From contig JAIQDT010003547.1 in NCBI GenBank assembly GCA_021521415.1, positions 229,331 through 293,330 on the forward strand: 64,000 bases of DNA, in the 5' to 3' direction. The position numbers and the translations under genes were made by a program. Under the pieces are notes generated by a model. That model did no database searches and was not told the origin of the DNA. It worked only from the letters and a program-made list of their open reading frames with translations. Shown piece by piece: positions 1 to 64,000 of this stretch (the first letter of the stretch is position 1; each line of letters opens with the position of its first letter). This DNA comes from Bidens hawaiensis. Lineage: Eukaryota > Streptophyta > Magnoliopsida > Asterales > Asteraceae.

Positions 1-965
1 CGATGATGATGAATTTTTTTTTATTTTTTTATTTTTTATTTTTTAAGTAAAACAATATGACTCTTTTAAGGTCAGATCTTCAAGACCAATTTATTCGAGG
101 ATGTGGATAAGTTCTTCCTCAACCCTGCTCTGAACATAACTCCCAACTCTAATGGACCTTTCGGCTTTGAGCCTAATAGCCCACACCCTCATTAGTTCGG
201 TATATTCATGTTGAGTCTGAGTTTGACTTTTTCTACATCTTCCTTTGTGAGACCAGTTTCCGCATCCTAAGTATCGTTCATATCTTTTTTCTCTTATTTT
301 CATTGCGCTTTTGGAAACTCCACAAAATGGTGGCCTTTGTTCGTATTGGCGCCACTTTTTCATCACCTCATTGCTAAAAAGAAAATTATCTCCCTAAGTT
401 CTGGGGGAACCTAGGTTTTGCGAAATGTATGCAGCAAAGGAAATTGAAACCAAAAGAATGCATTTCCAGTTCTTTAGGGTCTGCCGGTAAAAGAGCAGTG
501 TTGTATTTACCGGTGAGAGGGATAAAGTGGTATGGTAAGGTTTTGTAAGGTTTTTGGGTTTTGTGATTTGAAGAATGGTTTGATGGGATTGTGACAATAT
601 TACCTTCTTCCTTATATAACGCTTCGTACGGTCTTGAAATGAATAATTGCGACAAGTTCTAAATCACACGAAACATATGACTCACTCAAAGCTTTCGAAA
701 AAATATTTATATGGCATGAGGTTAATCTCACAGTAACGGAGGAATTCGGTATAAACGCCATATTTTGCATAAATTTCTTCTCAGTATTACAAAACTTCTT
801 TTTACTTTTTTTTAACTTTTAGTTTATAGTAGATTTATTAGTTGGATATTTGCAAAAATTTTTCTTGGATATGCTTTTGGTTTTGTTATAAAAATAGTCT
901 TTGTTTGCTACAAAAATTTTGTTTATTAGAGAATCTTATAGTTAGTTGAGCAAGCAATTGGTCAA
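1..965 (-). other. Gypsy-1 3' noncoding region with two unrecognised short ORFs
   Basis: This stretch lies between the integrase and the unseen 3' LTR of gypsy-1. Two minus-strand ORFs are open here: 91 codons at 91-366, rich in Arg, Lys and Gln, and 89 codons at 386-655. I recognise neither and see no membrane segment or zinc motif. Athila elements can carry an env-like ORF in this position, but nothing here proves it. The bases around 10-50 are T-rich. Confidence 0.4.
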
Positions 966-970
966 GTAAT

Positions 971-1010
971 TCCCCTCCCCACACTTGAATCTCATATTGT
1001 CCTCAATGTG
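971..1010 (-). other. Polypurine-type tract with Athila signature
   Basis: On the minus strand the tract reads TTGAGGACAATATGAG, then ATTCAAGTGTGGGGAGGGGA. The GAGGACAAT...AAGTGTGGGG arrangement recurs at 36738-36768 in Athila-2. It is the usual mark of the region after pol in Athila-type elements and may prime plus-strand DNA synthesis. Here at least 970 bases follow it without an LTR. Confidence 0.7.
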
Positions 1011-1190
1011 AAAAGATTCATAAAAAGATTCATAACAGAATTCATATGAAGTATGGTGGGTAAAATGGAAAGGAACTTCCCTACGGGCTAACGGAATTTC
1101 GATAGAGCGTCCCTTGTTTTTCGTTCGTTTTCCTGTAGTGTACCTAAATAATAAAACTGTAAAAAAACATCCAAGGCATAATAATACTGA

Positions 1191-1240
1191 AAATTATTAT
1201 TACTATTATTATTATTTATTTTTATTATTATTTTATTTAC
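1191..1240. repeat. (ATT)n microsatellite
   Basis: Imperfect runs of ATT interrupted by ATTT and ACT, in the noncoding part after the gypsy-1 integrase. Confidence 0.85.
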
Positions 1241-1254
1241 AATGCCTAGTTTAA

Positions 1255-2448
1255 TCAAGGTCTTGGCCAGACCCTACTTCCAATGTTCATCGGTTTTGGT
1301 GGAGGATTAGTACATCCAAGACGGTCTCGAATGGTCCATCGATGTATGGTTTTAATCAATTTCCATTAACTTTGAACTTGTGGCCGTCAGAATTTGAAAT
1401 CTCAACTGCCCCATAGTCAAAAACTGATTTAACTATGTGTGGACCTGTCCAACGAGATTTTAACTTTCATGGGAAACGACGTAAACATGTGTTATATAAC
1501 AGTACATGGTCGCCAACTTGAAATTTATTGTTTCCTTTTAAGGCGTCGTGTAAACATTTAGTCTTTTCTTTGTAAAATCAGGAATTTTCATATGCAAGTG
1601 CTCTTATTTCTTTGAGCTCGTGAATTTGATCTTCTCGGTTTTTACTGGAGGACATTAGATCAAAATTCATTGCTCTTAGAGCCCAATACGCTTTGTGTTT
1701 TAGTTCTACGGGTAGATGACATGCCTTCCCATAAACAAGTTTGAATGGTGTTGTTCCTGTGGGGGTTTTGTAAGCCATTCTGATGGCCCACAAAGCGTCA
1801 TCTCCTTTTCTGCCCAATTTTTGCGATTCATTCATATAGTTCTTTCTAAAATCCTTTTAATTCCTCTATTCGAGACCTTTACTTGCCCACTAGTCTGAGG
1901 GTGATATGGTGTTGCCAGTCGATGGTGAACCCCATATCATGCAAAGAATTTGTCAATCAGAGCGTTACAGAAGTGGGTACCTCTGTCGCTGATTAGGGAT
2001 TTCGGAGTACCGAATCGTGAAAATAACTTTTCAGAAATCTTACTACAACCCGAGCATCATTAGTGGGTAGAGCTTGAGCTTCTACCCATTTAGACATGTA
2101 GTCGACTGCTACTAGGATGTACTTATTTCTGAATGAGTTAGGAAAAGGGCCCATGAAATCTGTTCCTCATACATCAAAGACCTCACAAAATTGAATGCCT
2201 TTTTGAGCCATCTCATTCTTGGCTGAGATGTTCCCGGCTCTTTGACAAGCATCGCGTGCTTGGATCATAGCATGTGTGTCTTTATATATGGTGGGCCAGA
2301 ATAATCCTGCATCAAACACTTTTCTAACCGTGGTGGAGGTACTATGGTGTCCACCATTTGGTCCTTCATGGCAGTGTTTGAGAATATCTAGGGCTTCCTT
2401 TCCTGATACACACCTATGAATAACCTGATCGGCCCCTATGCTAAACAA
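1255..2448 (-). pseudogene. Gypsy-1 integrase, decayed
   Basis: The integrase joins element DNA to the host chromosome. From the 5' side the minus strand shows the N-terminal HHCC zinc finger (about 2200-2400: HCHEGPNGGHH, then RDACQRAGNIS, where the first Cys of the usual CDACQR is Arg). Fragments of the core follow (about 1840-2160), with stops. The C-terminal part (1578-1835) has the family string KTPTGTTPFKLVYGKACHLP. A last fragment near 1255-1560 has PYGAVEISNSDG and FKVNG. The loss of a zinc ligand plus frameshifts mean it is not functional. The family assignment is firm; exact ends are approximate. Confidence 0.85.
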
Positions 2449-2499
2449 GTATGGATCTTCCCAGAAGTAGAACTTGAGGTCGAAGAAGAATTTCTTCCA

Positions 2500-3131
2500 T
2501 TGTTGATGAGTTAGCCTTTTCTTACGATTCTACAAGCCAGATAGTTTGCGAAGTCGGCAAACCAAGGACTTTCATCCTTTTCCTGCATGACTGCTTGGAT
2601 ATGCATGAGAACTTCGTGTGGAAAATTATCACCGATAATTTCTTTGCGAAGTTCTTCTAAAGCCGGGCATTCTAAGCGTGAAAGATGGTCTGCGGCTACA
2701 TTGTCTGCTTCTTTTTCGTCGTTGACTTCTATCTAGAATTCTTGGAGTAGTAGAATCCATCTGATAAGTCTGGGTTTGGCATCCTGCTTGTTGAAGATGT
2801 ATTGTATGGCGGCATGGTCGGTGTAAACTATGGTTTTGAAAAGAACTAGGTTGGACCTAAACTTTTCAAAGGCGAAAACTACAGCTAATAACTCTTTTTT
2901 TGTTGTAGTGTAATTTTCTTATGCATCATTAAGAGTTTTACTAACATAGTAAATTGGGTGAAAATATTTTTCTTTGCGTTATCCGAGTACGGCTCCAACT
3001 ACAAAGTCACTTGCATCGCACATGATCTCGAATGGAAAGGTCCAATCTGGTGTAGTCATGATTGGTGCGTTGACAAGTTTTTATTTTAATATGTTTAAAG
3101 ATTCAACACATTCTTCGAATGCTGCATCTTT
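2500..3131 (-). pseudogene. Gypsy-1 RNase H, decayed
   Basis: RNase H removes the RNA strand during reverse transcription. On the minus strand, in broken frames, the region reads [44 protein letters not shown] and DNVAADHLSRLE. These are the hallmark strings of the gypsy RNase H, including the catalytic Glu (KKELLA) and Asp (YTDH). Stops occur inside the domain. It continues directly from the RT and ends before the integrase zinc finger. Confidence 0.85.
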
Positions 3132-4400
3132 CTACAGAAGTTTGGTCATAGGTCTCGCAATTTTGGAAAAGTCTTTTATGAAGCGGCGGTAGAAGCCAGC
3201 GTGACCTAGAAGACTTATAATGGCTTTGACTGAAGTTGGTGGTGATAGCTTGGATATGGTTTCTATTTTGGCCCTATCAACTTCTAGTCCTGCTTGGGAT
3301 ATCTTGAGACCGAGAAAAATGCCCTCTTTAACCATAAAGTGGCATTTTTCCTAGTTGAGTACTAAGTTTACTTCTTCACACCTAGACAACATTTTGTCTA
3401 GGTTTTTCAGACAATGATCGAAGGAGTCTCCAAAGACTGAGAAGTCGTCCATGAAAACTTCCATAGAGTGTTCGATCGTTTAATGAAAGTTGGCCACCAT
3501 GTAATGTTGGAAGGTGGCCGGAGCATTACATAGTCCAAATGGCATTCTTCGGTAGGCGAAGGTTCCATTCGGACATGTAAATGTGGTTTTCTCCTGATCT
3601 TCGGGAGCGATTGGAATTGGATAGTATCCGGAAAATCCATCAAGAAAACAGAAGAACATTTTTTCAGGTAGACGTTCAAGCATTTGATCGATAAAAGGAA
3701 GTGGAAAATGATCTTTTCTTTGAGGCGTCATTAAGCTTCCGGATACTATCCAATTCCGGTACGTTAGTCAATGCAAACTCGCCTGCTTGTAATAGCCCTC
3801 ATTGGTATTAGTTCGTTCTTCTCGTTCATTACAACTGTCATTCCTCCCTTCTTGGGTACTACTTGAACTGGACCAACCTAAGGTGAATCTGAGTAGTTTG
3901 ATTACTTCCTTTTTCACCACATCTTGCATGTTGAGATTGAGACGTCTTTGATGTTGGACCACGGGCTTGTATTCTTCCTCCATGAGGATTTTGTGAGTAC
4001 AAAAGGAAGGACTGATGCCCTTGATATCCATGATCTCCATGTGATAGCCTTCTTATGGTTTTTAAGAACCTTAAGAAGTTCGTCTTTCTCTTCTTTAGAA
4101 AGGTGAGATGAAATAATTACTAGGAGTTGAGAGTCTTTTCCTAGAAAGGCGTATTCGAGATGGTTTGGGAGTTCTTTTAATTTTAAAGTTGGTGGTTCTT
4201 TGATTGATGGTTTTGATTTTTCATTACACTCGGTGATCTCACATACTACTTCTGATGCTTCCTGATAGTTAGCATTGAGATTTCCGTTTTCTAAAATGGG
4301 TATGGTGATGGTTTCGGTTAGGACTTGTGTTTCGAGTGGGTTAGTGATGGAGGAATCTCGCACATAGAAATTCACGATAGAATCAATGATGTCAACACAG
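3132..4400 (-). pseudogene. Gypsy-1 reverse transcriptase, decayed
   Basis: The reverse transcriptase copies element RNA into DNA. Three frames are needed to read it. The connection to the protease (about 4050-4375) has LKELPNHLEYAFLGKDSQL. Then come the fingers/palm (3480-3731: FLDGFSGYYPIPIAPEDQEK and MPFGLCNAPATFQ), the catalytic FMDDFSVFG near 3430-3455, and the thumb (3132-3335: LGLKISQAGLEVDRAKIE, GHAGFYRRFIKDFS). FMDDFSVFG in place of the chromovirus FIDDIL supports Athila/Tat. The catalytic Asp pair is present but frameshifts near 3750 and 4000 break the protein. Confidence 0.9.
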
Positions 4401-4479
4401 TATAATGTGTCATCGTGATGTTGCGGATATTACATAGATTTTCCTATGTCTAAAGTGATTTCCTCGTCATTGACCCTGA

Positions 4480-5031
4480 AAGTGAGTTTGCTGGTGCAAA
4501 CATCAATAATAGCCTTCGCGGTCTAAAAAGGGTCTTCCTGAAATCAGAGGTACGCTTTTGTCTTCCTCCATGTCTAGAATCACAAAATCTACTGGGAAAA
4601 CAAACTTATCAATTTTGACAAGCATGTTTTCAACAATGCCCCGAGGGTATTTAATGGATCGGTTAGCTAACTGAATGCTCATGCGAGTGGGCTTTGGTTC
4701 TCCTATCCCTAGTTTTGCAAAAACACATAAGGCATTAAATTAATAATAGCTCCTGGTCAGCCAGGGCATTGCTAACAGACAAATTTCCTATGAGACAAGA
4801 GATAGTTAACCTCATTGGATCGGTCATTTTTGGCGGCAGCTTGCTTTGGAGGGCAGCTGAACATTCTTTACTCAAGGTGACATGCGAGAGCTCCTCCAGC
4901 TTCCTTTTGTTGGTCAGCACTTCTTTGAGAAACTTTGCATAGTTCGGCATTTGAGCAATGGCTTCGATGAAAAGGATGTTGATGTGGAGTTGTTTGAAGA
5001 GTTCTAAAAACTTCCCGTACTGAGCTTCCAA
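4480..5031 (-). pseudogene. Gypsy-1 aspartic protease, frameshifted
   Basis: The aspartic protease cuts the polyprotein. It starts with the Athila pre-protease block (QMPNYAKFLKEVLTNKRKLE, then a KECSAALQSKLPPK stretch). The catalytic DLGAS is damaged: the frame reads ADQEL and then stops, and a shifted frame continues INLMPY. Downstream SIQLANRSIKYPRG and VFPVDFVILDMEED are the flap and core strands, followed by SGRPFL. A frameshift right at the catalytic Asp loop makes this copy inactive. The same protease is better preserved in Athila-2 at 35323. Confidence 0.85.
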
Positions 5032-5089
5032 TCTATCCTGTTTCAGCTGTCCAAGGTATGGAATAGGTGGAACATAAGTTCGGACTGGA

Positions 5090-6524
5090 TCCTTAGGTTT
5101 TACGGTGCCTCTTGGGATCGGTCTTTCCTGCGTTTTATCAGGGGATTCCTTCTCTATAACTGGTTCTGATCTGAGTTTCTAGATACTGAAATGATGCTTG
5201 TTGACTTTGCAGGTCAGCTTCATGTTTTAACAATACTCCACTAATATCAACAGCTCTTGAGTCGGCCTTCTTTTCAGCTTCATTTATTTTGGTCATGATT
5301 TAGATCAACATTTCTTCAATTTTTAAGTAGCTTGGATTCTGATGGATACTGAAACTTTGATCTTGGAATTGTGGTTTAGGATGGAGGGATTGATTCATCG
5401 GTCTCTTTTCAAATCCGGGTAGAGTTTGAGTATTATCTCCCTCTTTCCAACTGAAATGCGGGTGGTGTCTCCAAACTGGATTGTAGTTGTTGCTGAAAGC
5501 GTTGTTTTGATGAGGTATGAAGTCGAATTCTTCCATATCCATAATGAGTTGTTTTCAGTCACTCGTATTGTGTGTTCCTCCACAGGTGTCACATGTGATC
5601 TTGGTTTTTTATAGTTCAGCTTGAAGTTGTTCGAATTTTTTAGAAAGGGCTTCAAGCTGTGCGGTGACAAGAGTGTTGAAATCGACGTGGAGAATTCCTT
5701 TATGTGTTGGTGTAGATCTTGGTGGGTTATAAGCGAAACTATTCTTTGCTGCCTTCTCCAGGACTTCAAATGCTGCGTTAGGTGATTTGGATCCCAGGTT
5801 TCCACCGGCGATTTGGTCGATGGCCTTTTTGATTTGACTAGTCAAAGAAAGTTTGTACTTGTAACCATATGCTCAGTCCATGATGTGGGAATCTTCTCAG
5901 AAGAATTTTGTATCTCTCCCATGCTACGTGTAATGATTCATCATCATCGGTCCGAAATACGGTAATGCGGGCTCGCTATTTGGCAGTTTTATCAGAAGGG
6001 AAATATTTGAGGAGAAACTGTTCGACCATCTGGTCCCAAGTGGTGACGGAACCAGAGGAAAGAGATTCTATCCATTCCAGAGCTTGTCCCCTTAGAGAAA
6101 AAGGAAAGAGTTCAAGTTTGATATGATCTTCTGAACAGTTTTGGATTTTAAAGGTTCTGCAGATTCGTAAGAATCGAGATATATGAGAGAGAGGGTCTTC
6201 GTCGAGGAGACCGTGAAGTTGAACTAAATTTTCCACCATATGAATGGTGCTTGATTTGATTTCGAAATTTTCGTTGATTTCGGGTGGAGCCACTCCATTT
6301 CCGTTGCCTTTGAGAGTTGGCTTGGCATATTGGATCATGTTTTGTTCATTGTTTTGGGCTACCAACATTTCTTCGGTTTGATATTCTCCTGATGTTGTAG
6401 CGTCTGCTGATTCGTCTTTAATTGCTTCAATGGTTTATGTAGTCCGTTTACGAGTTCGTTGACGAAAGAGTCGTTCCAGTTAAGAAATTGGAGAAACAAG
6501 CTCAGGTCCGAATGTAGAGGACAT
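5090..6524 (-). pseudogene. Gypsy-1 gag (capsid and zinc knuckle), decayed
   Basis: Gag forms the particle. The first plausible start is the minus-strand ATG at 6524, followed by SSTFGPELVSPIS and two in-frame stops before the open stretch 5976-6368. That stretch holds the Retrotrans_gag core (LDEDPLSHISRFLRICRTF, then LELFPFSLRGQALEWIESL). A linker at 5609-5845 (AFEVLEKAAKNSFAYNPPRS) is typical of Athila gag. The zinc knuckle is at about 5545-5590 and reads CDTCGGTHNTSD, but its last Cys codon is a TGA stop. Downstream frames at 5300-5542 encode an Asn/Pro/Gln-rich tail. Compare the gag of Athila-2 at 33910. Confidence 0.8.
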
Positions 6525-6839
6525 ACATGAGATTAAATCAAATTTAAACTATTTGAACTAAAGTTTAGTTAAAGTTAAACTACGAGTTAGGCTAATCTAT
6601 TATAAACTAAATTAAGGTCTAAGTTAATTAAGCTAAGGTAAAGGTTAGGTAAATAAAGGTAAAAATTAGGCTAGCCGAAAAAATATATAGTATAATAGTT
6701 AGTAAAATAAAATAAAAGTTAAAAAGAAATTTATACAATTATAAACAATGATTAAATTAAAACTTGGATTGTTCTTAGAAACGTATCATGTCTAAGAACG
6801 ATCCAAATTTATAAAAGTGATTTCTACTAAGACTAAACA
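6525..6839 (-). other. Gypsy-1 leader between 5' LTR and gag
   Basis: AT-rich sequence with repeated TTAAGTTAAAC-like words. I do not find the tRNA-Asp-type primer site (GGCGCCGTTGC) expected after an Athila LTR and present in Athila-2 at 33561. Either it has mutated or it was deleted. Confidence 0.5.
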
Positions 6840-6996
6840 CACAAAAAATAGGCAAGTGTACCTATCGTATATGTAGAATAGTATTGGTAAGAATCAATTA
6901 TCGATCCGTGGACACAAATGTTTCCAATAATGAATATTTGTTTTAGTTTAATTTAAGACTTTTAATCATTTTAGGGTTGATTTTTAATTTTTATAA

Positions 6997-7000
<4 letters not shown>
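6840..7000 (-). repeat. Gypsy-1 5' LTR, 3' (U5) part
   Basis: On the minus strand this reads GTGTCCACGGATCGATAAT, then TACGATAGGTACACTTGCC, the usual downstream end of Athila LTRs (a GTGG..TCGA..ATT motif followed by GGTRCACTTGCC). The remaining upstream part of this LTR lies at 12032-13468, on the far side of copia-3. Confidence 0.65.

Positions 7001-7061
<61 letters not shown>
7001..7061. repeat. (AT)30 microsatellite
   Basis: About thirty uninterrupted AT dinucleotides exactly at the left junction of copia-3 with the gypsy-1 LTR. The right junction (12032) has AATAATATATGG, so the target was probably AT-rich and expanded later. Confidence 0.95.
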
Positions 7062-7063
<2 letters not shown>

Positions 7064-7366
7064 TGTCCAAGATGAGAAATTATAAATGAGTAATTCAATT
7101 ATATGAATGTTACCATCTTGATCAAGAATCCACTCCATTTATCCTTGATGATTATAAAGTAAACATGTGATAAACTTGCCATTATTATGAATAATTATAA
7201 TTATGGTTATCAACACCTAATATAGGTTTGGCTTATTCTCCAAGTTTTCTCATCCTTATATAATATCATATTGTATCTCATTATAATACATCTAATTAAT
7301 AAAATCTCTCTATTTCTCCCTACATGTTCATCTCTATTGGTTTGCTATAAGGCTTGTTTCACAACA
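7062..7366 (+). repeat. Copia-3 5' LTR
   Basis: Contains the promoter-like CCTTATATAATATC near 7254 and ends in CACAACA. The part from 7193 matches the 3' copy at 11859-12031 with few differences. The upstream part (7062-7192) has no counterpart in the 3' copy. Confidence 0.7.
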
Positions 7367-7385
7367 CGTTATCAGCACGAGTTGC
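7367..7385 (+). other. Copia-3 primer-binding site candidate
   Basis: CGTTATCAGCACGAGTTGC follows the LTR end directly. It resembles the TATCAG-type primer sites of copia elements but is not the initiator-Met form seen at 25073 and 58772; I cannot name the tRNA. Confidence 0.5.
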
Positions 7386-10170
7386 TTTTGGAACATGATT
7401 GCTTTATCATAAGGTACGTTGGTATTGTCTAATTTATTTATCATTGGTCTTTATTCCCTAAAACATAATCCATATTAAGATGCATACAATTTTGGGTTAA
7501 AAGGTGATTTATATTTATCGTTTGAATAGATTTATGAAACTGTGAATATCATCATTATATTGAAAAATAGTATTTCTTTTTCAGCCCAATAAAAAGATAG
7601 AATCGCATCTGAAAAGTTTTTAAAATATTGTTTAATTTACTTCCATGCCCACTAAATTCTTTTTACAATGAAAAAGGAAATAGTTTTCTGGTTACCGTAT
7701 TAACCAAAGAAGACGGACACAAATTGTATTCTTGGTTTTGTGTTTCTTGTAGTTGGTGGGCAGAACCACCCAAATCCAAGAAAACCTCCGGAGACATGTA
7801 CTATGTATTTTAAAACAAGCAATGCACATAAATATGGTTTTGTAATCGTTTGAAAATCCTTCCTTTAATTATCCTCTAAATTAACGATTTTTTTAGAAAA
7901 ATAAATAAAACCTTGATTAATAGTTATTATTCTCCCACATCATTTAATTTTGATCCTATAATTTATTAAATTAAATAAAGAGCATTATGTGAAGTGATGA
8001 TTACAATTTCTTTAGTTATATTTTGTTTGTTGATTATAAGAATAACATCTTCATGCATTATAAAGGTTGAAGCAATTGGTTTAAGTAATTAAAAATTGTG
8101 TATTCTTTTATTTAGAATTTAGAACTCTGAACTTGGATTTGATTTTTATATATCGTTAATTAATTTTCAAGTATGAATTTCATATACATGCATATACATC
8201 ATAAGTTATTATTCAAGATGTTTAGTTTAAATGTGCTTTTCATCATGTTCATTACGGAACAAAATATTTTAAAATTAAGTCATATACTTGGTGTGGATAA
8301 AATAGAGAATGAAGCTTAATGGTTATTAACTTTTTATATTTATCTCTAATGCAATTTTGTTTAAAAAGCATTATGATACATATGACTTTTATGATGGTAT
8401 TGCATGCTAATTTCACATGAAAAGGTTAAATGCATTTTAATTCGATTACCATAAATGTCATTTTGTTTCAGTAATTCAAGCAACAATCTTTATACGCTAA
8501 ATAAAAAATAAATAAAAGTATATTTTGCTTGGTTAATTGGGTTGTTATAAGAAAGGTATATAATCATTAATTTGAGTTTTGGATTTGAACAAATTTACTT
8601 GATATTTTCCTTTTTGGTGTTTGTGTATCGAAAAACAGGTTTGTACAAAACTTATTCCATACATATTACATCATGACTCTCATGGCTCTTTTATGTTTAT
8701 TATGAGTATGAATAAAATACTGCAAATTAGATAAGTTTGTTAAGATATTTTGATAGAAGTTATGTGGTAATCAAAGTGATCCGACCTTTTTACTACAAAT
8801 ACAAAATGTGCATACCTTTGATTGTGTAATTGATGAACCATACATGCTATAGCATAAAACATTATTATTGTTTGTTTTATTTGATGAAACTATAATGCAT
8901 ACTATAATTATAATTTCTTATATAACATAATTTGTGGTTTTGATATACGTTTTTTTAAGATGTTATAGTTTATTAAACAAACAATAGAAAATCTAAAGTT
9001 GTGCTTTATTTACCACCATCATGAAGTATTATAATCATATTTGGATTATAGTAAAAGATTCACTTACTTATTTACAATAATATGACACTTGAAGCGTCAT
9101 TTTACTTAAATCTCATTATTGAAGGTTATAAAATATTAGCGTGATAAATCATACATGACTCATTCATGTAATTACTTTTCAATACTTATTATATGAAGAG
9201 AAGATTATTTATGAGGAAAAACTGGATAACACAACTTTTATTTGTCACGTCTCATTAATGTTCCAGATATATCAATATTATCAAAAGAATATGAAGTGAT
9301 GGTTATGATAATGAGATCGACCACCACATGTGGCAAAGAGAAATGTGGAAATACAAAAGTGAAATCAAATGATCGTTTGAAACGATAATACAATGTTCAC
9401 TCATATTTACAATCTTGTACTAAAGAAGCATGATACATATACGATCATAAACCTAAAGTTTATGGATCATGATTATCTTAAGGCGTGACCGGTTAGACCA
9501 CACCGAGTCATTGATGTGAAATTTATTGAGGAACCAAAAGATTCTTCATAATAATTATACATGTAATATATCTCTCAAGGGAAATCATTTATTTACCAAC
9601 TGAAGTAGGGTGTGAATCCCTAGATGTTATGGAATAGGCTAACATGATACCATTTAGTGTTTTTAAAATCGACGCATCGTCTAAATGGTTATCAAGATCG
9701 CAACTTCATGTTTTGCATGATCTATGGCTTAGCTAATAAGATAGCAAGCACACTATTCCAAATTGGTATATTTACATTCGATAATAATAATGAATTTGAT
9801 TCCGAAGTTAATAATGATCATTGGAATAAGTGTTGAACTTAATAACAAATTATGTTCTTACATAAATTGTTTTGTTAAAGACGATTACTCAACGTCTATA
9901 ATTGGTTGCAAAGGCAATTATCACGAGAGGAAATGTTTATGTTTGTATTTGAGTACATATGATATTACATGTCTTAAAAACTAATCCACATCAAGCCAAC
10001 AAGTTATGATACTTCTTTCCCATTAAAACAAAGAACTCTCAATAAATTATATTGTATCATGTCTACAAAGATATATGGAATCGAAATAAAGTCGACGTCG
10101 CTATACTTTTATATATATGTATAACTAGCGCTTGAAATGATGATGATGAGGGTCAATATTCTAAATTTGC
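7386..10170 (+). other. Copia-3 interior (gag to integrase), no readable coding left
   Basis: AT-rich DNA where gag, protease and integrase would be expected. I could not recognise a zinc knuckle, DSG protease motif or integrase motif in any frame. The short ORFs at 7628-7813 and 9763-9984 match nothing I know. Confidence 0.45.
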
Positions 10171-10560
10171 CTGTAAAAATGATTGGCCAAAGTGGAAAGA
10201 CGCAAACGGGGCAGAGTTGAATTCTATAAATAAAGGAAAGTTTTTTTTGGGCCAACAGTCCGTACAACTAAAGTTGTAAAATGTGTTAGATACAAACGTG
10301 TATTGTATACGAGTTATGAAAATTCATCAAGTTATATAAAGAAAAATTTATTGCACAAGAATTTTTGCAAAGACCCATGATTAATTATGAGGAGACACAT
10401 TCTCCAATAGTGGAAGCAATGACTTTCCAATATCTAAATAGTCTGGTAATAAAAAGAGAGAATTGATATGCGTCTAATAAATAGTGTGATTCAGTTGACA
10501 CTGAAAGTTTACAGGAAAGTCTTCGAAGGATTTGAATTATCAAATCATGTAAATTAAATT
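10171..10560 (+). pseudogene. Copia-3 reverse transcriptase fragment
   Basis: Across frames the plus strand reads WPKWKDANGAELNSINKG (about 10180-10240). It then reads QRPMINYEETHSPIVEAMTF (about 10365-10430), the copia RT string normally written YEETYSPV.DA.TFR, and finally VFEGFELSNH (about 10515-10550). The order and spacing fit the RT N-terminal half. Stops and frameshifts lie between the pieces; the catalytic YVDD is not recognisable. Confidence 0.75.
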
Positions 10561-11732
10561 CTCGAGAACACTATGTCTAATGTTGTATACAGATTCATAT
10601 TTGAATATGTTATAATTATTGAATATGTTGAACATAAATGTAACTCCTGAAGAGTTTCCTAAGGTAGTTGAATATCTGAAAGGTTAACTAATACATCTTA
10701 ATGATGGAATTCTTGTGCATCAATAAGCATACACATAGAAGAGAATCTATATGATGAGTACAATATCTCAATAAACAAAGAAATGGTACAATATGGAATT
10801 TTGATATGTGATACAAAATTGATGTGTTAAATGAGCAAGTTTATGCAGCAAAAATTCTAGAAAAGTGAATACACATGCATAATTTGTCAAGTTGGAAAGA
10901 AGTTCATGATAGATTGGAAAATGCATAGAGTTATGCTTATTGCGTATGGACTGATATAGTCGGATTGAGCATGGTACACTAAATAATTATTTTGATAAGG
11001 AGGGGGATAAGTTGGATGTCATTAGTAATATTTTTATCAAAATTTACTCTTAAAGTTCATATAATCATAGTTTACAGTGATGATGTACACATCATCGAGA
11101 GAAACTACAGAACTTTTAGAAGGAGAATTTTTGAAATACCTTGACACGATGTGATTATTTCTCAACTTGTTGTTTGAGTATATGTGTAATTATATGTTTA
11201 TCAATCTATCAAAGTACATATGAAAATGTTGAGACAATTTACCAAATACAAGATTCATTCTTTGAGTACGTTAAAGATGTCCAACAATGCACTCTATATC
11301 ATTTCCTATCACAATATGAAATATTCTGGGTTCAAAAGTATCACAATTAAATGCATATGCACATTATTAATTATTGCTAACTAAACATAATTTCTATATC
11401 TTTTATTTATATTTATCAGCATGTGTATAGCTAGGAGACATCAGAATGGGTTAAAATGTATATATTTCAGGTATGAAAGATATGTACTTATATTTTACTA
11501 ACTCATCAAAACAAGTTTGGCTAGTATTGTCGATGCAGAAAAACACAACAGGGTTATCAATACAGTGGTATATGTTTACGAGATGATGCAATAGAAGTTT
11601 TCAAATGATGATCATGAAATGTTATTCAACCTAAGGATTCGAAAGTAAATGGCTGAAGATGCAAATGATTGACTACAAAAGTTTTGGACAACTTTCACAA
11701 AAGATCAATATTTATCATTGAACGGATATCTA

Positions 11733-11858
11733 AATCAGGGGGAGATAATACGCGTTGCACTCTTTTTCCCTTAGCTATGGTTTTGTCCCACTGGGTTTTC
11801 CTAGCAAGGTTTTTAATGAGGCAACATCTCCAAGCGTATGAAGTTGATAACCAAGGGA
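11733..11858 (+). other. Copia-3 polypurine tract and pre-LTR sequence
   Basis: TCAGGGGGAGATAATACGCG, then a CACTCTTTTTCCCTT and CCCACTGGGTTTTCCTAGC stretch, which in this copia group precedes the 3' LTR. A second purine run, CCAAGGGA, ends at 11858, next to the LTR match. Confidence 0.65.
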
Positions 11859-12031
11859 ATTATAATTATGGTTATCAACACCTAAAATAGGTTTGGCTTA
11901 TTCTCTAAGTTTTCTTATCCTTATATAATATCATATTGTATCTCATTGTAATACATCCAATTAATGAAATCTCTCTATTTCTCCCTACATGTTCATCTCT
12001 ATTGGTTTGCTATTAGGCTTGTTTCACAACA
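11859..12031 (+). repeat. Copia-3 3' LTR, U3 shortened
   Basis: Matches 7193-7366 of the 5' LTR and ends at the same CACAACA, but lacks the first ~130 bases. The purine run CCAAGGGA abuts the match directly, so the start of U3 was deleted. Confidence 0.75.
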
Positions 12032-12937
12032 GCCATAATAATATATGGTAGAATAGACCCTCATTTCTAATTGAGCATATCCTATGACATAAAAGAAAGT
12101 AGCATGCACATTATAAAATCAACCCTTTCCTAATGTCATGCTACCACGAGAATGTCAATTTGAGTTGGCAAGTAGCTTAGTAAAGTAGAAGGATTAGGAT
12201 TGACTTTGATTTCTCAAATACCAATTCTAACAACTTTGTGTGGTTATAGTTTAGTCACACAACATCCCCTTGGTTGATTTAAGTAGGTTATAATTACACA
12301 TTCCGTTAAGATATGATTTCTTTAACCAACATGATAACCTAAGCAATCGTGTTAACGATGTTATTTTAGTATTACCAAAACTGGAGAAATGGATCATAAC
12401 TTATATCTCATCATTTCTAAGTACAATATAAGGATCCACGTTTAGATAAATTATCAATGAATTCTATCTTTCAAGAACATGAATCGATCATGAATGATTG
12501 TCAATATGATTGTCAATCACCAACTTTGAATTGTTGAATTAAGATAGTGAAACATTTCTCATCAAAAGATAATTGCAAAATAACAATGTACTTTACAAAA
12601 CCAAATCACATGTTTTATATAATCATTAAGTAAAACAAATCTTCTTCATAGATTTTAGATGGTAAATGGAGTTTAGCTCATAATTAGCATGGTTATGAAC
12701 ATTAGAATGGATGATGATAACAAACACATGATTAAACTAGAACAATCTAACCAGATGTGGATAAATCTCATTCCTTATGATGATGATGATGGTTGATGAT
12801 GATGATTGATGATGATGACCTCCAAGCCTTCTCACTCTTTACAAGATCTTCAATATGAGTGTTAGTGGGTGTTTTTATAAGTGAAGACCTTATAGAATTC
12901 TCTTCAAGGCACACTTCTCAAATGCCACAAGAGCCTC

Positions 12938-12951
12938 TATTTATAGACTGT
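12938..12951 (-). promoter_or_regulatory. TATA box of gypsy-1 5' LTR
   Basis: Minus-strand TCTATAAATAGAGG, downstream of the 22-bp repeat array, in the position of the U3/R promoter. Confidence 0.65.
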
Positions 12952-13193
12952 CTGGAAGGAAAAGCACGACCCCATGCTTAATAAAGCACGGCCCCGTGTC
13001 CATGTATCCTAGTTGCATGTTGTTATATCGTACATGATGACTCACCACAGAGGTGTGCTTTCAGAGGCATGCCCCCATTCTTTTATTGACATGTGCTTCA
13101 ATTCATTTTGTCTTTATCTTTCAGCTGTCACGTGTTTTGTCTTTTCTTGTAGATTTTTGTCTTTTTTGTAAAGTGTGCATGGCCCCGTGTTTC

Positions 13194-13302
13194 ATGAAGC
13201 ACGACCCTGTGTTTCCAAAAGCACGGCCCCGTGTTTCCAGAAGCACAACCCCGTGTTTCCAGAAGCATAACCATGTGTTTCCAAAAGCACATCCCCATGT
13301 TT
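13194..13302 (-). repeat. 22-bp tandem repeat in gypsy-1 U3
   Basis: Five imperfect units of 22 bases (plus strand AGAAGCACAACCCCGTGTTT, then CC), each with the near-palindrome CACGGCCCCGTG or a variant. Single related units lie at 12962-13000 and 13170. Such GC-rich repeats upstream of the LTR TATA box could bind a regulator; this is inference. Confidence 0.85.
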
Positions 13303-13468
13303 TGCTGTTTTCTTTTGGTTTTTCTTTTGTTTCTTCGTTTGAGGCTTAGATTCACCTGGAAATACATTTTAACATGATAAGTAGTTATTTTAACTATATT
13401 ATACGATAGAAGTTGAAGTTTTTAGAGATTATTTGATGCTAAAAAGATGTATAATTTTATATACATCA

Positions 13469-15241
13469 ACATTGTTGGCCTTAATTGACACGATAGGTTT
13501 GGCATTTGTTGAGTCTTGATAAATAACCAACTGTTTATCCAAGTCACCACCACCACTCGTACGAGCACCATAGGATGAGCCATGAGCTTGTTTCAGCTCA
13601 CTTCCTCCAGCACCCGAAGCATTAGGATCCTCATCATCATTCTGCAGCTTTCTCAATTCATCGTCTTTGCACGTAAGCAGAAGGATGAGATCCTTCTGTT
13701 CCTTAATCTTCAACCCCTGAGCCGTGACAATCTCATGGAGGGCTTTCGTTTCCTTCTGACAAAAGGAAACATATCCCATCAAGCGACGTTGGTTCTGCAT
13801 GATATGCTCTTGAGCTTGACGATTGGCTGCCGTTTGATTCTCGTATAGATGAATCAAACTCAAAAGGATGTCCACCTGATGGTTTGGAGGCAACGCATGA
13901 ACGTTTGGATGAACTGGCTGCATCGGACCTTGAGGACGTGTAATTCTCAAAAATGAAACGTCCAACAGTTGAGTAGGCCTCATCGATGGTGTTGGAGAAA
14001 CCACCGAAGTAGCAGCATCAGGCCTTGGCATTTATGATAATAGAGATTGAGGAATTAAGCCAAGCATTGGATCAGATGTAAGCGTAGTCGTCAAAGTTAA
14101 TTCCGGAGTGCTAGTAGTAAGCGGCACCGCTAGACATTGACGAGCAGATGACTGTGGCTCACGTGGACCGATTTCCACACCAGATCCATGTCGAACACGA
14201 CGTTTGGGCGGTTCATCAAAAGCCACCGCCTTCCCCTTCCCCTTTCGTGGAGCAGCTTGAGAGCTAGCTACCACAACGTCGGCACGTCGTTGATCGCCGT
14301 CACCACCATCATCACCATCAACACCACCTTCGTTCCCACCTGGACCCTCTTCACATTCAGAATCCCAATCATCGTGGATCCAATGATCATTAGAAAGACA
14401 TTCATACGCCGGGTTTGATAATGACCAATCAAATGTTTGGTCCTCGGAAGATCCTGCCTATACGACTTCATCCTTTTAACTGTTTCAGCAGTCATATTCT
14501 CCATCTTCAGCACGTCATTCTCCGACGTTTCATCAATCACCAAATCCCGAATCAGATCCTGAACGATCAGCTGGATGAATCTTGGATACATAAGAAATTT
14601 ACCTCGTCGATTCTTGACAAGGCAATTAATCTTGAGATGAAAGAAGATCATCTCAGAGAAATTGAATGGTTTGTTCAAAATCAAAGAGACGAATGCCGAT
14701 TGTAACAAAATTCAACACTCGCCGTATCCACCTTTTCGTCAAACAAGGCAATGAATGAGCACGTGTTGTAGATACTTGTACGTAGGGCACAAGTAAGCCT
14801 TATTATACATCGAACGATCAACCTCACTAGTGTAGAACACATGACGCCCTGGATCAACCCCTTATCAAATTCACACGGGTTTTTCATGTTATCAACAAAC
14901 TGCAACACCCGTCTGATAACCCCGGGTGTGATAATAACAGGCGTCTTGTTGACTTCAGCAACGATATGTTTATTAGACTCAACATAACGAGTTGAATTCC
15001 AGAATGGTCGTACAATACTGAAGTGAACCTTCGGATTAGCAGTGCTGGCATAGCCTATACGAGATCGTCATATAACAGCTATCATGCCCCCGAATACATC
15101 CTCGTCAGCAAACTTCATCCCAACAAAAGCACATATATTATGCTTCTTGTCAAACAACAATAGTGAGGATTCTGGCTCTTGAGATTGCTGTACTGGTTGT
15201 TGTTCAGCCGCGGGAATATCCTGAACGTTTTCGTCAGTCAT
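13469..15241 (-). pseudogene. Copia-1 accessory ORF (N-terminal part), broken by gypsy-1
   Basis: The minus-strand ATG at 15241 starts a protein with an acidic, Gln-rich head, then FDKKHNICAF at about residue 30. There is an in-frame TGA (15068-15070). Then come RIGYASTANPKVHFSI, RPFWNSTRYVES, and TPGVIRRVLQFVDN. Frameshifts follow; downstream frames give NKPFNFSEMIFFHL, KFLMYPRFIQLIVQDL and finally a Pro/Gln/Asn-rich and coiled-coil tail (13469-14031). It aligns with the ORFs at 40575 and 55553. No membrane span or signal peptide is evident, so I would not call it an envelope. It resembles hypothetical proteins I recall from Asteraceae genomes; the function is unknown. Confidence 0.75.
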
Positions 15242-16025
15242 AACTGAAAATACATAAGCCCGAGATTTAGTAAAAACGAACAGTCAAACAATATAAATTA
15301 TTTAAAAGTTTAAAGTTGAATTTTCAAAATAAGTCTAAGTGTGATTCGTTATTATCGTGTCTGATTCGTTATAACGAATCAGGTAATTAGTTATATTGAA
15401 TTAATTGATTCGTTATAAACAATTAAAAACGAATCAACGATAACGAATCATTAACAAAGAAATAACGAATTAAAGAACGAACGAGAGGTAATTCGTCATC
15501 AAAATCACGAAGGAGTTGATTCTTTATATCTTCCATAACGAATTGAACACGAATGAGTATCCATTCGTTAACTCATAACGAATGGCCACCAATAATTTAG
15601 ATCTTTGACTATCTGAAGTCAAGGTCAAAATTGAGATGAACCTTGAAAGTTAAACATGCAATCTCAGATCCAATTACACCATGTTAGACAATGTAAAGAT
15701 CTAAAGTGATCACGAATCGACTCGGAAACACATCGATAGTCAACATATATTTCCCATTCTGGTTAAATCTGAGTATAACTTAGGTTTCTAAAGATATATG
15801 TTCATATGTTAAAACCCGGCATTCTAAACAACTAATTAACCACCTAAACACTCATAACTATTGACGATTTTGATTGCGTTATGATTTTGAATACCTTACG
15901 TATCTTAATTTATGATCAAAATAGGATTTAGTGAAGGTCAGATTTTTTGAAAAAATTGGGCAGAGGTTCGCTTAAGGAAGAAGAAAGGGTTTTTGAACGA
16001 ATGAGTTGAATTGTGCTCAACTGTT
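15242..16025 (-). other. Copia-1 accessory-ORF leader with ACGAAT/ATTCGT array
   Basis: Noncoding DNA between an internal TATA box and the accessory ORF. The part 15340-15610 holds about ten copies of ATTCGTTA or its complement, some as inverted pairs (GATTCGTTATAACGAATC at about 15361-15381). The same motif fills the LTR and the gag leader of this element. Confidence 0.75.
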
Positions 16026-16037
16026 CCTTATATAAAA
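16026..16037 (-). promoter_or_regulatory. Internal TATA box upstream of copia-1 accessory ORF
   Basis: Minus-strand GTTTTATATAAGGAACAG, about 790 bases before the accessory ATG. The LTR's own promoter region has the closely similar GTTTTATTTAAGGCATG at 25311-25322. An ATTCGTTA array lies directly upstream of each. This is a candidate internal promoter. Confidence 0.55.
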
Positions 16038-16330
16038 CGAATCAGCACATATCCCATGACAACGAATCAGCTAATTCGTTAATTCAAAATTGACGAATTA
16101 GCTACTTCGTTATCTAATTCATTATTTTAGTCATAACATTCTTCAATGAATGAGTAATTCGTTAAAAACTGATAACGAACCAACAACGAATTAAAGGTAT
16201 TTCTTGCTTCATTCGTTATAAATCTGATGACGAATGGGGTCATTCATTACAGAATGGCGGAAGCGTATTAAATATAACGAATTAGAGTAATTCGTTACCA
16301 ACATGACCCTCATTCGTTATCCAGACAGAT
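16038..16330 (-). repeat. Internal ATTCGTTA motif array (copia-1)
   Basis: About a dozen ATTCGT/ACGAAT copies in both orientations, upstream of the internal TATA box. The layout matches the LTR U3 at 25325-25570. Confidence 0.8.
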
Positions 16331-17734
16331 AACAAATGAACATTAAATTAAAATTTGAAACCCTTTTAAATAAAAGAGTTAAATAATTAATTAAATAAAT
16401 AATTTAAATAAAATGCATCGAAACATGTGTCCCGATGATATTTACCTTACGAATCTTACCCAACGTGGTAAAATGTAATACCTTAACGTGTTTTACTCTC
16501 AGAAACACATAACTTAATTAATTTAAAAAGAATTAAATAATATGTAAAGAAAATAAAAATATAATAAGAATAAAATCTTTTTGGTATTTTTCATTTTTTT
16601 TCCTAAATATTTACTTTTAAACCCGAAAAACAAAATGAAGTAGAAAACAAAATACTTTTGTATTTTTTGAAATGTTTTAACAAAAGCAGTACATGTTTTT
16701 GTGAGTTTAAGCAGAGAATCATATTGACCAAATTGTCATTCCATCGTAGTTTTATATTTCAATGTTATTATAACTGGCGTTAAGTCGGTCATTGATATTG
16801 TGGTCCACTTAAATCTTATAACAAACCTTCGAGTATTTTTGTGATATGATTAAAATTTGAATTAGGGCACAAAATATCAGAAACTATCAGCCTCTAATCT
16901 CGGTTTAAGCTTAATTTGATTTTTACCATATCACCCCAACTTGACTTAAACATTTTATTGTCGATCAAAATTTTAGATTTCATAGATATTTTTGAGAAAT
17001 GCACTAAGTTTCCTTTACTGTGAGTGAGTATGCACGAGTCCATCTATGGGCTTACATTCATTGTATCCCCTGGGGTCCGATTCTTACAGGTATTGAGACG
17101 CGCGCAAGGGAGGAACAAATGTATGACTAACAATGGATTTTGATCAAGTCAGTACTTTAGTTTGTACGATGTACAACAACGATCAAGTTTAATGACTTTG
17201 GGTTTGCTCTAAAAGCCTTTGAAATATTCATGCTTATGAATACCCAGATGATTAAGCCGCATAAAGACTCACAGTGTCCAGAAGCCGAATGCTTGTTATT
17301 AGCTTTATTGTATTTTTGGTGATTAGACAAAAATAAGGCTTGAGTATGATAGGCTATTTTACGTTTCTGCCATCATTAACGAGACATTTGGAAGAGACTA
17401 ACACCTCTTTCAATTTGGCATTACTTTAGATTTATATCACATACTTTACCTTAACTGCAGTTATTTTTTATTTTATATCACATATTTTTATATGTATATT
17501 TCAACAGAAATCACAATATTTTTGTATTTTTGTAAAGATATTTTAATGTTTTTGAATTTTTTCTATACAAACAAAATCACAATCTTTTTGTATTTTTCAT
17601 TTTTCACCCCCAAAACCCAAAAAATTAAAATAAATGAAAGAAAATAAACAAAATAAAGTTAAAGATAATTATCCTTGTTTAAGGATATCAACAAGTGATT
17701 TTAGACCGTTTAGTCAAAGCATAAAAAAGTTAAA
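16331..17734 (-). other. Copia-1 post-pol noncoding block
   Basis: AT-rich and without ORFs. Between about 16770 and 17360, read on the minus strand, it contains in order TCATACTCAAGCCT, GTCTTTATGCGG, GGTATTCA, AGAGCAAACCC, CCCTTGCGCGCGTCTC, TGCATACTCAC and GTTTAAGTCAAGTTGGGGTG. The same series occurs in copia-0 (53050-53370) and in Athila-2 (37090-37840). A purine run (TTTTGGGGGTGAAAA, about 17604-17616) lies just after the RNase H. Confidence 0.8.
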
Positions 17735-18290
17735 AACGAGTTTTGTCAAAATCCGTGTGCACCTTTTCAATATCAATTAATTTCTTTTCGAATGAAATGA
17801 TATCGAATCTTAATATATTTTGTTTTCGAATGCTGCACAGGATTTTTGGTAATACTTATAGCAGCAGAATTATCAATTAAAATTGGAGTACTAAGAAACT
17901 TCAAACCGTAGTCGTGCAAATGTTGTTGGATCCATAGAACATGTGAACGACAACTCTAGGCTACCACGTATTCTGCCTCAGTGGTTAAAGTGGAGACTGT
18001 TTTCTTCTTCTTACACTGCCAGGAAACAAGTCGACATTCTAAAAATTGACAACCCGCTGTAGTCGATTTGAAATTGATATTGCATCCTCCATAATCAAAA
18101 TCGAAAAACGCAGTGAGTTCAAAGCTATCATCCATGCATACCATAACCCGATGTCAGGATTACCCATTAGATAGTGAAGTATACGTTTAACCGCCACCAG
18201 GTTATTCACTCGGGGACTTGACTGGTACCTAGCACGTAAACAAACTGCAAACATTATGTCATGCTGAGAAGCAGTTAAATACATTAAAAA
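17735..18290 (-). pseudogene. Copia-1 RNase H, frameshifted
   Basis: Minus-strand pieces: YLTASQHDIMFAVC and SPRVNNLVAVKRILHYLMG (18039-18284). In another frame FFDFDYGGCNINFKSTTAG, VSWQCKKKKTVSTLTTEAEY (17956-18144). After a stop come GLKFLSTPILIDNSAAI and SKTKYIKIRYHFIR (to about 17780). These give the copia RNase H acidic residues in D.DYGGC, EAEY and IDNSAA. One frameshift and one stop inactivate it. Confidence 0.88.
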
Positions 18291-19232
18291 CCAATCACAT
18301 CTCGGTAAAGGGTTGGATCAACGGTATCCTCCAATTCGTCCGGTGATAAATTGTGACCCACGGGAAGAGGCGTCGAAGGGATTTTTCTGGCAGTTATCTT
18401 GAATCGGCTCAAGACATCGTTTACATATTTCGTTTGATGAATGAAGATTCCTTTATTAGACTGATGAACCTGCAACCCTAAGAAGAAATTCATCTCCCCC
18501 ATCGAGATCATTTCAAACTTCATTTGCATCGACTTCTCAAATTCCTTACAAATCTTGTCGTTTGTTAACCCAAATATAATGTCATCGACATATGTTTGTA
18601 CAAGTAATATGGCCAACAAGTGTGTCGTACCAACCTCTCGAGGCTTGGTGTAGACCATACAAGGCCTTGGTCAATCGGTAAACACGGTCCAGATAATCTA
18701 GATCTTCAAAACCAGGAGGCTGCAAAACAAGTACTTCTTCATGTAATTCCCCATTCAGAAACGTGCTTTTAACATCCATTTGATAAACCTTAATGTTTTT
18801 GAAAGCAACATAGACCAAGAATATTCGTATAGCCTCCAAGCGAGCAACTGGAGCATATACTTCAGTGTAATCTATGCCTTCTTGTTGATGAAAATCTTGC
18901 ACAACCAATCGTGATTTGTTTCTTACGATCACCCCACGGTCTTCCTTCTTTCATTTAAATACCCATTTTATTAGAATAAGTTTCTTGACTCTATCAGGTT
19001 TATCAATGAGATCCCAAACACCCAGTCGATTAAATTGTTGCAATTTTTCTTGCATTGCCTCAACCCATGAATAATATTCGAGAGCCATGCGAACACTTGA
19101 TGGTTCAATATGAGACAATAAGCAGTTAAATTTGGCGAGATTCATGATACCCGAAGAAAACATATCCGCATATGCACATAATACATTATTGTCACTAGAA
19201 GAAGCAATCTGATGTCGAGTTTGCACCCCCAC
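18284..19232 (-). pseudogene. Copia-1 reverse transcriptase, internal deletion
   Basis: The N-terminal part (18951-19232) has SWVEAMQEKLQQF and VWDLIDKP. The middle (18582-18932) has [45 protein letters not shown] and [17 protein letters not shown]. The next frame (18284-18658) has the catalytic TYVDDIIFG and KTKYV-type thumb strings. Between GWYDTL and YVDDII about thirty residues usual in copia RTs are missing and the frame shifts. A stop also separates the first two pieces near 18950. Confidence 0.9.
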
Positions 19233-19600
19233 ATCAAGATCACCAATGATGTTGTCATGTGGATAATATGTATGAATCCGAATAGTTGGATTCTCATGAA
19301 CAACGACATTGTCCGATAAATTATTCAGATTCTCTTCAGCATCATGAGACGATTCACCAATCTCTTGTGTTTCAGGAAAAGGTTCTAAAGAAGAATCAAC
19401 AAGATGACCATCATCTAACGAAATAGAAATTACATCAGATATATCAGGAAGATCATCTTGAGGAATATCATCATAATTAGTAGCCGGAGATCTTGGAGGT
19501 AAATATTGATCTTCTAAATAAGCACGTACCGAATCCTCATCTGGTTGGTCAACTATTTGAGTGAATGAATTAAATAAACTTTCATATCAAATCCGGTCCT
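19233..19600 (-). pseudogene. Copia-1 integrase-RT linker
   Basis: Low-complexity acidic sequence rich in Asp, Glu, Ser and Asn on the minus strand (many GATGATTTCC-like codons). This fits the variable spacer between integrase and RT in copia polyproteins. Stops are present. Confidence 0.55.
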
Positions 19601-20583
19601 TTACCAGTGGGCGGTGTGGTGTATCATTGAAAATCGACATGGTACCACTCCTCTAACCCTAGGTAAAGTTAAATACACATTTCTTAGGTGATGTGTAACC
19701 CAAGATATAACCTTCAATCACTATTTCTTCAATTTTTCACGCATCTTTCTTCAACATAGTACAAGTACATCCAAAATGGCTCCAAATACTTTAAATTAGG
19801 CTTTCTCTTGTTCAGAAGTTCATAATTCGTCTTTTGAAGCTTCTTCACAGTCAAAACACGATTAAGCAAATAGCACGCAGTATTCACAGCCTCGTTCCAG
19901 AACTGAATAGGAAGCTAGAATCTGTAAGCATAGTTCGAGTTGCTTTAATCAGTGTTCTATTCTTTCTTTCTTCAACACCATTATGTTGAGGTACATATGG
20001 AGCACTGTATTCTCGATGAATTCCTATCTGAATGCAAAAGAAATCCAATACAGTATTTTAAACTCCGCACCGTTATCACTTAGAATACGTCTCACTTTGA
20101 ACTTATATAGTGATTCTATCTTCGTGATTAGATTTTGGACCAGAATAGGTGTTTGATCTTTAAACTCATAAATAAAACCCAAGAATATCTTGAATAGTCA
20201 TCAGTGACAACTAGAAAATACCAATCTCCAGCAATACTCGCACGATTCACTGGACCAAAAAAGTCCATATGAAGTCGTTCCAAAGGAGTATCAATGGAGT
20301 TACTTAACTTAGATGGGTGTGACTTCTTCTTCTGTTTGCCCTTTGTTCAAGCAACACAGTGGTCAGTTAATTTAAAATGCTTCAAGGAAACACCATCAAA
20401 CAAGTCATTGGCCGTTAAGTAATTAATCTTCCTGACATAATTATGACCCATTCTTCTGTGCCATAGAATCGAATCTTTTTCTGTTGCTTTAGAAACAAAA
20501 CACGTTTCGACAGAAGTTTTTACTTTAGAAGTCATATTCAACGCATAAATATCGTTCGATCGAGGAGATCGCATAACTACCAT
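19601..20583 (-). pseudogene. Copia-1 GAG-pre-integrase and integrase, decayed
   Basis: The first open part (20347-20583) is the zinc-binding pre-integrase module: LWHRRMGHNYVRKI with the His pair, and DHCVAC at its end. The core continues in broken frames: ERLHMDFFGPVNRAS keeps the first catalytic Asp, then VVTDDYSRYSWV. Further pieces are NEAVNTACYLLNRVL and NYELLNKRKPNLKY. Several stops interrupt the region around 19900-20150, where the second Asp and the Glu should lie. Confidence 0.82.
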
Positions 20584-20615
20584 ATCTTCAGGAATGACGT
20601 ATCCTCGCTTAAGTA

Positions 20616-20880
20616 TTATGCTCTCCCAATCATAAATAATGTTGTGTACTTCTTATCATAGATTTGTGACACACTCAACAAATTGTGATCAACTTTGTCA
20701 AAATAATTAACCTTCTCAAAAGTGATATGCCCATTTGATACATCACCTTCTATTGTAATCATTCCTCCCGAATTACCCACAAACGCAACATACCCCCTTA
20801 AATATTCTTGGCATTTGTTAAGAGGTTGATATTTACGGTAATATGATGTGAGCATCCACTGTCCTTGATCTAGTTCTCAC
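20616..20880 (-). pseudogene. Copia-1 aspartic protease
   Basis: The catalytic tripeptide lies in KDSGCSHHIT (codons at 20843-20863 on the minus strand). The following frame (20616-20855) has YLRGYVAFVGNSGGMITIEG, GHITFEKV and NLLSVSQIYDKKY. The frame changes right after the active site, and a stop precedes it, so this copy cannot make the enzyme. Confidence 0.8.
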
Positions 20881-20962
20881 CAGACACTTTCTTGGATGAG
20901 CCCTACACACACAAATAAAGTGATTAGTTCAAAAAGGCAGCCCACGCCTCAGTCTTGGGAAC

Positions 20963-23900
20963 CTATTGAGTTTCACATGTTGAATCAATCTTGACAGAAT
21001 CCAAACATTGTTCAGCAGCTTGTGAGTAAGTCACAGGCCTTTTAGACTTTCGTCTTAAATACGCAGCTTGAACGACATTTGTATTCACATTCTTGCAAAT
21101 AGGTTCAGTAGGGACAAATTTGGGCTTTAAATTAACTGAATTTTCATTAACATTAATCAGCTTGCGAGGATTCACATCAGAAAATATAATATGAGTTTCA
21201 TCTTCAAAGACAATGGTCTTTTCAAAATCTCCTTAATCACAGGAACAGATTTGGGTTGTTCCTTGATAAATGGATGAAGATTTTGATACTTCTTTAGTCC
21301 ACAATTTTTTACTACATGACCTTGTTCACCACAGAGAAAACACGTTCTCATGTTAACACGTTCACATTGCGGTTTAGTAGAAACTTGTCAAATTAAAGGT
21401 GGATAAAACACACCAGCAATGGGACCTTTGTCCAAGTCATCAAATGTCAAAGTTTTCCTTTTCATGTAGAAATCAAGATTTGAATAGTTTGAAGATCTCT
21501 ATAAAGTGTCAGTTCCATTTGATTTAATGAATTGAACTTTTTAGCAGATTTTAATAATTGTTTAGATTTTATCAACGGATCTGTTACATTTGATGTCTTG
21601 GAGTTTACTAACATATGTTCTAGATCTTGTATCTTGGAAGTTTCATTTTGAAAGACGCTTTCAATCAATTCAGGCTTGACTAAATTAAGCGGAATGTCTT
21701 TCTCAGTGAACACTTTGCTAATTCCTTTCAACTTAAACACTTGACCATCATATGGTTTTGAAGCAACTTGATTAATGAAACGCATCAAATACTCATCAGA
21801 AATCTTTGGCTTTTCTGATTTCTTAGCTTTAACCTTAATCGGTTTCTCCTTTTTCACTTGAGATGCATTTGAACCATACACAACCTCCTCAAATACATGA
21901 GGTTCACACAAAATATGATTTAGACGTGGAATATCCTGGTTTTTGTGTACAACTTCGGGTTCAAATACATCCTCAACAATTACTTTCTCAGCATTTTCAT
22001 CAAAGATTTTGTTACTTTGAATATGAGGTTTTTGAGATGAAGATTTGACATTCAAATTGTCATTTTTAACCGCTTTAGGTTTTGCCTCAACAATAGGTTC
22101 GTTAACCACAACTTCCTCTTTTCCCGCAAAAAGATTTGCAGTATAATCATTATGAAATGGTGGTGGTACTTCAACAAAACCTACACCTCTCTTTGAATCT
22201 TTTTGTTTACCAGTCACTTCAATAATCTCATTTAGCAAAAATGAAGAATTTCGAAACTTGCCCAATTTTCTTTTCAACTTAAGAACCTCATTCTCAAGTT
22301 CTGTTATCTTAGTTCGATGTTTCAAAATTTGTTGAAATTGTTGATCATTAATTGTCATTTTGACAGACAATTTAGCTTTCAAGTCATGGATACTAATAGA
22401 CAATGCTTCTATTTTCTCCCTATATCTCATTTGTGATTCTAGTGATTGTCTATATATATCCTTAATAGAAGCAATCTCTTTTACCAGTAAATCATTATGT
22501 TATTTCAATGATTCTAACCTAGACTTAACAATTTCACAATCAACACAAGACACATTTGCAGATAATTTAACAAAAGAAGGACTAACCTCGTCAATCTTAG
22601 CCACGCATGCGAAAGAAGTTGGTCGCATATTGTAAGAATCATCTGAATCCGATTCTGAATCGTTTTTAGAAGATAGTTCATTCCACTATTATCTTGAAAA
22701 CTTTCAGTTGGCTTGAACATAGCTAGATTAGCTTGAGCATCATTACACATCATCCTTTGAGCCCAATCAGTTCCTTCAACCGTGAGAAGAGCTTGTGATC
22801 CAGAAGGATTAATAGAACTTCCTCCAGAATGTTTTTCAGAAGACTCATTACCCTTCTTTGCAAAATTTCTGTCTTGATTCCGAGTTCCATTATACTCCTT
22901 CTTTGGTTTATCACATTCTTTTGGCGAAATGGCCAAATTCATGACAATTGTAACACTTGACTTTCAACTTGTCCAAACCAACTCTTTTGCTTAAAGATGG
23001 TAAGTCTATGCCTGTTCGTTGCATGAACTTCTTCACCTTTCTAACATTATGGTCATGTTCCATTTAAGATCCACTAATTCCAAATCATCTGGATCGATTT
23101 GATCATAAACTTCATCAGTCAGCTCACTTGTAGCAATCTTGTTACCCACCAAGTTTTCATATGAAGTCATGAATTCACAAATAAATGAAAAATTCTATTC
23201 AGCTTGTTTCATGTTAACATTCGGTGGTGCAGTGAAGCTATTGGTAGAAGCAGATCCTCCAGAATTATTAGTAACCCCAGAAGCCATGAAACATACATTA
23301 GGATCACTATAAGTTGACGAACCCTCTTGTGTGTTTTGAGTAAGAAATGTTGTAATTGGAGTTGCAGTACTGCTTAACGGCATACATCCTCCATACGTAG
23401 TTAGATCTTGAGATTCTTTAGACAATTTCTGACGTTTCAAATAATATTCTCTAGCTTCCACTTTTTGCATGAATTCTGAAGCCGTGAGATCTTCATTCTT
23501 GAAATAATTGTTTTCTTTCAACACCATAAGAAACGTAGAATATGAAGTAGGTAAAGCGTTCTACACGGTGTCAATCTTATCAGATTAACTAGGTTGCCTT
23601 TTTAACTTATTCATCTCAGCAATCAGATGATTGAAACTTGTAGTCATTTCTTCTACAGTATCCCCTTTTAATAAGTTAAAGTTTCAAAATTGAAACTTCA
23701 ACATGACTTTCTTTCTTTCTTCTGTGTTTCCCAAGATTCTCATTTTAATGTGTTGGAACAATGGAGCACATATCTTAATACTTCCAACTTGATGAAATAC
23801 GTTATCAGGTAAAGCCATAGTCAGAGTTGAATATGGTTTGGTCTCAATCTCTAACGCTTAGTTTTCTTGTTGCGAGTATTGAGAAAAAGCTTTTGGAGTA

Positions 23901-24130
23901 AAACCCGTAATTTCACTACAAATCATTGGAAATGTGTAGACATCATCAAGACATCAAGAACAATCAGGATGCACAGAACCAATATGTGCTCGAAAACGTG
24001 GTTCCCATTTGGCAAAATCACTGAATTTCATTATACGAGGGCATTTTAAATGAGATCCAGTTTCTACATCAAGGTGTAACATTTGTTTCATAAGGACGTT
24101 CTGAGTTGCCAACGCATAAAAACCACCCAT
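20963..24130 (-). pseudogene. Copia-1 gag with two zinc knuckles and a coiled coil, decayed
   Basis: The minus-strand ATG at 24130 (MGGFYALATQNVLMKQML) is followed by KFSDFAKWEPRFRAHIG, then capsid strings such as LKGDTVEEMTTSFNHLIAEM and NALPTSYSTFLMVLK. The open piece 23195-23527 carries KNEDLTASEFMQKVEAREYY. The first zinc knuckle (about 22925-22975) reads CYNCHEFGHFAK, and one extra A shifts the frame before its last Cys. The piece 21462-22430 is a long Lys/Glu-rich region starting with a heptad-like coiled coil. A second, perfect CX2CX4HX4C knuckle, CFLCGEQGHVVKNC, lies at 21301-21342. Confidence 0.82.
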
Positions 24131-25072
24131 TTTAAGGAAAAAAAGTTCAAATTTGACAAAATTAAAACTTTACGGTTAAAAATGAAACTTCTGTAACAAA
24201 TCAGGAACAGTAAAGTTAACGATCTGAGTGAAGTTTTGATAACTAATTGGGAATAGTAACTTAACGAATTAGATGAAGACTGAATAACGAATTAAGAACA
24301 ATATTTTGATGAACCAGGAACGAATTAAGTGTAACAAGCGGGTAACAAATTAGAATGACGAATCACTGAACGAATCAATAGACGAATTGATAAAGAATCA
24401 GTGATGAAAGTGTAACGAATTAGTGAACACGAAGTGACTACAGTAAGCACGAATCAGCTACAGTGAATAATGAACTAGGTTGTTATTCAGTTGCAACAAA
24501 CTCTCAACGTTGCACGAATTATTTAAAAATTACTAAAGAATCAGACACGTGGTTAACGAATTGAGCATAACGAATTAAGATCATATTCAAATTTTCAAGC
24601 AGATCTTCAAATCTTCAAGAAAATTTCCAGAAATCCATAAATCTGGAAATTTCCAAATTCAATTCTAATCAAAATCCAAACTAAAAACATGAAATACAAC
24701 CTAAATTCGACACCAAATTGGCCAAATATAGCCAGAACACTCGTAATGAATTCGCGATCACAATCACACTTATCCTGTATATATTACAAAACCAAACGTT
24801 TACCAATTATCACATAAACAATCCCCTGTTCCGTACGTTTTCAGATCCAAACCAAAACAACCTCAATCAACCACAAAACCACAATCAATTCCACACAATC
24901 CTTTCTCAATCTTTACCGATCACAATACAATACAGAATCAATCTATAATCATCAAAATAAAACCAAAACTCAAAAAAAAAATCAATAAAATTAATACGAA
25001 CCGGAAGCTTAACCAATACACTCCAAATACTGATCAATAACAATTAATTAAGAGCAATCTAACGACCAGAAA
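24131..25072 (-). other. Copia-1 5' leader with ACGAATTA array
   Basis: Untranslated leader between primer site and gag. About eleven ACGAATTA or ACGAATCA copies lie in 24240-24560, mostly in the same orientation, unlike the mixed orientation in the LTR. The rest is A/C-rich on the plus strand and without recognisable features. Confidence 0.75.
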
Positions 25073-25084
25073 GCTCTGATACCA
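25073..25084 (-). other. Copia-1 primer-binding site (initiator Met tRNA)
   Basis: Minus-strand TGGTATCAGAGC, exactly adjacent to the LTR end (25085). It is complementary to the 3' end of plant initiator methionine tRNA, as in most copia elements. Confidence 0.93.
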
Positions 25085-25666
25085 TGTGTAATTACCTTAT
25101 ATCTCTATAGATCTAATCAATCCATTACGTATTAGATAAATTAGCTTAGGATCTAGTTTTTGATATGTTCTTAATTATGTATAATATATATTAGTAATTG
25201 TAATAGGTGTAATACTAATAATATGTTAGTGAAGAATTGAGTGAGAGAGAACTTGAGCAAAGGTTCGATATAATTATCTCAAAACTTAAATTATGAGGGC
25301 ATTAACATGCCTTAAATAAAACATGGAGGCCAATTCGCTACACATCCCATAACGAATTGGCTCCAGTTCGTTAACTTACATAATAGATAGGTAAAGCATA
25401 ACGAATCAACTGATTTGTTATACCCCCATTCGTCAACATTCCATGACGAATGGGAACATACATAACGAATTATAGTCCATTCGTTAAACATTCTAAATGA
25501 ATGGACCTTACATATAACGAACTGGCTAATTCGTTAAACATCCTTAACACATTAGCCTATACATAACGAACAAAAGATTTTTCCATAAATAACCTTACAT
25601 TAAAATAATAATAAATTACAAACGATAAGTTATAAAGACTCGAGACGACAAAACGGTGCACTAACA
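25085..25666 (-). repeat. Copia-1 5' LTR (582 bp)
   Basis: Minus-strand TGTTAGTGCACC...TAATTACACA. The ends are fixed by the adjacent primer site at 25084 and by the return of copia-0 RT codons at 25667; the five bases TTTCC (25667-25671) should be the target duplication. U3 (25325-25570) is an array of about twelve ATTCGTTA/ACGAAT copies, followed by a TATA-like TTTATTTAAGG (25311-25321). Solo LTRs at 54081 and 54715 share the same start. Confidence 0.88.
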
Positions 25667-25925
25667 TTTCCTGAACGGAAAAATGGGTGAAGAAGTCTTT
25701 GTAGAACAACCACCGGGGATTGTCGATCCTATTCAGAAAGACAAAATGTACCTGCTCGAAAAAACGCTTTATGGTTTACATCATGCCCCGAGAGCTTGGT
25801 ATGGCACATTGTCGAAACACTTGTTAGACAACAACTTTGTTCATGGCACTGTGGACTGTACACTCTTCACAAAGGAAATAGATGGTCATCTGCTGATAGT
25901 CCAGGTCTATGTGGATGATATCATT
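25667..25925 (+). pseudogene. Copia-0 reverse transcriptase, first visible part
   Basis: Plus-strand copia RT. It begins in mid-codon of FLNGKMGEEVFVEQPPG, continues KTLYGLHHAPRAWYGTLSKH and TVDCTLFTKEIDGHLLIVQV, and reaches the catalytic YVDDII. At that point copia-2 is inserted (TSD TCATT, 25921-25925 and 51666-51670). The reading resumes in frame at 51671. This piece has no stop; it was disabled by insertion rather than by decay. The N-terminal side lies to the left of copia-1, outside the window. Confidence 0.93.
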
Positions 25926-27076
25926 TGTCGGTCCCGAATAGTCACTCAATAATCAATAACAATGTCATAACCCACACATATTGTGTCGACAAGAGGGTTA
26001 ATGACGGATTGCTAAATAAGGAAAGATTCTTGTTTGTTAAAGGCGGAATCAGTAACAAACAGGATTGTTGCTTAATAGGTTAAGAAAAGTAACAAACACA
26101 AACAATAACTCAAAAGATTTCCATTTATATAAAGCAATTCATACAAATGATAATCGATTAGGGTTTCTTGTCGGAATGTATATTCAATGATAACCTAGGA
26201 CAGCTGTCACACTCATACAGGATTATTCGTTCTTTTCTCAAAAGTGTAAAGGCTAAAGTCCGTATTTCCAGCTTAGGCGGCGTGCCCTAAAACATTCTAT
26301 TTATAGGCCTGCCACCTCTTGACAACTGTCCTTCCTTTTAGAAACACTAATGATAAGTACATATTCAAAATACATATTCAAAACAATTCTAAGTGTAAAA
26401 CAGGTCTTTCGGGTAGGCTTTGTAGCATTTATCTTTTCCGAGTAGGCTCTGTGCTCTGCCTTCCTTTACTAAGACCTGGTAACCTTGAGGTGTGCTCGGG
26501 AACAGTTTTCCGGGTAGACTTTACTTAGTGTTTTACTAAACAACTCATCGGGTAGACTTCATTCTTCTTGACCATATCAGACTTTGCCTGAAAGGATCCT
26601 ACTACCATAATGTTCTTCAAGAATCCATTCAACTCATTTGTTTGATAACTTATTAAGCAACCATAGTGTGCTTGGTACACTCTAGCCTGCTCTGAGTTGA
26701 ACCTTGCCCGAGAAAGTAAGAATGCTTCATAACTTTCAACAAGCTTGCCCGGATTCCACTTTATTAAGCAAACCTTGCTCGATCTTCCAAAGACTTGGCT
26801 TCAAGAGCTTGGTTTAGTCAAGGGTTTGTAAGTAGCAAACTATGCCCGACTAGAAGAACAACGTTGCTAGATGTAGTGAACCCTACTCGGATTATCACTA
26901 AAGAGAACTTCAAGAAGGTAACCCTGCCCGAAGGGCAAAATATCATGCCCGACTAAGTAAAACCCTGCTCGAATATCTCAGGTGTGCCCGTTTCCATACT
27001 TAGCGATTTCTCAGGAGGTTGAGAAGATTCCAATCTTCCTTATGATCATTTTTAAGGTGAAATCTTTGAGTCAACA
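25926..27076 (-). repeat. Copia-2 3' LTR
   Basis: Plus-strand ends TGTCGGTCCCGA and ACTC/GTCAACA. The minus-strand TATA box is CCTATAAATAG at 26297-26307. Upstream of it (26400-27000) at least a dozen GCCCGA, GCTCGGA or CGGGTAG words are spread about every 40 bases. The match to 50516-51665 runs end to end. Confidence 0.95.
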
Positions 27077-27092
27077 ATCTCCCCCTAGATTG
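27077..27092 (-). other. Copia-2 polypurine tract
   Basis: Minus-strand CCAATCTAGGGGGAGAT directly abuts the LTR start TGTTGA. This is the standard plus-strand primer of copia elements. Confidence 0.9.
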
Positions 27093-27239
27093 GAACACCT
27101 CAGCTGTCCCAAAACATCTCTAAGGTTACATACACTTAGTCAAAAATACAAATCAAATCATAATCAAGTTACATATTCATTACAAAGTAAAATGATTACA
27201 TATTCGAAAGATTGTCCGAAGACATTACAAATCAAAGCC

Positions 27240-30200
27240 TATTCTAAAGATCTTCATTTTTTTTCATGCATTATAGGCTGCTTGTTTTCGATTTACTATT
27301 ACAGTTCCTGCCCTTTGTCTAAAAATAAAAAGGATCTGGTAATGAATGTGACTTTTAGGAATGTCCAAATCCCTTATATCTCTTAGATCTTCATTGTGCA
27401 AATAGGTCAGGTCCTCATCTCTTCTGATTATGCCCAAAATAATTCCATCTGAATTACAAAGAATATAGTGGCCAGTATTTTCTTTGTACTCAGTTTTAGC
27501 AATGATGCCATTCTTCTAAACAGTGTAGTCTGAGCGTGTCATTCCCCTTTCAATGCTTATACACGTGTTCATGTTTGACAGTGGATTCTTATCTCTGACA
27601 TTCATCTGATAACTTGATTCAGCACTGACTATCTTTTTTAACTTTGTTGCCCTTCTTGTTCTATCAAGCTTGGTCTTCTTCCAGCTTTTCTTCTCTTTTT
27701 AGAAGGGGAATCACTTGTCAGCTTCATCTTTCAGGTACTTGGAGAGTTCATTCTGCTGTCTCCCAGCCAACTTGTTTGTGTTATGATAGTCGTATAGATC
27801 AAGTGTAGCCATTTTCTCCAATTGTTTTTGAGTGTACTAAGCAAAATCATCTCTCATAATTATGTCTCTCAACTGTCTGTTTTCCATTATCACCTTTAGA
27901 GACTGAGAGATTGAGTCAAAGTATAGTGATCTTGGAAGATCCACAAGTGATTGCGGTCTTGTTGTTCTTTGTGATCAAAATCTACTTGACTCACCTCTGT
28001 GTGTTGTTGGATGTTCGCTTGATGTAGAAGGCCTGATTGGTATAGACTTCATTGGTTTGCTGGGTTTTGTTAGATCAAAAGCTTTTATATACATTGACTC
28101 AATCAACTCTTATGGATAGTTGATGAGATCTGCAAAGATTTCACCTTTGTCTTTGACAAGTTTGATAATCATATTCAATATCCTGGGATTTTCTGTAAGC
28201 CATGCAGGCACAAATCTTCCATGAACAAAACTTCTAGGATTATCTCCTTGCAGCAACACCTTTTCCCATTCAGCCTTTTGTAGATAGAATAGTTCTTTCA
28301 GTTCATCTTTGTTCAGTGCATTGAAGGCATTCAAATCCATTCCCTTTTGATTCACCATGACACCCCTCAAAATATTGATCATTTCTTCATTTTCCCATGG
28401 AACTATTGGTTTATCTATTGGATCGGGCTTGACTTCCAATGGGATTGGGGTATCATCTGCTTTCTATTCAGATTGGTCTTTCAGTTTCTCCGTTAATGTT
28501 CTAATTCTCCTCTTCTTTGCAGGAGGTTCATCTTGATTTCTTTCAGATTGCTCAGTGGAGGGCTCAGGTTGCACTCTCTTTAGTTTTTCTTTTCTTTTAA
28601 GCATGTTATACTTAGCTAACACTGATTCCCTTGATAAATTTTCAACTATCTCAGGTTTCATCCCTTTCTCCAACAAGTATCCACATTCCTCCAAACTTCT
28701 TTTTCAAAGCTTCAAGCTTTTCAGCCTCCTCATCTTCTCTAACAAACCTTTCTTTCACTTCTTCTCTGGTTTTATGATAAGCTTCTCTTAGACTTTCAAA
28801 CTTGAAGTGTGTTAGGTCTTTTTCAGAATACCCATGTTTCATCAAATAATCTATGTATTTTTGGGCATCTTTATTCTTTTGTTGCATCATCTTCTTGATA
28901 GTATCATTTCCCTTTTCCAATCTTTGTCTCAGTTCATCATCATTCATGGCAGCTATGCTCTCAAAGCTCACCCCAAGACTCTTCAATTTTACAACCAAAG
29001 GGTTTTTCATTTTAGCCTCCATCAGACTTGCTCAATGTTTCTCCTTTGTCCTTCAGTCATTGTCACTTTAGGAGACATAGCATTTGCATTTTCATCAACT
29101 CTCCTTTGATTATTGTCATCATCATTATCATCATCAGATTCATTAGAATCATCCTCCTCCTCTGTAGTTTCATCTACAGCATCAATCTTGGGTTCATCAG
29201 GAGTTGGATTCTCAGGGATTGGAACATTTGGTACACCAAGGACCACTTCACCTGGCCATAGGGTTTGTAATGGAACTGCTCTTATTAGACTTGATTCCTC
29301 ATCAGGAGTTTCAATAAAATATCTGTTCTTCTCATCCCATTTCCTTTTACTTCTTACTTCATCCCTTTCACCCTGATCAGTGGCTTTCATTTTTCTTGAA
29401 TAAGTCTTTTCAAATCTGCCAACATTCTCATGAATCTTTGAAGCTTTAACCAACATTTCTTCAAGGGTTTCTTCTGTTTGTTTTTCAGGTTCCTTTTCAG
29501 GTTCCTGATGAGATTGGCCACTTGTGGATTTAGCAAACATACTCACTACCAAGGCTAGGGAGTTATCAACTTCCTCAGCCCTATTTAAGTATTAAAGCTT
29601 CAATGACAATCTGATCATCAGCCTGTTCTTCATTAATCACTTTAGCAACATTGGCTTGATCAATCAGTGCTTCCTACTCTGCCAGCTCTTCAGGATACAA
29701 GATCTGGGCAATTATATCCCTTTCTCTTGTTTCTCTTACCACATTATCAAATTCTCTTCTGGCAGCAGCAGAAGCTTCTTCCTCTTCATATATCATTCTT
29801 TCTTCAACTAGGTTTGCCTTAACAGGCTCTTCTTCATAAACCTTTGATTTTCCTTCGTCTATTTTTCTTTTCAAATCTTCTTCATTTTTAGACTGCTGAT
29901 AGTCATCAGTTTCCTTCTCAAATGCCTCCAATTGTGCATCATATTCTACTCTCTTGGAGCTTTTAGGTTGTTCAATTTCTGGTTTAGTGAGTGTAAGCTC
30001 CTCAGTAGCAGCATTATCATCAATAATCTTCTTAGTTTGTCCTTCATCCAGAATGTCAGTTAGAACATCAATGGCCACATCAGTAGCAACCACATTTTCT
30101 TCAACATCAATCATCTTTTCAACTCCAACCTCAGTCTCCTCTTCTTGTGTCACCTCATCATCATCCTCATCTTTTCATACAACATTCATTACCTCATCAT

Positions 30201-31408
30201 TAACATCATATTTTTGCTCTTCTTTTTCAGATGAATCTGCCTCATAATCATCATCATTTATTTATTTTTCTTCACTCTCTTCTTCATCATCATAAGCATT
30301 TAAAATACAAGTCAAACCATCAACAATTCTCTCTCCTGCCTCCTCCATCACTACATAATCTGTATTAGAAACAACACCAGTTGGCTTAATAATATTCTCC
30401 CTCTGTTTTGGGGCAACTGAGGTCTTCTCAACCTCCTACTCCAGGGTTTGAATTTTCATTAGTGCTCGGGCCAACCGATCTAGTAGTTTCACATTCTCCT
30501 TCGTTACCTCCTCTTTTCTTTTCTTCAACTCAGCATTTTCCATTAGTAAGTCCAAATTTCTATCAAAGAGATAGGATCCAGCAGGAGGGTTTATTGGTGA
30601 TGAGGTAGAGAAAGGTTTAGGTTCAGTTTGGTTTTGTTGAGTGGTTGGAGTGATGATTGGATGAGCATCTTCAATAATGTTTTCATTGGTTGAGGGTAAT
30701 GGGTTAATGTTTGTTATTAGGAGTGTTCCGGTGTGGGTGATGGTAAATGTTGGTTCAGTTATAAGTTGGGTTGTGATTTCAGGTGGGGTTTGGGTTGTGG
30801 TTTGAGGTGGTGATTGGTGTAAGGGTTCATTTTGGCTTAGGGCTACAGTGGGAATGGGTGTGGATTGGGTATGGATAGGGGTAGGCTAGGTTGTGATTAT
30901 GGGTGGTGATTGGGATCTGGTTTTAGGTGGGGTTTGGGTTTCAGGTTGGGTTCTGGTTTGAGGTGGGGTTTGGTGTAATGGTTTAGTATGGGTTAAGGCT
31001 AAGATAGGTGTTTGAGAAGGTGAGGTTTGGGAGTTTTGAGGTGGTGATTGTGGTGGAGTGTCAAATGGTGTTGTTGGTTGATCTGGTATAATATGTTGCT
31101 CCCCCTGAGGTTGTGCAATTACCTCAAAGTTTGCATCTCCTCCCTCTATATTTCCAGCATCATCATCATCATTATTTCCATCATCTGAACTGTCATCACT
31201 TCCATCATTCTCATCATTTCCCCCTTAAACATCCTCATCTTCAGATAGCAACACATGCAATTGAGGTATCAGTATATCATCAAACATCAACCCGGGTAGT
31301 TCTTCATATACCTCTGCTGGATTAAATCTGCTTGTGCTAGCCAGATTCTCTATTCTTTTAAACGTATCTGGATTTTGCAGTAGATGTGTGGTTCCTGTAT
31401 TTGGTAGG
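27240..31408 (-). pseudogene. Copia-2 accessory ORF, C-terminal three quarters
   Basis: This continues the ORF that starts at 40575 after the Athila-2 insertion, in frame (the first codons read NTGTTHLLQNPDTFKRIENL). In order there is an acidic stretch, a Pro/Thr/Gln-rich linker of about 120 residues (31070-30640), a heptad-like helix (LMENAELKKRKEEVTKENVK), Glu/Asp/Lys-rich coiled coils (30153-29674, 29552-29022, 29022-28651, 28694-28464), and the block 28439-28110. Weaker coding continues through KLAGRQQNELSKYLKDEADK to about 27240. Stops and frameshifts occur roughly every 150 codons. No membrane span is visible. Role unknown; with the first part it would be about 1600 residues. Confidence 0.75.
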
Positions 31409-31807
31409 TGATATACGTCTATTTATATATCTTGGATCCCTTATAAAGTTATGTTTATTTAATATTTTGAGTTCGTTTTAGTTAATGTTTTGGTTTATCT
31501 TTTATTAATTTAGGTTTTGAGTCAAGTATTTCATATATTTACATGTTTTATATCTTTTGGTGTCTTGAATATTAAGCCTTAATTCTTTCAATTTTTTCAT
31601 GCGAAGTTTGAGGTCGTTTTGTTCATTAATGTCTACATGATTATTCCACTTAGCGTTTCGATTTGTTTTCATGTAGATGGTGGTTTGAAAGTCAAGGAAA
31701 AGATGATCTAGAAGGTTCTTAACGTTACTTTATGTTCAAGAAAGAGATCTAAGATGATTTAAAAACAAATAACAAGCAAAAATTCGTAGGCTACTCATAT
31801 AGGCGCC

Positions 31808-31848
31808 GCGCCCCGCGAAGGCAAAGGGCCAAGGCCGTCGCGGGGCGC
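31808..31848. repeat. GC-rich inverted repeat in Athila-2 U3
   Basis: Perfect 11-bp arms GCGCCCCGCGA and TCGCGGGGCGC with a 19-base loop, upstream of the TATA box. In the 3' LTR (about 38494-38534) the right arm has the change GGGGCAC. A degenerate second GC-rich unit follows in both LTRs. Confidence 0.9.
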
Positions 31849-31973
31849 CTAGGCCTTCTGGTAAGCAAAAAAAAGCAAGCTGCCGCGCGCGAAGGCAAAT
31901 TCCCAGGGTGCGGCCGCGTGGTGCCTAGGCCTACTGGTCTGCGCGTTTTTGCAAGACCAAGCCCGTTATTCGC

Positions 31974-31982
31974 TTATATAAA
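31974..31982 (+). promoter_or_regulatory. TATA box of Athila-2 5' LTR
   Basis: CGCTTATATAAACATC, just downstream of the GC-rich inverted repeats. The same box is present in the 3' LTR near 38660. Confidence 0.7.
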
Positions 31983-32756
31983 CATCATTATGTCCCTAGC
32001 AGAAGACACAATTATTCCAGCCGATTTTGGAGAGGTTAGAGCCAAGTTGAAGGTGTTTTTGGAGCTAGGAATCAAGGGAGATCATCGAGCTTTCATACGA
32101 GTGTTCAAGGATCGATTAAGACGGGTTCTTTTGTTCTTTATCTTTGTTCTTGTTCATTATCTTTCATGATGTTTCCTTTTGTTCTTTGGTTTAGTTCTTT
32201 GATTATAACTATGCTAGGCTAGACTTCATGTCTACCTAGGTTTGATGAACATGTGTGATGCATGATTCTTGCTTTGGATAATTGTTTGATTATGGATTTC
32301 GTTATTTAATAGTAAAGACTTGGTTTTGTTTTCATGATGCGTATAAGAATTTATTATCTTGATTGATTATTAACTATTGCTTCACATAGATCTTTTATAT
32401 TGTGAATGTGTTCTTTAGATTTAGGGTTTATGTTTAAATCATTACGTGGTGTTTTTATTATTGTGATTAAATGGGCCCGTTAGATCATAGAAGCTTGTTG
32501 ATTGTTGATTAGGATTATGAATGCTTTGCCAAATTCCAATAGCTGTAAGGTGAGAAGTTGTTCATGTGTCTTGGTCAATTGCATGCTAGGATAGTTAGTG
32601 ACAATATTCTTGCTTATTGTGTTGATCCATGTTCATGATGTCATGCTAGCTAATCAAGTTATCTAGAGTTTAGTGTTTCGTAAGATTGCTTGCTTTAGAT
32701 ACTATTAATTAACCCTAATTGATGACTTTGCGGAAATCAATATAACTGATTGCTTA

Positions 32757-33078
32757 TCAATCAATCAATCAATCATGCCCAGTAAAATCCCACCGACAGC
32801 AAAGCTATAAGTAGGGTCTGGGGAGGGTGGGATGTAGGCACACCGTACCTCTATCCAAAGGAATAAAGAGGTGGCTTCCAGAGAGACCCTCGGCTCTAAG
32901 TACATGTGTATGAAGCAAAATAAAGGAAATCAAAGTTTAACAGATATATAAAAACTACTACTAATTATAATAATATTAATAATAAGATCACAGTTTAACA
33001 GCTATATAAAAGCTAATAATAATAATTATAATAATAATAATATATGTAAGGGAAATACCATTATGGTATGTGACCTAA
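32757..33078 (+). mobile_element. SINE-like insertion in Athila-2 5' LTR
   Basis: The 322-bp insert is flanked by the 15-bp duplication ATAACTGATTGCTTA (32742-32756, 33079-33093). The 3' LTR carries the empty site with one copy near 39441. The body has GGGTCTGGGGAGGGTGGGAT, GTACCTCTATCC, AGAGGTGGCTTCCAGAG and ACCCTCGGCTC, strings I know from tRNA-derived SINEs of asterid plants. The 3' part is (AAT)n-rich with an internal repeat of GTTTAACAG..TATATAAAA. I cannot see a convincing RNA polymerase III B box, and TCAA repeats precede the body. Confidence 0.75.
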
Positions 33079-33560
33079 ATAACTGATTGCTTAATAATCT
33101 AATAATCATCTTTGGGATGTCGTTTGATTCAGTCAAGGGTCCTTTAGGGTTTATTAGATGGATACGTTTAGAAATCAGTTTCCATAATCGTGTTATTTGT
33201 CCATTGCTTGATGATTGTTGATGCATGAGATTCTTACCTACGTAGATTCCTTCTCTTATTGGTTCTGATCTTGTGTTTGGTTGCTTGTTTCTAGTTTACT
33301 TGCTTATTAGTTTAACATTAGTTTAAAAAAAACCCCCTTAAAACATTAATAATAAATAGTCGTGTCGTAAGTCGAGTCTAATTAGTTAATTAACGTAATT
33401 TATAGAGTCCTGTGGGTTTGATATTCTGGACTTCCATAGCTTTAGTACAATTGACCGGTTCATTTGGCGGTGTTTTGTTTAGTTTAGTCTTAGGTCTAAT
33501 TTTTATTACTTGTTTAATTTAGTTAATATTTAATTAACTGTTTTCACCACATCAAGTTTT

Positions 33561-33578
33561 TAGCGCCGTTGCTGGGGA
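33561..33578 (+). other. Athila-2 primer-binding site (tRNA-Asp type)
   Basis: TAGCGCCGTTGCTGGGGA, seven bases after the LTR end. Athila elements typically have TGGCGCCGTTGCCGGGGA; two changes are visible. Confidence 0.85.
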
Positions 33579-33909
33579 CTCTTAGCGATTACATTATTAG
33601 CTTTACTTGGACTTATCTGCTACATCCGTGCTATTTGTTTTATTTTTGTTTGAGTCGTAGGAGTCTAATTTAAGTTTTAGTTTATTTTAGTTTATTTTTA
33701 AGTATTCGAGTCTACTCACTTGGTCTTTTGCGTTTTTTAGGTTTATGCCACATCTTCGTTCGCAAGGACCACTGCTGTATAATCTTGGATTTTCTCCGTT
33801 GAAGACCGAGACTAGTTCGTCAGTAGAAAAACAACCGTCATAACCCACATCTACACCAAATTCGTCACCACCCAGTTCACCACCCGAAAGTCCTAGACGT
33901 CAAGATCCA

Positions 33910-35043
33910 ATGGCTGACAATAGGAAAATTGCTGCTCAAGCCTTTGATGGCTTAACCGGAAACCAGTCATGCATCGTCGTTTCCCAGATCGAAAACCCCA
34001 ACTCGTGGAAAATTTCGTCATACATCATGAACAACATCGTTCAAACTAATCAGTTTCATGGGAACGATGACGAGGATGCGCGGGCTCATATTAACCGACT
34101 TTACTGCGTTTTGAAAACTTTTAAATTGAAAGGTGCTACCGAAGATGCTATTTTCTTACATCTGTTTCCGTTTTCACTTGCAAGTAAAGCAGCTACTTGT
34201 CTTGACACACAGCCACATGGAACATTCACCACTTTGGAAGCACTATGTTCTTCATTTATCAAGAGATACTTCCCACCGGCTAAAGAGGCTATTCTTCGCG
34301 ATCAGATTCACTCGTTTCCCATGGAGCCGGGGGAGCAATATTGTCATGCTTGGGAACGTTTTCAGAACATGCTAGCTCGTTGCTCACAGAATGGTCTCAC
34401 ACCATGGGCTCTTGTGTAGAAATTTTACAATGGGTTGAACTACGAAACCCAAGTTCGATTCGACACGGCCGCGGGAGGAAGTTTACTGGCGAGGAAAAAT
34501 GTCACCGAGTGTAACGAGATGTTTGATAGCTTCGCTCAGTCGGACCTTGCCAAAGTGCCACGTCGCGGGAATTCCACTCCCGTTAGCAGTACATCCTCAT
34601 CCGCTCGAGGTGTACACCAGGTTAATCTGGATACTAGTGTGGCAGCTGCTTTGGAATCACTAACTTGAGAGGTTAAGAAGCTGAAGGCCAAGGTTGGTAG
34701 ATGAGAGTTCTGTAGAGGTGGACATGGTACGTTGGAGTGCCCGGTGATGAATCAACAGGTCGATTTTTTCGCTGGTCAGAATAGGTTTCTCAACAATTTC
34801 AGCAACAATAATCGGAATTGGAACACCTACAAAAACCCGAATCAGAATACTTCCAACTGGCTTCCGTCAGGCGCACCACCCGGATTTCAAAATTCTTATG
34901 CTTCAGCACAAGGTCAGTATTTTAATGAAAATAATACTAATAGTACTAACGTTCAAAATAATGTGCAGGATTCGAACGATGGAATTGGGCGTTTGGAAGA
35001 GACGATGAAGCAAATCCTGGAGAGAGATCAATTTACACAGTGA
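33910..35043 (+). pseudogene. Athila-2 gag
   Basis: The ORF from ATG 33910 (169 codons) holds the Retrotrans_gag core: NQFHGNDDEDARAHINRLY, LKTFKLKGATEDAIFLHLF, then PFSLASKAATCLDTQP and TLEALCSSFIKRYFPP. It ends at a TAG after LTPWALV, and the same frame goes on at 34435-34668 (ETQVRFDTAAGGSL), interrupted again by a TGA. A zinc knuckle lies at about 34708-34745 (CRGGHGTLECP, with the first Cys of CEFC lost to a frameshift or stop). Then comes an Asn-rich tail (34732-35043). The initiator could also be further upstream, around 33745. Three nonsense changes make it a pseudogene. Confidence 0.85.
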
Positions 35044-36078
35044 AAGTTTGCCGAACTAGATTTGCTTTTCAAGAATCAACAATCTTATATTCTCGATATT
35101 CAAAGAACTATTGTTGATATTGCTCGTCATTTGGAAGAAAGGCCTCCAGGTCAGTTTTCTGGTATTCCTCAAACTAATCCGGCGGCTCAATTGAAAGCCA
35201 TCTCCACTCATAGTGGTAGGTTTTTGGTCCGGAGGTAGTTAGTAAAGAAATTGGGAAAAATGGGGACGATGAATTGGTAGATGAGGAGATAGAGGTAGAG
35301 GCTCCGGGTAAGTCACAAGTTTTTGAAAGATCTTCTTAAAAGAAAGGATAAGTTGGAGGAGCTGTCGACTGTTCCGCTGAATGGAGAGTGTTCTGCGGTG
35401 GTTCTTAATAAAGTACCGGAGATATTACCCGACCCCGGTGTTTTTACCATTCCATGCCTTTTCGGAAGTGATACGACGTTTCAAGCATTAGCCGATCTTG
35501 AAGTTAGTATAAACCTCATGCCATATTCGTTGTATGAAAAGCTAGGCCTAGGAGAGCTCACCCCTACTCGTATGACGTTGTCTTTAGCCGATCGTTCCGT
35601 TAAGTATCCGAGGGGTGTCGTGGAGAATTTTCTCGTGAAGGTAGATAATTTGGTTTTTCCTGCAGATTTTGTAGTTTTAGATGAGAGAGTTCCTATTATT
35701 TTGGGTTGTCCATTCTTACGTACCACTAGGGCGGTCATTGACGTGTTTGAAGGAAAGATAACTCTTAGAGACGGTGATGATAGTGCCACTTATTTGGCCA
35801 AGTCCATGAGACATCCAAGTGGTCAAGACGGTCTCATTGATCCATGTCACCCGGTTTACTCGATAGAATCAATTATCTCAGGTATGGGCTCTAGTCTTGA
35901 TGATTCCCGTTCGGTGAGTACGAGTGTGAAAAAGGAGCGAGCGATTTCGAGTTCTCGAATAATGGTAAAGTGTGCTGGAGAAAGAGGTGGTGGAAAGCGT
36001 AAGTTTGAAAAGTTTCATGGGGTAGAAAGAAGAAGATTAAGATTGATGAATGGTCGGAGCGTGATTTGGAATCTTTGA
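35044..36078 (+). pseudogene. Athila-2 protease, active site altered
   Basis: The open frame 35323-36078 (251 codons) covers the pre-protease block (KRKDKLEELSTVPLNGECSA), the substrate-side strands (FTIPCLFGSDTTFQALADL) and the family string INLMPYSLYEKLGLGELTPT. LADRSVKYPRGVVENFLVKV and ILGCPFLRTTRAVIDV follow. Where functional copies have DLGAS, this one reads DLEVS: the Asp is kept, but the Gly-Ala of the catalytic loop is changed to Glu-Val, which should abolish activity. The C-terminal 80 residues are basic and of no known type. The stretch 35044-35322 is a broken gag-protease connection. Confidence 0.88.
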
Positions 36079-38094
36079 GGGCATTGGAGTTCTACCGAGG
36101 TGGAGGAAGCTTCACTCGGTCCGCCACGTGATTCGTATAACATGGATTCTTGAGTGAAAACTCAAGTGTAGAGTTTGTATATTTTATTTTATTTTTATTT
36201 CTATTTTTTTCTTTGAGTCCCTAACATAGTTTTTTGTAGTTTTTCTTTGTTTTTGTGTTTTTTGAGTTTTGCTAATTTGGAGATTGAACGAGCTAGAGAG
36301 ACGATCCCCGAGGAAGAATATAATGAAAAAGACAAGTGTGGGGATGGAGTTGCAGTGGAGCCGTATACTTTGTGTTTATTATTATTTGCTGCTAATTATT
36401 CATGTGTTATTTTTCGGTTAATGAAAGCACTTTAATTGCTTAATATCTTTCATTATGATAAGATACATTTTTAGATATGTTTGTTTTGTTTTGCCGCTTG
36501 CGTTCGTGTGAGAGAGAAAGAGTCACTATTTGCTGAGAACGTTCGTAGTTGGAGGACATTCATGGAAAGAAGATTTTGGCATCATGTTTCATTCGCATAT
36601 TACCAGCTAAGTCTTTTCCATTATCTAGCTTGTTAATTTTTTTATTCCGTTTTCTGTTTTTAAATTTTAGTTTTTAGTTTTTTGTAGTCTGATTTTATTT
36701 TAATTTTATTTTTATTTTAATACATCCTTATCCTTGCATTGAGGACAATGCAAAATTTAAGTGTGTGGATAGGATATTTGAGTCGTAGTTTAATTTTGCT
36801 TTAAATTAAGAAAAATAAAAAAAAATTTAAAATTTTTTTTAAAAAAAATTAAAAGATGTTTAAAAATGTCCCTTGAAGTTAGTTTTTTGCGTTAAAGTGG
36901 GAGATGATGATATTCATCGGAAATTGGTTTTTCAAACTACTAATAATATGAGATAAATAAAAGAAAGCGCACTTAACTCGGGATGTTTTGGTAGGCTCAG
37001 CCTTGAAAATGAAAGGGCAAATCTGAAAAAATGGTTCGGAAATCTCTTGTGGGTAAGGCGTTTTGTCCGTAGAAAATAAGTTATGAAAGGTCGGGCCATA
37101 CTCAAGCCTCAATTCTTGGTATGAAAAGTGAAAATATTATAAAGTTTGAAAAGTTAAAAAAAATTGAATACGTTATCATATGATGCTTGGGTAGGTTTAA
37201 CGTTAGAGTATGCCGTGTAGCCTATGATATAAATCTTAAACTGCTTAGCTTTAGTGTTTTACACATCATTGGCGTGTGGTTTTATAACCTTAAATCTTGT
37301 ATTAATGGTATGCCCCGGGTCTGGAGACCATGGGTCTGTATGCCGACTATTCATCTGGGTATTCACAATTCCACATGGGGTTGTGAGTATTTAAAATTAA
37401 GCTAAAAAAGAGCAAACCCGCAGTTTTCTGCCACTTAAGTCTTTAAACATGATCACAAAAATTACAAAAGTACAAATGCATTACAGACTCGATCATCCAC
37501 GTTGTTAGCCATGTGGGGTCCCCTTGCTCGCGTCTCATTACCATTAAGAAATGGACCACAAGGGACACGCTACATGTATGCCCTACAGATGAAATTTTGC
37601 ATACTCACCTATGGTAATGGTTCGGTGTATTGCTTGATAACGGGGGTATGTCATGTTGTGGGGAACACTAGCTATTAATTAATTAAACCTTAATCATATC
37701 TAATGGCTGCTTGGTAGACTTTGATGCTTAAGCTTAGGTGGATAAACAATACCCTTGATCGTCTTAACTATTCATAAAAAATAGAGCAACAAAAGTTTTA
37801 AATCTGCTAATTTTGAGGTTTAAGTCAAGTTGGGGTGGCCTAGTCCGGTAAAAGCTGAAAATAAGTGGGTCTTAATTGTGTAAACCACTGAGTACTATTA
37901 TTGTCGGATCTTATTTGTCCCGGTAAAGATTAAGGCATGGGTTTAAGTGGACAACAATATCGGTGATCGCGGTTTTTGCGTTTTTTCTAAGCTGTAAAAA
38001 TTAACCTATATGTTTGTAAGACTGAATTTTCCGATTATGATCCAACTGCATTAGACTTTTTCAGGGACGAAAAAAGTGTAAGTGTGGGGATATT
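36079..38094 (+). other. Athila-2 3' noncoding region with two polypurine-type tracts
   Basis: No coding capacity where RT, RNase H and integrase would lie. The first tract (36738-36768) reads TTGAGGACAATGCAAAATTT, then AAGTGTGTGGA. The second (38074-38090) reads AAGTGTAAGTGTGGGGA and sits four bases before the 3' LTR. The block between them (about 37090-37960) shares its order of conserved words with the post-pol blocks of copia-0 and copia-1. Confidence 0.85.
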
Positions 38095-39920
38095 TGATAT
38101 ACGTCTATTTATACATCTTGGATACCTTGTAAAGTTATGTTTATTTAATATTTTGAGTTCATTTTAGTTCGTGTTTTGGTTTATCTTTTATTAATTTAGG
38201 TTTTGAGCCAAGTATTTCATATATTTACATGTTTTATATCGTTTGGCGTCTTGAATGTTAAGCCTTAATTCTTTCTATCTTTTCATGCGAAGTTTGAGTT
38301 CGTTTTGTTCGTTAATGACTACATGATTATTCCACTTAGCGTTTCGATTTGTTTTCATGTAGATGGTGGTTTGAAAGTCAATTAAAAGATAGTCTAGAAG
38401 GTTCTTAACTTTACTTTATGTTCAAGAAAGAGATCTAAGATGATTTAATAACAAACAACAAGCAAAAATTCGTAGGCTACTCATATGGGCGTCGCGCCCC
38501 GCGAAGGCAAAGGGCCAAGGCGGTCGCGGGGCACCTAGGCCTTCTGGTAAGCAAAAAAAAGCAAGCCGCCGCGCGCGAAGGCAAATGCCCAGGGTGCGGC
38601 CGCGCAGCGCCTAGGCCTACTGGTCTACGCGTTTTTGCAAGCCCAAGCCCGGTATTCGCTTATATAAACATCATTATGTCCCTAGCCGAAAACACAATTA
38701 TTCCACCCGATTTTAGAGAGGTTAGAGCCAAGTTGAAGGTGTTTTTGGACCTAGGAATCAAGGGATATCATCGAGATTTCATACGGGTGTTCAAGGATCG
38801 ATTAAGACGGGTTCTTTCGTTCTTTATCTTTGTTCTTGTTGATTATCTTTCATGATTTTTCCTTTTGTTCTTTGGTTTAGTTCTTTGATTATAATTATGC
38901 TAGGCTAAACTTCATGTCTACCTAGGTTTGATGAACATGTTTGATGCATGATTCTTGCTTTGGATAATTGTTTGATTATGGATTTCGTTATTTAATAGTA
39001 AAGACTTGGTTTTGTTTTCATGATGCATATAAGTATTTATTATCTTGATTGATTATTAACTATTGCTTCACATAGATCTTTTATCTTTTGATTGTGTTCT
39101 TTAGATTTAGGGTTTATGTTTAAATCATTACTTGGTGTTTTGATTATTGTGATTAAATGGGACCGTTAGATCATAGAAGCTTGTTGATTGTTGATTAGGA
39201 TTATGAATGCTTTGCCAAATTCCAGTAGCTGTAAGGTGAGGAGATGTTCATGTGTCTTGGTCACTTGTATGCTAGGATAGTTAGTGACAATATTCTTGCT
39301 TATTGTGTTGATCCATGTTCATGATGTCATGTTAGCTTATCAAGTTAGTGACAATATTCTTGCTTAGTGTTTCGTAAGATTGCCTGCTTTAGATACTAAT
39401 AATTAACCCTAATTGATGACTTTGCGGAAATCAATATAACTGATTGCTTAATATTCTAATAATCATCTTTGGGATGTCGTTTGATTCAGTCAAGGGTCCT
39501 TTAGGGTTTTTTAGATGGATACGTTTAGAAATCAGTTTCCGTAATCATGTTTTTTGTCCATTGCTTGATGATTGTTGATGCATGGGATTCTTACCTAGGT
39601 AGATTCCTTCTTTTATTGGTTCCGATCTTGTGTTTGGTTGCTTGTTTCTAGTTTACTTGCTTATTTGTTTTCTTAGTTTAATATTAGTTTTAAAAAAACC
39701 CCCTTAAAACATTAATAATAAATTTTCGTGTCGTAAGTCGAGTCTAATTGGTTAATTAACGTAATTTATAGAGTCTTGTGGGTTCGATATTCTGGACTTA
39801 TTTAGCTTTAGTATAATTGACCGGTTCACTTGTCAGTGATTTGTTTAGTTGAGTCTTAGGTCTATTTTTTAATACTTGTTTAATTTAGTTAATATTTAAT
39901 TGACTGTTTTCACCACATCA
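38095..39920 (+). repeat. Athila-2 3' LTR (1826 bp)
   Basis: TGATATACG...CACCACATCA. It is the empty-site counterpart of the SINE-like insertion. Around 39344-39367 the words GTTAGTGACAATATTCTTGC are repeated from about 60 bases upstream and replace the 5' LTR text TCTAGAGT, a local duplication. Confidence 0.95.
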
Positions 39921-40575
39921 TTAGGTCCTCCAACTCTTGATTGAAAATAATTTGCAGGAATCTCGGATAAGGCAAGAACTTCTGCTTGGTTGGCTTATTT
40001 AAATTTTGAACTAACCCTTCGAATATCATCCTTGACAATTTGAATGGATAGTCAAATAGAAATGCAGCAGTGGCGTTTGCCAAATCCCTGCTCAGGAGGG
40101 TCCACGACCCTTTCCTTGGTGCAAAACCCTGTATAATGTGGTGGATCAAAAATATGTAAATGGTAGGGAACATGCCCTTATAGAATTGCCCATCATGTGT
40201 GTCCCCTTGATAACCCATACTCTTGACAAAAATTTTGTATAGTTGAGCTGTTGTAAGATGGATTGGGTTAGGGTTACCATCATTCAATTGTAGACACCTC
40301 CTAATAACGACCTCATCCACCCGTATATCTTGATTCATCACAGTTGCTTCAATTCTTCGGCTATTTACATCATCAATCAAAGTTGCCGAGTTACAAAAAT
40401 CCAACGAATGGCTCCGGTATATTACAGGATTTTCTGTTAGTGCAAACCTGATGTTTGATCGTTGTAACCATCGTATAATTCCAGCAACTTCTTCGTTATC
40501 TGGTGTGACTTGTAAAAGAGCGCACATGTTGTGCTTTTGCTCAAAGAATTATCTAGGAACATTTTGGTCCACCAT
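39921..40575 (-). pseudogene. Copia-2 accessory ORF, conserved N-terminal domain
   Basis: The minus-strand ATG at 40575 gives MVDQNVPR, an in-frame TAA (40549-40551), then FFEQKHNMCALLQV and a clean 200-codon frame. Conserved strings are IRWLQRSNIRFALTENPVIY, DFCNSATLIDD, VDEVVIRRCLQLNDG, LYKIFVKSMGYQG, then APRKGSWTLLSRDL, DYPFKLSRMIFEGL, KQKFLPYPRFLQII. The same series is found in copia-1 at 15241-14600. The fold looks helical and soluble. The pattern of W/F, IR..LQL..D and PRF recalls plant transposon-associated domains, but that is a weak resemblance. Athila-2 is inserted after LEDL. Confidence 0.82.
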
Positions 40576-43241
40576 TTCTGAAAAACACAATAAAACATAT
40601 TCAAAGTGAAATTAGTCTCAAAGATCATTACTTTAAGCAATTTCAAGTTATAAAATTGAATAAGAAAAAGAGAAATGTCATTAAGAACCTATTCTTCGAC
40701 AAATTTGTAACCTGCACACAAAACAGAGAGTCAGTAAAAATATATAATCAAAGCCCATTATTATCTAATCGTGGCCGGAAAACATATAATCATTGCTACC
40801 GAGTCGGAATTAGAAGGCTGGTAAAGTTAGGGTTTGGATTAATTTTGAATGCTATAAGTCGGTTTATGTTTCTTTGAGTAAGAAGTGGAAGGAGAGAGAG
40901 AGAGAGAGAGGGAAAATAATGTTGAAAAAATCTCTCACTCCCTCTTATATTCCTTTTGAAAGTGGGTTTTAAACGCAGTTTGTCGTTTAGTGGGTGAATA
41001 GCTGTCATACATATTAAATAGCTTGCTAGTAAATAGTTATACAAACAACTATTAATTATGCTTGAAAATCTTAACTAAATAAAAGCATGCTAGAATCATC
41101 GCATACAACATATAGGATGCAAAGCTTGCTCGGAACAAGAAGTATTAGTCACAAGTGTGTCTGGAAATTTATAGTTGTCGGAACTTGCTTGGAAACACAT
41201 TCACATCATTAGACATCAAGTCTGCTCGGGAAATTGAGTTGTGAGTATACTCCACCCGGAGAGTGTAAACACCAATGCATGCCCGAAAATCATTAACTTG
41301 ACATAAGCTTGCTCGGAAAGGTTAAACCACAACAAACCTTCCGAAAATTCATATTCAACTGTTTTGTGCTTCGGAAGGTTAGAAAACATCAAACCTTGCC
41401 CGAAAGTACATATTCAACCTTTTGAAGGCAAAATGCAACACCTTTTAACTTAAAACACTTATTCAACTGTATATTTCATTAAAGATCATTGTTTAAGAGC
41501 AAATGATGTATTTAGAGATCAAATTTCAGTTATGTTTCTTTTCAAAACAGTTTCTTTCTTTTACTGAAAAGATCTCAAGAATGGGATCATATCGACTAAG
41601 TAGCTTTTTCAATACTTCATTCTCAGCATCATTTTGACAGCATAGACAGGTTAAAAGTAGGTTTGAACTTAGCATGATTTTCATTTCCTTGGTGATATGA
41701 TTAATGTTCATTTATGATACATAATACTCAATGGATAACACATATTGTTTTCTGATGCTCCTTATCTATTCTCAAGGCTTATTTGGCTTTCTCCAGATCA
41801 TCCCAATTTGACTTCAACCCCCTGGATTTGGTTAAAATTTTCTTTCATGACAGAACTTATTTAATTATTTTTGGTTTTTCTTTTCAAACATTTAGAGGTT
41901 GAACGTTGGACTTACATGCCATCCGGACTTACAAGCCTTTCATTCGGGGTATGACATGATTTATTTCAATCCCCTGGTCACTGTAGTTCTAGTTTAAACC
42001 CTTTAGTTTGATAAAATATCATATTTGTCAATTTTTTGTTTGACTTATTATTCTTTTTGACAGTTTTCATAAATATCTTGATTTTTCTAATACCTTTTCT
42101 TTGTCATAGATAAAAGATGTTTCATTTTTGGTTGATCAAATACCAACGGGCTTGTGTATGACTGGATAATCACTTTTTTGCCTATCATTTGGAAAAATTT
42201 ATCTAGGAACATGCATAGACAATAATGTAATTCCACATATAGTTTAGCAGTGTCTTTATGTTTATATCACCTTGGATTTTACGCACCATGAGAAAGCAAC
42301 CATACATGTTAATGATTGTACTAAGTGCCCTTTTTAGCCTATTAAATCCATATGATTGGCTAAGTAGATAATGTACTATCATTTCCCATTTCTGTTCAAT
42401 CACCCCACTTTCTCTTAGCTTCCAGGTTAATGGCTATCCTGACAGTCTACAAGTAGTCAGCAGGACCAAACACACACTTAAGTATATGTCCCTTAGGCTT
42501 AGAGTCAATGCCATAGTTTTAAGTGAAAGAACAAATTTCTAGTGCCCCAAAAGCTTTCAGACTTCAGGTTAATGGTTATTCTTGAACTCTTAGAAAGTTT
42601 TAACGACCATTCATATACAAGTATATGTCCCTCTGTCTTGAGCAAATGACTTAATTTTAAGCAAAAACAATTCTTTTGAGACTTTCCCTTAAAAATCCTT
42701 CCTTTAAGCTTCTTTAAAGCTTGAACTGAATAGTCTTATCATATCTCAACACCATTAACAACTTGCTCATGTTTGACCAAAATTCTTGTTTTTATGCAAA
42801 ATTCATTAGAAAAATAATTTTATCACTTAATTTTGTCATAAAGACACATTTTGACACAAACAGTTGTAACACATTCAGATCTTAACCATTCATGACATCA
42901 TCAAGACAAGTAGACAGTACCAATCATTCAAAGTCTAGTCTATCCTAATAATAACATATGATCAGATAACACTCATATTCAAGTAATTAACCAAGAATGG
43001 CAGATAAGCATACACACTCAAGTGATTCAAATCAAAAGCATTTATCATGACATCACAAACACATATCAACTGATAAACCTGCATAAGTATCTAGGATACC
43101 CAATTTTGCAAACACATAGTCAGATAAAGCACATACCAATTTAACATGAAAAGCATCATATTCAAACACATACACATAGACAACATTCAAACAAAGCTTT
43201 GGAAAGATAGTCAGTTTGTACATTCAAGAACACATCATCAA
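40576..43241 (-). other. Copia-2 post-pol noncoding block with internal promoter-like region
   Basis: Minus-strand reading: a region with a roughly 95-bp direct repeat (42419-42513, 42562-42663), then GTTGAAGTCAAATTGGGATG (41796-41817), which matches the equivalent word in copia-1 and Athila-2. A GCCCGA/GCTCGGA array (41110-41430) comes next, a TATA-like GAATATAAGAGGG (about 40943-40955), a CT-rich (GA)n tract (40889-40911), and the accessory ATG. No ORF is convincing. Confidence 0.7.
41110..41430 (-). repeat. Internal GCCCGA/GCTCGGA motif array (copia-2)
   Basis: About ten copies (GCTTGCTCGGAA, GTCTGCTCGGGA, ATGCCCGAAA, CTTGCCCGAAA, CTTCGGAAGG and similar) upstream of the internal TATA-like box. 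The same words are dispersed through the U3 of this element's LTRs at 26400-27000 and 50990-51600. Confidence 0.75.
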
Positions 43242-44580
43242 TCAGATTTCATCAGAGTTGATCATTCCCAGGGCTTTCAGAAGAAAGTTGAACCTGGTTC
43301 CGTCAAGTGGTTTTGTGAATATGTGAGCCAAATTATCACTTGTATCAACTCTGGTTACTTCAATTAAACCTTTTTCACTACAATCTCTTATGAAGTGATG
43401 TCTGATTTCAATGTACTTGGTTTTGGAGTGTTGCACAGGATTCTTAACAATAAAAGATGCAGCAGTATTATCAATGTAAATAGGGGTGTTTAGAAAGGTC
43501 AAACCATAATTCAGCGTCTGATTTTGGATCCAGAGGACTTGTGCACAGCGGGTAGATGCAACAATGTATTCAGCTTCTGCAGTTGAGATTGAGACAGTTG
43601 TCTGCTTCTTGCATTGCCATGACACCAATCTATCACCCAAAAACTGACATCCTCCTGAAGTTGACTTCCTGCTTACATTGCACCCATCATAATCACAGTA
43701 TGTGTAGGCTATTAGATCAAAAGATTGGTTCTTTGGATACCAAATTCCCAAGTCAGGTCTTCCCTTCAAATATCTAAAGATTCTCTTAACAGCATTCTTG
43801 TGAGAGACCTTAAGGCTTGACTGAAATCTAGCACACACACATACTGCAAACATGATATCAGGCCTTGAAGCAGTCAGATACATTGGTGAACCAATTTTTG
43901 CTCTGTATTCATGCTCATCCACTGGCTCCCCCTTTTTATCTGCTACCATCTTTTCTTTTGAATCCATAGGAGTTGAAGCTATCTTCAAATCATTGCACTT
44001 GAATTTGTCAAGAATGTCTTGTACATACTTAGACTGGTAAATGAATATCCCATCAGCCTTCTGCTGAACTTGTAAAACAAGGAAGAAGTTCATTTCTCCC
44101 ATTGATCACATGCTATACTTGGACTTCATTACCTCTTCAAACTCCATACACATCTTTTCATTGGTTGACCCAAAAATAATGTCATCCACATAGACTTGTA
44201 ATAACAGCAAATCTCTTCCTTTCTTTTTGTAAAAGAGGGTCTTGTCAGTAGCTCCCCGTTGGAAACCATTTTCAAGTAGGTGGTTTGATAATTCATCATA
44301 CCATGCTCTAGGATCCTGATGCAATCCATACAAGGCTTTGTTGTAGTTTATACACCCTGTTAGGATAGATAGGATCCTCAAAACCTGGTGGTTGAGAAAC
44401 ATACACCTTCTCCTCTATATTTCCATTTAGGAATGCAGATTTGCATCAAGTTGGAATACCCTGATATTCTTTGAGGCAGCATAAGCTAAGAAGATTCTTA
44501 TTGCTTCTAGTCTTGCAACTGGTGCAAAGACCTCCTCAAAGTCAATTCCTTGTTTTTTAAGGCATCCCAAAGCTAAAGTC
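43242..44580 (-). pseudogene. Copia-2 reverse transcriptase C-terminal part and RNase H
   Basis: [22 protein letters not shown] (about 44440-44540). A one-base loss follows after FQLD, where the usual VKSAFLNG is out of frame. Then [20 protein letters not shown], the catalytic [14 protein letters not shown] (44106-44402). A stop precedes MGEMNFFLVLQVQQ, and the 286-codon frame 43242-44102 runs through TASRPDIMFAVCVCARFQSS, YCDYDGCNVSRKSTSGG, STAEAEYIVAS, IDNTAA and EIRHHFIRDCSEKGLIEV to the end. The RNase H acidic residues are all present, making this the best-preserved pol domain here. Confidence 0.93.
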
Positions 44581-45375
44581 TAGCTTTGTTTTTAATCACA
44601 ATACCCCTGTCATCCCTTTTGTTTCTGAACACCCATTTTGTGGCTATTGCATGTCTGTTTCTTGGTCTGTCTACAATTTCCCAAACGTATAGATCTCTAA
44701 ATTGAGCCAACTCTTCCTGCATTGCTTGCACCCAACTGTTATCCCTTAGAGCATGAACAATATTCTTTGGTTCTGTTTGGGAGAGAAAGCATGAGTATAA
44801 ACAAATGTTTGCAGTTTCAGAGTGACTTCTTGTAACTCTTCCATATATATTGCCAATGATATGTTCAGAGGGATGATTCTTTTCAATATAGGGGGTTTGA
44901 ATTATCACATCAGTTGACATATTTGTGTCAAGATTTGATTCATTGAGATCAGGTTCTTCAATGATCAAATCAGTTGTTTCAATCTCAGCCTCTGGTGCTT
45001 CCTCATTACTTTGTCCTGAAGTACTTGCCCCATGATTTCCAAAATCTAATCTTTCAAATAAATCTTGAAAACTTGATGCTGTACTGGTTCCCTCTGTAGT
45101 AGCTTGATTGCTTGTGTGTTCCTCATTTTGAACTTGATCATGTTGCACATCTTGATTGTCTTGATCTTCATTAGCTTGATCTTGTTCTTGATTGTTGTCT
45201 TGAATATTCTCTTCAATTTCTCTTGAGGGGTCCTTAATGAATGGATATTCCTTTTCTTTGTTAGCAACCTTTTTTCACAACTTTTCCAAATCCAATGCTT
45301 TTTGGTTTGACTCTTCAAATGCACTGGTTTTGTAACATCATAGTCTTTAGATAAAATCTTGAAAGACTTGATCAA
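44573..45375 (-). pseudogene. Copia-2 integrase-RT linker and RT N-terminus
   Basis: The 191-codon frame 44573-45148 begins with a Gln/Glu/Thr/Ser-rich acidic linker (QNEEHTSNQATTEGTST) and ends in RT: VTRSHSETANICLY, SWVQAMQEELAQFRDLYVWE, then KWVFRNKRDDRGIVIKNKAR. The part upstream of it (45149-45375) is Lys-rich and shifted in frame. Confidence 0.85.
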
Positions 45376-45378
45376 TTT

Positions 45379-46553
45379 CTATAAATCAAATAGCCATGAT
45401 GCACCATCAACTGTGTTGAATTGGTTTTCATTGAAAACTACATCTGAGGATTCAATTACAACCAAGTGATCTTTCACATATACTCTGTAGGCCTTAGAGT
45501 ATGTAGAGTAGCCTATAAAGAAACAATTGAACGATTTAGCTTGAAACTTGTTCAAATAATCCTTTGTGTTCAATAGTGAACATTTGCATCCAAAAGCTTT
45601 GAAAAAATTGATATAGGGTTTTCTTTTATAGAAAATATCATATGGAGTCTTGTTGTGACTTTTGTTTATAAGAACCATGTTTTGAACATAACATGCTGTG
45701 TTAATGGCTTCTGCCCAAAATGTGACAGGTAAATTATCATTAGCAAGAATGGTTCTTGCTACTTCAATGAGTGTTCTATTTCTTCTTTCAGCAACACCAC
45801 TTTGTTCAAGAGTTCTTGGAGTTGAAACTGTTGAAGTATTCCTTTTTTGTTGCAAAATTCTTCAATCACTCCTTTTTTCAACTCAGTACCACTGTCACTT
45901 CTCATCAGTTTAACCCTTTTATCAAGTTGATTCTCAACCTTGTTAACACAGTTCATAATGAGTTCAGCAGCCTCATCCTTGGTACTTAGGAAATAAACCC
46001 AAGTGTATCTTGAGTAGTCATGAATGATCACAAGACAGTATCTTTTCTTGCCAATGCTTGGTATACTCACAGGACCAAAGAGACACATGTGAAGCATTTC
46101 AAGCACTTGGTTAATTGAGTTGATGAGTTTAGTATTATGAGAAGACTTGTGTTGCTTTCCTTTCTGGCATGAGACATAGTTGTCATCCAGTTTAAATTCT
46201 CTTGTAGGTAGTCCAATGACATGCTCACCCTTGACCAACTTGTTCATATTCTTGAGATTGACATGGCACAGTTTTCTATGCCACAACTTTGACTCATTTT
46301 CAGTGGCCTTAGAAACAAAGTGTGTGCCACCCCTTGAAATGACATCCTTCATGTTAAGCTCATATAAGTTGTCATTCCTAGGAGCCATCATCATGATCAT
46401 GTTAGGTGGGATAACATATTCAGGTCTCAATATGAAATAGTGTGAGTCATCAAAGCCAACTTTATAACCCTTATCACACATTTGTGATATACTTAAGAGG
46501 TTATATTGAAGACCTTCCACATAAAAAAATATTGTCAAAAGTGACTTTTCCAT
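45379..46553 (-). pseudogene. Copia-2 pre-integrase zinc module and integrase; first catalytic Asp replaced
   Basis: The frame 45759-46553 starts in the protease tail (YNLLSISQMCDKGY), then the zinc module LWHRKLCHVNLKNM...CQKGKQHKSS. The core reads MLHMCLFGPVSIPS: where copia integrases have HMDLFGP, the codon at 46083-46085 is Cys. It then reads HDYSRYTWVYFLSTKDEAAE and VKLMRSDSGTEL, the second Asp. The next frame (45379-45855) has EQSGVAERRNRTLIEVARTI with the catalytic Glu, and ends FGCKCSLLNTKDYLNKF, FFIGYST. With one frameshift and a missing Asp it cannot be active. Confidence 0.9.
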
Positions 46554-46728
46554 TTGTCAAGATGCCCTTTCCAGCTATTTTTCCTCCATTCTCATCACTT
46601 TCAAATGCCACTGGCCCCTCAAACTTCTCTTCATAGTTGACAAGTGACCTCTTGTCACAATTCATGTGCCTAGAACAACCACTGTCCAAATAACATACTT
46701 CATTCAGTGTAGTGGATTGTTCATGCAT
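46501..46728 (-). pseudogene. Copia-2 aspartic protease
   Basis: EVCYLDSGCSRHMNCDKRSL carries the catalytic Asp-Ser-Gly, and GPVAFESDENGGKIAGKGIL and GKVTFDNIFL are the following strands. The frame then breaks before the YNLLSISQ segment continues in the integrase frame. It would cut the polyprotein. Confidence 0.88.
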
Positions 46729-46914
46729 AATAAAAAGAAAGTGATTAGTTAGGTGATGAAGTGCAAGCTACTTCAACTTGCAAGTCATCAGATTCATTTT
46801 CAATGGCAGCATTGGGAGTGAGTGTTGTGGGTTCAGGGTCTTCATGGGTAACTTCAATGTGATATGAATTATTAGTTTCATATCCACACTCTCTTGGAGT
46901 TTTCACAAATGAAG

Positions 46915-47978
46915 TTATGCTTTCATACTCAGAAATTTCGTTGTCACATTCTTGAACAACATAGTCTTTCTTTCTTCAGAATCTCTCGCATCCAAATTAG
47001 TCTCTTCTTTGACTTCAACTTTAGGTTTCCATAGAAAACCTTGAGGTTCATAACCATGTTTCAATAAGAATTTTTCATCTCTAGTTAATTCAGTAGGTTT
47101 CTTCTTAGGAAGAACACCTATGTTTCTCATATTTTCACTGTTTGATGAACCTTGAGAATCATCAGACTTAACTGATTATGTGTCATTGTTAGGAATGATC
47201 TCAAATGTTGAAAATTTTTCTTCTTTACATACTCAATCTTCTTAGGAGATTTACTTCTTCTATTTTGCCCAACAATTGGTTTCTTAAATCACTCATTAGC
47301 TTGCTGATCAGACTCATTCTTTTTCTCATTCTCACTCACTTTCCCTTTTCCTAAATATTCTTCATACTTCTGCTTATAGAGAACAAAGTTTTGACAAAAC
47401 TTTGTCCCACGTGGAACATGGAAGGGTTTGAAGTTGAGTCTATCATTACAAGTGTCAGTGTGATGGCCATACTCATCACATTTCTTGCACCACACTTTTC
47501 ATTTGAATTTTTCATGATCAGCTCCTTTCTTAAACCTTTCACTTGGCCTTGGTGGATCAACCCCAATTGTCTTCTGAGTCTTCAAATCATCAAAGTCAAT
47601 TGAGAAAGCAACAAATTCATTTATCTTGATATCATTTCTTTCAACCTTTCCTTTGAAAAAAACAATTTTCTTCATATTCAAAGGCTCCTCATCTATGCTT
47701 CCTTTGAGCCTTGATTGCCTCTTTTCATATTCCTCCATGGTTTCCACTTCCCCAATGTCAAATATTTCATGACTTGAAAATATTGGGTAAACTGAAATGA
47801 AGTTGTCACATACAACTGTTTCAGCCGCTTTCTTCTTGTTGCTTTCTCTAATTCTTTGCAGTATAGCCTTTCTTGGGGGTTTAACTGCATTATAGTTGAC
47901 TTTAGACCTTTCACATATGTCAAAAGACACATGTTCTTTTCTAAGTCTTTCATTCATTTTCTTCATCTTTGATGTCAT
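46915..47978 (-). pseudogene. Copia-2 gag C-terminal region with second zinc knuckle
   Basis: The frame 47499-47978 starts on an ATGA overlapping the stop of the main gag frame and is rich in Lys/Glu. The piece 47289-47495 holds a full CX2CX4HX4C knuckle, CKKCDEYGHHTDTC (about 47447-47490), then HVPRGTKFCQNFVLYKQKYE. A further piece, 46915-47130, has LTRDEKFLLKHGYEPQGFLW. The same order (coiled coil, second knuckle, short Lys/Glu segment, protease) occurs in copia-1, so this belongs to the original polyprotein. Confidence 0.8.
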
Positions 47979-50199
47979 TGGTGTAGTTGTGGCAGTTTTT
48001 CAATTGAATCTGGTTTCTTGTATCTTCTACCTCTTTCAGAAGCTTTAATTTCTTCATAAGTGATTTGATCACTCAAATCACTTAAATCATCAGCATTTAG
48101 ATCTTCAGAGTCAAAGTCATCTTTAGAGACTTGAATTCCAAATGACTTGTCTTCTTTCACTTCTTCCTTCACAACACATTCTCCATCTTCATTTCCTTCA
48201 ACCTTCTTATATAGATCAACAAACTCCTCTCTGTCTTGAAACACTTCTCTAAACTGCCCGAGATAACCATCCCTCTTCTCTTTGTCAACTTTGGGTAAGA
48301 AGTTGTTGTTGAAAGGAGGTAGAACAGTTTTATACTTGTCTTTCTCACTAATTTTGTTCAGAATCCCACATATGTTTCCTGTGGAGACCAAATTCTTCAA
48401 GAATTCATTATCAACTTGCAACTTTATGTTCTTCACCTTTTCATCAATCAACATCTTCTTCAACCCATTAATTTCAGTACAATACCTCTGTTGAGCTCTA
48501 TAGCTACTCACACAATCATCTTCTAAACTTCTAATCTTCTCTTCACTAGGAACATCACTTGCTTCATACCCATTTATGATTCTTTGTTTTCTGAAACACT
48601 CACCCTCCTGTTTGCCTATTTTCATATTCAAAGCAGTAATTGTTTCATTTAAGTCAGTGATAGGTGAGTGTACCTGAGAAGATGATGTTCCAGCCTCATT
48701 CTCAATCTTTGCCATGAATGCAACATTAGCAGCTTTGATGTCATCTTCATGATTACTCCAGTCAAAATCACCATCTTGTTGTGCAGCAACAGCTACATTC
48801 CCTTGATTTCTTGGTTTAGTTTGATTGGGTCTGTTGAGGTTATTTTGAGCAACTTGAGGGAATTGATTTCTTTGGTAGTTTTGATTTTGAGGAAAAACTT
48901 GTTGAGTATTCATCTGGGGTTGTTGAAAGTTGTTGAAGTTGGGATTGTTATTGTTGTTGAAGTTATTTCTATTCTGATATTGCATTTGGTTTCTTGGATG
49001 TTGATTTTGAAACTGATTGGCTTGAAAGTTTCTGGGCTGGTTACATTCCCTAGAAAAATGTCCAGGTTGTTGGCAGTTGTAGCAGATAGCCTTTGACTTG
49101 TCAAATCCAATCCTTTCATTTGGCCTAGAGACCAAGGATCTACCAGTCCTATTGAATAGCCTCTTACTTCTCAGTGCTAGCATTGCAGCTTGCCACTTTA
49201 AATCCATACCCTCAAAGTCATCAGAATCTATTTGTTCGAAATGATCTTGGATGACACTTGTATAGATTAAGTTCTTTGTCACAAATGCATTATATGACTC
49301 AATGAACATTGAGAAGAGTGCTTGAGTGTCATTTGTTTGACCAATGTTTCCACCATGGTATGGCACATGTTCACCTGCCATTGAGGCAGTGCCATTTTCT
49401 TCAATAAGTTGGACATTGAACCTTGTCTGATTTCCATGCTGACTTGAGCTACCTCCAACAAATGATCTAGGTGTTTCTACACCATGTTCGATTGGCTCTT
49501 CAATGGGAATTTGCTGTTGGTTTGTGGTAGACAGATTCCCCATGGGTGCAATCAATACATTATAAATATTGAAACAGGGCTTTTCTTCTTTGATCATCTC
49601 TTTTTCGATCATTTCGACCTCAGCAGCCTGAAGGAAGCATACTACATCATCCACTTTAAGGTCATTGAAGTTATGTTTTTGAAGGATGAATTTGCAGACA
49701 GTGTACCATTCCTTCAGCATTGATGTCAACAACTTGGTATTCAGGTCAAAATTAGTCATAACATAGTATGTAGTTCGGAGGTCATTCACAATTGCCAAAA
49801 ATCTCTCAAGAATGGACTTCAACCTTTCTCCATTTTTGTATTTAAATCTCTCAAGTTGTTGCTTGAGCCTTTGCTTCTTTATATTCTTGAGCTCAATGTT
49901 TCCCTCGAAGATTTCAAGGATTGCATCATACATTGCCTTTGCGGTGGCATGATGTGCAACCTTGGTAAGTATTTCCCAAGACAGTCTTAGCTTAATCATT
50001 GCTAAGGCCCTGTCGTCCACTTTCCTCAACCTATCTCTTACAGCACCAGTAGCTGCACCATCATCGGCTCGTGGTCCATTTTTTATTGAACTCCACATGT
50101 CTACATCGTTGTCGCACAAAGCCGCTTCAAATAATACTTTCCATTTGGTGAAGTTTTCCTGCCCATAGAGTCTAGGTATTTTGTTAGTAGACCAGTCAT
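47975..50199 (-). pseudogene. Copia-2 gag, 714-codon main frame
   Basis: Gag builds the particle. The frame is open far upstream of any in-frame ATG: it already encodes DWSTNKIPRLYGQENFTKWK, the copia gag entry motif, before 50119. The likely original ATG (50199) is now in another frame, so a small indel lies just after it. The capsid part has RLRKVDDRALAMIKLRLSWE, LKQQLERFKYKNGERLKSIL and KHNFNDLKVDDVVCFLQAAE. The first zinc knuckle, CYNCQQPGHFSREC, lies at about 49043-49085. Then come an Asn/Gln-rich linker, FDWSNHEDDIKAANVAFMA, a coiled coil (48660-48380) and an acidic tail. This is the longest ORF in the window. Confidence 0.9.
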
Positions 50200-50501
50200 T
50201 TTGATGTTTTGAAAAAACAAAAAAAAAAAGTAAAAATCAAATTTTCAGATGAAAATAATCAGATCTGACTATCAAATCCTCATATCTGATGAATCTAGTC
50301 TGATAGGAACAAGAAATGATTATAAGGATGATAACTTTAACTAAAATAAGGAAAAGAAAACACCGAATGTTTGTAAATCTGGACGGATAAGATGAACAGA
50401 GTAGCTGACGTCACTCTCCAATGGAACAGTGCTCTGCTTACGTCCTTGTTCTTCTTCAGATCTTCAATCAGCAACAAATCTTCCCAATCAGCAATCAACA
50501 A
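50200..50501 (-). other. Copia-2 5' leader
   Basis: Untranslated leader between primer site and gag. Several ATCAGAT/AGATCTGA words occur in 50240-50310. Nothing else is recognised. Confidence 0.6.
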
Positions 50502-50513
50502 CCTATGATACCA
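50502..50513 (-). other. Copia-2 primer-binding site (initiator Met type)
   Basis: Minus-strand TGGTATCATAGG, two bases from the LTR; two changes from the perfect TGGTATCAGAGC found in copia-1. Confidence 0.85.
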
Positions 50514-50515
50514 CT

Positions 50516-51665
50516 TGTCGGTCCCGAAGAGTCACTCAATAATCAATAACAATGTCATAACCCACACATATTGTGTCGACAAGAGGGTTAATGACGGATT
50601 GCTAAATAAGGAAAGATTCTCGTTTGTTAAAGGCGGAATCAGTAACAAACAGGTTTGTTGCTTAATAGGTTAATAAAAGTAACAAACACAAACAATAACT
50701 CAAAAGATTTCCATTTATATAAAGCAATTCATACAAATGATAATCGATTAGGGTTTCTTGTCGGAATGTATATTCAATGATAACCTAGGACATCCGTCAC
50801 ACTCATTCAGGAATATTCATTCTTTCCTCAAAAGTGTAAAGGCTAAAGTCCGCATTTCCGTCTTAGGCGACGTGCCCTAAAACATTCTATTTATAGGCCT
50901 GCCACCTTTTGACAACTGCCATTCCTTCTAGAAACCCTAATGAATAGTATATATTAAAATACATATCCAAAACAATTCTAAGTGTAAAACATGTCTTCCG
51001 GGTAGGCTTTGTAGCATTTATCGTTTCCGAGTAGGCTCTGTGCTCTGCCTTCCTTAACTAAGACTTGGTAACCTTAAGGTGTGCTCGGGAACAGTTTTCC
51101 GGGTATACTTTACTTAGTGTTTTACTAAACAACTCACCGGGTAGACTTCATTCTTCTTCACCATATCAGACTTTGCCCGAAAGGATCCTACTACCATAAT
51201 ATTCTTCAAGATTCCATTGAACTCAGTTGTTTGATAACTTATTAAGCAACCATAGTGTACTCGGTACACTGTACCCTGCTCTGAGTTGAACCTTGCCCGA
51301 GAAAGTAAGAATACTTCATAACTTTCAACAAGCTTGCCCGGATTCCACTTTATTAAGCAAACCTTGCTCGATCTTCCAAATACTTGGCTTCAAGAGCTTG
51401 GTTTAGTCAAGGGTTTGCAAGTAGCAAACTGTGCCCGACTAGAAGAACAACTTTGCTAGATGTAGTGAACCCTACTCGAATTATCACTAAAGAGGACTTT
51501 AAGAAGGTAACCCTGCCCGAAGGGAAAAATATCATGTCTGACTAAGTAAAACCCTGCTCGGATATCTCAGGTGTGCCCGGTTCCATACTTAGCGATTTAT
51601 GAGGAGGTTGAGAAGATTCCAATCTTCCTTATGATCATTTTTAAAGTCAAATCTTTGACTCAACA
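50516..51665 (-). repeat. Copia-2 5' LTR (1150 bp)
   Basis: Partner of 25926-27076, same orientation and ends. TATA box (minus) at 50887-50897. The GCCCGA/GCTCGGA array covers about 50990-51600, i.e. U3. TSD TCATT follows at 51666-51670. Confidence 0.95.
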
Positions 51666-51670
51666 TCATT

Positions 51671-52074
51671 TTTGGATCAACTAATGATGTTCTGGCAAAC
51701 AATTTGAGGAGGTTATGAAGTCAAAGTTTGAAATGAGCACTATGAGAGAATTGAAGTTTCTTCTGGGGTTGCAAGTCGAACAAATTTTTGATGATATCTT
51801 CATTCATCAGACAAAATATGTCAAGGATATCCTCGAAAAATTCAACATGCCTGACTCATCGCCGATCAGCACTCCTATCCTGCTAAATCACGGAATTGGT
51901 CCTAATCCCACCGGGGAGAATGTTGACGAAACACTCTACCGTTCTATGATTGGTTCCTTCATATACCTCACTGCATCATGGCCAGACATCATGTATCCGA
52001 CATGTTTGGGTGCCCGATATCAATCTATTCCAAGGGTCTCTCACCTAACGTTAGTGAAGAGGATACTACGGTAA
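51671..52074 (+). pseudogene. Copia-0 reverse transcriptase, second part
   Basis: Directly after the duplicated TCATT the frame reads FGSTNDVLANNFEEVMKSKF, then MRELKFLLGLQVEQIFDDIF, HQTKYVKDILEKFNM, TLYRSMIGSFIYLTASWPDI and RVSHLTLVKRILR. Together with 25667-25925 this is a continuous RT. A TAA after ILR ends the frame. Confidence 0.93.
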
Positions 52075-52638
52075 CTAAAGGGGTGTCCAGGGGTCGGTCT
52101 TTGGTATCCTCGAGACGATGTATTTGTGCTGAGAGCATTTTCTAATTCTGACTATGGTAGCTGCAAGATGAATGCCAAATCTACCACCGCCGGCTATCAA
52201 TTCTTTGGTAGCATGTTGGTGACATGGCAGTGTAAGAAGCAAACAACTGTGTCGCTAACTAGCTATGAAGCCGAGTATGTAGCTGCTTCTAGTTGTTGTT
52301 CTCAGGTTTTATAGATACAACAACAAATGCGCGACTACGGTTTGAATTTTCTTACTACTCCCATTTATGAAGATAATATTGCTGCTACATCCATAACTAA
52401 GAACCCGGTAAGTCCCTCGAAAACAAAACATATTGCCATATGATATCACTTCATACGTGATTGTTATGAGAAGAAGTTGATTACCGTAGACAAAATTCAC
52501 ACCGACGAACAAAAAGCCGATCTTTTTACTAAAGCTTTTGATAAAAACATATTTTTGTATTTGTTGGGTCTTAACGCTATTAAGAACATGGGCAGTGGGA
52601 AAGTGAGTGATCCCGAGGTTATGGATTTCGACCTTTGA
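52075..52638 (+). pseudogene. Copia-0 RNase H
   Basis: After the stop the same frame continues: GCPGVGLWYPRDDVF, FSNSDYGSCKMNAKSTTAGY, VTWQCKKQTTVSLTSYEAEY, a TAG after SQVL, then RDYGLNFLTTPIYEDNIAAT. A TGA precedes YHFIRDCYEKKLI, and ADLFTKAFDKNIF follows. It ends VMDFDL at 52638. Only a few substitutions separate it from an open frame, so decay is modest. Confidence 0.9.
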
Positions 52639-53600
52639 GTTACCGTTCACCGGGTCAAGTTTCTTTGTAAATATATTTTTTAAAATTGTTTTTTGATTTT
52701 AGGGGGAGAAATGGTTTAGGAAAATACAAAAACATTTGAAAAATATTAAAAGCCAAAAACATTTGAAAACGTATAAAAGCCAAAAACATTGAAAAACGTG
52801 TAAAACGCAAGAAAAAAAAATAGAAATTGCTTCTCAAAAATGAGTTTTGAAGCACAAAAGGATATTGATAGTACATTGATCGTCTTTCTCCAAATCCGGT
52901 AAATTGAAGTATAAAAGTCTATTGCTTAATGTTCGGTATATGGGTGAGCTTTTGAAAAACAAGGGAATAAGTGATATAAACATAAAATGCCATATTGAAA
53001 GATGGGTTAGTATTCTAGCAAAAGTCTTGGTAATGAAGGCAGAAATGTAATAGCCTGTCATACTCAAGCCTTATACTTCATTAGATCACAAAAAAAGAAA
53101 GTCTACATTTCAACAGTGTATGGTTTTTTGACCTTAAATCATGTATTGATTGGATCAATTAGGTTTTTGGAGCCATGAGGTCTTTATGCGGTTTATCATT
53201 TTGGTATTCACTTCGGTGAATATTTAAAAACGTGCTCCAAGAGCGAACCCTGAAAAGTCATTAAACTTTGCTCACTTTGTACTTTGTACAACTTTCACTA
53301 CTGACTTGATCAAAACACGCTGTTAGTGATACATTGTCCCCTTGCTCGCGTTTTATTACCGAGAACTGGAATCGTGTTGGTGTTTTTGGCAAAAATATTC
53401 AAAGTTTGGGATTAAAATGTTTAAATGAATTGGTCAAGGGCATTAAGTTGGACTTGTTAAGTTCAAAAATGTGAAATTGGTTGTTTTAAAATCAAAAGGT
53501 GTTTCAAAATTGTGGTCAAAATTTCAAAAGGATTCATCAATGTCATTAGTTTGGACTTGATCAGGTTCGTATGTGTGAAATTTGTCAACTTAAAAATTGT
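52639..53600 (+). other. Copia-0 post-pol noncoding block with a purine tract
   Basis: TTTTAGGGGGAGAAATGG (52696-52713) right after RNase H looks like a copia polypurine tract, yet no LTR follows. From about 53050 come TCATACTCAAGCCT, GGTTTTTTGACCTTAAATCA, GTCTTTATGCGG, GGTATTCA, AGAGCGAACCC and CCCCTTGCTCGCGTTTTATT, the series also found in copia-1 and Athila-2. Confidence 0.85.
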
Positions 53601-53604
53601 TTAA

Positions 53605-53686
53605 AATAACAAACGTATAAGTATTTAACGTATGCGGCGTATAAGTCAACTACTTATACGAGCGTATAAGTGTCCCATATAAATAC
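53605..53686 (+). promoter_or_regulatory. Copia-0 internal promoter candidate: CTTATACG array and TATA box
   Basis: Four CGTATAAG/CTTATACG copies (53614-53671), two of them as an inverted pair ACTTATACGAGCGTATAAGT, lead into CCCATATAAATACCC (TATA at 53676-53686). The accessory ATG lies 855 bases downstream once the two solo LTRs are discounted. More CTTATACG or CTTACACG words follow at 54625-54710 and 55210-55470. Confidence 0.5.
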
Positions 53687-54080
53687 CCAGTTCTACGCTA
53701 TGTTTTTTATTTCTAACTTATCTGCTTTCTCCGAAGAACATACACGCTGCTCATTATTTTAACCATATGTCCGTATATTGTGTTTGTAATTGACATCTTT
53801 GATTTCTTGTGGTTGATCCGCACACGACTAGATATTGTAAAGGTATAAATCTGTTCTAGAATGATAGGTCCGAAGTTGTCTTTGTCGATGAACCGTGCCG
53901 AATACAATTGGACCTAATTGGACTTGATTTTGAACTGTGGACATAGGGTTTTGGTTCGTAAATGTTTATCCATGTTTTTCCGAACCCAAGGGACCATTTT
54001 TATTTGATTATCAGTGTTTAATCTTACGTATTGATTTTGACCTAGTTTTTAGGAATGAATGCATAAGATTTTGAACTTAT
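53687..54080 (+). other. Copia-0 accessory-ORF leader, first part
   Basis: Between the internal TATA box and the first solo LTR. No ORF or repeat is recognised. Confidence 0.4.
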
Positions 54081-54606
54081 TGTTAGTAAACGTTTTTGGT
54101 GTCCATAGCAATCGTATAAGTTATAGATAGTCTAGGTTGAATATTTATTGTAAAATGGCCCATTCCCTATAAATTGTATAGCGAATGAGGTCCATTCGTT
54201 AGTTAAATAGACTATTCATTAAGTTATAAGCCCATTCGTTATGTAATATAACGAATGGAGGCCCCATTCGTTATGAAAGGCATAAAAAATGATGTCTTAT
54301 TCGTTAATTTATTATACATTCTTTATGGACGCATAACGAATGGCGTCTCATTTGTTACTACAGTATAACGAATGAGACTAACTTAACAATTGGGAGCTTT
54401 CGCCTATAAATAGGCAGCTCATGTTCATAATTAGAGAGAGATCCTAGCCTAAGTTATTCTCTCCATAACATATTATTATCCACCATAATATATTCACACC
54501 TTCAAGTTATTAATAAAGTATCTATTTAAAGTATCGATCTCATGTTTATCGTATTGATTGATGTGTCGGGTTAGCGGCTAGATCTTGGCTCGTAGACGCT
54601 CTCTCA
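54081..54606 (+). repeat. Solo LTR of copia-1 family (526 bp), TSD CTTAT
   Basis: Starts TGTTAGTAAACGTTTTTGG, ends GCTCTCTCA. CTTAT flanks it on both sides (54076-54080, 54607-54611). It contains an ATTCGTTA/ACGAAT array with a perfect hairpin (arms ATAACGAATGG, 54248-54274) and a TATA box, CGCCTATAAATAGG (near 54400). Its end differs from the TAATTACACA of copia-1, so it is a diverged member. Confidence 0.8.
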
Positions 54607-54714
54607 CTTATAGGGTGTTTAAGTCTACTAGACTTATACGGCGTATAAGCTCTAAATTCTTATACGTTGATTTATTAAATGTGAACTTATCCGCTCATAC
54701 TTACACGATGATAT

Positions 54715-55192
54715 TGTTAGTGCACGGTTTTGCGTCTCGAGTCTTTGTATTTATCATTAACGTATTTGTCGTTTTAATTTATGTAATAAACAATTATGTT
54801 ATCTTGTAGTTCGTTAATATAATAGTCTACTTCGCTAAGGATGTTCAGCGAACTAGATCTAAGTTATTTCCCTCCTGATTCGTTAAGGATGTTTAACGAA
54901 TCAGGGGGTGATTCGTTAAGATTATATTATTAAGTGTATGTAACGAAGTAGACCATAGTTAGTTAGGGGATGTTAACGAACTAGGTCTATCTTCTATATA
55001 TAGTGACCTCTGTCACTGTTTAAAATAAGTTTTGAGTATTAATTAACGAACCTTGGCCTAATTCTCTCTCAATCTTCATACTGATATTATTTACTTACAT
55101 ACAAACAAACATATAGATATATAACGTATTAACTATAGATCAATGGCAATGATGAACTAGATCCGTATTTAGGTTAATTTATAAACAACACA
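54715..55192 (+). repeat. Solo LTR of copia-1 family (478 bp), TSD GATAT
   Basis: Starts TGTTAGTGCACGGTTTTG, nearly the same as the minus-strand copia-1 LTR, and ends AACAACACA. GATAT flanks it exactly (54710-54714, 55193-55197). The U3 has a perfect hairpin GATTCGTTAA-GGATGT-TTAACGAATC (54877-54902). TATA-like TCTATATATAGTG lies near 54993. Confidence 0.9.
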
Positions 55193-55552
55193 GATATGAG
55201 ATCTGTGTTAGTAGGGTTAACTAAGATCAAACAGATATAAATGTTACACGAATACATAGTTATGCGTTGATATGTACTTACCGGTGTGTTTTTGCTTACA
55301 CGCTGATTTGATCTTATATGTGATACGAACTTATATGTGTGTATATGATGTACGCTGATCAAGTCTTATCCGTTTGTCATACTCACACATAGTTATACGT
55401 TTGAGCTTACACGCTGATACTTAGTTTCTTATACTTACACACTGTAAACTACTTATACGCTCATAGACACATACGTGCACATACTTCACTTAGAATATTT
55501 TTAGACTAAATTTTTTTATTAACATGATGATTTGTTTGTTTTGAGTGTGTAG
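55193..55552 (+). other. Copia-0 accessory-ORF leader, last part
   Basis: Repeated words of the type CTTACACGCTGAT, CTTATATGTG and CTTATACGCTCAT between 55210 and 55470, degenerate copies of the CTTATACG motif. No coding. Confidence 0.6.
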
Positions 55553-55723
55553 ATGGTTAAGGTTAAAGATCTTGACGCTAAACACAATATCTGTGCATTT
55601 TTGGATGGATCCGATGACAAAATGGAACCTTTCCAAAGATCTTACCATATTTCCAAAGATCGAGGATTCTAAAGACTATAACAGCGAATACTTTTATAAT
55701 CAAGGAGCTTGTTGATGAGTTTG
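55553..55723 (+). pseudogene. Copia-0 accessory ORF, N-terminal fragment
   Basis: ATG 55553 gives MVKVKDLDAKHNICAFLDGS and a stop after about 39 codons. The string KHNICAF is the N-terminal signature of the accessory ORFs of copia-1 (FDKKHNICAF) and copia-2 (FEQKHNMCAL), at the same distance from the start. After a frameshift the frame continues for a short way and is cut by the gypsy-3 LTR. Confidence 0.7.
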
Positions 55724-58700
55724 TGTAACGATTCCGACTAAACCAGGTATACCCTAACCGGTAGACAGTAGTTATGTTATATTTAATGTCGGGTACATGA
55801 ATTACCATAGTAATTATACGGGAATACATGGTTCACTGTATTGATTGTACGTGAATATATAATTCATCGTATTGAATATGCGATTAATCGATCGATAGTT
55901 ATTGAAACCCGAAAGAATCGAGGGTTCAATTATAGACGATATCTATAATATTTAGTGATTTTACGAAGCATTAATGCTTCGGGATAAGTAAAGTACGGCA
56001 CAGAAAAAGAATTTCAATTTAATGGTACGTCGGTGCGTTAAACGAAACCTTAATACCAAACCGAGCAAGAGACGATCGATCAAGACGCAAAAGATGCGCA
56101 ATAATTAATAATATGATGTTTTAAGTTTATAAATGTCATGGTTTAAGTTTTTAAAGTTTTTAAATCGGTTCTATATAAATTTCATTTTTTAGCCGAAAAC
56201 GACCGTTTTAGCCTCGTTTTAAGCCAAGTTAAACATTTAACCGAAAAACGAACTAAACCAGATTATCCAAAACATTATCCGGATTGCGGATATCCAAACA
56301 TGTGGCTAAGAATGAAGAGGTGGGTCCCACCCCACCCCTTTACTTGTGCCGATCGGAATGGGGTAATCCCCCCTAGCCTTCATTTCTTTTTTACATCAAA
56401 CATTCTCCATGATCTTCAATCCTTTCCACTTCATGATCCAAAAACCCGGAATTTTAGCAAGAAAACCGAGGTAAGAATCGAGTTATTTGCGTGTTCATCT
56501 TCGTTTCTTGAGTTTATTTGCAAGAAAATGAGGTTTCAAAGATGAAAACCGATTCTTGCATGATCAAGTGATGTATACGGGTTATACAAGGGATCTTGGT
56601 CCAAGAAAGGAGTTAAATGAACCAAGAACGAATTTTTACGGTTTAAACTTTAGTTTTGAAACAATAACCGAAACCATAGTGTAAGAGGCTTGATCGTGAG
56701 TGTAACTTGCTTGGTATTGTGGTATGATGGTTGTAGGTTCTGTATGTAGTGGTAGATAAGGCGGAAAGACGAGTTTGTAGCTTGTAGTGGCGGAAAACGA
56801 AAGGTATATTCGGTTTATGTTCGGTTTTGGAGTTTTTGGACAGATTGTTGATGGTTTAGAGTTAAGTCATGAAATTTTACAGAGGTGTTAAATACAAGAA
56901 AATATGAGTTCTGTGAATTTTTGGTAATTTTTGGACAAAGGATGAATATTTGGTGAATTTAATGCTCGGTTTTGGCTAAAAATGGTGAAAAATAGTTAAA
57001 TATCATGAAAAATTCTTGAAAATTGCAGATAAGCTTATTACATCAGTTGGAGAAGTCTAAGTAGGCTTTTTGGTTAAACGAGTTCTAGGGTTTTCTAGCT
57101 CGGTTTTAGTGAAAATGGCATGTAAAGAGAGATTTTGGTTTTGGAAAAATTACAGGGGATTATGTGGATGGTAGGGGACTTCCAGGAAAAATTTGGGATT
57201 TTTCTAAGGTCGTTTGGTATTTACGACATATTTAGTGTTTAAATGGTGTTTAAAAATAGATAAATAAATTTTAAATATAAAAATTAATTCTGGAAATATT
57301 TTTATAAAATTCCCCACTATCAAAAAGTGATTTGTGCAAAATTTCAAGATCCGAGATTAAACGGATAATTATTTGTGCAAAAACAAACTTTTAAAGTTTA
57401 AAACGCGTAAACCGGTAAAGTTCGCATAAGCGAGCTGACTGGTGTATAAAAACCCTAAAAATGAACTATTTTCATATAATTGAGTTAAACAAGTAAAAAT
57501 AAATCATCCGAAAATAATTCGGATGATTTGAGTAATTTTAACCGATTTAACAGTTTCCGGTACGCTAAAGACGGAAACGGGTCCCGCGGCCAATCGGGGC
57601 GTCTAAACCGAGTACTAATTTCACCACTTTAATTAAATTATCGGTCAATCACTATTTTCGGGTCGTGTGTGACCAAACTCATTTTTGAAAACGTAAAAAC
57701 GGATAACCGTGCTAGGCACGCAAAACGGGGAAACGAACTAATATTAATTTTGACTATTGAACTCTAAACGATATCATAATCTGAGTCCGGAGAAGTGTTT
57801 CTGGGTTAACATTGCCCCCGGAATGGGTACAGTACTGGGTTAACAGTGTCCCCAGATGTACCGGTTAACACGGTTAAAGTTATATTAATAATGAGTGTAT
57901 AGTAACGATCGTAGGGATCATATTACAGATTGGACGTGTTACTGATAATGATTGTTGTTACCTGCTTGCATGTGCTAAGGTGAGTTTCACGAGCCCCTTT
58001 TTCTGAATTGTTTTTAAATATTTTCCCGGGGCGGAAAGCATGTTACTATTGAAATGTTTAAGTACATACTGGACGCATGGATTTGCGTGTATTTATAAAT
58101 GTTTGATTGAACGGGAATCGTACGGAATGGGTACAGTACTGGGTTAAAAGTGTCCCCAGATGTCTCTAGAAGTGTTTCTGGGTTAACATTGCCCCCGGAA
58201 TGGGTACAGTACTGGGTTAACAGTGTCCCCAGATGTCTCTAGAAGTGTTTCTGGGTTAACATTGCCACCGGAATGGGTACAGTACTGGGTTAACAGTGTC
58301 CCCAAATGTCCCTAGAAGTGTTTCTGGGTTAACATTGCCCCCGGAACGGGTACAGTATTGGGTAACAGAGGGTTCACTTGTGGGCTCAGCATAATTACAT
58401 CGATAATAATATTATTTTATGATAATGATTTATCATGGTTTACTCGAATTGTGAAACTCACCAACTATTCGTAGTTGACCCGTTTTCTCACATGCTTTTC
58501 AGGTACAATTAAGATGAAGTGATTGCTTACGTGCTAAGTGCTTGATGTGTGTAAGATTTGCGTGCGGGATGTTAGGATACATTACAATAAATAGAATTAT
58601 GTATCGTATTGTATGATGTGTGTATCACCTAGACGGTAATGAAATACGAGATAATGTAATTTGAAGTATATTAATGTATTCGGTTTTCTTTATAAACAAT

Positions 58701-58766
58701 GTGGTTGATATCAGAGGTGTCTGTTGCATCCCGTTTACGTTTCCGCTGCGGTTACGGGGTGTTACA
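55724..58766 (+). repeat. Gypsy-3 5' LTR (about 3.04 kb)
   Basis: The right end is set by GGGGTGTTACA followed by the primer site. The left end is inferred from the complementary TGTAACG at 55724, where similarity to the copia accessory ORF stops; only one LTR is in view, so this is less certain. It contains a 73-bp tandem repeat (58126-58374) and a diverged single copy at 57786-57866. TATA-like TATTTATAAATG lies at 58089-58102. ORFs in it (56300-56545) look fortuitous. Confidence 0.7.
58126..58374 (+). repeat. 73-bp tandem repeat in gypsy-3 LTR
   Basis: Units begin at 58126, 58199, 58272 and 58345 (last one partial), each exactly 73 bases. Each unit is itself a doubled half-unit: CTGGGTTAACAGTGTCCCCA and CTGGGTTAACATTGCCCCCG. 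Confidence 0.95.
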
Positions 58767-58771
58767 GAACT

Positions 58772-58783
58772 TGGTATCAGAGC
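58772..58783 (+). other. Gypsy-3 primer-binding site (initiator Met tRNA)
   Basis: TGGTATCAGAGC, five bases after the LTR end TTACA. This primer is usual for chromovirus-type gypsy elements. Confidence 0.93.
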
Positions 58784-60199
58784 CATTGGTTATAAAGACT
58801 TAGGATGTCTTTAAAAGATACCTAAAATATTACCAGTAGCTCAAGTATTATAGGATCTGAATATCAACTAATAATATATATAGTGACAATATCTGGATGA
58901 AGTTGGATGGACAAGTGAGTTATTATGGTCCGAAACATAATAACAGACTTGTCCGCACGAGGGAATTCAGGGGAAGTCACTGGGTACATTAATAGGTAAA
59001 AATGGCAACATATGTGTAAAGTATATAATATTATTTATACGTGCTAATGTGTATATATATGTATGTACATATCTTGTGGGCACATGTATTGAGAAATAGG
59101 ACCCGGATAAGGAACCGGGGGATGAAATAATAAAAGTACCGAGGATGCTGAAATTTCTAGAGCATCGGTTGATGATAAGTCTGACTTATCGGGCCATAGT
59201 TATGATAGTACCAAGTTAGATCTCCCGTTCGACATTAACCAGAAATATCTAGTAACCGTCACTCCCAACCATAATTAATAAATCCCTTACCCTACCAACA
59301 CCGGTACCGTATATCCTAATAACCCCATATGTTCACCCGAACCACCGACCCTCACGTACGGACGGACCTGTACCTGAACCCATTCTTATTCCATTAAGGT
59401 AAATAAATAAAATAAAATAATAATAATAATAATAATAAATTTATTAATAAATCAGCAGATAAAAATAACATATAGAAATATATATATGTATTTCTCACTC
59501 TCAACATATGAGGCATACCACCTCCAGATCGAGAATTACCGATTTTAACGAACCTAGAACGCCTGAGGACATTGACTGAGCAAGTGATAGAGTTTCCCAT
59601 AATAGTAATTGATAATATTTGAAGGCAACATGGGTTGCGCGATTACCTTGAACCTTGCAACTCCCTATGTTATCTTTCATACGTTAGATGCCTATACCCA
59701 TGTATACTCGAATAGAACGATTACCCATACACAAAGAGGTGTTGGAATCATTAAAGCATAGTTGGTTGTTCGTTCGTAGGTGGTATACCGTGTATGCCGG
59801 ATATACAAATAGACACGGATATTATAACTCCGTGGTACGTAATCGTTTGGTGCTCACGGTGAGCATGCATCGGTTATGCTGACATGCAGAAGGATATTGA
59901 AATCAAGCATATCAAACATTAATCTTTGTTGAGAAAGATCGATATGTCAGTTGGTGACAAGGGTTATGAAACATATTTAAAAGTTAACCGACATCAGGTT
60001 AAGTCCATATGTTATTATATTTGTGGGACATATATACTAGATACTGGTATGTGTAATATGTATGATAATAGTTGGTGTGTATGTGTACCTGCTGTTATGA
60101 TTGAGCTGGTAACGAGTTATACGGTGAGATTAGTATTGATTACTGCGTACGGGATGGGTACGGCAGAATGACATAAAAAGAGTAACTCCAATGATGGAG
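58784..60199 (+). other. Gypsy-3 leader and lost gag N-terminus
   Basis: No recognisable gag motif. ORFs at 59688-59882 and 59926-60171 match nothing known to me. An A/T-rich (TAA)n tract lies at 59398-59442. Confidence 0.5.
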
Positions 60200-61450
60200 A
60201 TTGATATGATTCAGTTGATTGCTCAAAGATAGCAGATGATGATACCGAATGTCGTATCACAGATCACTGCTAGTGTTGATGCAAATGTGATCGCAGAATT
60301 ATAGATCGAGCAATCACATGATTATGAATATTTCAACTCTTAATGTTATTACTAAGAGTGTTAATGTCCCACCGAATACTATTATGACTACAAGTATTAG
60401 TTATAAACTAAACATGAATAGTAGTCGTAATGAATTAGATCCGGTATGAAGGATATGTTTGTTGGTTGTGTTAAGGAAATTATTAATAGTTTACTGACGG
60501 TAAAGGGAGGGATAGATTAGTGAGTGGATAGAAAAGATAGAAATGGTTAAGGATATTGGTAAGAGTCTAGAACATTGTGTTGTGAAATATGCTACAGATT
60601 TGTTGGTAGATCATGTTGTATCGTGATGGAACACGATGGTACAAAATTATAGTTAGAAAATTTTTACTCAGATGATATGGTTAGAATTTAAAATTCTTGT
60701 GCTAGAGCACTTTTATTCGAGTAATTAAGTTCAGAGATTGGAAACTGAGCTATGGAAGATAGAAATGTTGTGTGCTGATCACTTAGAACACGCTAATCGT
60801 TTGAAGGAATTGTCATGTCTGGTAACATGGCCAGTTACTCCTGAAACTAAGCGAAGTGAGCGCTATATTAGTGACTAACTCCATCGATAAGGAGTATAGT
60901 CAATCCTGTGGAATATACAACCTTTGGAAGGGTTGTGTCACAAGCCAGCATTGATATATTTGACTCTATGGGAAGCAGACTGGAAGGACGTTAGGTGAGG
61001 CGTCGAGTGTCAAAGAAGAGGAATGATAAAGGTATAGTGCAAGATAGGCTTTTGAATAAGTAGGTATGTCCTACAACCCAGAATTATACTAAGACTATTT
61101 CTGGTGTGAAAACATGAACCGCATGAAGGGTCCTTCCCTAAATGTGGAAAATATGGTTATCGGCAGGAAGAAGAATGTCGAGTGATAGTAGGCCACGGGT
61201 GTGGTAAAGATGGATGTAATGCCCCAATCATAGAACCAATTGAAGCCATGTGAACCGGCAACCCCAACCCATTCATGTACAGCCACTCCGAACCCAACAA
61301 CTTCAATAACAATCCATCCAAAGAAATCAAATTATGCCAAACAGTTGTACTTGCTATGAATGTGGCAGTACAGAACGTTTCAAAGAGAAATTGCCCAAAG
61401 TTGAACCAAGGTGTCGTTGGAAGACGAACCTCATGACAAGCATCAACCTC
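60200..61450 (+). pseudogene. Gypsy-3 gag, decayed
   Basis: Broken frames give VQRLETELWKIEML (about 60730-60770), then ADHLEHANRLKELSCL and VTPETKRSERYI (to about 60875), the end of the Retrotrans_gag domain. A damaged zinc knuckle, CYECGSTERFKEKLPK (about 61345-61395), shows Arg for His and Leu for the last Cys. The protein cannot be made. Confidence 0.75.
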
Positions 61451-61900
61451 TGATCTAGCAAGGAGCCGTGCTTTTGTGAGTAATTCGAATAAAGCACGTC
61501 ATGATCCCAAGGTGGTATTAAGTATGTTGTAGTTTTAAATCAATAGGCTTCAGTGACATTTTTACGGTCTCCGATAGAGGTTAGTTCCTGTTAACCTCCT
61601 ATCATTTGGAAAGATACCGATTAGTGAAACTATAGAACCCTATACTGTAGAATCGCTAACGGTAAACCACTAATGGTTAGCTAAATTGTTCGGAATTGTC
61701 CTATATTTCTGAACGATTAACCTTTCCTTATTGACCTACGACCAGTAAAGTTAAGAAGTTTTGACGTAATAGCTAACATGGATTTGCTAACTCGACACGA
61801 AGCTGAAATCAAATATGAAAAGAAGCCGATTAGAAGCTGTCTTTCGGACGATGAAGCGATTAGATACAGAGAAAAGTGTACGATTTAAAAGAAAACATAT
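61451..61900 (+). pseudogene. Gypsy-3 protease region, active site lost
   Basis: SRAFVSNSNKARHDPKVVL (about 61465-61520) is the usual entry to the protease in this group, and ETIEPYTVESLTV and MDLLTRHEAEIKYEKKP the usual exit. The D-S/T-G active site between them (about 61540-61580) is not readable in any frame. Confidence 0.7.
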
Positions 61901-62640
61901 AGAAGATGTTCCGGTGCTACGTAAATATCCAGAAGTTTTCCCAGCATGACAAGTTGAAATTCGTATCGATCTAATACCAGGAGCGTATCCTATTGCCAAA
62001 GTATCTTACCGACTTGCACCAACTGAAATGCAAGAATTATTGGTTAAGGTTTTATACGACCTAGTTAGTCACCATGGGGTGCACCGGTGTTATTTGGGAA
62101 ATGAAGGACGGAAGTGTTAGGATATGTATTGATTAGGGAGAATTGAATAAAGTGACGATCAAGAATAGGTATTCACTTCTTCGAAGTAATGATCTGTTTA
62201 ACCAACTGCAAAGGGCGATTTATTTTTAGAAAATTGGTCTTAGATATAGTTATCACCAAATGAAAAATCCAAGAGGAGGACGTTGCAACAACAGCGTTTC
62301 GGACTCACTACGGCCATTATAAATTCTTAGTTATGCCTTTCGGGCTAACAAATGCGCCGGCAGCATTCATGGAACTCATGAACCGAGTCTGTAAACTTTA
62401 TTTTGACAAATTTGTCATAACATTCATTGATGATGTTTTGATATATTCGCAACGTAAAGAAGAGCACGAACGACGGTTAAGGAAAATTGTGGAAGTGTTA
62501 AAGCAAGAGGAGTTGTACGCGAAGTTTTTGAAATGTGATTTTGAATAAGGAAGGCATAATCCCTTGGTCATGTTGTAAAGCAACAAGGATTTCACATAGA
62601 TCCAAATAAGATAGAAACCATTAAAATTGTGCCAAGCGCC
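61901..62640 (+). pseudogene. Gypsy-3 reverse transcriptase, frameshifts and deletions
   Basis: RT starts EDVPVLRKYPEVFPA, then [20 protein letters not shown] and [11 protein letters not shown] (to about 62045). The fingers continue in shifted frames (LNKVTIKNRYSLL). The open piece 62333-62548 has MPFGLTNAPAAFMELMNRVC and the catalytic [22 protein letters not shown] (about 62590-62625) begins the thumb, and then about 60 residues are missing before RNase H. The catalytic Asp pair is intact but the protein is broken. Confidence 0.88.
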
Positions 62641-63292
62641 GATTTTAAGTCTCCCCGATGGAGACGATGGTTTTGTCGCGTATTGTGACGCATCGCGTAG
62701 AGGGTTAGGATGCGTGTTGATACAGAATAATAAGGTTATAGCCTATGCTTCCCGACAGTTAAAAGTACACGAGAAAAATTACACTACTCATGACTTAGAA
62801 CTGGGAGCGGTTATCTTCGCACTTGAAATCTGGAGACATTATCTCTACGGTACGAAGTGCACCATCTTCACCGATCATAAAAGTTTGCAGCACATATTTG
62901 ATCAGAAGGAACTGAATATGAGGCAAAGAAGATGGGTCAAGTTGTTAAGCGATTATGACTGTGACATCCTTTATCACCCCGGCAAGGCTAACGTCGTAGC
63001 CGATGCCTTGAGTAGGAAAGATCGGGTTAAGCCATTGCGAGTGCGAGCGCTGGGGGTGATAGTCCAGTCGAACCTTTTGGACCTGATTCGAGTCGCTCAA
63101 CGTGAGGCGTTGAAAGAGAAACAATTGGAAAAGGAGAGACTTTACGGCAATAAGAAGAATTTCGAAAAGCGCGTGGACGAAATTCTCTATTTCAAAAATC
63201 GGGTTTGGATCCCGACCCTCCATGACCTTCGTGAATTAATCATGGACGAAGCGCATAGATCGAAATATTCCATACATCTGGGATCGGATTAG
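62627..63292 (+). pseudogene. Gypsy-3 RNase H and start of integrase
   Basis: The 221-codon open frame has [100 protein letters not shown] and [14 protein letters not shown]. The Asp, Glu and Asp of RNase H are all there. Residues after about 170 are the integrase zinc finger: the His pair in [17 protein letters not shown]. It ends at a TAG. Confidence 0.92.
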
Positions 63293-64000
63293 ACTATTGA
63301 TGATGCGGATATCTGAAAGGATCTTATTAATGGCTGAGTTGGAGAAAGATATGGATACGTATGTTGGAGGATATTTGAGTTATGCGAGAGATAAGGCTGC
63401 ACACCGAAAACCCTGGGGAACGCCACAACGACAGAAAATTCGCCAATGATAGTGGGAATAAATTACAATGGATTTCGGGACGAAAATTTCCAAGATATAT
63501 CAAAGGCATGAGGTAAATTGGGTAATCGCGGATCGATTAACCAATCCTCGCATTTCATCCCAATCCATGACGATTACCACAATGAATTCTCGCCCAAATT
63601 CATGATGGTGAAATGGTATCTCGTCGTGGAGTACTATTTTCAATGATCTCAGATCAAAATAGTCATCCTACTTCCATTATTGGAAGGCGGGGAAGGAAGC
63701 ATCGAGAGCTTGAAGCTTTCTATGGGTGAAGTAATTATCACCAATTTGTTAAATTGAAAATGGGCGTCAATCAAGCCATAAGATCTGAATTGATTCGAGA
63801 AACAACCAATCGGATTTATAATATTTAAGATAAATTGAAAGCAGCGCGAGATTGGCAAAGGATTTATGCCAAGATTCATAGGAAACCATTGTCACTGGAA
63901 AGAGGTGACAAGGCATTTTTAAGGCATCACCTTAGGGAGGTGATATGAGGTTTGGCGAAACCGAATATAGCTCCTTAATATATTGGACTATCTCCATGAT
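63293..64000 (+). pseudogene. Gypsy-3 integrase, decayed, cut by right edge
   Basis: Frames change often. Recognisable pieces are WVIADRLTNP (about 63520), normally WVIVDRLTKSAHF, and MISDQ near 63640. The C-terminal DKLKAARDWQRIYAKIHRKP (about 63830-63890) is followed by LERGDKAFL and then GLAKPNIAP-like remnants at 63950-63980, the region before the GPY/F motif. Catalytic residues cannot be confirmed. Confidence 0.82.

Follow-up and report, generated by a model that had tools for sequence, protein, structure and literature searches.

Elements in the window and on its flank

The window, by which the whole 64 kb stretch of analysed DNA is meant, contains three Copia elements: Copia-1 and Copia-2 on the minus strand and, beyond those described in the initial annotation, Copia-3 on the plus strand with a word of its own, CTTATACG. 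The contig flank adds the 5′ LTR of Copia-3, which carries CTTATACG too, and two further elements; window and flank together hold five elements with four motifs.

The 5′ LTR of Copia-1 (25085..25666, minus strand; TGTTAG...ACACA) was delimited from the sequence and its PBS, TGGTATCAGAGC, was located at 25073-25084 by a PBS search. A second LTR of this copy was not found within the 64 kb window, nor was a 3′ LTR of Copia-1 or Copia-3 found in the sequence examined. The accessory gene of Copia-1 (13429..15241, minus strand) starts with an ATG at 15241, and its frame is broken in this copy.

The 5′ LTR of Copia-2 (50516..51665, minus strand; TSD AATGA at 51666-51670) was identified by self-BLAST and from the sequence, and the 3′ LTR (25926..27076, minus strand; TSD AATGA at 25921-25925) is 94.7% identical to it. 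The PPT, AGGGGGAG, lies at 27079-27086; two copies of this string occur between pol and the 3′ LTR and one more in pol. The gag-pol region (43242..50239, minus strand) gave Pfam matches to gag, zinc knuckle, integrase and RVT_2. The accessory gene is split by a Gypsy element (31409..39920, plus strand) with an LTR pair and gag and protease ORFs, and its two parts were described separately: the 5′ part (39921..40576, minus strand; ATG at ∼40575) has an early stop in this copy and is open from 40548, and the 3′ part occupies 28110..31224 on the minus strand.

The accessory ATG of Copia-3 is at 55553. Two LTR-like pieces lie before it on the plus strand, namely a solo LTR akin to the Copia-1 LTR (54715..55233; TSD GATAT at 54710-54714 and 55234-55238) with its own ATTCGTTA array, and a second piece with putative borders (54081..54632; ATTCGTTA array at 54190-54386). 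The ATTCGTTA copies at 54.1-55.0 kb had been considered as an array of Copia-3 itself; this was rejected because 54715-55233 is a solo LTR with its own TSD, and the Copia-3 motif counts exclude both pieces.

Motif arrays and their specificity

Motif models were trained on U3 only and the pre-ORF counts (those from the region before the accessory ORF) are therefore not circular. Compartment borders follow genes and candidate TATA strings and were set once the arrays were already known, and in one regional motif comparison the regions were chosen with the motif already known. The final words, including the YCGRGCA used for the counts below, were picked after earlier analyses. For Copia-3 the U3 was a truncated 177 bp; for E5 the border between pre-ORF region and leader is arbitrary and U3 was left out of scoring.

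The arrays that the initial annotation had named for Copia-1 and Copia-2 are all present at the positions that it gave. In Copia-1, ATTCGTTA/TAACGAAT words in mixed orientation fill part of U3 (25340..25570). Further arrays occupy the gag leader (24230..24580), the pre-ORF region (16030..16335, with 11 ATTCGT), where the end of the array adjoins the candidate TATA string GTTTTATATAAGG (16026-16038), and the accessory leader (15340..15610, with 12 ATTCGT), as had been claimed for the leaders after both boxes. Counted on both strands, ATTCGT occurs seven times in U3, 11 times in the pre-ORF region, 12 times in the accessory leader and ten times in the gag leader, corresponding to 30-44 per kb against a shuffle expectation of 0.3-0.9 in each region; the 7.3 kb body contains three (expected 4.1). 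When the Copia-1 U3 model was run over the 64 kb, 300 bp bins with at least three hits fell in U3, the pre-ORF region and both leaders, the sole others being the two LTR-like pieces at 54.1-55.0 kb.

The Copia-2 U3 array (50990..51620) is of the YCGRGCA/TCGGGCA type and the pre-ORF array (41110..41445) is ∼500 bp shorter than in relatives. Bins with at least three hits to the 5′ U3 model were confined, over the 64 kb, to the two LTRs of the element and 41101-41400. GCCCGA, the word first proposed for Copia-2, gives way to YCGRGCA, which fits better and occurs nine times in U3, five times in the pre-ORF region, twice in 10.8 kb of Copia-2 coding DNA and as four strays elsewhere in other elements. 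A motif scan detected no array in the gag or accessory leader of Copia-2. In Copia-3, four copies of CGTATAAG/CTTATACG form the pre-ORF array (53612..53671), followed by the string CCATATAAATACCC (∼53674-53687), and the accessory-leader array is in two parts (54606..54710 and 55244..55470).

Over the whole window, clusters found with U3-trained models were restricted to LTRs and to the pre-ORF or leader regions of the same element, and in all five elements enrichment of a motif was limited to the element that carries it or to close kin, with few occurrences in coding DNA. This cross-scanning bears out the assertion that each element carries its own motif both in the LTR and before the accessory ORF. 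Shuffle counts and model scans rule out chance or base composition as the source of the arrays, the pre-ORF density included. Inverted pairs occur among the words of Copia-1, Copia-3 and E4.

The search over family members that had been suggested covered 30 Copia-2-type loci, of which L017 is the window itself. Of the 29 others, 25 have a pre-ORF array according to the U3 model, with 8.6 hits per kb as against 0.2, the misses being L030, L035, L040 and L045. From the array into the early ORF, Copia-2 has 32 CpG in 1579 bp, whereas 714 overlapping control windows of the same length from its gag-pol, 3′ accessory region and far linker have a mean of 3.3 and a maximum of 13. The gag-pol region, which served as control for both motif and CpG, has a CpG o/e of 0.10. 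Judged from sequence, this retention would be expected of a promoter-like zone.

Expression of the accessory gene and the predicted fold of its product

A second promoter before the accessory ORF had been proposed from the arrays and TATA-like boxes. It is supported in part, the arrays being element-specific, present in most Copia-2-type copies and, in Copia-2, accompanied by retained CpG; the TATA part is weak, because TATA-like strings are no commoner than in shuffles (three versus 3.4 in Copia-1, two versus 3.2 in Copia-2) and the Copia-2 string GAATATAAGAGGG is not a strict TATAWAW. Nor is the Copia-2 candidate GAATATAAGAGG (40941..40952, minus strand), downstream of which lies a CT-rich tract. 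Copia-3 has eight such strings versus 5.9 in shuffles, in a stretch that includes LTR inserts. Genome-wide, GTTTTATATAAGG was counted 107+110 times and a reversed-pattern control 150+168 times; with no enrichment, the string alone is therefore no promoter mark. A common regulator of the LTR and the accessory promoter is plausible, and the accessory protein itself may be that regulator.

The genome search yielded at least 150 scored accessory matches for each of two families, from more than 41 000 first-look candidates each. The accessory genes sit in elements with Copia gag, integrase and reverse transcriptase and not in a VANDAL transposon. The N-terminal domains of Copia-1 and Copia-2 are of the same family, and the domain is conserved among relatives (comparison A8: the window piece plus 70 of 134 proteins). 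Structure prediction, carried out for the Copia-2 domain, gave a model whose fold appears to match that of VANC21 in complex with its DNA. DUF1985 and DUF287 were absent in Pfam scans of the window pieces and relatives, searches of PDB sequences with accessory profiles found no VANC, and scans of viral contigs found no relatives. PF20167 (Transposase_32) matches were weak in relatives (the best of ten scanned reached 38 bits, E = 2e-9, against a curated cut-off of 45 bits); the window's own accessory piece gave no PF20167 row in Pfam scans, and a precomputed Pfam column assigns PF20167 to most of the 120 matches listed.

A candidate self-recognition system and its comparison with known systems

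With evenly balanced confidence, we propose a VANC-like self-recognition system in Sirevirus-like Copia retrotransposons, acting at both promoters. In each element, the region between pol and the 3′ LTR would encode a member of a single accessory-protein family, with a predicted VANC21-like N-terminal fold (Copia-2 model); VANC21 binds arrays of short motifs within its own transposon and removes silencing there. A short word containing CpG would be private to each family, with arrays in the LTR U3 and ahead of the accessory gene; several families would have further arrays in the two leaders, gag and accessory. Most likely, the accessory gene would have a promoter of its own beside the pre-ORF array, and the protein would bind the word of its family there and at the LTR promoter and keep both open; arrays and protein would therefore have to change together. 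The broader form, in which Copia and perhaps many plant elements with a PF20167-like aORF use VANC-fold proteins that read a family-private word and so protect the LTR and internal promoter of their own element from silencing, is put forward tentatively.

The arrays might instead be host transcription-factor sites, with one factor per family at the LTR and internal promoter and an unrelated accessory protein (env-like, movement or particle). This is rather unlikely, even though Sirevirus motifs resemble known plant cis-elements in the available text of PMC2829016 and the model scans, taken strictly, show only common use at two sites. Four families would need four host factors, each at both sites; the arrays lie in leaders too; and the accessory domain, as modelled, resembles a DNA-binding self-targeting protein.

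Production of the accessory protein from a spliced, LTR-started RNA, as for retroviral env, with the pre-ORF array as enhancer, leftover or recombination zone, appears improbable. An AG acceptor lies directly before the accessory ATG in all three window elements and, among the E4-type loci, in the 11 that could be read (a set of 12 in which L047 is E4 itself; L056 was dropped, its anchor being absent); it would fit either a 5′-UTR intron or a spliced RNA from the LTR promoter. Spliced env-like RNA is described for barley Bagy2 in the part of PMC7264820 available, and the chance-level frequency of TATA-like strings in Copia-1 and Copia-2 also suits this explanation. Against it are the retained CpG of Copia-2, the constant place of the array in 25 of 29 copies, and the Y-rich tract downstream of the candidate TATA, which Copia-1 and Copia-2 have and Copia-3 lacks.

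It is very improbable that the arrays are neutral repeats rather than protein sites, generated by tandem duplication and carried between LTR and linker through recombination or template switching. In the Copia-1-like copy L009 the initial 106 bases of the LTR are joined to the pre-ORF array, both breakpoints lying within arrays beside motifs, and several Copia-2-type copies give repeated matches to one array stretch. However, BLAST matches between U3 and linker are short and weak in Copia-1 and absent in Copia-2, so that a long pasted LTR copy was rejected for the window; E5 and Copia-1 have a common word despite only 67% identity of their accessory DNA; and neutral arrays need no confinement to the same places. 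A function at the RNA level, such as packaging or translation, is considered because leaders and U3 are transcribed and because gag-leader words run in one orientation in Copia-1 (11/11) and E5 (7/7 exact words), and is scarcely credible, since both orientations occur in the arrays on the promoter side and in the gag leader of E4, which also disqualifies single orientation as a general rule, and pre-TATA arrays would fall outside an internal transcript.

If the self-recognition system is real, a single testable idea, that of lock and key, covers the accessory gene and the motif boxes: the product of the env-like or accessory gene would counteract silencing specifically at its own element, with the repeated boxes as its address labels. 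Sequence-specific anti-silencing would then not be limited to one group of DNA transposons and would be used by retrotransposons common in a 3.5 Gb plant genome, and motif arrays could predict which families can activate each other.

Foamy viruses transcribe the accessory gene Tas from an additional promoter close to the 3′ end, and the Tas product acts on the LTR and the internal promoter; no protein kinship with Tas is claimed, and the system considered here belongs to a plant intracellular element.

The layout of the arrays is not new, because in 2010 Sireviruses were reported to have an LTR motif cluster (RM boxes) upstream of TATA that recurs ahead of the env-like gene (Bousios et al., 2010; PMC2829016). 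In its available text the clusters are element-specific and associated with CpG islands, an internal env promoter is already discussed, and the role of the env-like or accessory gene and LTR motif boxes is called open. The present elements share the boxes at both places and the PPT AGGGGGAG, which begins 10 bp ahead of the 3′ LTR (Copia-2, and E4 at L011:3241). Several linker PPT copies, mostly after env, are a further Sirevirus trait; E4 has three on its own strand (L011 2024, 2159 and 3241), compared with two plus one in pol for Copia-2. Relative to that text, the CGG-CCG palindrome core, to which it lists one exception, Tnd-1, is missing from the Copia-1, Copia-3 and E4 words; the arrays also occupy gag and accessory leaders; specificity comes from cross-scanning and other copies; and prediction connects the accessory protein with a DNA-binding fold.

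The sunflower Athila aORF, the additional ORF of a Gypsy element, carries Transposase_32 (PF20167), which the accessory-domain relatives likewise match, weakly and below cut-off; the available text of PMC11728184 draws no link between that domain and motif arrays. In Arabidopsis VANDAL transposons, the VANC proteins are an element-encoded family with sequence-specific anti-silencing activity of divergent specificity, and noncoding DNA, upstream regions and introns carry arrays of a short family-specific motif (PMC5735166; PMC10398659). VANDAL is a DNA transposon and the elements described here are LTR retrotransposons, whose accessory proteins are without a DUF1985 or DUF287 sequence match and would bind motifs and promote demethylation by analogy; the likeness lies in the element-specific short motif arrays of noncoding regions and in an accessory domain with a predicted VANC21-like fold.

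Nested elements and their neighbours

The window consists of nested LTR retrotransposons in a genome of 3.47 Gb. Copia-2 (TSD AATGA) and Copia-1, both on the minus strand, lie inserted in the reverse transcriptase of Copia-3, the plus-strand element that hosts them; a Gypsy element (31409–39920) in turn splits the Copia-2 accessory gene. The Sirevirus polypurine tract AGGGGGAG begins 10 bp before the 3' LTR in Copia-2 and in the neighbouring element E4. The accessory protein has named relatives from Bidens, Mikania and Tanacetum, on which ground the genome is taken as that of a daisy-family plant. A 73-bp tandem repeat (3.4 copies, 58123–58368) has a further partial copy upstream (57791–57859).

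The 80 kb of contig to the left of the window were covered as eight separate stretches, each with its own coordinates. They contained the truncated 5' LTR of Copia-3, which carries CTTATACG words, together with its gag-leader array (L010:7789–8598), the young element E4 (plus strand, L012:1248 to L011:3724, LTRs 99.4% identical) and E5 (L014–L015), a diverged relative of Copia-1 with accessory DNA 67% identical to it. E4 (contig 199718) belongs to a young, common family with at least 150 matches, those listed being 95–100% identical and many of them keeping an accessory frame of 940–989 codons. The E4 linker (L012:9590–9670) carries a long inverted repeat around CCTTTATATAGGGG...CCCCTATATAAAGG.

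Element-specific motif arrays

The initial annotation held that the U3 array of each element recurs before its accessory ORF with an element-specific motif, and this was borne out. In Copia-1, ATTCGT (both strands) reached 30–44 per kb within the four arrays versus 0.4 per kb in the body, where shuffling predicted slightly more than the observed count. Motif models were trained on a single U3, rather than on a word picked by eye, and scanned across the full 64 kb with a cut-off at which about one match per 3 kb is expected by chance. The Copia-1 model clustered only in its own U3, the pre-ORF array, the two leaders and ATTCGTTA LTR pieces at 54.1–55.0 kb, and the Copia-2 model only in the two Copia-2 LTRs and at 41101–41400. 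Content of 6-mers also sorted the regulatory regions by element (similarity 0.19–0.58 within and −0.06 to 0.03 between elements; observed values reached by 0 of 562–590 other windows); the scans are the stronger test because the 6-mer regions were chosen with the motif already known. Motifs lie in one orientation in the gag leaders of Copia-1 (24230–24580, 11 of 11) and E5 (L014:6339–6551, all seven exact words); the promoter arrays are mixed.

A fourth word, GCGAAGTT/GCGAACTT, was found in the U3, gag leader, pre-ORF region and accessory leader of E4, and E5 retains ATTCGTTA in the latter three. Over five elements, enrichment of each U3-trained model was confined to its own element or, in the case of E5, to close kin; noncoding DNA of other elements gave 11 matches from four models in 42.6 kb, which is chance level. 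Exact words in U3, gag leader, pre-ORF region and accessory leader numbered 5, 5, 6 and 9 for ATTCGTTA in Copia-1 (7, 5 and 4 in the three scored compartments of E5; none in the other three elements or in 47 kb of coding DNA), 3, 6, 4 and 4 for CTTATACG in Copia-3 (none elsewhere) and 8, 12, 4 and 12 for the E4 word (one coding match). The Copia-2 word gave 9, 0, 5 and 0, with two matches in its own coding DNA and four stray ones elsewhere, which leaves Copia-2 with the weakest evidence among the window's elements.

The array of the window's Copia-2 is about 500 bp shorter than those of its relatives, a possible reason for the small number of words in it. Searching the genome with the accessory domain of Copia-2 gave at least 150 scored matches, from which 30 loci were fetched (29 besides the window's own). 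Upstream of the ATG, the Copia-2 U3 model matched these 30 loci 378 times in 44 150 bp, versus 12 times in 64 672 bp downstream, and 25 of the 29 had three or more upstream matches. Among 12 E4-type loci, 11 were readable (one being E4 itself) and gave 180 matches in 15 839 bp upstream versus six in 23 761 bp downstream; these copies contribute little independent evidence because their domains are 97–100% identical.

A probable promoter for the accessory gene

An internal promoter of its own is likely for the accessory gene, judged on sequence features that point both ways. The arrays adjoin candidate TATA strings, in Copia-1 and Copia-2 with a CT-rich tract as well. In Copia-2, the CpG observed/expected ratio is 0.70 for the LTR and 0.62 for the stretch running from the array to the early ORF, in sharp contrast to gag-pol (0.10; 43242–50239) and the 3' part of the accessory gene (0.06; 28100–31224), both with TpG excess. 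Against the proposed second promoter, the TATA-like strings of Copia-1 and Copia-2 are at chance level, and TATATAAAGG of E4 was not found in any of the ten other readable E4-type copies; the array position and the CpG retention of Copia-2 stand in its favour. An AG acceptor lies immediately 5' of the accessory ATG in all three window elements, which would fit a 5'-UTR intron and a spliced LTR transcript equally well.

Comparison with known systems

For Sireviruses, the LTR cluster, the repeat before env, CpG islands and the internal-promoter idea are all described in PMC2829016. Full-text searches, covering few subscription papers or preprints, found no paper that connects the Sirevirus boxes with VANC or with the env-like protein. 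CG methylation of sunflower SIRE elements outside genes is reported to peak at their boundaries (PMC12844716), a pattern not easily squared with open LTRs.

In a Copia-1-like copy lacking gag-pol (L009:5050–6362, in the stretch at contig 219331–229330), the first 106 LTR bases are followed by the pre-ORF array, the TATA string and the accessory gene; both breakpoints fall inside arrays, beside motifs. This suggests inter-array recombination or template switching, so recombination between arrays could be one way of keeping the U3 and pre-ORF sites alike. Pieces of the accessory N-domain are 44–52% identical between Copia-1 and E5, which share a word, and 26–32% identical between Copia-2 and Copia-1, E4 or E5, which have different words; in the few families compared, this would fit protein and word changing together.

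VANC proteins, as described in PMC5735166 and PMC10398659, bind short family-specific words arrayed in the noncoding DNA of their own element, leading to methylation loss at these places. The layout of the present elements is similar: every family has a CpG-containing word of its own close to the starts of both genes, and the element-encoded accessory protein is predicted, from its Copia-2 domain, to have a VANC-like fold.
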